Of a stretch of DNA of 64,000 nt, positions 1-64,000 are shown piece by piece. This DNA is from Trichobilharzia szidati. Lineage: Eukaryota; Platyhelminthes; Trematoda; Strigeidida; Schistosomatidae. Each line of letters opens with the position of its first letter. The first letter of the stretch is position 1. The DNA is taken from contig OX235277.1 of assembly GCA_944472155.2 (NCBI GenBank), positions 22,888,804-22,952,803 of the forward strand, given 5' to 3'. The position numbers and the translations under genes were made by a program. The notes below the pieces were generated by a model. The model searched no databases. It saw nothing but the letters and a program-made list of their open reading frames with translations, and had not been told where the DNA came from.

Positions 1-300
1 CAGGATCGGAAGTGCGAGATAGAACTTCAAGATTCAAACATATATTCGTAAATCTACTTCATGCAGCATGATGAACAAAATTTCGATTTTCAAAAGCAAA
101 ATTGACTCAGTTCATCTATATGGCTGGGTGACATGAAATGTGCTTCACCGGAAGCATTTCCAACAGACTACTGTAGACTTTGATCGAAAGCGACACACTT
201 GCTCCATGTTGAAGGTGAGCTGTTCAGAAAGAATTCTGACGGTTATGTTTTTATTCAGTTCGTTTGTGTAATCTTCGAAGTTAAAATAACTGTTGTGTTT
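1..300 (+). mobile_element. RTE 3' relic at the start of segment A
   Basis: Degenerate match to the region after RT (frames resembling KARTSRFKHIF..STSCSMMNKIS); clearer in the homologous stretch at 41220-41935. Confidence 0.55.
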
Positions 301-929
301 TTTACCTAGTGCGATTCCTGGCCTCGCTGGTTTAAAATCAGCTGATTGAGGCGAAGTTGTGCGTCAGCCGGAATTTGAAACAGGGACCACATACACTTTT
401 GGCGTGGATTCCAGCATTGTGCTACCGAATAAGCACCAAGCAACTCTGCAAACAAACTCATCAATAGCTTATTGTTCATTGAATATTCTGGAGTAAATGA
501 GATGGGTGCGACACATGGTGAAGAGACTATCGAATGAAATGACACGCCAGCCTATTACTCGAGTGTCAAGCGGAATGGAGACATTTTTGAATGGAAGCTA
601 GGAACACAAGAGATCTCTTCGCCAACTTAAGAGTTCCTTATCACACGACGTTGTATTAGGATCAGTATTGAAATACTCAAGGCACATGTGGAGAAGAATA
701 ATTCGCTAAGTATTTGTTTGAGAAGGAAATGCACTTTGCATGTTAAAAGATTGTCAGTAAGTGTTTTCAGTTGAATGAGTGTTAGGCTGTCGTGACTGTT
801 GACTCACAATTATTAGTTAGGATCAAATACTCTCTCATGAAATAAATTTCACGAAACACATTCTAAATCTAGTCGTTTTCATTGTGTGTTTTTGAACACT
901 GAGATGCATTCATGATGTTTTTTTGACAG

Positions 930-983
930 CTGTGTACTATAAAACTGCGAATATGCCGGAGAATCCCGGAATCATTAGTGCAA
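930..983 (+). CDS. Gene L exon (54 nt)
   Basis: Acceptor ATGTTTTTTTGACAG, 54-nt exon, donor GTGAGT. In phase 1 it reads VYYKTANMPENPGIISA, matching the gene M exon at 26942-26995. Both splice sites are intact, unlike in the segment B copy. Confidence 0.7.
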
Positions 984-1649
984 GTGAGTAAACAGAAATA
1001 AGCGAAGAGTATATGTATTTGTTTGTTCACGTTGAAGGACTTGGTATAGGTTAGACTTTAAATGATGAGGTGACTTTATCGAGAAACACGTTCGAAACAA
1101 ACTAGAAATACTGAACAGCAGTTATTTCCTATTTCCGATCTTTTAAATGGTATACACCAATAGGGATTCCCAGCCAGACTCTTCGGCGTACAAGCCGAGC
1201 TCGACTGAACAACAAAATCGGGAACAATGCATGAATAATTCCGCCGATAAACAGTTTCCAGTGTTTCTCTCACAGACGTATACAAACACTGAGTTCTTAC
1301 TTTCATTTGGATAAGTGCAGTAATTGCGAATAATTTAAGGGGAATATGAGATTTTTCGCAACACTTTTCAAATTATTTATTCCGTGAACTACTGGTCAGC
1401 CTCATTCAAGTATGGATAACAGACTCCTCGAATAGGCGTGTCAAATACCCCCATGATTACTATGCAGAAGTTACTTGTTTCATGGAGTATGAAAGCAAAA
1501 TTCAGAACGTATACTTCGTCCTAATAAAGATTCGTCGCTTGGTTATTCGTGATTTCCAATAGTTGACGCCTTTTTTATTGAGACTGGAAATTAGTACTCA
1601 TAATTTCAAATGTCAACAGAGCCACACCTCTGTGTAATAGATACCGTTT

Positions 1650-1862
1650 GAAGTGATTTATTCATGTTTGCGATTTCACCTCAAATTGGTGAAATGTTCA
1701 AAGATTGATGTGGTCGCTTTCTCCAAGCTGACAAGTTTAGTTGCGAACCTTACACTGTCTCCTTCTAGACAACATCTTCAGAGAAAATTTCAACATGAAG
1801 TGAAATTATCTGAATTCTCCATGAATGACAGATATGATTGCAAATCCCGATGATTTCTGTTG
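1650..1862 (-). mobile_element. Penelope-like 3' end in segment A
   Basis: CAACATCTTCAGAGAAAATT and AACATGAAGTGAAATTATCTG resemble the end of the Penelope copy at 17850-17960 and the fragment at 16070-16190. It stops where an RTE 3' end begins. Counterpart at about 43310-43520. Confidence 0.5.
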
Positions 1863-2560
1863 TTTGGAACTTTGGGGCCTCAACAACACACCTCCACTCT
1901 GTTCTATTATCCGCTCTCCTATCCAGCTGCACTCACGATGGCTCCTAATCTCTCACCTCCTCTATAACACCCTCAGAAGACTCACTCGTCCATCCCCACT
2001 CATCTTCAACTCGAGCGAAGGCCTGTATTGAACGCGATGTCATTCTACAGCCTCCTCAAAGTATGCCTGATCCTCCCCTTTTTTCTTCTACAATCGGTTG
2101 TTTTCGGTTTGTCCCCAGACTGAGTATCTAATTCTTTCTGGCCAGCCAGCCATTTGTTCTTAAGTTTGAATCCAGCGAAGGCAGCTGTTCGTGAAAGTCT
2201 GCTGTAGTCTGTTGGAAATTATTTCGTGACGCAACGGCCAAGTTTCTGACCCGAACGGAAGGACCAACTTGACATTTGTGTTGAAAATGCGAATCTGGTT
2301 CCTTATGCTGAGTGTAGAAGATTTCCAAACTAGGTTCAGGTTGATGAAGCCATATCCTGTCTTTCCGATTCTGATTCTAACATCTTCATCCGTTTCGCCG
2401 GCCTGTATTTGTCAGCAGACAAAGAAACAAGAAGATGCTTGCAATTGCAGAGGCTTGTGCAATTCGAGTTTACAAACCAGGTCTCTGTGTACAAAAGGAG
2501 ATGGTCGTGACTCTGAATCTACCATGGTAATACGTTTTACATATAATTCTACCTCTTATT
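1862..2560 (-). mobile_element. RTE 3' end inserted into Penelope debris (segment A)
   Basis: Minus-strand RTE C-terminus: EIFYTQHKEPDSHFQHKCQV, VRVRNLAVASRNNFQQTTAD. The 3' (AAT)n tail is visible in the segment B copy at about 43550-43570. Confidence 0.65.
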
Positions 2561-3369
2561 ATTATTTCTATTATTACTATTATTATTCTTGATTCATTTA
2601 AAACTATCCTTTATCAGTAGCATTATCTTAACTCACTTCAACACTATTATTATTATTGTTATTGTAACTATTACTATTGGCATCCCTCTGGTTGCAATTC
2701 TTGTTAAATTTTCTAATGTCTAATTGTTTATCTAAGTGATGTAATTGAAGCTTAATGTAATTTATCTTAATTTTGATCTCCCATACTCTCTCTCCCCTTA
2801 TCTAATTGAACATGACCTGGAAAAACATTCGCACCTGTCTTTCTGCATGACTAATTCAATGTAGTTTATTTACTTATCAGTCCTATATCTCCCAATGTAA
2901 TTTCAAAAGTGTATAATCCGTGTATGTGGAGTATTCAGCTGACGAGTTCTACCGAAATTTGATGAATTCATTAAATCCTGCTTTATTAACCTTTATTGCT
3001 TGTATTTGAAACGATTTTTCCTCGATAAGTGAAGTAAGCAACCTTTGTTAAATCTCTTCCGTCGATGGTGATTAGTGCTGGTTTTTAATGATATTAGCTG
3101 GTTATCTTGATCACCTCCATCTTCAGCCTTTTCGTGGTGTGCTGTTAATTTGCTTCACTGTTGACAGTCTGCATCGACTTGGAGTTTAAATTATTTTATC
3201 ATGTTATTGCTTCGTTATTGTTCAATAAATTCGAACTATAATAATATGCCTCTTAATCTCCGATTTATCTAAGTACCAAACTTCTGAGAGTCCCTTCGAA
3301 GTTTTGGTGTTCACGCTGCTTGCAATCTTCACATTTTCCCAGTCAAATAAGTTTCCCTAGTTATCTGCG

Positions 3370-3660
3370 TTTATCAATATGAAGGAATAAATGACGTGTA
3401 TTTTTACAGCTAGTTTATGTTCATTTGAGTGGGAGTCTAAAGTGATGCCTACTTGGATCGATATACTGCTGATCACAGCTCATGCATTTGATTTTATAGA
3501 TGGTGTGTTAATCATGTCTTCTTTTGTGTGTTAGTTTGGTATTTTCGACATCTACTCCAAATAGTTTTAGAATTCTAGCCGTTGTTTCAGAAGCGTTCTT
3601 TATATTTGGTTGGGATGAATTTTCATCTGGCTTAAGACGATGGTTTCTTTCTAGTAGTCT
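3370..3660 (-). mobile_element. Penelope GIY-YIG endonuclease relic (segment A)
   Basis: The minus strand can be read as KIKCMSCDQQYID and HHFRLPLKEHKLAVKIHV, aligning with the GIY-YIG region of the copy at 18180-18290. Stops and frameshifts. Counterpart at 45110-45400. Confidence 0.5.
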
Positions 3661-4257
3661 TGTGGCATGTGCCACTACTGATAAGATTTATCAGTAGTAT
3701 ATATAAAAAGAAATGTTTTATCGGCTTAAAAACATCATATACCAGGGAGATATATTTGCTGTCAGAGAAAGTGAACGATATAGTGTTACAAAGATACATG
3801 GGAGACATGAAATGAACACAAAGAAATACAATCCGAAGCAGCGGTAGAAGTTGCACAACACGGACGATCTGTGCCAATAGTGATTTGAAGATAATGTGGA
3901 CATAATTTCTCTATAGAGAGATACCAAATTAAAAATAAGCATTCCTTTATCGAATCTATCATCTTCAGCCGTTACAGTATTAATTCGAGTTTATATGTTG
4001 TATACAAGGAGACAGCGAAGGCTTTTCAATTGAACTACCCAGCTCATAGACAGTTACTGCATCAAAATACTCCACTCTAGCTACAAATCGTCTCTAATAT
4101 TTTGTGATTCACAATATTCTGCAGCCAGCTTGAACCTCGGGCTACCCAAATTTACCGTCACTAATATTGGATCTGATTGCATCACTTCCCTCACACCATC
4201 TGCACTCACACGTCTTTCTCTATGATCTTTCGCGCCTTGGCAAAATTAACGAAAGCA

Positions 4258-4318
4258 GGAATGAATGAATGAATCGATGGATGAAAGGATGGATGGATGC
4301 ATGCATGCATGCATAATT
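4258..4318 (+). repeat. Degenerate tetranucleotide repeat (GAAT/GGAT/GCAT)
   Basis: Runs of AATG, GGAT and ATGC units. Segment B has a shorter version near 46000-46045. Confidence 0.75.
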
Positions 4319-5082
4319 GAGTGTATTGGTGAATGAGTGTGAATGCAGATAATTTGACGACGATTTGACATGAAGGAATTAGTGATTTGTGGTAGACTAT
4401 ACCCTCCAGAAGAATATTCAAATCTGTTTAATGATTAGGGAGCACCTGGAAAGTGAGATACTCGTCAATCTGTGAAACGTGTATTCATTGATCCACTCAA
4501 CTCACACGGATAAATAAAGTGAATGGAAAGCGTGGTTCCGGAAGTCTTCTTAATTTAATTTCAGGTTGACTTTTCTAGGTATTTCTCGGACATTGACTAC
4601 TGGCTCTTTTTTTCAACTTCTTACTGAGTGTGAAGGTCTTTATATGACCAGTGAGCTTTTGCTTTACATTTTACTACAGTGTTGAATCTTTGAATTCAAA
4701 CTCTTTCCTCAAAAACACTCGAATTATATTTGATCCTGGAAGTTTCCCAATTGACAACGTGATGAGATACGCAGTATCAAATGATGATACAGTTGGATTC
4801 ATGTGAATGTTGTCTGAATCACATTCACTTCACCGGAAATTTACACACACACAATACTGCAAAACGAATAATCCTCATCAGTTCAGTTAGACACTGACTC
4901 ACAAAAATCAACTTTTATCCTTCACCTATGAGTTTTTCAATCAAACATCCTACGAGAAGGATTCTTTGTACTCGGAATGCTTGCGAATATTTTGAAACTA
5001 GAGATAATTTATATATATAATTATAGTTCAGTCTGTAAAATTCAAGATTGATCATATATATACAATGTATACTCTGTTTAAG

Positions 5083-5145
5083 TGTTGGTGAAGAGCGACA
5101 AAAGCAATGAGGATAATGGAAGATATTTTGAAGAAATGAATAGAA
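5083..5145 (+). CDS. Gene L exon (63 nt), type y of unit 1
   Basis: Acceptor ACTCTGTTTAAG, 63-nt exon, donor GTAAGT. In phase 1 it reads LVKSDKSNEDNGRYFEEMNR, a very acidic segment. By position it corresponds to gene R exon 56382-56444, but the peptides share only a few residues. The partner exon expected upstream (type x) is missing, because segment A joins at 4893. Confidence 0.6.
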
Positions 5146-5159
5146 GTAAGTCACCTGCA

Positions 5160-5420
5160 AACGTATATTTGCATTTTATTCTGATGGAATTCACCTATGC
5201 TTCACAATAGTACATGACTTCCTACCACAATGAGCACGATAAAGTAGGTCGATGTGTTTTGATAATGTAGTCTTCACACCAACGCAATATGTCGTATGAT
5301 AGACATCAGTAGAATGATGATGCAAACATCTCCGCCAGTATACTGAATATCTCCTGGAATTGATGATTCAAGAGAATTACTGACAGACACCCTGCAAAAC
5401 AAATCTCTATATCATCTGAA
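5160..5420 (-). repeat. Conserved intronic block with an antisense exon-like frame (copy 1 of 4)
   Basis: On the strand opposite to gene L, TTTGTTTTGCAG precedes about 195 bp ending AG|GTGAAT, like an exon with both splice signals. It reads VSVSNSLESS and GGDVC before stops. Copies lie at 6940-7190, 54540-54760 and 56105-56335, always antisense to the host gene and always after a type y exon. Confidence 0.5.
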
Positions 5421-5599
5421 CCAAAACATGCTGTTCATTTTTAGGAGGTGGTGGTGCATGCGTGTGAAACAATAATACTACCGACCTCATGTCTGTTTGA
5501 ATCATTCATCTCTTCTCCATTGCCACGTGAGGTTGGTTAGTTAGCTTGAGAATGTGAGAGAAAACGGCTTGACGGTTGACGACTGGTTCACATATTCGC

Positions 5600-6340
5600 T
5601 CTCCTAGTCTATGTGAGCACATGGAAGGAAGATAGATGGCTGACCACCTCCATCACCATCGCCATCGCGAGCAACAATGTCAGCAGCAACATTTACCAGT
5701 CAGTGTGTGTCAAGGAGAGACGTCCTGCGTGAAATTCATTTCTGCAGTCGGCGTGGAGATCCACACTCACACATTCACACACAGCTGTAATAACAAGGGG
5801 GGGGGGAGTGGACATATTGAAGACTGTTTTAGTGCCAGTGCTTTCTGAAACTTCACAGGTTCAGTGAATGTTGTCAGTTCGATCAGCTGTTATAGTCGAT
5901 TTTTATCCAACACAGTGTGTTATTCACACTTCTTATCAGAGCGACACCACACTTCACACATTATGGTCAATATGAATCTGTTCGAGGCAGGAGAGTGTTG
6001 TTGGTGATAAGGCTGAAAATCGGTATGAAAAGTGAGCGCATGTGTATTCACTGCTTCTAATGTTCCAAATTCACATCCATACACATACATATACTCACCA
6101 TTCTTCATGTAGTTATGCTTTTACTTATGCATTTCCGATCAATGAGGTTGGATAGCATTATTGGTCTGTACCCCTGTGTGTGTGTGTGTGTAAAATAATG
6201 AATTCTGGAAACTTGAACTGATGCACTTTCCTGCAGAGTAATATATGTTGATAATTAAGTCAGTTTCAGATGGAGGGAGAATGCACAGGTCTTTTGCTGC
6301 TGTTAATCTGTATAAAAAGATGAGTGAAGTGACGTTTAAG
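5600..6340 (+). repeat. Intronic unit blocks with CAC/CAA-rich and GA-rich stretches
   Basis: Intron sequence between exons 5083-5145 and 6427-6489. It holds a CACCATCGCCATC-type stretch (about 5640-5700), an AC-rich patch, a G run (5797-5806) and a (GT)n tract (6177-6190). Blocks recur in order at 7330-7560, and inverted at 55380-55960 and 57270-58060, marking the duplicated exon unit. The 70-codon frame at 5636-5848 is not supported as a gene. Confidence 0.55.
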
Positions 6341-6426
6341 CACAGGGGTTCCTAAGAATTCACTCATATAATACTCATGAGGTGGTATTTGAGCGTACCG
6401 GCATTTATTCTGCATTTTTCTTTTAG

Positions 6427-6489
6427 ACAGATTTTGGGGATGGAATGAAGATTATGAGACGCTTCTACATTTTTCGGAATCGTTTGATG
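6427..6489 (+). CDS. Gene L exon (63 nt), type x of unit 2
   Basis: Acceptor GCATTTTTCTTTTAG, 63-nt exon, donor GTGAGA. In phase 1 it reads RFWGWNEDYETLLHFSESFD. Its gene R counterpart at 55219-55281 shares about 5 of 20 residues (YE, S, SF), yet exon length, phase and neighbouring intron blocks are conserved. Confidence 0.7.
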
Positions 6490-6846
6490 GTGAGATGACC
6501 TTAGTAATCTTTAGTATTTTTTTCACCATTTGAAGAAATTATATGCATTTTTACCATTGTTTTGGAACATGTTCATCACACATGCTCATGTGTGATATTT
6601 ACTTACACATAAATCAACATGCATCTCGTATTATTATTTTGGATTTCAAATTGGCAATATCTTCCTTCACATATGAGTTTTTCTATTAAACATCATGTGA
6701 GAAGGAGTGTTTGTTTGTTCTCCTAATGTCCTCTGCAAGCATTTTGACATCAGTGTGATAAAATATTTTCGATATTTATTGTGTAGTCTGAATGACTGAC
6801 TCTTCCTTTCTCCCTTCATGTGAGTAAACATTCTACTTCCTTACAG

Positions 6847-6909
6847 GAATGGCGAATCGCAGTGTAATCGATTGGAAGTTTGCAGAATCGCAAATGAATG
6901 AGACAAACA
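6847..6909 (+). CDS. Gene L exon (63 nt), type y of unit 2
   Basis: Acceptor TCTACTTCCTTACAG, 63-nt exon, donor GTACGC. In phase 1 it reads MANRSVIDWKFAESQMNETN, aligned with gene R MANRSLTLLEYAQSQLNATK (54780-54842). About 20 of 63 bases differ. Confidence 0.75.
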
Positions 6910-6939
6910 GTACGCGTCACACTGTTTAACTTATCTTTG

Positions 6940-7190
6940 CATTTTATTCTGATGGAATATTCACTTATGCTTCACAATAATAATACATGACTTCCTACCA
7001 CAATGAGCACGATAAAGTAGGTCGACGTGTTTTGATAATGTAGTCTTCACACCAACGCAGTATGTCGTGTGATAGACATCAGTAGGTTGATGCAAACATC
7101 TCCGCCAGTATACTGAACATCTCCTGGAGATGATTCAAGAGAATTACTGACAGACATCCTGCAAAACAAATCTCTATATCATTTGAACCA
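6940..7190 (-). repeat. Conserved intronic antisense block (copy 2 of 4)
   Basis: About 90% identical to 5160-5420, with the same GTTTTGCAG boundary. Reads SVSNSLESSPGDVQYTGGDV and runs to a stop. Part of the second x-y unit of gene L. Confidence 0.55.
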
Positions 7191-7740
7191 AAACATGCTT
7201 GCTGTTAAATGTTGACGAGTTATGATGAATATGTGTAAAGCAACAAAACTACTCACTTCTTTCTTGTCTGTGGGAATCATTCATCTCTTCTCTACTGATG
7301 AATGAGATTAGTCAGTCAACTTGAGAATGTTTCGATGACTTGTTCACATATTATCAGATTCAAGGTGATCGCACAAAAGACAGAGATGATAAAGACGCCC
7401 AACAACCACCACCACCACCACTGTCATCGTCACCACCATCATCACCAACGACGAAAACAGCAGTAGCAAATTCATCATCAATCATCATCATGGAGAGAAG
7501 TCCTATGGGAAGTTCATTCATGTAGTCAGCGTGAAATAAGTCAACTTGAGAATGTGTGATGGTGACAATTTGAGGTGTACAAGACTCTCTTGCATTTCTC
7601 TAGAGGTTATTACAGCTTTACATAAATAAATTTCACACCCCACATCAACTGAATGACTTCTCTTTGTTTGTTGATAGTTGAGAACGTTTTATGACATGTT
7701 TCTATTTATTCACCTTATTCCTCCCCCGCCTCGCATTTAG

Positions 7741-7785
7741 ATTATTTGTTGGGGAAACTCAAACGGAGAACACTGCTGGATAAGT
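7741..7785 (+). CDS. Gene L exon (45 nt)
   Basis: Acceptor GCCTCGCATTTAG, 45-nt exon, donor GTAAGT. In phase 1 it reads YLLGKLKRRTLLDK; the counterpart at 54161-54205 reads DILENLNTRTILDE, so charges are reversed at several positions while the frame is kept. Confidence 0.75.
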
Positions 7786-8129
7786 GTAAGTTGAATGTGT
7801 AACTAAAAAATATTTAAAAAAATAATTTCCAGTTGTAGAATGTTCAACTCAAAACTCCGAGATATTATATCGATTGAGATTGTACGCAGGTTTGTAGAGT
7901 TCTTTGAAAATTTGTTTTTAACCAACTCTTGATAATTAATCAGATACTCCCTAGCTACTGATTGCCTGGAGAACGAAGTGAAGACCTGTGGACATCTGAT
8001 ATGTATTTGTGACCAGTGGGCTATATCTGATCCCGGTTGAGGATAAACACCCACTGATAACACTGACTGAGAGCAGTCAGGCTGAAAATCCAGGATTTGT
8101 AGAGGCTCCGATTCATGCGCTGACCATTG

Positions 8130-8270
8130 AGGAGTTGGATCACAGTGGCTGAATGGTCTGTGAGCTTGATTTGTGACTGCATGATCCTGACCTCGAAAGT
8201 GTCGGTACCGGTGTACTACCGGTGAGCCCGAATGTAGCGCGAAACAGCTGTCCATCCACTTCACCATGCT
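8130..8270 (+). repeat. tRNA-headed repeat with hammerhead ribozyme relic (left arm)
   Basis: A tRNA-like stretch (A-box-like GTGGCTGAATGG, weak B-box-like GACCTCGAAAG) is followed at 8216-8260 by CGGTGAGCCC ... GCGAAACAGCTGTCCA. This resembles the schistosome hammerhead core CTGATGAGTCC ... GGACGAAAC followed by AGCTGTCC. The CTGATGA box is mutated, so self-cleavage is unlikely. This is the Smalpha-type arrangement (tRNA-like promoter plus hammerhead). Confidence 0.5.
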
Positions 8271-8788
8271 ACTTTCCAATCCTTCGCTAAGTTATATCAA
8301 TCCGTGGTCAAACAACAACAACATCTTTTGTTTCTTATTGCATGATTAATTTGAAATATAAGAAACCTCTTGATACTTTCACCAGTGAATAATTCTTTTT
8401 CGGGGTGAAAGCATTTACGAGTGTATCTGACTGATATGATCAGTGATGAATGTGAGACGTAAGATTTAGCTGTATGCAAATCCAAACCGCTTGAACAAAC
8501 TAAACTGGTTCACTGTACTTCGTTAGTTATAAGAATAATATTAAAGGTTATTTGAATATGACCCGCTGCTTACTGAAGTAATTTGAGGTGATTGCCGTGG
8601 GTGAAATTAACCACAACATGTTTGAACGAAAATCATTTGTGGTTGCTATTAACGTGCTTCGATTATCCTCGTCTGATTATCAGGAGTGTGGTGTCAGTTG
8701 TCATCCTTAACATGCTTAAATCCCTGATTACTTCGTCAGACCATAAACCGACTCAACTTTCATTCAAACTGAAATTGCAAGTGTTTGC

Positions 8789-8790
<2 letters not shown>

Positions 8791-8826
<36 letters not shown>
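8791..8826 (+). repeat. (GT)n microsatellite
   Basis: An uninterrupted GT run of about 18 units inside a gene L intron. The right arm has a much shorter (CA)n at the matching place. Confidence 0.9.
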
Positions 8827-8829
<3 letters not shown>

Positions 8830-9149
8830 GACACAGTGTGGATAAAAAATACACATCAAATTCTTCCAGGACAGCTTCGTTATCTCCAATAAGTATATCG
8901 AAATTTATTAAATGAACACAAACTGCTCTTAACCTTTTCTAGGATGAATAGTGCTCATAGCACCTAAGTTGGAAAGAGAGAAAACGAAGTTTAACTGAAG
9001 GGCCGACCACTTTGTCATCAAATATTCTTCATCTCACTGCTTTATTCCACAGAATGTTACACTTCACTAAACTATTTCAGTATATCTTATTATTCCGTGT
9101 TCAAAGAGTTTGTTCATATATAAGACGTGTTCTTCCCAACAAATTTCAG

Positions 9150-9188
9150 AAGTCCTGCCGAAGTTCCTTAATCTAGATAAACAATTTG
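9150..9188 (+). CDS. Gene L exon (39 nt)
   Basis: Acceptor CAACAAATTTCAG, 39-nt exon, donor GTAGGT. In phase 1 it reads VLPKFLNLDKQF, against IMVRLQRLNSTY in gene R. Only about 21 of 39 bases match, although both splice sites and the neighbouring intron are well conserved. Confidence 0.75.
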
Positions 9189-9457
9189 GTAGGTATTCAT
9201 TAATTAGTTTTACAAACATTTTCTCTAATATCCTCCTAAATGCTCATTACATCTTGTTGTACGTGTGGGTTTGTTTGTGTGGAAAGGTGAGTGGACGAGG
9301 CGATGAATATTTCATTGATCATTGGAAACCTCTTTGTCAACATTCATTTACTTAAATGTGCTACTGAAAATGTCCACATTTTAGACATGCTGCCTACTTA
9401 TAAGTAATTGTTAATTCACACTTGGTGTAAATGTTCACTTTTCTATATATCATTCAG

Positions 9458-9523
9458 GTGATTTTATAAAAGTAATGAAGCCGCATATTAGGTTTGTGAG
9501 AAGTGAGATTGCTAAACTGAGAG
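9458..9523 (+). CDS. Gene L exon (66 nt)
   Basis: Acceptor TATATATCATTCAG, 66-nt exon, donor GTGAGG. In phase 1 it begins DFIKVMKPHI and ends RSEIAKLR; gene R has VYMEEMQQHI ... RSQIDRFR. About 46 of 66 bases match, whereas the bordering 50 bp of intron match at nearly 90%. Confidence 0.8.
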
Positions 9524-9829
9524 GTGAGGAATAATTATTGCAATGAATATTTGTGCATAACGCCTTGACTCCATCCACATTTCTTATAATCGTCAGCTCA
9601 CCGGAATGAATGTTTGTGTTGTTTAAGATTTGTTAGTGGAAGTGATCAGCACTCATTTTGTGCTAGGGTTGAACAACTTTATTAAATGTTAAAATTGAGC
9701 TTCTAGTTAAGATTAAATGCTGACTCGAATGGACTCGAATGAATGAATGCTATTCATTGTGATTTCTCAATTGAATCACTTGTGTAAATATCAACAACGA
9801 TGACATTCCTGCTGCTGGTGGTGGTCTGC

Positions 9830-10845
9830 TGGATTTTGTGAAAGACTGTGCGTGAGGAACGAGTAAATAGGAACTGATAAGAAGACACTAGAATATCTGA
9901 ACTTTCTAGCCGATTTGTGTCTAGTGTCACGCAAAGTCGAAGACTTACAGGCCCTGAAAACCACCAAGCTGTAAGAAGAGGCAGACAACATAGACAGTAA
10001 GTAATTCAAGTGGAAATCGAGAAGACAGTGGGACGCGGATAACCAGCTAACATTCATATCAAGCACGAATGAGGGGAAGGGGAATTTGAAGGAAACCACA
10101 ACTTTCACCTATCTGACTGGGAATCGTCGTTTCAACCTCAGGCATTCGGGACACATGAGAGTGTAGCGACCACCTAGAATTGGAAAGAGAAGACAGACGT
10201 TCAACACTCTGAAATCAGTTTGGAAATATACTGCACTCCGCCTCAGCAAATATCAATTATTTCGGATTTTCACAGCAATGTTAGTAAGTCAATTAATTCT
10301 TCTTGGTGTTTGAGAGACGTGACTAGCATACCGCGAAGAGCATTTCCAACAGCCCTGTCGCAAAGCTTCATCAAGGACTGACTTAAATGGCTCCATACCG
10401 CGAGTGATATGCTTGGCTTGCCAGAAGGCACCAGAAACAATCAACTCAGCTGTGGAACGAACCAATCGAGACATTATTGCCCAACAACTATGTGGATGAA
10501 GATGGAGATGGATCAGAATTATTTTCGTGGGACCGTTGCATGCCAGGTCATCGCTCGAGTGGACTTGAATTGAGAACGACAAGATGGACATAATTGCGAT
10601 GGTGACACAGTGGTTAGGACTCTCGCCGAACTTGCACATGGTCCGGGGTTCGCCCCCCTGCCGACGCACACACGATATCTACGGTCGGCCTGCAAAATTC
10701 GGGCTACCGATATCACATGCTGAAAATTCCATACCTGTACCGAAAAATACGCTGTGGAATCAAGCTATAATCCAAAATAAAAGTAATAAGGGAGGAGGTC
10801 ATGTGAGTGAGAAGGAGTTGAAAGCGCATGGGTAGTTGTGATTGC
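9830..10845 (+). mobile_element. RTE 3' relic in the left arm
   Basis: Degraded C-terminal RTE sequence (FNTLKSVWKY at about 10200, the WRWIGH-like region near 10500, CEKELKAHG at about 10805), split by the SINE at 10590-10792. Inverted counterpart at 51050-51900. It lies in a gene L intron. Confidence 0.7.
10590..10792 (+). repeat. tRNA-derived SINE inside an RTE relic
   Basis: Head CACAGTGGTTAGGACTCTCG (A-box-like) and GGTCCGGGGTTCGCCC (B-box), then a conserved body with GGCCTGCAAAATTCGGGCTA and CATGCTGAAAATTCCATAC. RTE coding sequence continues on both sides (up to about 10560 and again from about 10795). The matching right-arm RTE (51050-51900) has no insertion. Confidence 0.7.
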
Positions 10846-11220
10846 ATTAAATGGAGAATTCATGTGTTGAAATACCTGTCCCGCTTTCCCTATTCTTCCA
10901 TCATATGGGTGTAATACTTAATGATTTTGTTTGTTGTGTGAAGGATGAAAAGAGAGCTGTTTAATTTATCAGTCGGATATTTCACCGCCAGTGGTGTTCT
11001 ACTTTCATTTTAGTGACATTGATTTCTTTATATAAGTGTAGAACCTGGGCACTGTGATAGATAAGTTTACTTTAAATATCACACAGCAATGAAGTAATAA
11101 TTCAAGGCCGATGAAATACTTTATGATGCCTGCAAAACTCACAGAATCGTCGTTTTGCTAATAGAACTTCTCAGTACTTATGTGTGTATCATTGTTATGC
11201 TTCTCCCCTCTGTCTTACAG

Positions 11221-11277
11221 TTGAGCAGGATCATTTGACACATTCACCATGCATAGAACCTACACGATTGCAAAAAG
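11221..11277 (+). CDS. Gene L exon (57 nt)
   Basis: Acceptor CCTCTGTCTTACAG, 57-nt exon, donor GTATTT. In phase 1 it reads EQDHLTHSPCIEPTRLQK; gene R has EQNALTHSPCTEPTQLRE. This is the best conserved exon (about 47 of 57 bases), with one fixed cysteine in the motif THSPC. Confidence 0.8.
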
Positions 11278-11309
11278 GTATTTCGAAACTTTTTTGTTTC
11301 CTCAATTTA

Positions 11310-11840
11310 CTTAGTCCCTTTTATAAATGTCGATAGAGATTTCAGGAGAAGATGGAGATTATCTGAAGAATATGATGTATTTGTTGAATACGTTTCGAAC
11401 AATCTAATGGCTCACATATATACTTGTCAAGCTAATTAATATGAAAAAAAATACAGGGAAATTAAAGTACATAATGGGACGGAAAGCACTTAAGAATAAT
11501 AAGATTAATTAACACTTCATTTGGTTGTCCAATGAAATGAGGATTACCAAGGTTGGTTAGGGGAGTAATAGCAGATGGTCCTCGAACACACTGGTGACGA
11601 GAAGATTAAGTTTGAGAATAGATATTGCCTCAGCATATTTTTATATGAGGAGCTCCCTTAACCAACAATATGGACGATCATAAAACATGTGTCAACATCA
11701 GTTTTATGGTTCATATCGAATTTTTATTTGGCTATGGACGGAGTTTGTGATCTGCAACCTGCATCAATTAATTTTCCTCAGTTCATCCATCCTCCATGCC
11801 ATTTTTGAGTATTTTCTCCTGCCATCACATGAAAACCCCG
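11310..11840 (-). mobile_element. Penelope-like 3' end in the left arm
   Basis: Minus strand holds the C-terminal endonuclease stretch (KYAEAISILKLN near 11610-11640) and the 3' end shared with 32970-33640. Decayed; inverted counterpart at 50000-50500. The plus-strand 95-codon frame at 11687-11974 is a shadow of it. Confidence 0.6.
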
Positions 11841-12831
11841 ATAACTGGATGAATGATTGTGAGTACTGTACTGTATATCAGGTGTCATTGAATGACTTGA
11901 TGCCTTTGTATCTCTATCTGTATTTTATTCCGCATTATCTGGTTAGCGGATTATCGAAGCACTTGAATCCTTGAATATATACACAACTAAATACATAGGA
12001 GCGGTAGAAATATAAGCCATTTGTTTACAGACTGAATAAAACTGTTAGGGTGAAAATCGAATTTCTGTCAGAAAACGACATCTGAGCCAGCTGTCCTCAG
12101 TGTGCGAAAACACATCACTGTCAAATTAAAATAAATCAGGTCTGTCAATTTTGATTTCTATCTCATGTGAAGTGATACAATTCATTCATTCAAACCGTGT
12201 ATTGTGTCATTCGATATTTCTCATTCGATATTTGATAGGTTTTAGAAAATTGAGACGTTCGATTTCAAATGTATCCATATGGCGATCAAGATATTTCCAA
12301 TTCTCTCGTAAGCGCATATGACAATTCTCCGACCTTTTGTCTAGGGTTAACAGTGTTAAATTTACTCCCCCCCCTCTTCGTGTAAGAGCCACTTTCATGT
12401 TGAAGCAGTTTCATTAAAATCCTACTGTAGACACATTTCACACGTCGCGTGCTGCCTGCTACTGAACATGTGGATCCGTGTCAATCCACCATATATTGGA
12501 AAGCCTGTAGCTCTATGCATTTCTGTTACAATGGCTTTGGATTCCACCCGTGAGAACGAACATTATTTATCAGTGATGGAAGGAAGTCCATGGCTGCATT
12601 GACTCATGATAAAAGTAATTTCATTTCACTGTGAACTTGACTTTCACACACACACACACACCCGTAAAACATACACATGTATCTTTATAGTATTGATGTT
12701 GTAAATCGATAGACACATTTCACCACACCACACACTCGTTATAGTATTGACTGTGCAACGAACGCAACATGAATATAGAGAGAGTATATCACAGAAATTA
12801 ATCAAATTTTTCATTTTTATTTTAATTTTAG

Positions 12832-12881
12832 TCCTCAGTGGCGTCTTTCGCGAAATGGCTGATGCGATAAATGTGAGCTGA
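12832..12881 (+). CDS. Gene L terminal exon with stop codon
   Basis: Acceptor TTTTAATTTTAG, then in phase 1 LSGVFREMADAINVS and TGA at 12879-12881. The gene R counterpart ends in the same frame as NVS-stop, and a third remnant at 60010-60059 ends VMVS-stop. The bases GTGAGC before the stop look like a donor, but the shared stop in all three copies argues for a terminal exon. Confidence 0.65.
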
Positions 12882-14480
12882 AGTTTTTAACTGAAATTGT
12901 GTAGAAAGCCTGTTAATGACTTATCACAAACTATTCGCTGGAAAGTAAAGTGTGCTGACTGTAGAAAACCTGTCTCTGTTTTGTATGTCCAGATAGACAG
13001 TCCCAATGATCTGTGTCAGATCTCAGCTTAGCAGTGCCAACTACTCATTAGCCGATTTCTTCATACTGATGATGCACTGCTGTAGGCAGGTGGCAGACAA
13101 TCATTTTTGACAGTTTGACTTGATCGCAACGGACATGATGACGATGAACAGCTTCATTTGGATGCCTGTTATCGATCACTTGCACTACTTGCAATCCACG
13201 TGTCTCACGGACGGAAACTGAAAGCGTCCTTAACAATCTGACTAACTTACCACGCACGTATCCATCTTAAATCTCAATGATAAACTAACTCACTGTGATA
13301 CTAATGAATGTAATCAAATAGTCAGGAGTGGTTGACAATGTCAGTCTTCGCTTTGAGTCAGTCAACTTGAAGTCAACACACAGGAATTATCGTCCTGCTA
13401 TCGTGAATCACTCTGCAGGTGGAGTGTGGATATAGACTAATCTCCATTTGTGTGCTTTTGAAAAGTGCTTGTAAATTAGGTTGCGCTTAATCGCTTGTTG
13501 CATATATGTTAAGTGTCATTCTAAATATTGAGGCGTTTCATCCTGTTTTTTATGAATGTGCAAACTCATCCTTGGGAGATAGTGTGCTCCTTTAGTTGGT
13601 GTGCATTCGTCAGTCAGTAGTTACGGAGAGACAGCTAACACACTGTGAGGCTATACAATTCCACTCAGTGAATGACACTGACTGAGGTAGAATCAAGTCA
13701 CACATCTTACTTGATGAATGTGATAGAGTGATGTGTCATGTATTTTGTGTTTGTGTGTGTGCGCGCTGTTGAATCTCAGTGGGAAGGCAGTAGAGGCGTT
13801 GGGATAATCATCGAAATTCAAGAAGCACCGACTAACTCTCTCCACTTTGTTTGCACTCTTATTAATCATGCGTACTTTTTCTTTTCTGTGTAGAAGGTAG
13901 AAGTAGAAAACAATAGAATACAGTATCCCATGATACAACAACAGTGATGCATTACCGTCTCTGAAATTTTTCAACTATTTCCAACACTTAATTACAGTAA
14001 TGAATTTTACCTCTTACAGGCTTTTGTAGATTAGTATTAGTGAAATATAATAATAAAATATTTTCATCCCTAAATTGAAAATCTCCTTTTTCTGTCTTTC
14101 TCAAATATATTTGTGGTAATATTGCTTTCCAAATTGAATTACTTCATCACCTTTTCCCACATGTTTGATTGGGAATCAATCACATTGGGTAGAATAGCAA
14201 GAGGTGAAAGCATACTAGAACTCAGAGCATTTCACAGTGCATGTCACATGGAACATGAAAGTTATTAATGTGGTCTGGTGTATTCAAGTCAGGGATATTT
14301 GCTGTTTGTTCTGTTTACCGATGCAAAAGGATAACTAAATAGTTGAAGTGTAAAGCATCTGTTTGTCTAAGACCTACTAGTGTAACACAATTCATAATAT
14401 ATATTCGTCCTTTCATTCAAATAACGAGCCGTCGAATTCTGGACGTGATTGCGTGAGCGAATGGCTAAATCAATTGATGC
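12882..14480 (+). other. 3' flank of gene L, no gene seen
   Basis: Follows the gene L stop and matches the inverted stretch 46625-49060. No convincing poly(A) signal close to the stop. The minus frames at 13048-13257 and 13693-13974 are not conserved as coding in the right arm. Confidence 0.5.
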
Positions 14481-14914
14481 AAGGGAGGCGACGTTCACAT
14501 GCATGCAACTGTACCATCATCATTTTATGCTGAATATCAAATGAAGTTGTCACTTGGAGAATTTATAAGAGGAAATGTTATTCGACGGTCTATTAGGAAA
14601 GAGTTACAATTTCAAGTTTCAGCATGGTAGTGAAATGTGAAGCTAATTGTCATGTAAAGACTCCGAAACTCACTAGGAAGTTGAACAACGGAGTCATCAG
14701 TAGTGAATGTCACAGGAATATCTGGAATCTTCATCCCATCGAATAGGAGGTATCTCAGATATCTAAATGTGCGTGCTAAATTGTCAGCTGCAAGCAACAA
14801 ACCAGACACTCTCACTCTGCACGTTCACTTCATTTCATGGGAGATGATCCTCAGTATAGGCAGTGGATGACAGTAAAGGACAAAATGCCCTCGTTCAAAA
14901 CGTGACTGTAATCA

Positions 14915-15005
14915 GTTAGAATATGAATCTCAACCGCAATGGAGACGCACGGCTGAAGCCCTATGTTCCTCTAGGAATTAAAGGATACAATAATAATAAT
15001 AATAC
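14915..15005 (+). mobile_element. RTE 3' terminal fragment with (AAT)n tail
   Basis: CGCAATGGAGACGCACGGCT to AGGAATTAAAGGATACAATA is nearly identical to 40470-40540, ending in AATAATAATAAT. A very short 5' truncation. Confidence 0.75.
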
Positions 15006-15180
15006 AGTGGAAGGCGAAGATCGATCTCCAGAGTTTAGACAATAACATGTCAGTTCCAATCGATACAACGTGTGTTTGTGTGTATCCAAATGATAAATCA
15101 TGGATGAATCATGGAAGTAGATTATATGAAAGACACATTGCCTAGTTGAATGCAGAACTGATTTTGTAAAATAGAAAATG

Positions 15181-15186
15181 TTTATT
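15181..15186 (-). promoter_or_regulatory. Candidate poly(A) signal of gene M
   Basis: The minus strand reads AATAAA about 86 bp after the candidate stop codon at 15272. Six-base signals are common in AT-rich DNA, so this depends on the terminal-exon call. Confidence 0.25.
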
Positions 15187-15271
15187 AAATATGAATAAGT
15201 GATACACCACCACCACCACCATCAAAGAATAAAAATTTGTCAGTTTATGAACAGTCCATGTTCACTGTGTT

Positions 15272-15288
15272 TCATTTATCTTTCCTAC
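15272..15288 (-). CDS. Candidate terminal exon of gene M
   Basis: A strong acceptor (ATCTTTTTTCACAG) is followed in phase 1 by Arg-Lys-Asp-Lys and a stop (TGA at 15274-15272). A minus-strand AATAAA lies about 86 bp further on. It is unlike the terminal exons of L and R, so the assignment rests on signal quality alone. Confidence 0.3.
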
Positions 15289-15389
15289 CTGTGAAAAAAG
15301 ATGGAGTGATATTTATACATATAGTTGTGAATTGACACAATTTGCAAGAGTCAATATGCACGCATTCAACTTGTTTTTCAAGTTTCACT

Positions 15390-15540
15390 ACGGATCGATA
15401 TCAGTTACAGAACCACTGGAAAACAGGTGAGAGTACTGGACAGCTGGCTGCTTTGTCCTGATTTTTAAATCATCATCAGTACACACACCACTGTGGTTCA
15501 AACCCTCGACCCCTGGGTAAACAAGGAAAGCTGATTGAAC
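15390..15540 (-). repeat. Hammerhead-relic repeat
   Basis: The minus strand has ACTGATGATGATTTAAAAATCA followed by GGACAAAGCAGCCAGCTGTCCAG, a near-intact CTGATGA box but AAAG in place of GAAAC. A B-box-like GGTTTGAACC lies upstream on the same strand. Confidence 0.45.
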
Positions 15541-15689
15541 TTTATGTTCAGTCTGTGAATTCTAACAACCAGCCAATCTCATCGGTGAGTATCTCTCCTC
15601 ACTTCCAACCGAGTGCACCTCATTGATCATAACTTCTCATCAGAATTCCAGCCAGTCCCCATCAAGCATCTAAATGAGTTTCAAGAATT

Positions 15690-15880
15690 GGCCATTCGAT
15701 TTATTTCAATTTGAGGTAGCACAAAACATCTTGAAGTGTTGGATGTCAGAATTCAGGGGGCGTATTAGTCTACGAGCTTGACTTTTAACCGTACTACAGT
15801 GAAACAACCAGCTGTTCAGTAATCCCAGCCGATTTTCAGTGTTTCTCTAACTGGTGTCAATCTGTGTAAGAACTTGATAC
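15690..15880 (+). repeat. Hammerhead-relic repeat end, opposite orientation
   Basis: GTGAAACAACCAGCTGTTCAG and the family tail (CTCTAACTGGTGTCAATCTGTG) are recognisable on the plus strand; the CTGATGA side is lost. It faces the copy at 15390-15540. Confidence 0.35.
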
Positions 15881-16579
15881 AATTTTGTAAATTTAAGAAA
15901 CTATTAATCCACCGTTGACGCTGGTGACTGACTAACTCTGGCGTTGCCTAGATTTCTAGTGGGTGAGGAGTCATGTCCAATGTGGTTCACCAAGCTAGAT
16001 GTGGGGATAGATGCTCACAGCTTGCATTGGCTGGTGGTGTCGCTATACATCGCGAATTTTCGATGCATGTAATTGTCCGTTGTCCTTCAAGATAAAAACT
16101 TCTTACGACAATGTTCAATATGAAATGAAATTTTTTGAATTCTCCACGAGTGATGTTGTAATTGCATCTCCTGATAGCCTTTTTCGTCTTGACTGGTTGT
16201 CAAATTTTACCGCAATTGATCGTTTTTGTTCAGATTTAGCCTCATCCTTCTGTGAATATTCTTACTGACTTTCAGATAACTTGCAATTGTGACTGGACAG
16301 TTAATTTTGTTGCACAGGATGTCTTTCGTACGTGAGAATTCTTTTGACTGCATAGCTACCGGAAGACATTTTTGAGGTAGTTTTGTTTTTTTGACGTAGG
16401 TTATTAATTTTGTTGAATAGTGTCACTGATTTTATCAGGTGGAGATGTGTTTGGGCATTGCTGGAAGATAATATTTGCACGTGTGTTACTCGCCAGTGAA
16501 TACTGATTGTCCAACGAAATCAAAGGACTTGAAGACCAGAAAGTTGTACGAAGGCGTTGAAAATCAGATGGAGTACTGT

Positions 16580-17740
16580 AGAAGCACTGGCGACGGACCC
16601 CGATGCCCTAGTGGAAGTGCTGACGCCACTACTGTGGATGTGGAAAGCCATGGGTATTTGAAATGAAAACACTACGCATTGTCATCGAACACAGCATAGA
16701 ATGACGTCTTTACGAGAAGAAGACCATCAAGATCATCGACTACGAAGTAAATTGAAAGTTGGCTGAACACCTCAAAGTGTGGCATCACAAACATACTTAA
16801 ACTTCATTCACGACACCAGCTAAACGTCACCAGCCCTATTCCAGGTCATTCTTACTTCAATACCCATCGAAGCGTTGAAGTGTGGATAGGAGTAAGACAA
16901 GGCTAAGAGCTACCACCGATTATCTTCATGGTCGTGGATGATTGGACTGCGCAACAGACTGTGAGGAATCAGAAGACCATCAAACATCGATTCGATGGAA
17001 AAATTGAGTTTGTTTTTATGGCTTGATTCCACACAGTATTTTAGTACAAGTATGACATTTTCAGCATGTGATATCGGTAGCCCAAATTTAGCAGGCCGAC
17101 CGTGCGCGTCGGTCGTGGATCGAAAATTTGACCATAAGCAAGGTGGGCGAGCATTCTTATCACTGTGGCACCGAAGCACAAGGAAGATGTGTGCCTAATT
17201 CTCGAACAAACTCAAATATGTTAATATACATAAGCGACAAACTGAGAGGAGCATCAGTAACAGGATTTCAGGCCAAATTAAGGGAGATAGGATGGTTTAC
17301 GATAGCCGGTTAACGACAGCAGTTGACGACCGCCATCAGAGAGCGAAATCAAAAAGACACAGTTTCTTTCACTAGGTGGAGCGGGATAATTTCCACTATA
17401 GTACGGATGCATAACGATTTCAAAACCTAAATCGGAAAGGTGTGACAGAACTTCACTCCTCAAAGTACAGTTTTGAAATCTGCTGCACTACTCAGCGTAA
17501 ACAAAATGATTCGAGTTTTTAACATCAGTGGTGAGTCGATTCTTCTGCAGGCTTCAAGAATTTGGAGTGCAACAAAAAGCATTTCCAACAACTGTCTTTG
17601 CTAGCACCATATTGAACACTGGATGGACAGCTGGGACGAGTCAGCAATCAGCAGCGCTGTCATCAGTGTCGTTTCCTGGAATAGTCAAGAGTGCTTGCAG
17701 ACGTAGAGAACCGAGACCAATAAGGAAGTACACATCTCAC
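16580..17740 (+). mobile_element. RTE relic interrupted by a SINE
   Basis: Before the SINE: an RT region with SVEVWIGVRQ then PPIIFMVVD, like the GVRQGCLLSP motif. After it: ALLSVNKMIRVFN and ATKSISNNC near 17470-17600, like the C-terminal region. Many stops and frameshifts. Confidence 0.65.
17010..17195 (-). repeat. tRNA-derived SINE, inverted
   Basis: Body motifs CAGCATGTGATATCGGTAGC and CAAATTTAGCAGGCCGACC on plus match the SINE at 10590-10792 in reverse. The head is shortened and mutated. It splits another RTE relic (16580-17740). Confidence 0.65.
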
Positions 17741-17849
17741 GCTTAATATTCCCCTCAGAGGTTAAGAAATACACGAGTGAGTAATAATGACAACAATAGT
17801 AATAATAGAAGTAGTAATTTGCAATTAATAGTGTTCTCTGAGCTGGTTG

Positions 17850-19260
17850 GTTTGGTTGTGTAGCTTTCGTTGTCCTTCTGGACAACATCTTCAGTGCAAT
17901 ATTTAGCATAAAGTGAAATGATTTAAATTTCTTCATGAATGATATAATTGCGTCTCCCGGTAACCATCTTTACATATGTATTGACCATTTTCTATTGAGT
18001 TAGATTTTAAACTTTCTGGTCACCTGATTTTCTTTTTATTAGTTGGTGTTTGTTAATTGCATGTTCGTTTCAGTACCAGGCTTCTAGAAATTCCCTGGCA
18101 CTTTTGGTGATTCTTGTCGACATTATCCCAATCAAAGTGATGTCCATAATTGTCTATATGTAATTGATACTAAAGAATATATGTCGTGTCTTTTCACGGC
18201 TGACTTGTGTTCTTCGATTATAATTCGAAGGGGGCGCTCACTTTTGCCGATGTAATGCCTGTTACAGTCCATACAATTTATTTTGTAAATGGTAATAATT
18301 TTATCTCCTTTTTCTGTTGGATCTTACGGTTTGCATAATATCGAATTGAGCGATTTGACTGCCTTGTGTGCTGTATCTATATCAAACGGTTTCAGTATTC
18401 CAGCTGTTATTTCAGAGATATTTCTCATGTATGGTAGGATGAATTTTCTTGTGGCCTTTGATGATGGTTTCTTGTTGGTGTTTTGATTCGATTTTAAACA
18501 CTTTTTGATGAAATTTTGTGCATAACCATTGTTTTTGAAGACCGTTTGTAGGTAATTTTCTTTCATTCTTTTCATTTCTGGAGTGCTACAATGTGTTTGA
18601 ACTCTTTTAGACAATGTCTGCACACAGTTTCGTTTGTGAGTAATTGGACTATGGCTAGTATAGTTGAGTATTTGATCTGTGTGCGTTGATTTTCTATATA
18701 CTTGTGTTTCTAAATTTCCTGCGTTAGTTCTCCCGATTAAGACATCCAAAAATGGGATTTTGTTATCTAATTCTTCTTCTCTCGTGGTGAATTTGATGTC
18801 TTCAAATATGTTGTTTATTAATTTATGAGTATATTCTAAATCACTTCTTTTAATTATTACAAATGTATCATCAACGTAACGTATCCAGATTTTCGGTTAA
18901 ATCATAGGTGGAGCTATTAATTCTAATCTTTGCATAACGGCTTCAGCTATTAATCCTGATATGGGCGATCCCCTTGATGTTCCTTTTATTTGTTCATATA
19001 TTTGAGTATTGAATTGAAAGTATGTCGTAGGGCATAATTTTATGAGTTCTATGCAAGTTGAACATTGTGTTTTTATGTTTTCATCACTATAGATTGATTG
19101 TTGCACAATTTCTGTTGCTTGTTTTGGACTAATTGAAGTATGTAATGCTGTGACATCAGAGGACACCATTATTTCATTGTCTTCCACTTGAATGTTTTTG
19201 ATTTTCTCTAAAAATTGGATTGACGAATTGATTGGTAGAATGGTCGCATGATTCTGTTAG
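17850..19260 (-). mobile_element. Penelope-like element: RT and GIY-YIG relic
   Basis: Minus strand. The RT part (19250-18900) reads MVSSDVTALHTSISPKQATE and YEQIKGTSRGSPISGLIAEA, the latter matching the Penelope GSPLSP motif. The linker part (18749-18324) has MDVLIGRTNAGNLETQVYRK and THSPITHKRNCVQTLSKRV. The endonuclease (18290-18180) reads IYKINCMDCNRHYIGKSERP with the GIY-YIG pattern. At least two frame breaks separate these parts. It lies in a gene M intron in the gene's orientation. Confidence 0.8.
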
Positions 19261-19377
19261 GGAATTTAATTTCCTGAAAAGTTCTTTAGATAGATAATAT
19301 GTTGGTAATTACAAGGCAGCTAAATATTTATGTACCAGCAAAATGAATAGTATGTAATTTGCCTCTGAATTACTTAC

Positions 19378-19446
19378 CGAATTTATGAAAAGCCTCTCGT
19401 ACCATTGTTTTGACTGCTATATTTATAATACTCGTTGGCGACTCGT
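19378..19446 (-). CDS. Gene M exon (69 nt)
   Basis: Acceptor ACATTTATGTTTAG, 69-nt exon, donor GTAAGT. In phase 1 it begins ESPTSIINIA and ends REAFHKF. Correct phase and length class. A Penelope copy (17850-19260) lies immediately downstream in the next intron. Confidence 0.7.
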
Positions 19447-20109
19447 CTAAACATAAATGTATTCATTACTGTATTGAGTGAAATTTGAACTTACTGGGGA
19501 ACCTGTCAATTCTGAGCTTCTCAACCTTTTGTACTGCAGAGATCAGTTGAACTAAACATGTGAAATAATGTCAGGAGGAAATATTAATTGAGCAGATATC
19601 TTCGTAAATACAGGTGAATGTTTAAACAGCATATTGCCTATTTCTCCTCCTTCTTATTTCAGAGTTTGTGTCTGGATTCTATGAGTCATGATATGATCTG
19701 CAAGCGGATAGCTCTGCCTGACACTCAGGTGTCTCGCTTGTTGTGTTGCCTGGTATTCATCACTAAGCAGTGTAATGTAATACCCAGTAATGTAATACAA
19801 TCTTGAAGGAACAACTTGTTTCCCTTCTGAGATTCGAACTTTCATTCATCCAACGCTACCTGCAGTCAAAGAAATTATCACTGAGCTTTAGTGGCACGCG
19901 ATCCAGCTCCTTTAACGGAGCAATGAATACTCTGGTTGAGCACTAGGCAGAAATGATTGTACAACACCTGGTCCGTGTTGCTGGTACAGAGTGAATTTTA
20001 TTATTCAAGTCTGCAATTTGACCACCATGTCAAGTGGCTCAAGTGGGTGTAGAAATAGAGATAAATATAGGGAGAGAGAGAGGCAGATTTGAAGACTTTT
20101 CAGATATCT

Positions 20110-20795
20110 AAATGATACAATGAAGCCAAAAAAAGCGCCAGTCACCATCAACGGGAGGGATTTGAAAGAGGTTACTTCATTCACTTATCTAGGGAGCATT
20201 GTCTCAACTACAGGAGGAACGGACGAGGATGTCAAATGGAGAATCGGAAGGGCGAGAAACACATTCATCAACCTGCAAACAATCTGGAAATCTGCATCAC
20301 TCAGCATCAACAACACAATTCGGATTTTCAGTACAAACGTCAAGTCAGTCAGTTCTTCTATACGGATCAGAAACTTGGCGGGTCACAAAGAATATTTCCA
20401 ACAGCCTGTTGCAGACCTTTATCAACAACTGTCTTCGCTCTACACTCAAGATCAGATGGCCGGAAAGAATCACCAACAAGAAACTATGGGAACAAACAAA
20501 ACAAGAACCAATCGCTGAACAAATATGCAGGAGAAAGTGGAGGTGGATTGGACACTCGCTGAGGAAGCCGCTGGGTGACATCGCACGTCAAGCCCTCGAG
20601 TGGAACCCGAAAAGGAAGCGGCGAGTGGGACGCCCAAGGGTGATATGGAGAAGATCGTGTGAAGAGGAGCTGAAACAGTACGGGCTGACATGTATGCAGG
20701 TGAAAAGTACAGCAGAAGACAGAAGCAAGTGGAGACGTGCAGTTGAAACCGTATGTTCCACTAGGAACCCAAGGGAACAATAATAATACATGTGT
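20110..20795 (+). mobile_element. RTE 3' end, nearly intact frame
   Basis: Carries the C-terminal RTE region: LKEVTSFTYLGSIVSTTGG, then after a frameshift LLYGSETWRVTKNISN, KWRWIGHSLRKPLGDIARQA and CEEELKQYG, ending shortly before AACAATAATAAT. It is the best-preserved 3' end in the window. Confidence 0.8.
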
Positions 20796-20799
20796 GAGA

Positions 20800-21660
20800 G
20801 TAAAAGTCAAGCAGAGGATCGTCTCAAGCTATTCAATTTAGTTCACACAAATGTCACAGACATACCAGAAGGTCTTTAGGCAAAATGCAACAAGCTGGTG
20901 AAATAGGCATGTAGCGAAGACAAGATTTCAAGTGAACACAGAAAGAATAGCGGTGAAGAACATGACCAGTCAACCAAACAACAACAACAACACCAACACC
21001 AGGAAAGACCATGACTGTCATTGGGTAAAATTTGAAGGAAGTTGCTTCTTTAATTTATCTCCACAGTCAGCATTGTTTCAACTATACTCAGTTGGCGCGG
21101 ATGGAGATGTCAAAGCTGGTCAGGTTCGGAGTGGAAAGGCAGACCTTCATTACTCTGAAGTCACTTTGGAAATCTTCTGCACTAACCACAAAGAACCAGA
21201 TTCAGAATTTCAGTACCAGTGTGAAGTTGTTCAGTTCTTCTTCACAGTTGAGAGACTTCACGTGTTGTGAAAAGCATTTCCAACAGGCTACTTCAGAATT
21301 TATTCAACAGACTGCTACCTTCACTTACTCCACATGGAGACCAGATAGTCTAAATAGATGAGCGACAAGAATCTGTAGCAGTGAACCAATTAAGAAACTG
21401 TTGCCAAACAAATAGACAGGGGAAATAGAAATGAATTGGACACACGCTGAGGAAATTGTTTCGTGAATTAATTTGCCATGCCAGGCGTCGAACGAAAACC
21501 GAATGTAAAGCGATGAGTTGAGCGTCTGAAGGTGATATTGGAGAGATAGTGTCAGGAGTAAACGGAGACTAACGGAAAATCATCGAGTCACATGAAGACG
21601 ACTTTAACAAACAGAATCAAATGGACATGCCTAAGACCTGAGTCTTACTAAGAAATGAAG
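20800..21660 (+). mobile_element. Second RTE 3' end in tandem, decayed
   Basis: Directly after the previous copy and in the same orientation. TLKSLWKSSALTTKNQIQNF, SSSQLRDFTCCEKHFQQATS and a degraded WIGHTLRK region are recognisable, with many frameshifts. Confidence 0.7.
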
Positions 21661-22600
21661 ATGGCTATGTATCATCAAATGGGATTCAACAGACATCGAC
21701 TTGGACAGTTCAATATTCACCACTTAACAGCTCCTGTCCTATTTCACTGCAAAAGAAATCCAGTCAATGCATTGTTTCTCACCGCCATATGTATCGTGTG
21801 TTCTTAAGAGTTGATCGACGAATAACTGGGTCAAATTCACAGTATGAGCATTGGCAATGGATACCCCACATGGTTTAACAGTGAATATTCCAAGTGGAAT
21901 AATGAGAAATTGATTGAAAAAACTATACTAAAGAAAAATGCATTCTTCAGGCGACAAAATGAGTTTCCCAGATATTCGCCGACTGCAGAATTGCTGTAGC
22001 GTGTCCTACTGCGAAGTGAGAAGTAGCTGTAGTATTAGACTACTTATGGTAGTAGTAATAGTAGTAGCCTACAACACGAATAACATGCTCAGGGAAACAA
22101 ATCTGGATGTTAGAGTGTTTCACGAAACCTGAAAGTGCATTCATTCATTTGCCTGTACTTCCAGCACAATTTATACAGGAAGAACTGAGAGGGTACATAC
22201 AAAGCGGATTTATGAACATGTTCAAAAATTATTGTCATAAGGTGGAAGACTGCATAGTAGCCTTTCGAATGGCAGAAAAACAGTAATGGTTGGTTATCAC
22301 GACATAGAGAAGCAGCAAAGATCGAACAACAGGTGCCTTATTGATTCGTACAGTAGGATTTTGTGATCCACCGTGGATTGTCCAGTTAATTCTTTGTTTT
22401 TTTTCACTTACCAGTTCAACGCTTTTGCCGTCTCCTTACACTGATTAAGTATTATTCACATTTGTAACACTTTTCACCACTCGTTATGATAAGAATATGG
22501 CTGCTGTGAATAAACCATTTAAATAGATATGATTACTGTGATCAACTGTGCCGTAGACAACTGGCTTTACTTCCAAGATTTAGTTTGCAGGGATTCGATT
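21660..22600 (+). other. Gene M intron, no feature supported
   Basis: No retroelement or exon seen except a doubtful exon-like block at 22407-22435 (minus; donor GTAAGT, but length 29 and wrong phase). Confidence 0.4.
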
Positions 22601-22609
22601 TGTTCCATG

Positions 22610-22780
22610 TATGGACCACGGATTGATATCAGTAAGAGAATAATTGAAGAGCAGCTGGGAGTACTGGCCAGCTGGTTGTCCATTTTAAGTTTGAAATTCA
22701 CTTACAGTACACGCGCATGAAGTCACCTTTCGACGGTGGGACCAAGAACCTTCAGGTTATGACGCTCGCTAGTGATTGCC
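22610..22780 (-). repeat. Hammerhead-relic repeat
   Basis: Shares the family tail (GATTGATATCAGT on plus) and the CTGG.CAGCTGG segment next to the former catalytic core. The core itself is badly decayed. Confidence 0.35.
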
Positions 22781-22799
22781 TACAAGACGAAGTTGATTG

Positions 22800-23950
22800 G
22801 AGTTCTAGTGATGTGTCTGGAACAACGGAGTTGACCATTTGGAATTTGACAACAAATACTCACCTACGAAATTGGGTGGCGGATGCGATAAAGTCACGAA
22901 GTACTACTTGCTGAAATTCAAGAGCCGCTGAACTATGTCCTCTCTTGGTTGAATGTTCAGCAAGGTTGTTCCCATCGCCTGCACGTCCTTGGCTCAATCA
23001 ACGATGAAAACGCGCCAGCGTACTGTCGAAAAACTTCGAAATAGGGCGGAACAGCTAGCGAGTGCTCCTTGATGGTCTCCAGTGGTTCTCTTACTGATCT
23101 CAAACTACGATCAAACTTGAAGGAAATCAAGTCCTTACAGAGTAACTCTTGAATATTCTATGAAAGTCTCATCCTCGTGAAATTTCCTTCCAAGTCTGAT
23201 GCAACAACTTTTCAACACGTGTTGTGCGGGTGAAGTTCCGTGTGTCCTGCAGATATACACACAGGCCTTCTTTGTTTTAGTTCGCAAAGTGTTGTCAGTA
23301 TTTGAAATTGCTTCAAAGCAGATGGAAACAGGATTGCAAGCACACAATGTTTCGCTTACCAACAGCATTTTTGAATTCAGATATTGGCACATTTGTCGAA
23401 TTTGATTTCGTCAGGAATTCATCGACAGCTGTGAAGAAAATACGAGGCTATTGATAGAAGTGGTTAACAGGCACATAGGATTGAATAAGGCAAAGTCATT
23501 CAAAAGTTATGAGTGACAAGAAGATATTCGTTTTGCAAGCTTTGAGCTCTGAGTGGAGCATATGGCTCTAGAGAACTTGAAATCTTGATATTTCAGAGGA
23601 TAAGGTGTAATTTTAACGGTATCCGTCAGGACCACGTGATTTGTTGGCGAGAATTCTACCGCTGAACCTCTCACGCAAGTGGATACACAGGACATTTGTT
23701 CCATATTCACCTAGAGGGTAGGTGATATTGAGCGAACAAACGGATGTGGGATTGGTTTACATCACTGCTTGACATCAGTTAGAGAGATGGTGAAATCCCT
23801 CAGATGGGGAACAGCTGCTTCGTCTAAGAGAGATATGAGTTACATATTGTCAGAGAATTGGAAATGGAGTGCTTTCCAGAGAAGAATAACAACATGCACC
23901 ATTTAATTTCAGTGGGGGAAATTAAAATGTTGTCGATTCCCTCACTTAAT
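22800..23950 (+). other. Gene M intron, no feature supported
   Basis: Open frames at 23135-23392 and 23507-23710 show no homology to the repeats or exons here and no splice support. Confidence 0.4.
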
Positions 23951-23959
23951 TAGACAGAG

Positions 23960-24350
23960 AGATTCCTTTCAATTACAGTAATTCAGTTCTTCTGGATCAT
24001 TCAGTCAGAAACTTTGCCTAAGATCAAATGGCTTCCTAGAAAGCATTCGTAAATTTCAGCTCTGTCAACAAATAAACCAAGAATCTGTCACCCACTAAAC
24101 ATTCAGAAAAAAATACAGATGGATTAGACACGCACTCAGGAGATTGTGCAGGGTTATCACACACGCTTGACAAAACGTCTCAACCCAAAAAAGCGAGGAG
24201 TGCAGCTTGAATTCGAAGGAAGGGGAGACGGGAACTAATGAGCAATTGTGGGGTCAGCTCAGGACGATAGTAGAAAACAGTGTAAGTGGAGAGATGTTTT
24301 TCAAATCCTAGGTTCCACTCAGAACCTAAAGGAATAATCACATATGCAAT
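23960..24350 (+). mobile_element. RTE 3' relic
   Basis: Degraded RKKYRWIRHALRRLC region near 24110-24150 and a terminal GSTQNLKE-like end at about 24320. Antisense to gene M, in an intron. Confidence 0.6.
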
Positions 24351-24682
24351 GCGTGTATGGATAGATGCATCGGTGAATGGATGAATCACAGTATTTTGAG
24401 ATGCGTATAAGTAATATTGATATCACTTGAGCAGAACAGATGCTCTCATGATAGATACGACTAATTCAGACTCTATACAGACATTTAACTCACCCTTGCA
24501 TATCAGTCACAAGAAGATTTTATGTTGATAGTCAGAAAGCACAGATATCACATTACACCATGAACAATAAATTGATCTCATTGCAGGTGGTGATGATATC
24601 TGATTATGTTGCTGATGTTGGTGGTCACTTGGCGCAGATATGTGTCGATTAGCAACAAACAATCGAACAAACTATGACTTAC

Positions 24683-24736
24683 CATTTTGATCCAGTTGCA
24701 TTCCTGACATTTCCAAACATTTCCGCTCAACATTCT
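24683..24736 (-). CDS. Gene M exon (54 nt)
   Basis: Acceptor CCATTTGTCCAG, 54-nt exon, donor GTAAGT. In phase 1 it reads NVERKCLEMSGMQLDQN. Strong donor. It carries one of the few cysteines in the protein. Confidence 0.7.
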
Positions 24737-25195
24737 CTGGACAAATGGAGAAGAAATGAAATGAAGCAAACTACAAGATAATCCAATCAAACAGTTAACA
24801 TGAAATGTGTGTTCCCCGAGTCCACATATTATTGCTCACTCCGAACGCACGCATACACACTTGAGAATGGAAGCAGTTGCAGATGATTCTGATTAGTCAT
24901 CATGACTGAGAAACCACTCACTCAATTGTTGTAGTTAATTTGAGAGTAGAATTTAGTCATTATGGAAGGATAATAGATCCCCGTTGAATGAGTGTTTTCT
25001 CGTGTAATGGTGTTCAATGGGCTTGATGGTTTAGTTGAGGAGCTCTCAACGCCCCACTAGATAACATTCTCAGCCACTCGAGGGTGCTCTCAACCACTCA
25101 CAATGGACAAGCACAAATCAATGCTTCTGCATGATTCAAAATAACAGAGTTAAATGCGTGTTTGGAATGTAACATTTGTTCAAATATTTGTTTAC

Positions 25196-25249
25196 CTCTT
25201 GATTGGATAAATTCCGTTTCTGCCGAGACTTCTTTGGCAATCAATTCAC
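25196..25249 (-). CDS. Gene M exon (54 nt), acidic
   Basis: Acceptor CTGCTCTCCATTAG, 54-nt exon, donor GTAAAC. In phase 1 it reads ELIAKEVSAETEFIQSR, an acidic helix-like peptide. Same length and phase as its two neighbours. Confidence 0.7.
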
Positions 25250-25789
25250 CTAATGGAGAGCAGATGTCAATGATGAAATTTGAAATAAATTGTTTGTGGA
25301 TTTGAGTTAATGTTTAAAATTGAGTGTTTGTCGGCATGAGATTTTAATACTGTATGTGTGTGTTTGTATATCAGACGAACACTTACACAAGTGTCATTTA
25401 CTCTGTTGGAACTCAGTACACATGTGTAATAAAATTTGTGAAATGTGTCATCGTATCGTGCAACTGTCTGCCAATGGACGCATTGTGATTGCTGACTGTT
25501 TCTCTTGAGACTGTTCCTGGGTCATTTTGTATATTTGAGTGCCACATTCCAATCCCGACAATTTTCGAAACCATAAGTACATTTTAAAATGTTTCTTGCT
25601 TATATGGTGAAACGTTCCATGCTTTTAATCATTTCTTATTTATGTTGGGACTAACAGTTCGAACTTTTCATAACATCATAATTATTTTCAAGGAGATGTA
25701 CTTATCACTGATGTTTCTGCTGTCATTTCGATTCCAGTACTACATTTATCCTAAGTGTTAGTCATCCAACGTGTTAGTTAGGTCTTCTC

Positions 25790-26110
25790 ATCATTTCCAT
25801 GAAAATGAGTGATTTCTAACATTAAATCAAAAGATGTGTGTGTCTGGAAAAGCATTTCAAACAGGCGATGAAGAATGTTATCAACAGTTGCGTTTGCTGA
25901 CTCCATACTAAGGATCGAATGGCCAGACAGCAAGGATAGGCACGAAGAAACTCTCTCAACGAACCAATCAAGAACATGTCGAAGAAAGTGTAGATGGATC
26001 GGACACAGGCTGATTAGACTGTCGAATGACATGGAACACTAAACCATTTCTTCAGTGAAACCCGAGTAACTCTTGGATCCCACCGAGTCAAGTAAAGATA
26101 CTACTAATGT
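25790..26110 (+). mobile_element. RTE 3' relic
   Basis: RIEWPDSKDRHEE and CRRKCRWIGHRLIRLSND match the RTE C-terminus. Short and broken. Confidence 0.6.
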
Positions 26111-26941
26111 TAATAATAGCATTGTTCTGGATAGTGTTTAGAAAGTGTACGGGATTTTCAACATATATATTTCAATAGTTCCACATTTCTCACATTGTAG
26201 ATGAATACATTATTCCTTCATATAAATCTTTCATGAGGATGGTTGTTCAAAACTGAAATCATCCAGTAATCCATCTACCTTCGAAATCTTCTTCGAAGTC
26301 TACTAAGAAAGATGAATAAATTTGGATTTGTTTGCACTCTGACAGTTCATAATTGAGAAACATCTTTCTTCTATGTCCTCGAAAATATCAGATATATTCG
26401 TCACTAGAAGACAATAGTCAAATCTGATCAGTCTAGAAACGTCTCGGTTATGATCTCCACCCAACTATCACACCAGCACCACTGCCTATCAGTCATGAAT
26501 GCATGTAACCGAACGATAGTCGTTCATTCGGATAACGATTCATCCCAATGGGACAAGGATTCACTGTAATCTCACTTGCAAAACAGTCATCATCACATCG
26601 TAGGAAGAGAAAATACAACTCCTCATAATCGAAATCACAAATTTGTTGCTTACTATGGTACTCTTGATAGGAGTTGGAATTTACGGATCATTGGAATGGT
26701 TCGCAGAGGGTGAAATGTCTACAACTACTTCTTGCAACCGAAAGATCCTTGGAACTAAACTCGGTAGCTGCGTACTGCTCAAGACTACTGAAATGGGAGG
26801 CAACCGATATCCAGTGCACCCTGCTTACTCTCAATGATTCCCTGACTGCTGCAGGCTGAAATCATACCTCTAAATAATCACAAGAAATTCAATGTGAACA
26901 AAACAAATACACATACGCTTTACTTATTTCTGTTTACTCAC

Positions 26942-26995
26942 TTGCATTGATGACTTTAGGATTCTCCAGCATATTCGCACTTTTATAGTACAAAG
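26942..26995 (-). CDS. Gene M exon (54 nt), counterpart of the first gene L exon
   Basis: Acceptor TCTTTGACAG, 54-nt exon, donor GTGAGT. In phase 1 it reads LYYKSANMLENPKVINA. It is homologous to exon 930-983 of gene L and to the orphan copy at 42619-42672, with about 9 base differences from the former. The homology runs on into the flanking intron up to about 28340, including the same RTE insertion, so these genes share a common ancestor that already had this intron. Confidence 0.75.
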
Positions 26996-27959
26996 CTGTC
27001 AAAGAAAGTATCATGAATGTATCTCACAGTTCAAAATCACACACACACAATGAAAATGAGTAGACTTAGAATGTGTATCGTGAAATTTATTTCATGAAAG
27101 AGTATTTGGTCATAACTAATAATTGTGAGTCGACAGTCACTATTGTTGAGTGTATCCAGGTCAGTGAGATTTCTGGCATTACAAAAGTAGAATGGTCAAA
27201 ATTTTCGAAGTATTTCGTGCAGTTTTGTGTGGTGAGTAGGTTTGAGCATTTAGGCTTATTTAGATTGGTGTTCCAGTGAAGAGTTAAAACTCATTCATAT
27301 CAAGCAACAAATTGACTGTATTTCCCATTGATTGGAAACTCCATTTGATATTGCTTCTCATGCTGCCACTACTACAGTACTACTACTATTATTGCTGTCC
27401 TAAGAAGAGTACGGCCTAACAACCATTCAACTGAAAAAAATGTTCACTGACAATCATTTACCATGCAAGATTTATCCCCTTCTCAAATAAATGCTTGGCT
27501 AATTATTCTTCTCCACAGGTGCCTCCAGGATATAAGTACTGTTCCTACTACTATGTCCTGTGATCAGGAACTCTTAAGTTAGCGAAGAGATCTCTTATGT
27601 TCCTAACTTCCATTCAAACCTGTCTCCATTCCGGTTGACATTCGAGTGATAGGCTGGCGTGTCGTTTCATTCGACGGTCTTTTCACCGTGTGTCGCACCC
27701 ATCTCATTTACTCCAGAATATTCAATGAACAATAAGCTATTGGTGAGTTTTTTTGCAGAGTTGCTTTTCTGCATATTCGGTGGTTCAATGCTGGAATCCA
27801 TGCCAAATGTATATGTGGTCCCTGTTTATACTTCCGGCCGACGTACAACTTTGCCTCGCTCAGCTGATTTTAAGCCAGCCAAAAGTGGAAAGCATTACTG
27901 TGAAGCCAGGAATCCCACTAGGTAGAAAACACAACAGTAATTGAGAGTTAAAAGATTGC

Positions 27960-28345
27960 GTTTGACAACGTATCTTCCACTCGAAGCACAAACGAACAAA
28001 ATAAATAAACAATAATAAAAATTCTTTCTGCCCAGCTGACCTTCAATATGCAGTGAAAGCGTCGCCTTCTGATCAAAATCTGCAGCAGTCTGTTGGGAAT
28101 GCTGTCGAGAAGCACATTTCAAGTCACCGAACAATTTACAGGAACTGAGTCAATATTGCTGTTGAAATCAAATATTGTTCATTATTCTGAGTGAAGTAGA
28201 TTTCCAAACTGACTTCAAATTCATGAAGGTCTGTTTCGATTTTCTGATTTTGACTGGTTTTATCATCGTCATCCATGAGGCTGCTTGTAGTTGAAATCAC
28301 ACTGTCTGACTGAATGAGTGAAGGCAGTGAGTGACCCCTTTCAAA
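27960..28345 (-). mobile_element. RTE relic, third copy, in a gene M intron
   Basis: Minus strand reads KFERGHSLPSLIQSDSVIST, TSSLMDDDDKTSQNQKIETD and LHEFEVSLEIYFTQNNEQY, the same insertion as at 1-300 and 41500-41935. Together with exon 26942-26995 it shows that segments A, B and gene M descend from one ancestral intron. Confidence 0.65.
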
Positions 28346-29070
28346 TTTCCCCCACTGATAGTGATTGATGTCGGATGTTGTTGTTGTTACTGGCTGGATG
28401 GTTGGTGGGTTGTTTGGATATCTTCGTGACATTCGTCTTCTCCATGTTCTTCCGAAGTCCTGCCTTTACTTCCTACCATTTCTGTCAAATCATTGGTCTT
28501 TACCTGAAAGTCTTCGAATTTTTGTGACATTCAACGCTCATCTTCCACAAGGTCAAGATATCACGGAGTCTTCTCATTGGTCCAACATACTCCTGTCTTC
28601 ACACATTCTGCAGTTTGACAAGTGATCCAGTTCAACACGATCAGAAATATCGTCAACCGCATTATTCAGATTTGTCTTGATCCTGTCGTCACTTGAAGGA
28701 CTTGGATGAATTTTTTCTGATATCGATAGCCTGAAATGTGCTATTGTTCCATAGCTTTTCAAATAGGTTGACAACCGCTGCAATCAAGTATGCCTTTTGG
28801 TTGCCGCTACACACATTCTTTGTCATATAATAGGTGGTGACTTTTGATGTTAATCAACATTGCATAAGCCAACCCTTAATAAGCCAGTGGCATGTGAAGG
28901 GAAGTTACAAGAGGAGATCTCTTTGTATTCTTAGTGACTGTCGCACTTATTGTCAGCATCACGAATAAGTGCAGACTAAAACATGGGAGCAGAATCTATG
29001 ACAATACTGTTATCATCTACATTGAATATCTTTGAAATAATGAAAACAACAACAGAAATGTTATGTCGAC
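28346..29070 (-). other. Gene M intron with an unidentified coding-like stretch
   Basis: Minus frame 28783-28574 includes KIHPSPSSDDRIKTNLNNAV and ELDHLSNCRMCEDRS. It looks like decayed protein sequence, perhaps from the 5' part of a retroelement, but I could not assign it. Confidence 0.25.
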
Positions 29071-29074
29071 TTAC

Positions 29075-29143
29075 CCGCTGTCGCATACAGATCCTTTCTA
29101 GCCTTCCATGCATTGTCAAGAGATTTCATGAAGTTATCATAGA
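29075..29143 (-). CDS. Gene M exon (69 nt)
   Basis: Acceptor ACTAATGCTTTGCAG, 69-nt exon, donor GTAAGT. In phase 1 it begins YDNFMKSLDN and ends ARKDLYATA, a charged helix-like peptide. Strong signals and correct phase. Confidence 0.75.
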
Positions 29144-29499
29144 CTGCAAAGCATTAGTATAATACAGTGTGAGACTCAGCATTTTCCACAGAAACACGAA
29201 TTCTTAATAACGCGTAAGCATATGGCCACTTTGTGTTAATTTCGATTTTCCTGTTGACTGATTGGGCAGAAATAATCGATCTCTGTTGAGATGTCGGCTC
29301 CTGATAGAGACTCTCTGACGAAGTCCTGGGTGAGTGGTGACTAGTAGGGGAATCCATGAGCAGTGTCTAGTCTTATGCAGAACTCGTCATTTGGGCATGC
29401 CTACACTCCCCATTGGTTGAGTATTTCAGTTCAATCAGTTAACCGAAAAATCGAAATTCACTCAAAACAAGGCATAGCTGAAGCCCGTTGCACAAGTGG

Positions 29500-29580
29500 C
29501 GGCTCTGTCTGGTGGTATGGTGAGTGACACTTTGGTGTTTGAAATCTTGCGTTCTGGTTTCGAGTCTCAGTAGAAACACT
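29500..29580 (+). repeat. tRNA-like SINE head
   Basis: GTGGCGGCTCTGTCTGGTGG with GGTTTCGAGTCTCAG downstream, at A/B-box spacing. No body could be assigned. Confidence 0.3.
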
Positions 29581-30287
29581 ATCTTCAACTGGAGAAGGTA
29601 TGCACTTCCAAATGAACGATCTCAAATTGCATGAAATGTGAATCCTGGTTTCGACTGCTAGTCACCACCCAACAAATCACTTCACATCTCACTTATTCAC
29701 AGTCGCAATATGAACAGACAATGTGCAACAGTGTGTTTTTATATGACACGTACTGTCACAATTAGGTTAAGCATTGTTGAGAATGTTGTTATTGAGTTGA
29801 GACAGGTCATGCACCAGATTCAATGGATGAGTGGATTGATTTAGAGTAAAAAGGTGACATGATCCTGTTTGGTAGAGATGGCTGAGAATTTGATCTCTCT
29901 AGACGTCTTTACAAAGGAGTTGAGTATACTATGTATGCGGCTGCTGACTTAGGCTGATATTGTTAGATTGATTTGTATTGAAATCTACTTTGAGTAAATT
30001 CACTGAAGTAGTCGGATGCATTGATGATTCAACATGGGCATGTTTATCCAGATACCTGTTGAATTTCAAGTGTGGAAGTCAGGAGTCCGCGTAGACTTAT
30101 TTTTACTATGTGTATGGAATGCCAGGAAGATGAATATCTTCAGAGTTAGGATCTCAATGATACTATCCAGATAACATGATAGTGTAGAACAGTGGCGATG
30201 TGGAAAGGGGAGTCGAAAATCGGTCTACCTATCACTATACTGGATGCATATAATGGAAAATGCCTCCTCACAGAGATCAGAAGCTAC

Positions 30288-30356
30288 CTGTAGTTAGGCG
30301 AATTTTCGATTTTTTGTCTCTCAATTTGGAACCACTACCTCCGAAAACAATACGAT
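30288..30356 (-). CDS. Gene M exon (69 nt), basic segment
   Basis: Acceptor TTGTTGTTTTCCAG, 69-nt exon, donor GTAGCT. In phase 1 it begins RIVFGGSGSK and ends SKIRLTT, a glycine- and lysine-rich segment. Length equals the next exon. The donor is acceptable but not strong. Confidence 0.6.
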
Positions 30357-31016
30357 CTGGAAAACAACAAACACAAGAAATTAGAACAGGAAGTACGTAA
30401 CTAGGTGTGCTCTTGAGAAAATTCTCTATCTATTTATCTATCTACAATTGGTTTATCTATCTTAATATCTATCTGTGCATTTATGGATACATGCACTCAT
30501 ACGCATATTCCTATATAAATATAGACATATCGGGTATATCAATAAACTCACGGGGGAACACTGCAACATCTTCGAAAGCACCTGAGCAGCAGAAATATGC
30601 AGACACATTATCTACTCACTAAGCTCATCTAACACGTTCACGTTTTAATGCATGTATTAATCTTGCAGTGCATCAATTTAAATTGGAGACACAGATTGTG
30701 AATGCATGAGAGGTGTGAACATTTCTGAATAGGCCATAGGGGAGTGACAATAGAATTTATTCTTTAGGCAGTTCCATCGGAAAACGTAAGACTTCTGTGT
30801 TCAACGAATAATTTTCAAATCTTTGTTTTGCAGAATTTCATAGTCAGTCGTCGGAGCATAGAGATTTCTATGGTTGTTTCTGAATCTAGCTGATGAATTG
30901 GGGTGGTTAAGTTGTATATAATGAGGCAGCTCAGAGTCCGGTAAGGTAATCTTCACTGATTTCTTATGTGAGTTCTTGTGTCTGTCTACAACAGTATATC
31001 GGAGGAAAGGCGTAAC

Positions 31017-31043
31017 CCAGCTTAGTTCCAGCTGCGGTGTCAT
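31017..31043 (-). CDS. Candidate gene M micro-exon (27 nt)
   Basis: Acceptor TTCTCGTTTTGTAG is followed by a phase-1 reading DTAAGTKL and the donor GTTACG. The length (27 nt) and phase fit the gene, but the donor is weak. An 80-codon frame overlapping it (30801-31043) is out of phase and probably chance. Confidence 0.35.
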
Positions 31044-31049
31044 CTACAA

Positions 31050-31890
31050 AACGAGAACCACGGGAACAATATTTTTTATGACCTAATGATAAAGGGAAAC
31101 TGCAGTCACAGGAACTCAAAACTCCAGTCACTACTGAAAAGGAGTTGGCATGGAAGGTGATAGTGAAAGAAGTGAATTCATCAGCAAATGAGGTTAATTC
31201 TCAGAAACTACAACAAGGCGCAATATAAAAGTGTTCGAAATATAGTGGTAGTTGTACTCAGACAAACAGGTGCTTCGGTCGACATTTCACAGTAATGCAG
31301 TTGATTTTATCATTTGAGAATCTGAAACATGCGTTACTGAATTTGGACCACAAGTGAGCTACACCGATCTTTTCTGAGTGGTGTGGAACAATTGAGACAG
31401 AGTCATTATCATCGTATAGATCATGGAACCAGATGTCTTGAAGAGTTACGATTCTCGTATTGCGGTATGCCTGAGAAGGCATATGAAACTGCAGGCAGTT
31501 AATTTCATGGGACAAGGAACGGCAGATTGTACTGATAATTTCAGCAATCATCATTTAGTGCAGTAGAGTACGTTTCAATGCACGCTGCCACCAAGAACTA
31601 CGCGTTTTCCTGAGTTAATACCAAATTTGCAAATCAGCAATTTTTCTAAGACTTCAAATGTTCACGAGAGTGAACAATAAGACTGGCGATCACATTTTGA
31701 TAGGTTAATGGATTGAAACCAAGTGAGCACGTGAAATTAGATGGAGTATAATGATGGAGGATTGTTTATTAGCACCAGGTCTAAGCAGGTCACTGTTGTA
31801 GTAGGAGTCCATTAACTCATTCACCGAATATCGAACACAAGATATTCGCTGCACGCTATTGACATTCATGAGTAGGTAATTGGATCCCAT
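31050..31890 (+). other. Gene M intron, nothing recognised
   Basis: No splice-bounded exon, RTE, Penelope or SINE signal seen. The minus frames at 31258-31554 and 31705-31890 are unsupported. Confidence 0.4.
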
Positions 31891-32050
31891 CTCAATGACT
31901 GGATTGTCAACTATCTCACCTCGTAACTTAAGGCTTTTGGTTTCGATCCTCGATGTTTGTGTTCATTGATATGTACTGTTGAACAATACCAAACTACAAC
32001 AAAACAGCTGATCACTTCTCCTAGATGTTTTCCAATGATCTTTAAAAAAA
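31890..32050 (+). repeat. tRNA-headed hammerhead-relic repeat
   Basis: B-box-like GGTTTCGATCC at about 31940, then CATTGATATG ... CAAAACAGCTGATCAC, aligning with the CTGATGA and GAAACAGCTG parts of the family. Confidence 0.4.
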
Positions 32051-32369
32051 TCTTAATCATTTGTCGGTCAAACTGGCGAAGTAGTTTGACTGTGATTGAA
32101 TCTCAACTTTCCAAATGATTCTTTACGAGCAGTCATCATGTCAGTGAAAAAAAAAGTGAAAATAAATCATACGCGTAAATTTGTCATGCAATCGAGTTAA
32201 TTCCTCCACATTCCTCCAATAAAAGTCGTTTTTCAGCTCTGTAATCAATGAAAATATCATTCATGAGTCATTTGGATAAAAGATAAAGATAAGGTGTAGT
32301 TGGACAGATATGTGTATGTAATTGTCACAGTGGAAGACACATCCACTGATTGAGTCTCATAGTAATAAT

Positions 32370-32580
32370 GACAGGTCGATTTCGCATTTTTTTAAATAAC
32401 ATTTCGATTCCACACCATATTTTCGGTACAAGTATGGAATTTTCAGCATGTGATATCGGTAGCCCAAATTTTGCAGGGCGACCATTGATATCAGGTGTGC
32501 ATCGGCAGAGTATTGAACCCCGGATCATGTGCATGTTTCGCGAGAGTCCTAACCACTGTGCAATTCAACTCATAGTTTAC
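32370..32580 (-). repeat. tRNA-derived SINE, inverted, well-preserved head
   Basis: The minus strand reads GCACAGTGGTTAGGACTCTC and GATCCGGGGTTCAATACTC, good A and B boxes, then the shared body. It lies in a gene M intron. Confidence 0.7.
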
Positions 32581-32969
32581 ACAAGTTCCAGATGATTATT
32601 CGCGTATATTTCCATTCCGGTAATGGAAATTATTCATTGTGGTATTTATGACACCACTCATTACAGTTAAATAATTAGCACCTATTTTCATGCCTTTAGG
32701 CCGACTTCCCAGATCACGATTTATGATATCAACCACATCACACACTCACATTTAATGGAATAGTGAAAACTCTCCGTTTCCCAAGAAAACTGAGCGGTGA
32801 AATTTCACCTCCTCGAACTATGTAGACTGCAAATTTGATTTGATTTATTAACAGCTAGCCAAATTAGGCCGCCAAAACTTGGGTGATTTGAGCTGAGTGA
32901 AACTGGTCACATCGCTGATAAACTCGCCTCCAGAAGGGGAAAAATGGTGATTCGATGATGTTCAGATCT

Positions 32970-33640
32970 AAAACAACTAATCCCTTTTATAAATTTTGAT
33001 AGCATTATTAGAAGACGGAGATTATCTGAAAAATGTGATGTATTAGCGCTATACATTTCGAACAATCTGATCACACATTTACTTGTCAAGTCAATATATA
33101 TGGAAAAGTTAAATTAAACAAAGTGACAAAAAAAGAATTAAGAATAATTAACACAAACGTTTGGTAATCTAATCAAATAAGGATTACCAAGGTAGGTTAA
33201 GAGTAATAACAAACTGCTTTTGAATATACAAGGGGGGCTTAAGTTTATGAATGGCTATAGCCTCAGCGTATTTCAGTAAGCACCCTTGACCTTTTTATAG
33301 ATGACCTGAGTTAACATCTATCTTATGGTTCATCTCGATTAAATGTTTAGCTATAGACGAAGTTGGTAGTCTGACACCTGCATCTATTGGCTTGTCAGAA
33401 TTCATCTGTTTTTCTAACCACTTTGGGATATGCTCTCTCACCCTCACGTGCAACGCGCAATTACTCCTCCCTATGTATGTATGTCCACATACGCACGAAA
33501 ATCGGTAAATTGTGTGGGAGGTGATATAATCATTTGTGCACTTTTGAGGTTTCCAGTGAAGCATATTTTTAGCTTTTTCCCCAATTACAAGGTGGGCTGC
33601 ATAGTAGGTTCTACGGATGATGGAATTCAACCTTTGTCAG
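32970..33640 (-). mobile_element. Penelope-like GIY-YIG endonuclease fragment
   Basis: Minus frame 33630-33295: TIYRFSCVCGHTYIGRSNCA, HVRVREHIPKWLEKQ and SIAKHLIEMNHKID; the C-terminal part continues past a frameshift to about 33220 (YAEAIAIHKLKP). The 3' stretch at 32970-33090 matches 11310-11430 and 50380-50500. Confidence 0.8.
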
Positions 33641-33825
33641 ATCACTTTGATCTAGCTAGCTAACAAGCCCTTCTAAATGTTGATGCAAGTGTTCTACAGG
33701 TACTCATTAGAGTCGATCAGTAGTAGGAAGGTTTTATGGTCTCATGATAAACGTGATTAACATTTTTGAATGGTGTATAATGCCTTCAATTCCTTGACAG
33801 TCATCACTCATTGACAGTCACTCAC

Positions 33826-33882
33826 TGTTCAGATACTCCACGGTAGTTTTCCAAAATATCTCATTCTTGGTAATGTGCATAA
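33826..33882 (-). CDS. Gene M exon 6 (57 nt)
   Basis: A long pyrimidine tract and acceptor (TTTCTGTCTTTCAG), 57-nt exon, donor GTGAGT. In phase 1 it reads MHITKNEIFWKTTVEYLN. Strong signals on both sides and the right phase. It lies just beyond the Penelope fragment at 32970-33640. Confidence 0.7.
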
Positions 33883-33994
33883 CTGAAAGACAGAAAAAAA
33901 ATAACATTTACAACACCAGTGTGAGAATAATCTCACAGGAGATGTGTAAAATTGGCAGGCTGCGGTGTGAACATGTAATTCCATAGAAATCTAT

Positions 33995-34019
33995 ATCACA
34001 CACACACACACACACACAC
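33995..34019 (+). repeat. (CA)n microsatellite
   Basis: A CA run of about 11 units in a gene M intron. Other short CA/GT runs occur at 12647-12660, 49270-49297, 49877-49896 and 55063-55083. Confidence 0.9.
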
Positions 34020-34299
34020 GATGAAACAGTATCATAAACTGGATAACTTAGTTTTGGAGACAATCTCTGATTGTTTAGAATTCTGCTAACGAATCACAAG
34101 TAACTCAAAATATGCATCCTGCTCCAAGTTGACTCCTCAAATATATTCGAAGCATCCGGAGAAAGAGAGCCTGTATGTCAAAAGAATTGGAACATCGCGG
34201 TCGAATCAATCAACAGAGCAATGAGAACTGGGCTGAAAACAGGAAATAACGTATCAGTTATCAATTCCGCCGTCTCCATTCATCCAGTTGTACAAGCTA

Positions 34300-34510
34300 G
34301 AATACATGGGCTGTCCATTGATTCAGGTCCCGGTGGTTTATCGGTCATCGACTCCGCCTTCTAATCAGGATTTGCTGAGTTCGCATCCAAGTGTTTCGCC
34401 TACTGCCAACGAGTCCAAAACTGGGACGTGACAGCCAGCTGTCCAGCACTCTCTAGCGCTTTTCAGTGTCTGTTTAACTGGTACCAATTTGTGGTCAAAT
34501 TTGAAATAAA
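34300..34510 (+). repeat. tRNA-headed hammerhead-relic repeat (well-preserved stem II)
   Basis: At about 34398-34445 the strand reads CCAACGAGTCC, AAAACT, GGGACGTGAC and AGCCAGCTGTCCAGC. Stem II (GAGTCC/GGGAC) and the stem after the core are clear; CTGATGA and GAAA are both mutated. The tail TTTAACTGGTACCAATTTG follows. Confidence 0.5.
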
Positions 34511-34564
34511 AAATGTATTCGTGACGAAGTCGTCCATTAAATAATGCTGTGTCATTGTGTGATA

Positions 34565-34640
34565 TGCGTTAGTGGTTTGGCAGTAGAATACTCGTTAACC
34601 ACGCTTGTGGTGCAGTGTTTGGTTCCAGGCCGCGGTTGGT
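34565..34640 (+). repeat. tRNA-like SINE head
   Basis: GTGGTTTGGCAGTAGAATAC, then TGTGGTGCAGTGTTTGGTTCC. The spacing fits a tRNA-derived promoter. Same family as 58685-58755. Confidence 0.35.
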
Positions 34641-35030
34641 AGGTTTGTAGGTTGGAAGTGAGTGAGATGCTGTCTTCTGCAAGGATGTGGAAGGAGAACG
34701 TGTGAAATGGAGAAAGCGAGAGGTTATTACGAATCATTTTTACAAATTGAAACGTAAGTGTAAAATTTCTGCATTTTGTCATGAATCAGTGTAAATAATT
34801 TTGAGAAAGTACGAAAGAACAAGTTCAGCAAATAGGCACTCATTTACTCCTTTAGCTGTACAATCAAATTCATAAACAATTTTTACGAATGGGACTAGTA
34901 TCAGTGAGTGTTCACTTGTCATATTGATAGCGAATGAATTGAATCCTTTACGACTTCGATAGTTGAACACGTGATCAAACAGTTATCATTGTATCACAGG
35001 AAGCTACACCTTCGAATTAATCTACAAAAC

Positions 35031-35090
35031 GAAGAACAATCAACTGCATAAGGTGATACGCTTTCTTCTCCTCTCCCAATGGATGAAGTT
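35031..35090 (-). CDS. Possible gene M exon (60 nt, weak donor)
   Basis: A good acceptor (CTGAATTTCTAG) opens a phase-1 reading of LHPLGEEKKAYHLMQLIVLR, but the only donor that keeps phase is GTTTTG, which is poor, and a stop follows soon after. It may be a decayed or skipped exon, or chance. Confidence 0.25.
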
Positions 35091-35539
35091 CTAGAAATTC
35101 AGAAAGAGAAACCGAAGTTGTGCATACAAAAAGAAATAATTGTTCAACCATTTCCACTTGCATACTAGCAACCTTGTGTGATTGTTTGTTTTTTCAGCCC
35201 TTGTCAACATTTGTATTCCATACTAACTCCCGTGTGAAACCACAGTGACCTTTGTTCGATTTCGCAACCTGATTATAACTCATTAATATAAATTATCCAT
35301 CATCCTAATATGCAGTTCATGCATCCTTACTTAACTGCACCTATAACATTGATTGACACTGACAACCAAGACTGTGACAACTCATCACTTTTGTTGATAT
35401 CTGACCTCTTTTTCTGTGGAAACACAAATGTACATAAATGCGATGATCGTAAAGCCAATGAGCGAAATGAAATGCAAAAGAATCACCGTAAATTATAGTA
35501 TAAATGTTCAGGATTAGGTTTGTAGTGACTTTATTTGTC

Positions 35540-35800
35540 TCAAACTTGTTTACAGATTGATGTCAGTTAAGAAATTATTGAAAATCAGCCACGAGTACTG
35601 GGCAGCTGTTACATGGTAGACTGAGACTCACTGGTAGTACGCATCGACTGAAGCTCAAACTTTGTAGCCGTTCAGTTGCAGGATGAGACACAAAATACCA
35701 AACTAGGATGAAACTACTGCCTGATACTTTCAGGTCGTTGTGAGTGGTTCCCTATCGGTCATCAATCCGTGAACAATCCTCGAACAATCGCTAAGGTGGC
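35540..35800 (-). repeat. Hammerhead-relic repeat
   Basis: The minus strand has CTACCAGTGAGTCTCAGTC ... GTAACAGCTGCCCAG, the family core with most catalytic bases changed, and the family tail GATTGATGTCAGT on plus. Confidence 0.4.
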
Positions 35801-35958
35801 AGACTCAGAACAATTATCAATGTAAGAAATCTTGCATTCTGCTCTCCAATCTCTCACGTCACTCCACAAATATCAGTAGGTTTTCATTGGATAAAAAAAC
35901 ACTGTTATTATGATCATCATTATTGTTATTATTACCTAAATTAGCTTAAATATCTCAC

Positions 35959-36021
35959 CATCGTTAAAATCCGCCACATTCCATTTTATTCCCAGTGCTC
36001 TGACTGTCAATAATGCTTGGC
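35959..36021 (-). CDS. Gene M exon 5 (63 nt)
   Basis: Acceptor TTCTGTCTTACAG, 63-nt exon, donor GTGAGA. In phase 1 it reads QALLTVRALGIKWNVADFND. The joint with exon 4 creates a Cys codon (T+GC). Open in the one frame that fits its neighbours. Confidence 0.75.
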
Positions 36022-36819
36022 CTGTAAGACAGAATAATTCAGTCAAATATATTTAACAAGTAATCACAAGTAATTACTCTAAGGAAATAATTGTTTGCAA
36101 AATCCCTCCTGAGCTATCTTACTACAGTATTCATACTTGTTTGGACGATTCAACTAAAGTTGTAATTACTATCCGTGCTTCTCCTAAACTGCTCCCTGTT
36201 GAATCTCTATTCTTCGTGTTTCTCTTTGTGGTTGCGTGGTAATTTTGATGACGTGTTGCTACACGACGAGATTTCGTTTGAATGAGTCAGTGTCACCGTT
36301 ACCTTTTACTGCACGTTGGAATTGTTCGGCTCGTGACGGAGCTTTGCTCTGAAATTGAGAATGCCCTTCTTGGTTCTAAGTACTTGTTTTGTATCAAGGC
36401 ATCTAACCGGACACTTGAGGAGATTTGGAGTTTTTGATGCTTTATTTTTGAGTAAAACCACACATACGTTAACCGAGGAATAATCATTTTTGCTGTCTTC
36501 GGAGTGTTTTGTGACGGTGCTTCTCGTTATTAATGACGTAAAGTTAACAAAATAGATAATGAACGTGTGTTCGTGTCGTTTGGAGATTATGTGCATACGA
36601 TCTGGAAGACGATTCAGCATGAAATCTGAACATCCTTGTGCATCACAAATTTGATCACGTAGTGAATGATATCAGTCATAGAGGCATTACAAACCACGGA
36701 CGGCTGTTTAAATCTTTTTTTAAAACTGTTTACTAATAAACACCGAAGACTTCACCCATCGGGAATCTAGTGGCTTAGTCATATATGACAAAAAGGCAGA
36801 AGTCAGAGTTCATTGGGCA

Positions 36820-37010
36820 GCCATTGAATTCCGTTCCATTAAAAACATTACCAAATGGCTCGTCTTTTAACATGTAAGCCTGCGGTTCAATCCTCGTACG
36901 AATGATGAGTTGTGAACGGATCAGTATTGTCGAAGGAGGATGAAATAGGTTTCAAGCACTCCGTGAACTGTTCAATGCTTCTCCAACTGATATCAATCGG
37001 AGACCAAACT
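36820..37010 (+). repeat. tRNA-headed hammerhead-relic repeat
   Basis: tRNA-like head (AAATGGCTCG ... GCGGTTCAATCC, a good B-box) followed by AATGATGAGT and the family tail CCAACTGATATCAATC. The GAAAC side is not recognisable. It lies in a gene M intron just before exon 37073-37135. Confidence 0.4.
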
Positions 37011-37072
37011 GAAAATCAATCAAACGACTACTAACCAACACTTGAATATATACTAGAATTAACCTCACTCAC

Positions 37073-37135
37073 ATTCAGAAGTCTTGTAATAGCCATACAG
37101 TTCACCGTAATGCTTGATTAGCGTGTCCAATTCAT
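37073..37135 (-). CDS. Gene M exon 4 (63 nt)
   Basis: Acceptor TCTATCTTCTAG, 63-nt exon, donor GTGAGT (both strong). In phase 1 it reads ELDTLIKHYGELYGYYKTSE, a charged, tyrosine-rich helix-like segment. Length and phase equal those of the 63-nt exons of genes L and R. Confidence 0.75.
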
Positions 37136-37491
37136 CTAGAAGATAGAAAAGAAGTCAATACAAAGAGAGGAAAGTTGGAGGGAGTATTTTCAGTTGACAA
37201 ATATGAATACTATTATTTAACATTGATTCCCTGTTTGCTGTAAAGAGGAATTGGAAGCTTGTTGGAAGTCAAAGGACCATTTGAAGTGACTGTGGAGAAG
37301 GGAGTTCAGTGAAGATGTGCTAATAAGGTCGCACAAATGCATTCGCTCGTCAGATCTCCTTTTATCCCACTGTTTCATGAAGTTGTCTTGTGTGAGGCTA
37401 ACTGACGTCACCTTTATGTAACATATTCTGATATAGAAATCAGTTAGACGTTGACGGTGGAGAACACCACGCATTATCGCCTTAGTGATAC

Positions 37492-37548
37492 CTGCGAATG
37501 GGAAAGAATAAATTCTATCCCTTGATGTCTGCGCCACTTGAAACATAT
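37492..37548 (-). CDS. Gene M exon 3 (57 nt)
   Basis: Acceptor CTATTCAATTAG, 57-nt exon, donor GTATCA. In phase 1 it reads MFQVAQTSRDRIYSFPFA, open throughout. The phase matches exons 2 and 4, so the three join in frame. No domain recognised. Confidence 0.65.
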
Positions 37549-37950
37549 CTAATTGAATAGAGAATACCAATTACCCATAGTGTAGTGCAGTGTGGTGTAG
37601 ATTGGGGAAATCGGCTAAAATTGAAATCAATATTTCAAGTGAATGGCAACAGAGGTTGAAGTGTTTATTCTACAAATCTGGATTAAGTTTACTCAGTGGA
37701 CATTGGACATTCGACCTAGCCGAACATTACTGTAGAAAAGGAAGTTCGATTGGCAGGTCTCTTGTCTCCTCTCGTTTCATTAGCATTCTGTACATGTATA
37801 CTTGTGATTACATAGTTATACACGATGACGATAATTCGTCAACTTCGATTCATGCGAAAAAGTTAGTTATTAAGCAGTCTGCATAGCAGGAACTTAGTGT
37901 AGTCGAAAATTAATTCAAGTCGTCTACACAATACTGTTAGCTCGACTTAC

Positions 37951-37992
37951 TGTTTTGTACCGGAGATAAATCATTGCACAGCACGAAGGACA
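37951..37992 (-). CDS. Gene M exon 2 (42 nt)
   Basis: Acceptor TTTTATTACAG, 42-nt exon, donor GTAAGT. In phase 1 it reads SFVLCNDLSPVQN. The first two bases complete a Leu codon with exon 1, extending the hydrophobic signal sequence, and the mature chain probably begins near Asn-Asp-Leu. The 2.65-kb intron to exon 1 holds the RTE copy at 38690-40545. Confidence 0.65.
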
Positions 37993-38689
37993 CTGTAATA
38001 AAATTGAAAAAAAAACAAAAACAAACGAGAGTGAAATTACTGAATTACAGGTGCCTAATGAAAAGACTGATGAATGAACAAAGCAGTTTCGTTTTTATAA
38101 CTTCCTTTTCTCCACATTCTACAGGTACATGCATCGATAATCATTCAAGAATTATTGTCAATGACAACATTACTACTACTAAAATCAAATCATATGAATA
38201 ACACCGACAGATTAGAGTTGAAAAGCACCGGAAAATTTACATCAGTATAACGCTGGAGTGAATATCAGATAAATTAGGGAGGGTAACAATACAGAATCAC
38301 TGAATTTACAGGTTCCACAGCAAGCAAGTCAAAGCAGCAGTAGCTAGAGCTGTTTCCTTAGCACATATAACCCCAGTTGTTTTAAGCGAATTGTAGTGAA
38401 ACGAGTTCCGAAGCACGAACAGTTAAGTTTCTAGAACAACGAGCGATAGAACTGGCTCCACAGAAGCACCTCAATTGATGCACAAATAGATAGGTTAAGA
38501 GACAGATGAAATAAGAGGCGGTGGTCGGCAGAGATATTTCGTCCCTCACTCGTGGAATCAAAACTGGACGTGTTGAAAATACGAGTTCCAGAATATCATC
38601 AATCTCTCACAGATGCACTTCCAATTGTAATCTACCGACATCAACGATTCAGTGATATTGAAAACAGTCATCTTCATCGTCCAACCATG

Positions 38690-40545
38690 TGAAAAGAAGA
38701 CACAGGAGGTTGCACAACGACCTGGTTGTGTCTCACGTGAATTCGACGTAAACAAGCGCAGTATCTACTACCTATCGGGAAAACGTTCGACACAAATCAA
38801 GCCAGTGAAGGATGCCAATGGAAAGTCACTCATCAAAGAAGTGGAGCAAAGGAAACACTCTGCTGAACACTTCAAAAGACTCCTTAATCGAACACCACCT
38901 ACAACGCGCCTAACAACACCAATAATGGAGACAGAGCTACCAGTGAACACCAAACCCCCCGACGGAATCAGAAGTACTGAAGGCAATCAAGATGCTTAAA
39001 GCTGGAAAAGCAGCAGGACCAGATGGTATCCCAGCAGAAGCATTGAAAACGGACCCATAGACAACAGCGGACTTGATGACGCCACTACTGGAGAAAGTGT
39101 GGAAAGAAGGCAAAGTACCCGAGGATTGGAAGAAAGGATACTTATTCAAACTACCAAAGAAAGGAGACCTAAGTCAATGCAAGAATTGGCGCGGAATTAT
39201 GCTCCTGTCCATCCCAAGCAAAATACTAAGCCGCATCATCCTGGAGAGAATCAAACATGCCCTGGATGAAAAATTTCGACCGGAACAGGCTGGATTCAGG
39301 AGAAACAAGTCATGCATTGATCAGATCGCCACATTACGGATCATCATTGAACAAAGCCTGGAATGGCAGTCACCTCTCTATCTCAACTTCATCGACTTTG
39401 AAAAGGCCTTCGACAGTGCGGCGTCGATCGACAGGTGATTTGGAAACTCCTTCGCTACTACGGGGTGCCACTAACAATTATAAATCTCATCCAACAGCTG
39501 TACAACAATGCTGCATGCCAAGTAATCCACAACGGGAAACTTACGGATTCCTTCGAAGTGAGGACAGGAGTAAGAAAAGGCTACCTACTATCTCCAATGA
39601 TTTTCCTGATTGCAGTAGATTCAATATTGTGACAAACAGCGGGCAGTGACGAAACAGGCATAAAATGGACTCACACAAAAACTTGAAGGATCTGGACTTC
39701 GCCAATGATATATGTCTGATTTTTCACAAACTGGAAGATATGCAAGCGAAAAGCAACAAGTTGGCAGAAGAAGCATCAAAAATAGGACTTCAGGTGAACA
39801 TAGAGAAGACAGAGGTGATGAAGATTCCCGGGCAACACCACCAACAGCAACAACAACAACTGACAACAATCAGCATAAATGGTAGGAACCTGAAAGAAAC
39901 AACCTCCTTTACCTACCTTGGAAGCATCGTTTCAACTACAGGCGGAACTGACGAGGATATCAAAGCAAGAATCGGAAAAGCAAGACAAGCTTTCACTACT
40001 CTCAAGTCTGTGTGCAGGTCAACACCCAGCACTCAGCATCAAAAATAAGATCAGGATTTTCAACTCCAATGTAAAGTCAGTCAGTGCTACTATACGGATC
40101 AGAGACTTGCACTGCACGTCATAAAGACCATCTCAAACAAACTACAGACCTTCATTAACAGTTGTCTTCGCTCAATACCACTCAAGATCAGATGGCCAGA
40201 AAAGATCAGCAACAGGGATCTTTGGGAGCGAACCAACAGAGCAGGAACCGATGGTGAAACAAATATGCAGGAAGAAATGGAGATGGATTGGCCATACTCT
40301 GAGCAAAGAAACCATCAAGTGACATCACTAGACAAGCCATTGGTCGAGTGGAACCCGAAAGGGAAGGGGCGAGTTGGTCGTCAGTGCAAGGGTGACTTGG
40401 AGGAGGTCATGTGAAGAGGAGATGAAAACGTGTGGGCAGACATGGAGCCAGGTGAAGACTATAGCAGAGAACAGAACGCAATGGAGACGCACGGCTGAAG
40501 TCCTATGTTCCTGTAGGAATTAAAGGATACAATAATAATAATAAG
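38690..40545 (+). mobile_element. RTE-clade non-LTR retrotransposon, 5'-truncated, dead
   Basis: Frame pieces at 38690-38965, 38971-39430, 39435-39632 and 39665-40048, plus a decayed C-terminus. RT motifs are visible: KAGKAAGPDGIPAEAL, PKKGDLSQCKNWRGIMLLS, FRPEQAGFRRNKSC, LNFIDFEKAFDS, and LDFANDICLI in place of the FADD catalytic box (D to N). There are a frameshift near the C run at 38956, an in-frame TAG at 39058, and frameshifts near 39420 and 40010. The region after RT includes TSFTYLGSIVSTTGGTDEDI. It ends in an (AAT)n tail. It lies antisense in gene M intron 1. Confidence 0.85.
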
Positions 40546-40648
40546 CTCAGTAACATCAGCTGAACAAACACGGAACTTAAGAATCATATAAAACTTTAGT
40601 GCAATAAATACAATACAAAGTTACGTGATACTACTGATAATCACTCAC

Positions 40649-40700
40649 ATTGAAACAACGTCCAAACAAACGGCATTATCAGGCAATGCTTCTTAATCAT
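40649..40700 (-). CDS. Gene M exon 1: start codon and signal peptide
   Basis: The ATG at 40700-40698 opens a 52-nt coding exon reading MIKKHCLIMPFVWTLFQ, ending one base into the next codon at the strong donor GTGAGT (phase 1). Two lysines followed by a hydrophobic stretch, continued by exon 2 (LSFVLC), make a classic signal peptide. The TATA box 54 bp upstream supports the start. This is the only exon of this group found with both promoter and start signals. Confidence 0.7.
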
Positions 40701-40753
40701 GTTGTTGGTGTGCAGCGATATTGAATTGAATGGCAAACAAAATTTCACCACAC

Positions 40754-40761
40754 TATTTATA
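40754..40761 (-). promoter_or_regulatory. TATA box of gene M
   Basis: The minus strand reads TATAAATA here, 54 bp upstream of the gene M ATG at 40700. That leaves room for a 5' untranslated leader of roughly 20-30 nt, normal for a TATA-driven start. Its position directly before a signal-peptide exon with a strong donor supports this as the true gene start. Confidence 0.6.
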
Positions 40762-41219
40762 CCCTACAGGGGGCCAGTGAATGTGAGAAAAGGAGAGAGA
40801 GAGAGAGTGTATGTGGATGGGTGAGGGAAATTGAATGCACTTCTCAACATCTAATATTAGTGTATTTGTGTTAGTTCGTGAAAAGTTCATGTGGAATTCA
40901 CAACAGAAATTTGAGGACACAGTAACAATTGCTTGTAATTACCTGGATACCTGTGTGACTACATTGAAACAATTCCCACACATTAGATTTCTGAAAATTT
41001 AATTTGCGATTAACCCAGGATAATTCACATGAGTAGTTATGTGTTAAACTTCACTGTATCCACAGAAAGTACGCGAACAAGCAAGTTAGTTAGCGGATAC
41101 GTTGGCGGGTTATGCGTGTTTATTTATTTAGCTGCAAAGTTAGACAGTTCAGGGGAAGTTAGTGAGATCGGCAATTAGTTATTTCGTAAGATTTTTATTT
41201 TGTGAATTGGTTAGATGTC

Positions 41220-41935
41220 TTTGAAGTAGAGGCAGGAATGAAATATTGCTACCTAATATGGACGATGATGATTCTGACAAACTGCAGAATTCAGGACGAC
41301 AGGAATATGTCGGACCGATGACAGGACTCTACAGTATCTGGATCTTGTAGAAGATTAGCGTTGAATGTCACAAAAACTCGAAGAGTAACAGATAATTACT
41401 AACGATTTGGTGGAAGTGGTACGAAGCGAAAACAGGAATTCAAATGAACATGGAGAAGACGGATATCACAAAGATAAGCTATAAACCAACCAACCAAACA
41501 ACCTACCTACCAAACAATCAGCCAAAAACAGCAACATCCAACACCAATCACTCTCAATGAGAGGAATTTGAAAGCGATCACTGCCTTCACTCATCCAGTC
41601 AAACACTGTGGTTTCAACTACAAATAGCCTCATGGATGACGACGTTAAAGTCATCCAGGATCAGAAGGGCAAGACAGAACTTCAGGATTCAGAAATATGT
41701 TTGTAAATCTACTACACTCAGCATGATGAACAAAATTCCGATTTTAAACAGAAAAATTGACTCAGTTCTTCTATATGATTCAGTGACATGAAATGCGCTT
41801 CACTGGAATCATTTCCAACAGACTAATGCAGACTTCGTTTGAAAGCGACAGTTTCGCTCCTTATTGAACTGCGAGCAGTTCAGAAATAATTCTCACGGTT
41901 ATGTATTTATTCAGTTCGTTTGTGCATCGAGTGCA
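41220..41935 (+). mobile_element. RTE 3' relic leading into segment B
   Basis: Starts with VEAGMKYCYLIW (GVRQGCLLSP region) and continues through NMEKTDITKIS, a TTTS-like stretch and STSLMDDDVKVI to the part shared with segment A. Frame broken in many places. Confidence 0.6.
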
Positions 41936-42618
41936 AGATAGGGAGTCAAGTGTTATCTCCGAATTTTCAATAATAGTTGTGTTTTCTGCATAGTGAGATA
42001 CCTGCATTCAACCCCGTTCATTCCTCTTTCTGCTGGATTATAATCAGCTGAGTAAGGCAAAGTTAAACGTCGGCCTGATGTTGAAACAGTTCCCACATAC
42101 ACGTTTGGCGTGGATTCTAGTATTGAAAGATCGACTAACCTAGGAAGAATAAACAGCAAGCGACTCTGAGAACAAACTCACTAATTACGCATTTCTCAAC
42201 ATATATTCTGAAGTAAATGTGACACATGTTTAAGAGACCATCGAATGAAATGATGCGACAGGCCATCACTCGAGTGTCAACCAGATTAGAGACATATTTG
42301 AAAGGAACACAAGAGATCTCTTCGCTAACTGAAGAGTGCCTAATCATACGACGTAGTATTAGGAGCAGTATTGAAATACTCAAGGCACCTGTGGAGAAGA
42401 ATAATTAGCCAGGTATTTGTTTGAGAAGGAAATGAACTTTCCATGTAAGTGTTTTCAATTGAGTGAGTGTTAAGCTGTCGTGACTGTCGACTCACAATTC
42501 TTAGTTGTGATCAAATACTCTTTCATGAAATAAATTTCACGAAACATATTCGTAATCTACTTGTTTTCATTGTGTGTTTTTGAACTATGAGATACATTCA
42601 TGATTTTTTATTTGACTG

Positions 42619-42672
42619 GTGTGTACTATAAAAGTAAGAATATGCTGGAGAATCCCGAAATCAATAATGCAA
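42619..42672 (+). pseudogene. Orphan exon copy in segment B with a broken acceptor
   Basis: The segment B counterpart of gene L exon 930-983. It reads VYYKSKNMLENPEINNA in phase 1 and keeps the donor GTGAGT, but the acceptor dinucleotide AG has become TG (GACTG). No other plus-strand exon of the family lies downstream before the inverted arm starts at 46625, so it is a dead fragment. Confidence 0.6.
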
Positions 42673-43549
42673 GTGAGTAAACAGAAATAAGCGAAGCGTT
42701 TGTGTATTTGCTGGCTCACGTTGAAGGACTTGAGATAGGTTAGACTTTTGGTGATGAGATGAATTTATTCAGAAACACGTTTGAAACAAACTGGGAATAC
42801 TGAACAGCAGTTATTTCCTATTTCCGATCTTTCAAACGGTATACACCAATCGGTATTGCCAGCCAGACTCTTTGGCGTACAAACCGAGCTCGACTGAACA
42901 ATATAATTAGGAACAATGTATGAATAATTCCGCAGATAAATAATTTCCAGTGTTTCTCCCACAGATATACACAAACACTGAGTTCTTACTTTGACTTGGA
43001 TAAGTGCAGTAATTGTGAATAATTAAAATGGAATATGAGATTGTTGTTATATCCGTGGACTACTGATCAGCCTCATTTTAGAATGTATAATAGACTACTC
43101 GAATAGGCGTCTCAAATACCCCCATGATTACTATGCAAAAGTTACTTGTGTCGTATAGTATGAAAGCAAAATTCAGAGCGAATATTTCGTCCTACTAAAG
43201 ATTCGTCGCCTGGTTGTACCTGCTTGCCAATAGTTGACGCCATTTCTAATTGAGACTGGAAATTAGCACTCATAGTTTCAAATGCCAACAGAGCCACGTC
43301 TCTGTGTAATAGATACCGTTTGAAGTGATTTATTCATGTTTGCGATTTTTCACCTCAAATTGCTGAAAAGTTCAAAGATTGATGTGGTCGCTTTCTCCAA
43401 GCTGATACGTTTAGTTGCCAACCTTTCACTGTGACCTTCTAGACAACATCCTCAGAGAAATTTCAACATGAAGTGAAATTATCTGAATTCTCCATAAATG
43501 ACAGATATAATTGCAAATCCTGATGACCTTTGTTGTATGTTGTGATATT

Positions 43550-44270
43550 TTATTATTATTTACTTGGATTACAAATGGAACGTTGGCGCTTCAACAACAC
43601 ACCTCCACTTTGTTCTACTATACGCTCTCCTATCAAGCTGCACCCACGACGGCTCATAATCTCTCACCTCCTCCATGTCACCCTCAGACGACATACTCGT
43701 CCATCCCCACTCATCGTCAACTCGAGCGAAGGCCTGTATTCAGCGTGATGTCATTCTTCAGCCTCCTCAAAGTATGCCTGATCCTCCCCTATTTTCTCCT
43801 ACATATTTGTTGTGCACTCGGCCCTTTCTGGTTTGTTCCCAGACTGAGTTTCTAATTCTTTCTGGCCAGCCAGCCATTTGTTCTTCATTTTGAATCCAGC
43901 GAAGGCAGCTGTTCGTGAAAGTCTGCTGTAGTCTGTTGGAAATTATTTCGTGACGCAACGGCCAAGTTTCTGACCCGAACGGAAGGACCAACTTGACATT
44001 TGTGTTGAAAATGCGAATCTGGTTCCTTATGCTGAGTGTAGAAGATTTCCAAACTGGTTTCAGATTGATGAAGGCATATCCTGTCTTTCCGATTCTGGTT
44101 CTAACATCTTCATCCGTTTCGCCGGCCTGTATTTGTCAGCAGACAAAGAAACAAGAAGATGCTTGCAATTGCAGAGGCTTGTGCAATTCGAGTTTACAAA
44201 CCAGGTCTCTGTGTACAAAAGGAGATGGTCGTGACTCTGAATCTACCATGGTAATACGTTTTACTGATAA
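43550..44270 (-). mobile_element. RTE 3' end inserted into Penelope debris (segment B)
   Basis: Counterpart of 1862-2560. Minus frame GSETWPLRHEIISNRLQQTF, then MAGWPERIRNSVWEQTRKGR, is the RTE C-terminal region. Followed beyond 44270 by TTA-rich simple repeat. Confidence 0.7.
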
Positions 44271-45109
44271 TTCTACCTCTTATTATTATTTTTATTATTA
44301 CTATTATTATTCTCATTATTATTATTATTATTGATTCATTTAAAACTATCCTTTATCAGTAGGATTATCTTAACTCACTTCAACAATATTATTATTATTG
44401 TTATTATAACTGTTACTATTGACGTCCCTCTGGTTGCAATTCTTGTTAAATTCTCTAATGTCTAATTGTTTATCTAAGTGATGTAATTGGAGCGTAATGC
44501 AATTTATCTTAATTTTGATCTCCCATACTCTCTCTCCCCTTATCTAATTGAACATGACCTGGAAAAACATTCGCACCTGTCTTTCTGCATGACCAATTCA
44601 ATGTAGTTTATTTACTTATCAGTCCTATATCTCCCAATGTAATTTTAAAAGTGTATAACCCGTGTATGTAGAGTATTCAGCTGACGAGTTCTACCGAAAT
44701 TTGATGAATTCATTAAATCCTGCTTTATTAACCTTTATTGCTTGTATTTGAAACGATTTTTCCTCGATAAGTGAAGTAAGCAACCTTTGTTAAATCTCTT
44801 CCGTCGATGGTGATTAGTGCTGGTTTTTAATGATATTAGCTGGTTACCTTGATCACCTCCATCTTCAGCCTTTTCGTGATGTGCTGTTAATTTGCATCAC
44901 TGTTGACAGTCTGCATCGACTTGGAGTTTAAATTATTTTAGCATGTTATTGCTTCGTTATTGTTCAATAAATTCGAACTATAATAATATGCCTCTTAATC
45001 TCCGATTTATCTAAGTACCAAACTTCTGAGAGTCCCTTCGAAGTTTTGGCGTTCACGCTGCTTGCAATCTTCACATTTTCCCAGGCAATTCAGTTTCCTT
45101 AGTTATCCC

Positions 45110-45400
45110 CATTTATCAATAGGAAAGAATAAATATCGTGTCTTTTGACAGCTAGTTTATGCTCATTGGACTAGGAGTCTAAAATGATGCCCACTTGGAT
45201 CGATATACTGCTGATCACAGCTCATGCATTTGATTTTATAGATGGTGCGTTAATCATGTCTTCTTTTGTGTGTCACTTTGGTGTTTTAGACATCTACTCC
45301 AAATAGTTTCAGAATTCTAGCCGTTGTTTCAGAAGCGTTCTTTATATTTGGTTGGGAAGAATTATCATCTGGCTTCTGAAGATGGTTTCTTTCTAGTAGT
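45110..45400 (-). mobile_element. Penelope GIY-YIG endonuclease relic (segment B)
   Basis: Segment B copy of 3370-3660, equally decayed. Confidence 0.5.
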
Positions 45401-47539
45401 CTTGTGGCATGTGCCACTACTGATAAGATTTATCAGTAGTATATATATAAAAAGATGTTTTATCGGCTAAGAACATCATATACCAGGGAGATATATTTGT
45501 TGTCAGAGAAAGCGAACGATATAGTGTTACAAAGATACATGGAAGACGTGAAAGGAACACAAATAAATACAATGCGAAGCAACGGTAGAAGTTGCACAAC
45601 ACGGACGATCTGTGCAAAAAGTGATTTGAAGATGATGTGTGCATAATTTCTCTATAGAGAGATACCAAATTACAAATAAGCATTCCTTTATCGAATCTAT
45701 CATCTTCAGCCGTTACAGTATTAATTCGAGTTTATATGTTGTCTACAAGGAAACAGCGAAGGCTTTTCAATTGAACCATCCAGCTCATAGACAGTTACTA
45801 CATCAAAATACTCCACTCGAGCTACAAATCGTCTCTAATATTTTGTGATTCAAAATATTCTGCAGCCAGCTTGAACCTCGGGCTACCCAAATTTACTGTC
45901 ACTAATATTGCATCTGATTGCATCACTTCCCTCACACCATCTGCACCCATACGTCTTTCTCTCTAATCTTTCTCGCCATGGCAAAATTAACGAAAGCGTG
46001 AGTGCATGAATGAATCGATGGATGAAAGGATGGATGGTTGGATATTTGAGTGGATTGGTGAATGAGTGTGAATGCAGATAATCTGACGACGATTTGACAT
46101 GAAGGAATTAGTGATTTGTGGTAGACTTTACCCTCCAGAAGAATACTCAAATCTGTTTAATGATTAGCGAGCACCTGGAAAGTGAGATACCCGTGAATCT
46201 GTGCAACGTGTATTCATTGATCCACTCAACTCATGCGGGCAAATGAGGTGAATGGAAAGCGAGGTTCCAGGAGTCTTCGTTATTTACTTTCAGGTTGGAT
46301 TTTATAGGTATTTCTCAGACATTCACTGCTGCCTCTACTGTTCAACTTCTTACTGAGTGTGGAGGTCTTAACATGACAAGTGAGTTTTTGCTGTACATTT
46401 TACTACAGTGTTAAATCTATGAATTCAAACTGTTTCCTGATAAACCCTAGAATGATATTTGCTCCTGGGAGTTTGCCAATTGACAACTTCATTAGATACG
46501 CAGCATCAAATGATGATACAGTTGGATTCATGTGAATGTTGTCTGAATCACATTCACTTCACCAGAAATTTACACACACACATTACTGCAAAACGAATAA
46601 TCCTCATCAGTTCAGTAAGACATTGACTCACTCACTCACGTCCAGATTTTCAGGGCTCATTATTCGAATGAAAGAAGGAATACTATGAATTGTGTTACAC
46701 TAGTAGGTCTTAGACAAACAGACGCTTAACACTTAAAGTATTTCCTTCTCTTTCCGCATCGGTAAACAGGACAATCATAGAATACACAAGCGAACACTGA
46801 TTGATTACTTTCATGGTCGATGTCAAATGCACTGTGAAATGGTCTGAGTTCAGATATGCTTTCACCTCTTGCTATTCTACCCAATGTGATTGATTCCCAA
46901 TCAAACATTTGTGAAAAGGTGATGAAGTAATTCAATTTGGAAAGCAATGATATCACAAATATACTCGAGAACTAGAGAGAGAGAAGATTTTTTTATTTGG
47001 GTACGGAAATATTTTATTGTTATATTTCACTAATACTAATCTACAACAGTCTGTAAGAGGCAAAATTAAATACTTTCACTAGGTGTTGAAAATGTCTGAA
47101 ACATTTCAGCGACTGTAATGCATCACTGTTGTAGAATCAAGTGTTGGTTCAGTCCTTCTTCACGTGTATCTACCACCTGCATAGAAATAAAACAACTCAG
47201 GATCAACGAGAATACAAACAATGTGGAGAGAATTGGTCTGTTCTTCTTGAATTTCGATGATTCTGCCTGCGTCTCTACTGCTTTCCTACTGAGATTTGTC
47301 ACCACACAACCACACAATCCAAGACACCTCACTATATCGCATCAATCAAGTTATATGTACGACTTAATTATACCCCAGTGTATATGATTTACTGAGTGTA
47401 AGTGTACAGTCCCACATCGTGTGAATTGTCTGTCATATGAAAAAGAGAAGACGTTCAGCGAAGAGACTCTTTTCGGCGAATTCATTCACATAGCTGTACA
47501 ATCGCATTTATATATAGATATTTGTGTGTGTGTGTACAT

Positions 47540-48690
47540 GAGGTTTGTCAAGTTTAGATAATTGATTAGTTAATACAAGAATGATGTAGTATAGAGACAA
47601 AGTTAATCAGACAGCAACTAAAGTAAGACTGAGTTAAAAGACTAGATGACGTAATATAATTGGCTAAAATGTTACAACTTAGGTCAGGATAGCAACAGAG
47701 GTAATTACAGGTAGAGATTAAGTAGAAGTGAAATTGAGTGAATAAGTTGGATAACGTAACATGAATGACTAGAAACTGAGCGTTGTTCAAGTCAGTAACA
47801 GTGGTAGTGGGGTGTAGAGATTGAATCAGGTGGGGGTAGAGAACAAGAAAGTTGAAAATGTAAAATGTTACAATTGAGAAGACAAAATAATACTAATGAA
47901 GAGACAGAAGAAAAGATTAGGTAGAATTTACATGTCGGCTAATAAGATAGATTACGTCCATTGCAAGTGTAGTGATTGAACGAACTTCTTCTGTATGCAG
48001 AGTTCAGGACTTAGCAAGTGAATCGCCATTGCTTCTGCAGTTTGAAGAAGCCTGATTCGTACACCTTTAGGGAGACTACTTCTTACTCTGTAGACGACTT
48101 TGAAGTTTGTTTGCGGTGTAGCTTGGTGTCCGGATTCTATCAGATGTTCTAGGATGGAACTGCGGGGGCATCGATTTTCTCCTTTGTAAAACCATGCTGG
48201 TAAGTGCTCGGTGATACGTTTGGAAAGCGAGCGCTGGGTACGGCCGACATACCTGGCTCCACACGAGCAGGTGAATTGATAAATGCACATTGATGAGGCC
48301 AGCAGCGGTAGCTTATCATTCACGTTCACATGAATCATAGGTTTTGTGGAGAAGGTTAGTCGTAGTTCAGCTGCGAAGAAGGTCTTCTTAAGTGAGCGCG
48401 ACAGTCGATTTTTTAGTGTTTCGCAGATAGATCTCCATTGAATTGGAGGTTCATGTAGAGTAGTTTTTTTCTTGACGCTAAGTATGGGCGGCTTTTCTGG
48501 TCTAGGATTCATAGGTTTTGCAATAAATCTTTCTGGATAGCAATTCTCGACGAGGATTCTCTTGAGGTTGTCCAGTTCATCTTCTATGGTGTCCGGGGTG
48601 CAAATTCTGCGAATTCTGTAGCTGAGTGAACGGATCAGGTTTCGTTTGGTGTATAGTGGTACCCAACTGTGAAAGTTAGTAAGCTGTCCG
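47540..48690 (-). mobile_element. Penelope-like element 3' part with intact GIY-YIG endonuclease frame
   Basis: The frame at 48512-47952 (186 codons) is fully open: SMCIYQFTCSCGARYVGRTQ (GIY-YIG signature), RSLSKRITEHLPAWFYKG, SSILEHLIESGHQ, and the C-terminus AEAMAIHLLSPELC ... KKFVQSLHLQW. RT-side sequence reaches about 48670 (IRRICTPDTIEDELDNLKRI). A pyrimidine-rich 3' untranslated part runs to about 47540. Absent from the left arm, so inserted after the arms duplicated. Confidence 0.8.
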
Positions 48691-49061
48691 TTCCACGTCG
48701 ATTTTCTGTGGATAGATCTGTCTGTCAGTAACTACCGACTGACGAATGCACATCAACTAAAGAAACACACTATCTCCCATGAATAAATCTGCACATTCAT
48801 TCATCATGTTCACCGTGATCAAGTTAAAGTGTTAAAACTGACTGTCTGCCATCTCCCTACAGAATCGCATCATCAGCATGAGGAAATCGGCTAGTGAGTA
48901 TTTGACGTTACTAAGCTGAGATCTGAAACAGATCATTGCGACTATCTATCTGTACACCCAAAAGGGCAGGTCTTTCTGCAGTCAGCATACGTTGCTTTTC
49001 AGTGAATTATTTGTGGTCAGGCATAAACAGAATACCTAAACATTTTCATCATTTAAAAACA

Positions 49062-49111
49062 TCAGCTCACATTCACAGCAACACTTAGGTCACTAAAGAA
49101 GCCACCGAGGT
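49062..49111 (-). CDS. Gene R terminal exon with stop codon
   Basis: Acceptor TTTCAATTTTCAG, then in phase 1 LGGFFSDLSVAVNVS and TGA (49064-49062). Same length and stop position as the gene L terminal exon (12832-12881), with about half of the residues changed. Confidence 0.65.
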
Positions 49112-49999
49112 CTGAAAATTGAAATTAAATGTTAATTAGTTTAACGGTGTTGTAGCTCCAGTTGTGGGATACTCTTTCCAGTCACATCGCATTCGTTGCA
49201 CAAGAAATAATATAAAGAATCAATAAGAGTGTAGGGTAAAGTGTAACGATCAATATACATGGATGTGTTACGTGTGTGTTTGTGTGTGTGTGTGTGAAAG
49301 TCAAGTTCGCAGTGAAATGAAATCACTTTTCTCACGACTAGATGCAACCATGGACTTTCATCACTGATAAGTAATATTCTCACGATGGAATTCAGAGCCA
49401 TTGTAGGAGAACTGCTTAGCTGTCTAAGATTTACAGAAACATCAGATTGATGCGAATCGACGTGTTCAATAGCAGTCAGCAAGCGACGTGTTGAACACAT
49501 TCAGTAGCATTCTTAGGGAACATCTTCAACATCAAAATGGCTGGCGGAGGAACGGTAATAAATCAACCACTGCATACCGTAAACAAACAGGGAGTATTTT
49601 CATGTGCTTACAAGTGTTTTGAAAATATCTTGATCGCCATACGGATTCATTTGATATCCAAATTTTCAATCTTCTGAAACCTAACAAACATCAAATCATA
49701 AATAATATCACATTACAAGGTGTAAATGAATTGTGTCACTTCTCTTCAAACCAGAGTTATTCTAATTTGGTAGTGATATGTTCTCTCAACTGGTTGGCTT
49801 TCATTGCCATTCTGGACACCATGCTCAGCTGTGATTTTCTTTTCGATATTCGATTTACACTGGAAGTGTGTGAGTAAACACACACACACACACAAGTGAA
49901 AAATATGAAACACTGCACACCTCAAAAGAGAACAGGTTATTATATCACATCCCACACTCTATTCACCAATTTTCGTTTCTATCTGGACAAATAAATAGG

Positions 50000-50500
50000 G
50001 AGGAATAATCGCTCTTTGCATGGGAAGGTAGGGGAACATATTCGGATATGTTTGTAAAGACAGGTGAACTTTGGAAAATCAATAGACATAGGTGCAAACT
50101 ACCGACTCCGTCCATAGCCAAACATCTATGCGATATGAACCATAAGATTGATGTTTACAATGCTAATAATGTCATACGTAATAATGCTCAGGAACACTTA
50201 CTGAGATATGCTGAGGCTATAGCTATTCGCAGACTTAAGCCCCGTCTGGCCACTGTGTGTTCACGAACAATCTGCTATTACTCCTTGCAAATCCTCACAT
50301 GATTGGACAACCGAATGAAGTGTTAATTAATCTTATTATTCTTAAATGCTCTCCGTCCAATTATGTACTTTAATTGCCCTGTATTTTTTCATATTAATTA
50401 GGTTGACAAGTATATTTGTGAGTCATTAGATTGATCGAAACGTATTCAACAAATACATCACATTCTTCAGATTATCTCCATCTCCTTGTAATGACACACT
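50000..50500 (+). mobile_element. Penelope-like 3' end in the right arm
   Basis: Plus frame 50048-50302: PSIAKHLCDMNHKIDVYNAN and HLLRYAEAIAIRRLKPRL, the C-terminus of the endonuclease ORF, then the 3' end. Antisense to gene R. Confidence 0.7.
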
Positions 50501-50563
50501 ATCGAGATTTACAAATGCGACTAACTGTTATAAGGAAACAAAAACAATTCAAATTCAAAATAC

Positions 50564-50620
50564 CTTCTCTCAATTGTGTTGGCTCTGTGCATGGTGAATG
50601 TGTCAAAGCATTCTGCTCAA
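50564..50620 (-). CDS. Gene R exon (57 nt)
   Basis: Acceptor CTCGATCTTACAG, 57-nt exon, donor GTATTT. In phase 1 it reads EQNALTHSPCTEPTQLRE. Of about 10 base differences from gene L, only two (Glu GAA/GAG and Pro CCT/CCA) look silent. Confidence 0.8.
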
Positions 50621-51049
50621 CTGTAAGATCGAGAGGAAAGGCATAACAATGATACACATAAGTACTGAGTAGTTATTTTAACAAAAAGACGATTCAGTGA
50701 GTTTCGCAAGCATCATAACGTGTTTTGTTGGCGCCGAGTTACTACTGCATCGCTGTGTGATCTTTAAAGAAAACCTATCTAATATGTAATTACATTCTAC
50801 CACAGTGCCCATGTTCTGCACTTATATTAAGAAATCAAAGTCAATACATTCACAGTCGAACACCACTGAGGGTCCATTATTCAGCTGATAAACAAAACAG
50901 CTTTGTTTTCATCCTTCACACAACAAAGTCAGACAGTTAGTATTTCGCATTTATGTTGGACAAATAGGGGAAGCAAAACAGGTATTTTCACAAACCAATT
51001 CTCCATTTAGTGGATTTGAACAAGGCAATGACAGCGATAATGTTTATAC

Positions 51050-51900
51050 GCTATTATCCTCTTGGGTTCCAAGTGAAACATGAGGCTTTTATCGCACAAG
51101 TCCGTTCTGTCGTGTTCGCTCCAGTCATGTTCACCTGGCCACGCGATTAACCGTACACTTTCATCTCCTTCTCACACAATCTCCTCGATGTCACCATCAC
51201 ACTCTTGTCTAACTCACCTTTTTTCACCGGATTCCACCAAAGTGATGACCTGGCGCGTGACAGTCCCTTCGAAGTGTGTCCGATCCGTCTCCACTTTCTT
51301 CCGCATATCTGATGACCAGAATGGTGCTGATTGCTTCGTCCCACTTCTTTGGTGCTAGCTGCTAATTCCTTCTGGTCAGCCGACTATATCACGTCCAGTA
51401 TGCAGCCAAATAAGTCAGCTGTTGATATATATGTCTGCAACAGTTCTGTTGGAAACGCTCTTGTTGGTGAACAAATCACGTTCTTCGCCCATATAATTGA
51501 ACTGACTTACTTAAAATTGTTGTTGAAACTCCGAATTCTGTTCTTCATGCTGAGGCGGAGTGCAGTAGATTTTCGAACTGACTTCAGAGTGGCAAAAGCC
51601 TGCCTTGTCTTTCCGATTTTGGCTGGTCTCAACATTGCCATGCGTATCAAATGCCTTTAGTTGAGATGATGATGCCCAGCCAGATAGGTGAAGTGAGTGG
51701 CCTTCTGCAAATTTCTCCCAGTGATGATAAGGATTCATGCCTGATATTGCTGTTAGCTGGCTATCCTCGCAACACTCTCATCTTCTTCTTTATATCCGCC
51801 ATTAGGTCTTCGAATTTGTGTGTGTGTGACACTAGACACAAATCGCCTAGAAAGTTCCGATATTCCAGAGTCTTCTTATCAGTTAAGCAATAGCCAAAAT
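51050..51900 (-). mobile_element. RTE 3' relic in the right arm (uninterrupted)
   Basis: Minus strand: KWRRIGHTSKGLSRARSSLW, then WNPVKKGELDKS and LCEKEMKVYG, plus the TLKSV-like region near 51560-51600. Same insertion as 9830-10845 but without the SINE. Confidence 0.7.
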
Positions 51901-52059
51901 GTTATCATTCATTAACGTTCAACTCTAGCACAGGATGAGTTGACCACTGTCACAAACAAAGCTTAAAACATAAACATTGATTTAGGTGAGGTAACATTTA
52001 TAAGAAAGGTAAAGTTAAGGGGATATGCACAAATACATATTGCAACGATTATTCCTCAC

Positions 52060-52125
52060 TTCTGAATCTATCAATCTGACTTCGTACAAATTCAATATGC
52101 TGCTGCATTTCCTCCATATAAACAG
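52060..52125 (-). CDS. Gene R exon (66 nt)
   Basis: Acceptor CTATATCATTCAG, 66-nt exon, donor GTGAGG. In phase 1 it begins VYMEEMQQHI and ends RSQIDRFR, the counterpart of gene L exon 9458-9523. Both flanking introns are nearly colinear with gene L. Confidence 0.8.
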
Positions 52126-52400
52126 CTGAATGATATAGAGAGAAAAGTGAACATTAACACCAAGTGTGAATTATCAATTAGTTATAAGTAGGTATGTGGA
52201 AATTGTGGAAATTTCCGTAGCATATTTAAGAAGATGAAAGGTGAGAAGGAGGTTTCCGATGGTCAATGAAATATATTCATCACCCATTCATCCACTCCAC
52301 TCACTTTTCCACACAAAGAAACTCACACTTACAGCAAAATGTGATGAGCAGTTGTGGAGGATATTACAGAAAATGTTTATAAAAAACTAATGGATACCTA

Positions 52401-52439
52401 CCATATGTTGAATTTAGACGCTGCAATCTCACCATGATC
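52401..52439 (-). CDS. Gene R exon (39 nt)
   Basis: Acceptor CAACAAATTTCAG, about 39 nt, donor GTAGGT. In phase 1 it reads IMVRLQRLNSTY, aligned over its whole length with gene L VLPKFLNLDKQF. The upper boundary may be off by one base in my count. Confidence 0.65.
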
Positions 52440-53639
52440 TCTGAAATTTGTTGTTGTGAAAAAACGTCTCATTTAAGCAAAGTCTTTGAACATGTATTAA
52501 TGAGAGATATGCTGAAATAGTTTAGTGACGTGTAACATTCTGTGGAATATAGCTGTGTTATTTGGCGATGAATATCATTTGAAGACAACGTGGTCCTTCA
52601 ATTAAACTTCGTTTTCTCTCTCCAACATGGATGCCATGAGCATTTGTTGTCTTTGAAAACATTCAAAATAGCTTCTCCCTATACCAAATTTTAATATCCC
52701 TATTGGAGATAACGGAGTTGTTCCGGAAGAATTTGATGTATTGTCTAATCCACTTGAAACACTGTGTCCCGACATACACACACACACAGACAAACACTTG
52801 CCATTTCAGTTTGGATGAAAATGGAGGAGGTGTAATGTCTAATGAAGTAATCAAAATTAATTAGGGATTCAAGTATGTTCAGGATGATAACTGACACTAC
52901 ACTCCTGATAGTCAGGCAAGGATAATGAAAGGAAGATTATAGCAACCAGAAGTGGTTTTCACTCAAGCAAGTTGGGCTTAATCTCACACATGGCAGTCAC
53001 CTCAGATTACTTCAGTATGCACAACCAGCTTTTTATCAGATAGTATTGTAACAACAGAAGGCAAGAGTCAGGCAACAGATCATTTATTAAGGAAATCAAC
53101 GCATATTTATATATTTTCATGTACATTACTATGGATATTTAACCAAACAAACACAGTCTTCCGATTGGTTGTTTCTCACGTAAAGTTAATCTTTCATCTA
53201 TTTGTGACTGTTTCTTGAATGTTAAATCCTCTATATGTTAACTGCATCCGCCTACGCAAAGTCTGCTGTGGTCGGTTTTGAATCAATCTTTGTTCACATT
53301 TTCTCACGACAAATCTTGGGAACGTAAATATTGACGTAAATTACTGTCTACCAATTTGGCCAGTAGACAGCTCTCACCACAATAAGGAAACAACCTTAAA
53401 CCCAGTTTTGATTTTATCCTCATAACTAACGAAGTACAGTAAATCGGTTAAGTTCAATCAAGTGATTTCCATTCGCATACAACTGACTATCATGTCTCAC
53501 ATATTTATCACTAATTATTTCAGATACACTCCTAAATGCCTTCACCACAAGAAGGAATTAATCACTGGTGAAATTTTTGCGAGGCTTCTCACATCAAATT
53601 AACCATGTGATAAGAAATGAAAGATGTTCTAGTTTCACC

Positions 53640-53870
53640 ACGGATTGATATCAGTAAGCGAATGATTGGAAACTAGCATGGAGACAATGGACAGCTGTTT
53701 TTCGCTATGTTCGGTCTCACCGGTAATACACACACCCACCGACTTTCGAGGTCAAGACCATGCAGTCAACAGTTAAACTCTCGGATCATTCAGTCGCTGT
53801 GAACCAACTCCCCGATAGTCAGCTCATGAATTCAAACTTCTACGAATTCGTGATTTTTTCTGTGACTGGT
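53640..53870 (-). repeat. tRNA-headed repeat with hammerhead relic (right arm)
   Basis: Right-arm counterpart of 8130-8270. The minus strand reads ACCGGTGAGACCGAACATAG then CGAAAAACAGCTGTCCA. The core is degenerate. It was present before the arms duplicated. Confidence 0.5.
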
Positions 53871-54160
53871 AACAGTCAATGTTATCAAAGAGTGTTCATC
53901 CTCACCCGGGATCAGATGAACCTCACCAGTCACGACTTCCCACAAAGAAGTCCACAGAACTTCACTTCGTTCTGTAGGCAGTCAGTAACTAAGGCGTATC
54001 AGATTAATTTTCAATAGTCAGTTGAAGACATATTTACAAAAATCTCTACAAACCTTGGAACAATTTCAGTCGATTTTTTACTTCGAAGAAGTTAGTTGTA
54101 CACTCTACAACTGGAAATTATTATTTTCGTTTAACTTTCAAATTTATAATTTCAACATAC

Positions 54161-54205
54161 ACTCATCCAGAATTGTTCTCGTATTCAGATTCTCCAGTAT
54201 GTCAG
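54161..54205 (-). CDS. Gene R exon (45 nt)
   Basis: Acceptor TGCTCATAATTTAG, 45-nt exon, donor GTATGT. In phase 1 it reads DILENLNTRTILDE, matching the 45-nt gene L exon (7741-7785) with its RT.LD core. Confidence 0.75.
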
Positions 54206-54539
54206 CTAAATTATGAGCAATCGGGAAATATGAGAAGATAAAAGAATAATGCAAATGTGATTACAGCTCACGATTATTTACAGATGGAAAGAAGATATTA
54301 AATTCATCGATGGAAATCAGTTATTTGAGTGAGGTTGCAATTACTTCCAGAGAGAAAAAATCGGTTAAACGGGAACGAGTCGTTGACGCTTGAGTGAGTT
54401 TTTCTCACCTCCTCCACGTGACTCATCTCGCGTGGCAGTGGAGAAGAGATGAATGGCTTCTACAGACATGAGGTCGATGGATTTGTTGTTTTACACCTAT
54501 TCACCAACACCTCCTAAAAATTATTAGAATATTTTTGTT

Positions 54540-54760
54540 CAGATGATATAAAGATTTGTTTTGATAGGCGTCAATTAATCTCTTGAACCATTTCAGGAGA
54601 TGTTTGCATCGTTCAACTGATGTCTATGACACTACAAAGTACTTTGGTGTGCAGACTACCATATCCAAACATCGACCTACTTTATCGTTCTCATTATTGT
54701 AGGCAAGTCATGAATTATTGTGGAGTAAGAGTGAACTTCATCAGAAATGAATGCAGAGAA
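54540..54760 (+). repeat. Conserved intronic antisense block (copy 3 of 4)
   Basis: Right-arm copy with several indels, adjacent to the donor of exon 54780-54842. Reading frames are broken. Confidence 0.5.
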
Positions 54761-54779
54761 AATTTCTCGGGTTACGTAC

Positions 54780-54842
54780 CTTTAGTAGCATTTAATTGCG
54801 ATTGTGCATACTCCAAAAGAGTGAGGCTCCGATTTGCCATTT
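54780..54842 (-). CDS. Gene R exon (63 nt), type y of unit 2
   Basis: Acceptor CAATATTTTTCAG, 63-nt exon, donor GTACGT. In phase 1 it reads MANRSLTLLEYAQSQLNATK. The MANRS start and the SQ.N.T ending are shared with gene L exon 6847-6909. Confidence 0.75.
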
Positions 54843-55218
54843 CTGAAAAATATTGAATTTTAAAAACAAGAGACATAATTTTTAAAAACCACTAAATAAA
54901 TAGATAAATTATTTTATCCCTAAAATCAAACGGTTCGCAGACACTCAGAGAAGAAACACTCCTTCTCATAGCATGTTTGATTGAAAAACTTATAGGTAAC
55001 GCTTTTGGCGATATGAAATCCAAAATAATGAGGAATGAAGGTTGGTTTTGGTGAAAATGTCAGCACACACACACACACACACAAACTCACCACAATGCAG
55101 ACGAATGCAGTGCAGTGCAAAATAACTCTGTTTGATCTGAATCTATCAGAAAACAGGAGTCAAATGGCATATAATCTCGTATGGTTGAAAAGGTAAAAAT
55201 TAGGGATTGACACCTCAC

Positions 55219-55281
55219 CATTGAACGAGCGAGACCAACGAACCATTGACTCATATCTAGTCTCATTTTCTAAAATTTGAC
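55219..55281 (-). CDS. Gene R exon (63 nt), type x of unit 2
   Basis: Acceptor CCGTGTTTTTAG, 63-nt exon, donor GTGAGG. In phase 1 it reads QILENETRYESMVRWSRSFN, the counterpart of gene L exon 6427-6489, with only about half of the bases shared. Confidence 0.7.
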
Positions 55282-56104
55282 CTAAAAACACGGATGTTAA
55301 ATAAATACGATACGAATAAATAAATACGAATAGCTAATGAGTATGAAGGATGAATTGTCAGGAATCACTGTGGTGAATACCTATGCGCTCGCTTTTCATA
55401 CCCATTTTCAGTCTTATCATGGACAATACTCACCTGTCTAGAACACATTCATAGTGATCATGATATGTGAAAGTGTGTTGCTCAGTAAAGACTAAATCAT
55501 CAATCACTCGAGACACTGGTTCATTGAGTGAGACTTCTTAGCATGAAAATCAATAGTCGCTTCAGCGTCTCCCGGATTGTTTCTCTGGTAACTGTGAATA
55601 ACACACTTTGTTAGATGAGAATCGACTCTAACAGCTGACTCACTCCACACCATTCAACAAGCTACTGAAGCTTATGGAAACACTGTCACCAAACTCGTCT
55701 TCAATATGTCTACTCTCGTCCTTGTTCCTAGAGCTGTGAATGTGTGTCTGTGTGTTTGTGGATCTCGAAGCCGACTGCAGAAACGAATTTCTCGTAGGTT
55801 CTGTCTCCTCGATGATGATTGATGCATTTTGCTACCGCTGCTGTTGTTGTCAGTGATGGTGGTGGTGTTGATGTTGGTCGTTGTGGTGGTCAGGCATCTT
55901 TATAACCTCTGTCTTCCCTGTTCTCACTTTGAATCTGCCAATATGTGAACACATCGTCTACACTTAAGCTGCACTGCTTCGCATTATCCACCTGACTAAT
56001 GTCACTTGACAGTGGAGAAAAGACGAATGATTCGAAAATATATTAGGTTGATACTTTCGTGGTTTCACACATTTTTACCATCACTTCCTAAAAATTAAAT
56101 AGAA

Positions 56105-56335
56105 TATTTTGTTTCAGATAATATAGAGATTTGTTTTGAATGGTGGCAGTAATTCTTTCGAATCATCTACAAGAGATATTCAGTATGCAGGCGGAGATGC
56201 TTGCATCAATTCACTGGTGTCTATCGCACGACATGCTGCGTCGGTGTGTGTAGAATACAGTATCAGAATATTGACCTTCTTTATCGTTGTCACTGTGCGG
56301 TGCAAATTGTGTATTATCTTGTATGATAAGTGACC
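56105..56335 (+). repeat. Conserved intronic antisense block (copy 4 of 4), open 65-codon frame
   Basis: The only copy in which the whole block is open (ATG at 56136, stop at 56333). The C-terminal part is hydrophobic (RILTFFIVVTVRCKLCIILY). The upstream AG seen in copies 1 and 2 is lost (TTTGTTTTGAATGG). It could be a small separate gene, a fragment of one, or chance. Confidence 0.35.
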
Positions 56336-56381
56336 TTAGTGAAATGCAGTAAATGCAGAGGTAGATTGTCAGGTGACATAC

Positions 56382-56444
56382 TTCGATTCACAACGCCGAA
56401 AATTCTTCGATTCGCAGGTTCAATAGGGTCTCTTCTTAACAATG
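56382..56444 (-). CDS. Gene R exon (63 nt), type y of unit 1
   Basis: Acceptor AATTCTATTTCAG, 63-nt exon, donor GTATGT. In phase 1 it reads LLRRDPIEPANRRIFGVVNR, a basic segment. Its positional counterpart in gene L (5083-5145) is acidic. Confidence 0.7.
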
Positions 56445-57191
56445 CTGAAATAGAATTTTAAGAAATTAGAAGACAATTTTTATTTGATGAAGCTTTAATG
56501 TTAACGATTGTTCAACAAATATGCAAATTAGGTTATCCATAATTTCAAACTGTCCACAGATATACAGAGTGCAAACACTCGTTTTCAAGGGATCTTTCAT
56601 TGAAGTACTCATAATTAATGCTATGTTAGTGTGACACAGACAATAGGTTCCAACCAAAAATTTTATTTTCACATTAGGATTCATTGTATTTGTCTGTGTT
56701 AACGCCTGCATACTATTCACATAGTTCAGTAAGACATTAGCCGCAGAATACTCTATGTGTATTTGAACATTCTATTTCATGTCGTTTGATGTAAATCAAA
56801 ATCACACACCCAGTGAGTGAATGAAGAATTTAAACCGTATAGAAATAAATCGCGGTCTGATAACTCGGAAATATACCTTGGCTTCAGCGTCTTACCACCC
56901 CCCCCGCCGCTCTTACAAAGCTATTACCGATTTGAAATTAAAATCAGTGAGGGATACAAGTTGATTTTTGTGAAAATATCAGCAAATGCACACACGCACA
57001 CAACCTCACAATGCAATGCACGCGAATCCGAAAGAAAACAGAGTTCACCTTCCCTGTGCAGTGCAGTGCAGTGCAAACTAACCCTCTTTGATGTGAACCA
57101 TATAAGCGTGTGAAATAATCGCAAAACAGCAGTTAAACTGCTTCTACTCTCATATGGCTGAAACAGTAAAGGTTATTCATTGTGAACTCAC

Positions 57192-57248
57192 TTCTGTGGG
57201 AGTCGAACCAATCAATAGCCCTAATCGTCTGCATCTCAGCAATTCCAC
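57192..57248 (-). CDS. Gene R exon (57 nt), type x of unit 1
   Basis: Acceptor ATTTTCTGTTTAG, 57-nt exon, donor GTGAGT. In phase 1 it reads GIAEMQTIRAIDWFDSHR. By its flanking intron blocks it occupies the same place in its unit as exon 55219-55281, but it is two codons shorter and strongly diverged. Confidence 0.7.
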
Positions 57249-58274
57249 CTAAACAGAAAATATAAAATGATGAATGCAGATTAGCAGAAAGAGACCTCTG
57301 CATCCTCCAGCTGAAATACAGTTTATTATCGACGTATTAGTTTGCAAGAAAGTGCATCATTTCAAGTTTGCCGAATTCATTATTGTACACACATACACAG
57401 GTACCGACCAATAATGCAATACAACTTCACTGAACGGAAATGCATAACTAACTGACAGAATAACTACGTGAATAATAATAAGTATACATAATGGATGAGA
57501 ATGTGGAGCATTAAAATCAGTGAATACCCATGCGCTCGTTTTTCATACCCATTTCCAGTCATATCATGGACAACACTCACCTGTCTAGAACACATTCATA
57601 TTGATCATGATATGTGAAAGTGTGTTGCTCAGTAAAGACTGCATTATCAATCAGTCGAGACACTAGTTCATTGAGTGAGACTTCTTAGCATGAGAATCAA
57701 TAGTCGCTTCAGTGTCTCCCGGATTGTTTCTCTGGTAACTGTGAATAACACAGTCTGATGGATGAGAGTCGACTCTAAAGGCTGATCCACTCCCCACCCT
57801 TTCGACAAGCCTCTGAATCCTCTGGAAACACTGGAACCAAACTAGTTTTCAAAAAGTCTACTTTCGTCCTTGTTCTTAGAGCTGTGAGTGTGTGTCTATG
57901 TGTTTTTGGATCTCCACGCCGACTGCAGAAACCAATTTCTCGTAGGTTTTGTCTCCTCGATGATGATTGATGCATTTTGCTACCGCTGTGGTTGTTGTTG
58001 TTGTCAGTGATGGTGGTGGTGTTGATGTAGGTGGTTGATGTGGTCAAGTATGTTTGTTTCCTTTGTCATCTTTGTGTTCTGAGTTTTTCTTCACTTGACT
58101 GGCACTTTTCTTTGGCAGTTGGTCTCTATCGGCATATGTTTATTTCTAATTATTTATAGGCCATTCGTGAAAACGCAATTATCATGGTATTTCTCGTCAA
58201 ACTGTCTCATATGTGGCATGTCGTCATTCAGCCCAGCAGATTCAACGATTTCCTCGCTGGTATTAGGTGCCTAC

Positions 58275-58322
58275 TCAGCATTCATAACACCTCTTCTGCC
58301 GTCACCGATGAATACCACACCC
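58275..58322 (-). pseudogene. Possible decayed exon upstream of gene R
   Basis: A good acceptor (ATTTTTGTTTCAG) and a donor-like GTAGGC bound 48 nt, a multiple of 3. In phase 1 it reads VWYSSVTAEEVL and then a TGA, so it cannot be a working internal exon of this gene. It could be a dead exon or a coincidence. Confidence 0.25.
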
Positions 58323-58684
58323 CTGAAACAAAAATTTACCTAAAGCTGATAAAATGATTCTAATTTACTGTGACGTTCACGATGTATGGAAATTTAGCAG
58401 GCTATACATAACTTGGACAATATAACACAGTATTAGTAATAGTAATACGATTATTTCAAACAGTGCTTTCAGTACAAATATGCGATTTCCAGCATGTTGT
58501 ACAGTATTGCATGTACCTTTCTCATTACACGAGTAATATTTAAGAAAGAGGGTGGCATTTAAATTGATGGAATTGTTCAATGATAGAATGAATACAAAAT
58601 AAAATGATTTGGAAATACTAACAACAATACGACAAAGAAAATAAAATGAGGCCAATATTTATCACAGGCCTAAATATACCACTG

Positions 58685-58755
58685 AGTCGGCGGTTTAGCA
58701 GTACAATGCTCGCTAAACACGCCAATCGTGGTGTGTGACTCTATCCACCGTCACA
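58685..58755 (+). repeat. tRNA-like SINE head
   Basis: GCGGTTTAGCAGTACAATGC then TCGTGGTGTGTGACTCTATCC resemble tRNA A and B boxes. A similar head lies at 34570-34640. No intact cloverleaf was derived. Confidence 0.35.
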
Positions 58756-59383
58756 GATGCACTCCTACACCTGTACAGGCAGGTGCTACGTTCAGCAGAG
58801 AGGGAAATCTGTGTGTGAGGCTAGTAGCAACATGCTGTGAAACATAAAACCAATGCGACTGGAACTTCAGAGCTCAAGATGACAGCCATTTGTTTCACCC
58901 GAATTATAAAGGGACAAAATCAAGATATGTGTAAAATAGATCACTGCTTACCCCTTTGTATATCTGAATGTACAAGCAGTGGAACGACAATAGTTATCAG
59001 GAAGGCTGTGTACCGATTCATCATGTTTATGTTTGATCATTCAATTCACGAGTATTTATACTAGTGCTGAAATTCAGATGTCTGTGAGCACAGTATAATC
59101 CTGGATGGTGGTTGGCCGATTCAATCTGTCTTACTTTATTTCACGTCTTGATTGGATTCTGAATGAAGTGATGCTCACGTTCGATCAAATAACAACTTGT
59201 GTGCGCCAATCATAGAAGAGAAAAAATCAGCAAAGTGAATTGAGAGTGACTTCAGTTTTGCAGATATTTTGGAGCACTTCATATGTTATAATTCAATGAT
59301 GGAGACAAGTAAAAGAAGACGTTGAAGAAGGGTATTCATTGCTGCTCACACATAAACCACTTTTGAAATGTTTCCACACTCAC

Positions 59384-59407
59384 TTTGAGACACTGAATCA
59401 GCTTCTC
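59384..59407 (-). CDS. Candidate gene R micro-exon (24 nt)
   Basis: A strong donor (GTGAGT) follows a phase-1 reading EADSVSQ whose length is 24 nt if the AG at 59408-59409 is the acceptor. The pyrimidine tract is poor, so this may be chance. Confidence 0.22.
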
Positions 59408-59588
59408 CTCTTAACAGGTGAATACGTAGAATAGCACACGGTGTATTCATTCCAACGCCACATACAATCACTTGTCGACCAACACAGGGAAGACGAATTA
59501 AAAAAGAAATCAGGTGTTCCAAATCAGGTGTTGTTGTTGAAATTGTCATATTCTGAATGCTGTAGAAAGTTACACAGTGTCTCAAGGC

Positions 59589-60059
59589 GAATCATGAATT
59601 TGGCACACAAACAGAATATGCCGCATATTGGAATACTGACAAATAAAATACTTAGTAAGGTTCAAACATATCACTACCAACATGATCACACCGTTGCTTA
59701 TTGTAAACAACATGTGGGATTATTGTGACACTAAAACCCTTTGCACGCGAATCTTACTCACTTTTTATCAGATCCATGAGGTCTCCGAGAAAGTAAAAAT
59801 CTCCATCGTGAGGATGGTACTGACTGGTGTGAGTAGTGTGGAAAGTAGCTGTCTAACCGATTACACTGGACATCCATTTTACTGTCAAAACAAAACAATC
59901 TGAGAGGATGATAACAGCACTTGTATTAACATAAGTTTCGTCGTAATAACTAGTCGTGTCATAGTCGGTGAACACAGATTCCCTTCTCATTCTCACTTGA
60001 TGAGATGTGAGATGAAATCCGTTTTCGGTAATATTGCCATGGCGGTGATGGTGAGCTGA
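59589..60059 (+). pseudogene. Third paralog remnant (66-nt-like exon and terminal exon)
   Basis: On the plus strand, 59589-59654 reads IMNLAHKQNMPHIGILTNKI in the frame of the 66-nt exon (MPHI resembles MKPHI and MQQHI), with a donor GTAAGG but no AG before it. At 60010-60059 a sequence homologous to the terminal exons reads SVFGNIAMAVMVS and stops; the homology runs on into the 3' flank to about 60260. A spliceable block at 59772-59826 lies between them but is 55 nt long and out of phase. This is a deleted, decayed copy. Confidence 0.45.
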
Positions 60060-60269
60060 TAAATTTTACTGGAATTGTGCACTAAGCCTGTTTGTTTCTG
60101 GCCATATACAATTTGTATCCTAGTGTGAAGAGCATGATGGTTATGAAAGAAATCTGCCTTGTGTGTACAGATGGAAAAGTCACAATGTCATCTCGCAGAT
60201 GTCACTATGAGATCATTCACGTTTTCATTTCACGCATTTTCGGCATGCTGATGATATGAACCAGCAAGA

Positions 60270-61065
60270 GTATTGCAGAGAATTTATTTCGTAATCAATA
60301 AAGTCATACTATTACTATGTTCCTCATGGCATTTGGCAACAGAAGCTATAGCAAGCAATCAGGAATAGTAATTAATCAGGTGAATCATTTCTTACATGTC
60401 TATCGGTTTTAGTAGAGTCTCTTATTTCTGCTCAGATTTCTTCCAATCTCCTTAGACGTCTTCAAATAACTTCAGGTATAGCCTCTGTATTATTACATTA
60501 TCTGTATTATTTCCTTCCATAAATCTGGTCCTGAATAGACGAAATCACAGTCGAAATAATTTACTTCCAGTGCACAGTTCTGTTGGTAATTTTCAGCTTT
60601 GATGGGAAGTATGAAGGACTTTCATCGCATGTAGTTAAGAAGACACAAGTCAGGAGACAGATATCTTCCTTTAATAGCTTCACTTCGAAGCTGTTCACTT
60701 ATGCCATTGGGTGTTTATGTATTCAGTACAGGTTGACATCACGCGTGAGAGGTTTCTGTCAGTAGCAAGGCAACAGGGGGAATCAACGTGTATGAGTAAC
60801 AACTACGATTGTGAAGGTGAGAATAATCAGAAGTAATCAAGAGGACTGACAAATCACCAACCAAGTGAGTATTAATGGTTTGGAAATGGTAGATATGAGA
60901 GACAGAAGAAGAAGGGATTGCAAATGAGTTGCGAATACATAAAAGGGACTACACTGAGCTTATTTCACAGTTACTCAGCGGAGCGAAGAAGGAAGGAGAT
61001 AAGAATTTTGCACCAAGGCCATGTTAGCAAGAAAGGCTTGATAAAATGTTTGTGAAGACAAATTT
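60270..61065 (+). other. Intergenic, nothing recognised
   Basis: Between the third paralog remnant and the U6-SINE unit. No exon with good signals and phase was found. Confidence 0.4.
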
Positions 61066-61069
61066 CAGG

Positions 61070-61318
61070 TTTCTCCTCAAGCACTTTTGTTATTCCTTCA
61101 TGTTCTCAGTGGAACATAGGGCTTCAAGCTAGAGGCTTGAAGTTTATGCGGCAGGGTTTAATTTACAGGATCGGGTTGCTAGCCACATGCCCAAACCTTC
61201 CTCTTCATCAGGTTAGCTTTATTACTCGCTGAGTGAGGTAAAGGAGTGCGCCGGCCGGAAATGGACCCGCGGACCATATGCATAGTCGGCGAGCCTCCTA
61301 ATCGCTATGAAACCGACG
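61070..61318 (-). repeat. tRNA-headed SINE with RTE-like tail, fused to U6
   Basis: Reading away from the U6 end on minus: GTCGGTTTCATAGCGATTAG, GAGGCTCGCCGACTATGCAT, ATGGTCCGCGGGTCC, matching the head of the SINEs at 10590 and 32370. The last part (about 61140-61090) reads GAAGCCCTATGTTCCACTGA, which resembles the RTE 3' end (compare 40495-40520). So U6, SINE head and LINE-type tail lie in one co-oriented unit. Confidence 0.6.
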
Positions 61319-61326
61319 CCCCCCCC

Positions 61327-61436
61327 AAAAAAATATGGAACTCTTCACGGTTTTGCGTGTCATCCTTGCGCAGGGGCCATGCTTATCTTCCCTGTATCGT
61401 TCCAATTTTAGTATATGTACCGCCAAAGCGAGCAGA
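61327..61436 (-). ncRNA. U6: U6 snRNA copy, probably a pseudogene
   Basis: The minus strand carries an almost full-length U6: CATATACTAAAATTGGAACG, then CATGGCCCCTGCGCAAGGAT and GACACGCAAAACCGTGAAG, ending TTCCATATTTTTTT. The invariant ACAGAGA box, which contacts the 5' splice site, reads ACAGGGA (61389-61395), and AGATTAGC reads AGATAAGC. The 5' end is altered (GTCTGCTCGC). These changes in the catalytic core argue for a non-functional copy. Its 3' T run is followed directly by a SINE head, as in a chimeric retrocopy. Confidence 0.85.
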
Positions 61437-61439
61437 CAT

Positions 61440-63110
61440 ACTCAAGCACTGATCGAGTTCATTTGCACGATTAGAATGCAGGTGAAATCACCTTGAACTA
61501 CATGGTCATTGAATTTGCAAATATTGGGATCTCGTAGTTGGCGTTTTTAATGAACGAGAGCGTTTGTGAAGAAGATGAGGTGTAGAGATGTAGCATCGAA
61601 CCTTCTTCGAATTGATATCAACAGGCCACACTGGAGAACTCCAGTAATTGTACCTGTCTTGAATTTCAGATTTATACTTAGTCGTTTCTTCGTCACATCC
61701 AGGTGTCGATTCGGATAAGTCTGAGTCTTTGGAATACCGTCACTACTCCGTATTTCTTTAGGTTTATTTGATCATCTCAGGACATTGATGTGTGGTGGTT
61801 ACACCACTATTCAGATTATTTGAGGCGAATAACTCATACAGGTAGAATAAAGTTGCGTTAGAATGACACTAGTAAATAGGGAATATAAATTATGAAGGCG
61901 AACTTATTATCTACTGATTCCACCTGGACAGAAGCAAAGATATACTCGTAGTTCGACAGTTGACCGTTCTCATTTACATTTTGATAAACACGTTAGTAAA
62001 TGTTCTAGTGTGTGACTCGAAAAAGAGCTGCTTGTAAAGGATACGGACTAAGTTCTACAAATCAAGTGAACTTGTTGACAAAAACGTAAAGTTGCCAAAG
62101 TAAAAAGTAAAACTCGAAGACTCCCCTCTCCACGATAACATCAGTCTCATTTGCACGTGTCAGTTGATTTGATTGATATATATGAACATCAGCAAGATTG
62201 ACGGGAATCTCACATTCCAGAAGTTCGTAAATCAGTAGGCAGAACGGAGTATTTTCTGGAGGCTATGATCTTTCACAAATCACCAATTCATTCATGTAAA
62301 ATCGTCTCCAGATTATCTCAACTCACATTCATTCATCCATCTATCCATCTAACAACCCATCGATTCATTCATACCTTCATGGTTTCGTTCATTTTGACGG
62401 AGTATGAAAGAGAAAGGAAAGGTGTCTGAGTGTGGACAGTGTGAGTGAACTGAAACAGAGCTACCGAGAAAAAACTCCAAGAAATAATACAAGCCACGCA
62501 AACAAAACAACGACCAAGCGATAGAGTAATCTTCGTGAAAATCCAGCGGAATGAAGAGAATGAGAAAAACGATGTAGAAAAATTCGAGTTGAATACAATA
62601 AATACGGTCAGTATGCATAGCAGGAAAACTGAACGTGAAATAACTGCATAAAAATGAGACTATTGAAAACAAAGCACAATATTGGCCACGTATATTCCAT
62701 CAACGACAGAAATAATGAGAATAAACTGGCGTTCATTTAGGTATAAATGAACACATTGTGAGATTTACCAATGTGACACCACTGTTTCTGATTATTCTAC
62801 ATTCCTTCGATGACCTGAATCTTCCGATAACACAAAACATTGACTGATAATATCTGAAGAGAAAAGTCTTTCTATCTATTGTATCAATGTATTTCATTAT
62901 TTAGAATAATAATGATAATAATATTACTGATAATATTGATAACATTGTTATTACAGGAACTTGAATATCTCAACTAATTTTCTGGCATCTGAGTGAATAT
63001 TCTCACTGCTCATTACAGTGATTCACTCAGACATTCACGCATACGGAGATAGCGAGTGAGACAGATACACATTGATGGTCCCATTGATGCAAATTAATTT
63101 TTCCAACAAC
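61440..63110 (+). other. Intergenic or intron 1 of gene R, nothing recognised
   Basis: If 63296-63350 is exon 1 of gene R this is intron. No exon found; short simple repeats only (TTCATCCATC near 62325-62350, AATAATAAT near 62905-62925). Confidence 0.35.
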
Positions 63111-64000
63111 AGAGAAACAGCACAAAGTGTTGACATGATTCACACAAATGCAAAATACCTGAAAATAATCAGACCGAATGATGGCGTGTAATTAATAATA
63201 ATCATGATTATTATTTTTAGTTGCGTTATACCTGAAGCAGTAATTTTGATACCGTGTACGTCTCAGTATTCTGTACCATGTCACATCCAATTTACTCGAT
63301 AACAGCAGAATAAATGCGAGATAATATTGCAGGGTAGTGAGTGACAGCATGGTTGTGTTAGCAGGTAAAATGAAATCAAAATTATTCAACATGAGTAAAC
63401 TAGTGATCAAAATGTTAGTCGGTAAAATTTTAAGCAAGTTAATTGAAACTCTATCAGCATACATCAGAAAGAGGAGAGAACTGAAGAGTCAATTGTTTGC
63501 TAATAACAACGTAGGTCATATCTGAATCACAGAGGACGTGGGCGAAATAGAGCATTGCTGAATTTTGTGCTGGGTTAGTATTTTCCAATTACTTCTAGTC
63601 CCGTCTAATGGGATGTAAAGGTGTTGTCAAATAGGGTGACCACTGGATGCTTGTTTATCGACAGCGGTCGCCAATGACGAACAAGTTGATTGCGTGAGGT
63701 ATTCGATCGTGTGAAACTTAGAAGTAGACGTAAGAATACGAGTGAAAGTACAATCAATTCTTCTGTAATAACATTCATTGATAGACCTAGAACAGAATAT
63801 TGTTTTCCTACAATGAAGAAAAACAACTTCTTGCCTTCCATTGTGTTTTGGAATCAAAGTCGATATCTGTGCCTAGTGATTAATCGATTCTGAGATTCCT
63901 GGCAAAATGTCCCATTGATGTATATGCCAATTAAATTCCCAACACAGAAACAGCACAAAGTGTTGACATGATTCACACGAATGCACAATATCCAATAATA
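63080..64000 (+). repeat. Edges of a ~830-bp direct repeat
   Basis: GAAACAGCACAAAGTGTTGA and CATGATTCACAC(A/G)AATGCA occur at about 63114-63155 and again at 63947-63988, each preceded by a CCCATTGATG stretch. This suggests a tandem repeat whose second unit runs out of the window. The candidate signal-peptide exon lies between the two edges. Confidence 0.5.
63296..63350 (-). CDS. Candidate signal-peptide exon, perhaps exon 1 of gene R
   Basis: ATG at 63350-63348 reads MLSLTTLQYYLAFILLLS and ends one base into the next codon at donor GTAAAT, i.e. phase 1 like gene M exon 1. The peptide is a convincing hydrophobic signal sequence. No clear TATA box was found, and no in-frame exon links it firmly to the 57-kb exons, so it could belong to another gene. 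Confidence 0.35.

Follow-up and report, generated by a model that had tools for sequence, protein, structure and literature searches.

Genes composed of many small phase-1 exons and predicted to encode small secreted proteins in the bird schistosome Trichobilharzia szidati

Schistosome micro-exon genes (MEGs) are described as carrying the bulk of their coding region in exons of 6–36 bp, with 36 nt as the limit (PMC5825161, PMC4671649). A limit of 54 nt was used in PMC8846543, and a 2023 review gives a wider definition, namely 10–20 exons per gene of 3–81 bp, mostly divisible by 3 and separated by long introns (PMC10526429). The bicycle genes of aphids are reported to contain many small internal exons, nearly all of which start at codon position 2, and to be fast-evolving salivary-gland effectors (PMC9168663), for whose proteins saposin-like folds are described (PMC13041983). 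Three genes of related design, denoted M, R, and L, are present in the 64,000-nt stretch of Trichobilharzia szidati DNA analyzed here (the window), each composed of many small exons for a presumably secreted protein. They resemble MEGs in a signal-peptide-like first exon followed by short symmetric exons and long introns, and also in clustering, nearby retroelements, and high dN/dS (PMC4671649, PMC5825161, PMC4350168, PMC10526429). They differ in their uniform phase 1 and in exons of 30–69 nt, only 1 of the 25 internal M and R exons being within 36 nt, which agrees with the MEG-like layout with longer exons that had originally been predicted. With the bicycle genes they share many small internal exons of near-uniform phase, although aphids belong to another phylum and the likeness is one of gene structure; the published bicycle structure classifier scored M at 0.35 and R at 0.46, both below its cut-off of 0.72. 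We interpret M, R, and L as protein-coding genes of a schistosomatid fluke for small secreted proteins, which vary by whole exons through their phase-1 exons (probability approximately 0.8).

The window was scanned for open blocks of 21–75 nt by using generic splice matrices (score ≥ 8), which replaced a stricter initial matrix that gave almost no blocks, and 20 second-order Markov sequences served as the null model. Blocks in phase 1 with a length divisible by 3 numbered 15 (12 minus, 3 plus) against 1.5 expected per strand, or approximately 3 in total, whereas the remaining eight phase/length classes combined gave 22 blocks against approximately 21 expected, indicating no enrichment. Thirteen of the 15 are exons of the final models and one more is the exon-m9 copy at 930; the scan by itself hence catches 13 of the 33 phase-1 exons. 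The phase-1 scan block at 15489–15512 is in none of the final models. These models comprise 35 internal exons, 33 of which (M 14, R 10, L 9) are 30–69 nt long, divisible by 3, and in phase 1. The more than 25 blocks of the original prediction were thus recovered, and its statement that all junctions are phase 1 holds for these 33 but not for exon G, the one 41-nt asymmetric exon in each of R and L. Exons C2 and F2 were added via L/R conservation, and database relatives guided the placement of m6b, the m13 start, and the terminal exons of M (mT) and of L/R. The boundaries of 13 of the 16 M exons and 10 of the 11 L exons were final before the relatives were known, and later matched them exon by exon, except for D.

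Table 1. Positions of the exons modeled for genes M, R, and L, and of related features in the window.
Feature	Position	Strand	Length (nt)	Remarks
m9 copy	930..983	+		upstream of L, in its strand and phase; AG/GT intact; candidate L exon at most
L candidate first exon	2037..2106	+		MSFYSLLKVCLILPFFLLQSVVF; phase-1 donor GTTTGT; weak, upstream signal just TATAAC at −74
L exon B1	5083..5145	+	63	phase 1; 100% to P0007 and P0008
L exon A2	6427..6489	+	63	
L exon B2	6847..6909	+	63	
L exon C	7741..7785	+	45	
L exon C2	7833..7889	+	57	L/R conservation
L exon D	9150..9188	+	39	wholly absent in P0007 and P0008
L exon E	9458..9523	+	66	
L exon F	11221..11277	+	57	absent in P0008
L exon F2	12239..12307	+	69	absent in P0008; L/R conservation
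L exon G	12832..12872	+	41	phase 1 to 0
L terminal exon	13894..13947	+		KVEVENNRIQYPMIQQQ, stop; AATAAA 104 nt beyond; 100% to P0007 and P0008
M exon mT (terminal)	15272..15288	-		GRKDK, stop; AATAAA 85 nt beyond
M exon m14	19378..19446	-	69	phase 1
M exon m13	19495..19551	-	57	phase 1; start corrected by relatives
M exon m12	23360..23428	-	69	phase 1
M exon m11	24683..24736	-	54	phase 1
M exon m10	25196..25249	-	54	phase 1
M exon m9	26942..26995	-	54	phase 1; copies at 930 and 42619
M exon m8	29075..29143	-	69	phase 1
M exon m7	30288..30356	-	69	phase 1
M exon m6b	30552..30581	-	30	phase 1; picked by relatives' length, identity just 10–30%
M exon m6	32173..32238	-	66	phase 1
M exon m5	33826..33882	-	57	phase 1
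M exon m4	35959..36021	-	63	phase 1; its 21 residues absent in P0001
M exon m3	37073..37135	-	63	phase 1
M exon m2	37951..37992	-	42	phase 1
M exon 1	40649..40700	-		ATG, signal-peptide-like MIKKHCLIMPFVWTLFQ; phase-1 donor; TATAAAT at −61
second m9 copy	42619..42672	+		acceptor AG lost (remnant)
R terminal exon	47123..47176	-		stop; AATAAA 104 nt beyond
R exon G	49071..49111	-	41	phase 1 to 0
R exon F2	49612..49680	-	69	L/R conservation
R exon F	50564..50620	-	57	
R exon E	52060..52125	-	66	
R exon D	52402..52440	-	39	
R exon C2	54054..54110	-	57	L/R conservation
R exon C	54161..54205	-	45	
R exon B2	54780..54842	-	63	
R exon A2	55219..55281	-	63	
R exon B1	56382..56444	-	63	
R exon A1	57192..57248	-	57	
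R exon 1	58952..59024	-		ATG, MMNRYTAFLITIVVPLLVHSDIQR; TATAAAT at −36; 65% to P0008 start

As listed in Table 1, gene M (minus strand, 16 exons, 294 aa) and gene R (minus strand, 13 exons, 248 aa) each extend from a TATA box and a signal-peptide-like ATG through a stop codon to AATAAA, with a single open frame across 15 and 12 junctions, respectively. Gene L was read on the plus strand as 11 exons, its first exon being uncertain. The R N-terminus is hydrophobic and signal-peptide-like as judged by eye, and so is that of M, in which the hydrophobic stretch appears to continue into exon 2, whereas MEG signal peptides lie mostly or entirely in the 5′ exon; a signal-peptide-like start behind a TATA box, claimed earlier for M exon 1, is seen in both genes. 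M exon 1 matches exon 1 of its six database relatives (P0001–P0006) at 76–94%, and the GRKDK C-terminus is common to M, P0001, and P0003. The assignment of m13 and m14 to pieces of an adjoining retroelement was dropped, as the relatives show both as exons. At 63350, where the predicted cluster had been taken to end, there is a signal-peptide-like ATG, but no TATA box or phase-1 donor was seen by eye, and it was left uncounted.

The protein database search gave eight relatives (P0001–P0008), each entered under Trichobilharzia szidati or T. regenti as an unnamed or uncharacterized protein; they look like predicted proteins. Those of M are P0001–P0006 (E 6e-54 to 2e-107; 50–64% to a 237-aa M query), and those of L/R are P0007 (E 3e-90) and P0008 (E 3e-65). 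L is approximately 94% identical to P0007 over the common exons (179/191), while R is distant from the database relatives (38–43%) and as sole query of this search gave no match at E ≤ 10. Full-length similarity with matching exon make-up was found for M against P0001–P0006, all 16 M exons being covered by four relatives, and for L against P0007 and P0008, with R more distant. The search output for the eight proteins contained no name, domain, or function. Pfam gave two R matches, both below the curated cut-off, and none with L and M; PDB gave three weak R matches (E 0.09–0.1) and none with two profiles. The family had been called possibly undescribed, with no recognized product. Within the searches made, this stands for its name and function, there being no named product among the relatives, but not for the proteins themselves, since relatives are deposited under both species. 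Its coding nature, also predicted, is borne out by the gene structure, the open frames, the conservation of splice sites and exons, and the matching database proteins.

From their sequences, L and R are paralogues of one family. Over 563 nt, their ten aligned exons are free of indels, compared with 21 events over 1083 nt of flanking sequence (Poisson P 1.8e-5); the outcome of this test is partly built in because the search for C2 and F2 required equal length modulo 3; without these two exons, none was seen against approximately 8.5 expected. When L/R-conserved blocks were sorted into nine classes, the phase-1, divisible-by-3 class led with 8 of the 15 candidates scoring ≥ 4 and 12 of the 31 scoring ≥ 2. 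Splicing of C straight to D leads to a stop in L as well as in R, which is removed by the conserved intermediate exon C2. The support for exon D of L is solely this L/R conservation, because its two relatives lack it. The L/R dN/dS of 0.73 (bootstrap 0.48–1.13) is indistinguishable from neutral, and identity is 0.66 in exons (371/563) versus 0.70 in the flanks (812/1156). The helical moment is only mildly above that of shuffles, 37 (M), 237 (R), and 16 (L) of 1000 of which reach it. Exon H (14020–14034 and 47036–47050), having a short frame, a stop, and AATAAA downstream, was dropped as the L/R terminal exon because the relatives use 13894–13947. A claim that exons change faster than introns, for which the B1/B2 and A1/A2 units were compared, was withdrawn because the introns look homogenized by conversion. 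Profile comparison of M with L/R detected no similarity (probability 0.2%, with shallow alignments), and we hence regard them as two families of one architecture. The prediction of three paralogous copies is thereby retained for the number of genes and for the L/R pair, but not for M.

These genes are probably transcribed, and proteins of the size of M and R would be small secreted products of strings of 30–69-nt exons, nearly all in phase 1 at both ends. Since losing, duplicating, or relocating a symmetric phase-1 exon leaves the reading frame intact, such proteins could vary in whole-exon steps. The routes of this variation may be the duplication of a gene (L and R) or of an exon block (the A/B pair in R, and the m7–m13 block repeated in P0001), the loss or skipping of single exons (D, F, F2, and m4), and possibly inter-gene exon transfer (the m9 copies). 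P0006 is without m12–m14. A less favored but serious alternative is that these are ordinary multi-exon secreted-protein genes that inherited their phase from exon duplication and undergo no skipping, the absent exons being prediction errors or true differences between genes. The predicted look of the relatives fits such an account, as does the report that the skipped stretch of MEG-8.2 occurred in just 1 of 10 clones (PMC12998952). Against it, what is absent corresponds to whole internal exons in three of the eight relatives: P0001 lacks m4, P0007 lacks D, and P0008 lacks D, F, and F2. Under the whole-exon variation that we prefer, alternative splicing, as opposed to gene-to-gene difference, may contribute to these absences.

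Without a certain first exon, L could be a truncated copy. It is also conceivable, at odds somewhat below even, that L is dead or dying and that its 5′ end was replaced by the segment 1–4902, which is 88% alike to 41656–46631; no convincing match to the first exon of P0008 or to an A1-type exon was found upstream of L. However, each of the eleven L exons has an open frame and AG/GT, ten of them have no indel relative to R, and the closely similar P0007 starts with the residue M directly before exon B1. The M-type exon that occurs elsewhere in the window is m9 alone, as stray copies. We speculate, as an improbable extension, that avian schistosomes may possess an exon-exchange system in which two unrelated secreted families share one all-phase-1 format and exons move as modules; m9 would be one such module on the move, and L would be a chimeric gene.

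Membership of M and L/R in an already named MEG family with enlarged exons is rather unlikely. The common design of a leading signal-peptide-like exon, many symmetric exons, and long introns speaks for it, together with their detection so far in schistosomatids only, the retroelement pieces inside and near the genes, and the exon sizes and numbers that PMC10526429 allows. That wider definition fits M (16 exons) and R (13 exons), whose internal exons are 30–69 nt long with 24 of 25 divisible by 3, and whose introns span 48–4089 nt; the 54-nt limit admits 8 of the 25. Against it, internal exons of ≤36 nt number 1 of 14 in M and 0 of 11 in R, outside the strict 36-nt definition. Long 5′ and 3′ flanking exons are a further trait of MEGs; the end exons here have short coding portions, of 52 and 17 nt in M and of 73 and 54 nt in R, to which UTRs would add. 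No MEG-named match appeared in the exact-word protein searches or in the PDB searches, MEGs being looked for by the names of the matches. No MEG name appeared among the eight relatives and no Schistosoma-named match was listed at E ≤ 10, a weak argument given the exact-word search, early-model queries, and unconfirmed Schistosoma coverage. That the blocks are chance or parts of a dispersed non-coding repeat is scarcely credible: the window is repeat-rich and holds retroelement pieces, but full-length protein relatives in other genomes and the L/R indel test oppose this, and the exon-by-exon protein matches refute it in practice.

As genes for small, presumably secreted proteins that vary by whole exons, M, R, and L extend the micro-exon-like genes known from blood flukes by two unnamed families. 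Their gene anatomy is near-complete, they belong to bird schistosomes, which cause swimmer's itch, and their products may act at the parasite–host interface. Gene finders that are poor at short exons may overlook or truncate such genes. Our results suggest that defining micro-exon genes by a size limit leaves closely similar designs out of sight, and that schistosomes share with aphid effectors a format of many small exons in uniform phase.

The window was scanned for open AG..GT blocks of 21–75 nt using generic splice matrices (score ≥ 8), with 20 second-order Markov sequences as the null. Blocks in phase 1 with lengths divisible by 3 numbered 15, versus 1.5 per strand in the Markov sequences, while the eight remaining phase/length classes pooled gave 22 against approximately 21 expected. 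Since only the former class exceeds expectation, the central observation of the original prediction, an excess of small symmetric phase-1 exon blocks, holds and is not due to chance. Thirteen of the 15 were kept as exons in the final gene models; of the other two, one corresponds to the upstream copy of exon m9 listed in the table and one was unused.

Three gene models, M and R (minus strand) and L (plus strand), were built from reading of the sequence and the block scan. Exons C2 and F2 were recovered by aligning L to the inverted R copy; a direct C–D join creates a stop in both genes, which C2 abolishes. With database relatives as a guide, M was given exon m6b (30 nt) and a terminal exon, and its m13 was lengthened; the terminal exons of L and R were relocated after relatives were examined. 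In M, 13 of the 16 exons thus already had their final boundaries before that step, as did 10 of the 11 in L. Final M encodes 294 aa (16 exons, 25.4 kb) and R encodes 248 aa (13 exons, 11.9 kb); L encodes 204 aa in 11 exons, upstream of which a first exon is only tentatively placed. Internal exons are divisible by 3 in M (14/14), R (10/11) and L (9/10), the lone exception in R and in L being the same 41-nt exon. The TATA box proposed ahead of the signal-peptide-like exon of M was recovered as TATAAAT 61 nt upstream of the ATG, likewise in R at 36 nt, and AATAAA lies 85 nt (M) and 104 nt (R) downstream of the stop. Another gene may start at a further signal-peptide-like ATG (MLSLTTLQYYLAFILLLSS), for which neither a TATA box nor a phase-1 donor was seen by eye.

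Ten aligned L/R exons contain no indels in 563 nt, versus 21 events in 1083 nt of ±60-nt flanks. The flank rate predicts 10.9 exon indels (Poisson P = 1.8 × 10⁻⁵), or approximately 8.5 without C2 and F2, which were found under an equal-length-modulo-3 condition. Identity is slightly lower in exons (0.66) than in flanks (0.70), and dN/dS is 0.73 (0.48–1.13); the reading frame is preserved, the residues hardly. This ratio, which is no demonstration of positive selection, fits the high dN/dS reported for schistosome micro-exon genes (MEGs) in the available text of PMC4350168.

With M (to m12) as the query, six protein matches of 50–64% identity (P0001–P0006) were obtained, five from T. szidati and one from T. 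regenti; their records are either unnamed or uncharacterised, and no Pfam domains had been precomputed for them. R alone gave no match at E ≤ 10, and an L/R profile matched two T. szidati proteins (P0007, P0008). These searches depend on shared exact words, and absence from Schistosoma does not follow from matches confined to Trichobilharzia. All 16 M exons are present in P0002–P0005, with one 3-residue insertion apiece and one additional residue in P0005. P0001 lacks the 21 residues of m4, differs in m14 and repeats the m7–m13 block, and P0006 is without m12–m14; m6b is only 10–30% identical to the relatives. P0007 retains 10/11 L exons (D absent) and P0008 8/11 (D, F and F2 absent), and L shares 179 of 191 residues with a T. 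szidati relative over common exons, a closeness that suggests Trichobilharzia or close kin as the origin of the window.

The genes had been predicted to be paralogous. A cluster of genes with phase-1 exons stands, but paralogy of M to L/R is not detectable, as profile comparison gave a probability of 0.2% (shallow alignments); the two would therefore be either unrelated or diverged past detection. Their sole link is m9, present as two copies outside M. Because the intron preceding exon A occurs twice in R, we read the A/B exon pair as duplicated there. In L, exons B1 and B2 have only 25 of 63 ungapped bases in common, whereas the following introns are 95–97% alike in pieces and look like products of gene conversion.

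GC content is 36–42% across the 64-kb window. One of the Penelope-like pieces, which we take by eye to encode Penelope-type proteins, sits inside the last intron of M; the three frames tested gave no Penelope-type match in Pfam.

Features located in the window
Feature	Coordinates	Strand	Remarks
m9 copy	930–983	that of L	upstream of L; AG and GT intact, phase as in L
m9 copy	42619–42672		acceptor lost
Duplicated blocks	41656–46631; 1–4902		88% alike
Inverted pair	~4.9–14.7 kb; 46.3–56.4 kb		68–92% by piece
Introns before exon A, R	55373–55916; 57520–58070		88% alike
Introns after B1 and B2, L	5206–5432; 6979–7199		95–97% alike in pieces
Terminal exon, L	13894–13947		relocated
Terminal exon, R	47123–47176		relocated
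LINE-type pieces	39073–40048; 20120–20783	+	reverse transcriptase match 39073–39438, weaker 39665–40048
LINE-type copies	20199–20783; 39867–40540		72% alike; no reverse transcriptase match for the former
Penelope-like pieces	18030–19210; 33295–33630; 47952–48512	−	presumed
Three-copy repeat	10601–10770; 17016–17172; 32406–32560		75–90% alike; tRNA-like by eye
U6 RNA gene or copy	61329–61433	−	101 bits
Signal-peptide-like ATG	63350	−	

The layout was expected to be MEG-like with longer exons, which agrees with the comparison: M and R together have 25 internal exons, of which only 1 falls within the strict 6–36 nt (PMC5825161, PMC4671649) and 8 qualify under the 54-nt limit of PMC8846543, and the 3–81 bp range of a 2023 review (PMC10526429) admits them, as far as the available portions of these sources go. 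Trichobilharzia schistosomules are described, in the part of PMC6362228 at hand, as expressing MEG transcripts, some not close to those of S. mansoni. Internal exons of aphid bicycle genes, effector genes of many small exons, also begin at codon position 2 (PMC9168663, available text), but the published bicycle classifier scored M 0.35 and R 0.46, both below the 0.72 cut-off. No published description of either family was recognised among the papers listed in searches of a mostly open-access literature. We classify M, R and L as MEG-like and do not count them as a MEG family.

The products are most likely secreted proteins of 200–300 aa assembled from modules of ~10–23 residues. They carry 3–6 N-glycosylation sequons; two cysteines are common to R and L (R 125, 186) and two occur in mature M (53, 213). 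Uniform phase 1 would allow each exon module to be removed or moved, and three relatives missing whole exons show that such changes have occurred, whether in splicing, genes or gene prediction. We infer that the M and L/R proteins may act at the host interface, given that they begin in a signal-peptide-like way, are loosely conserved and resemble MEGs.
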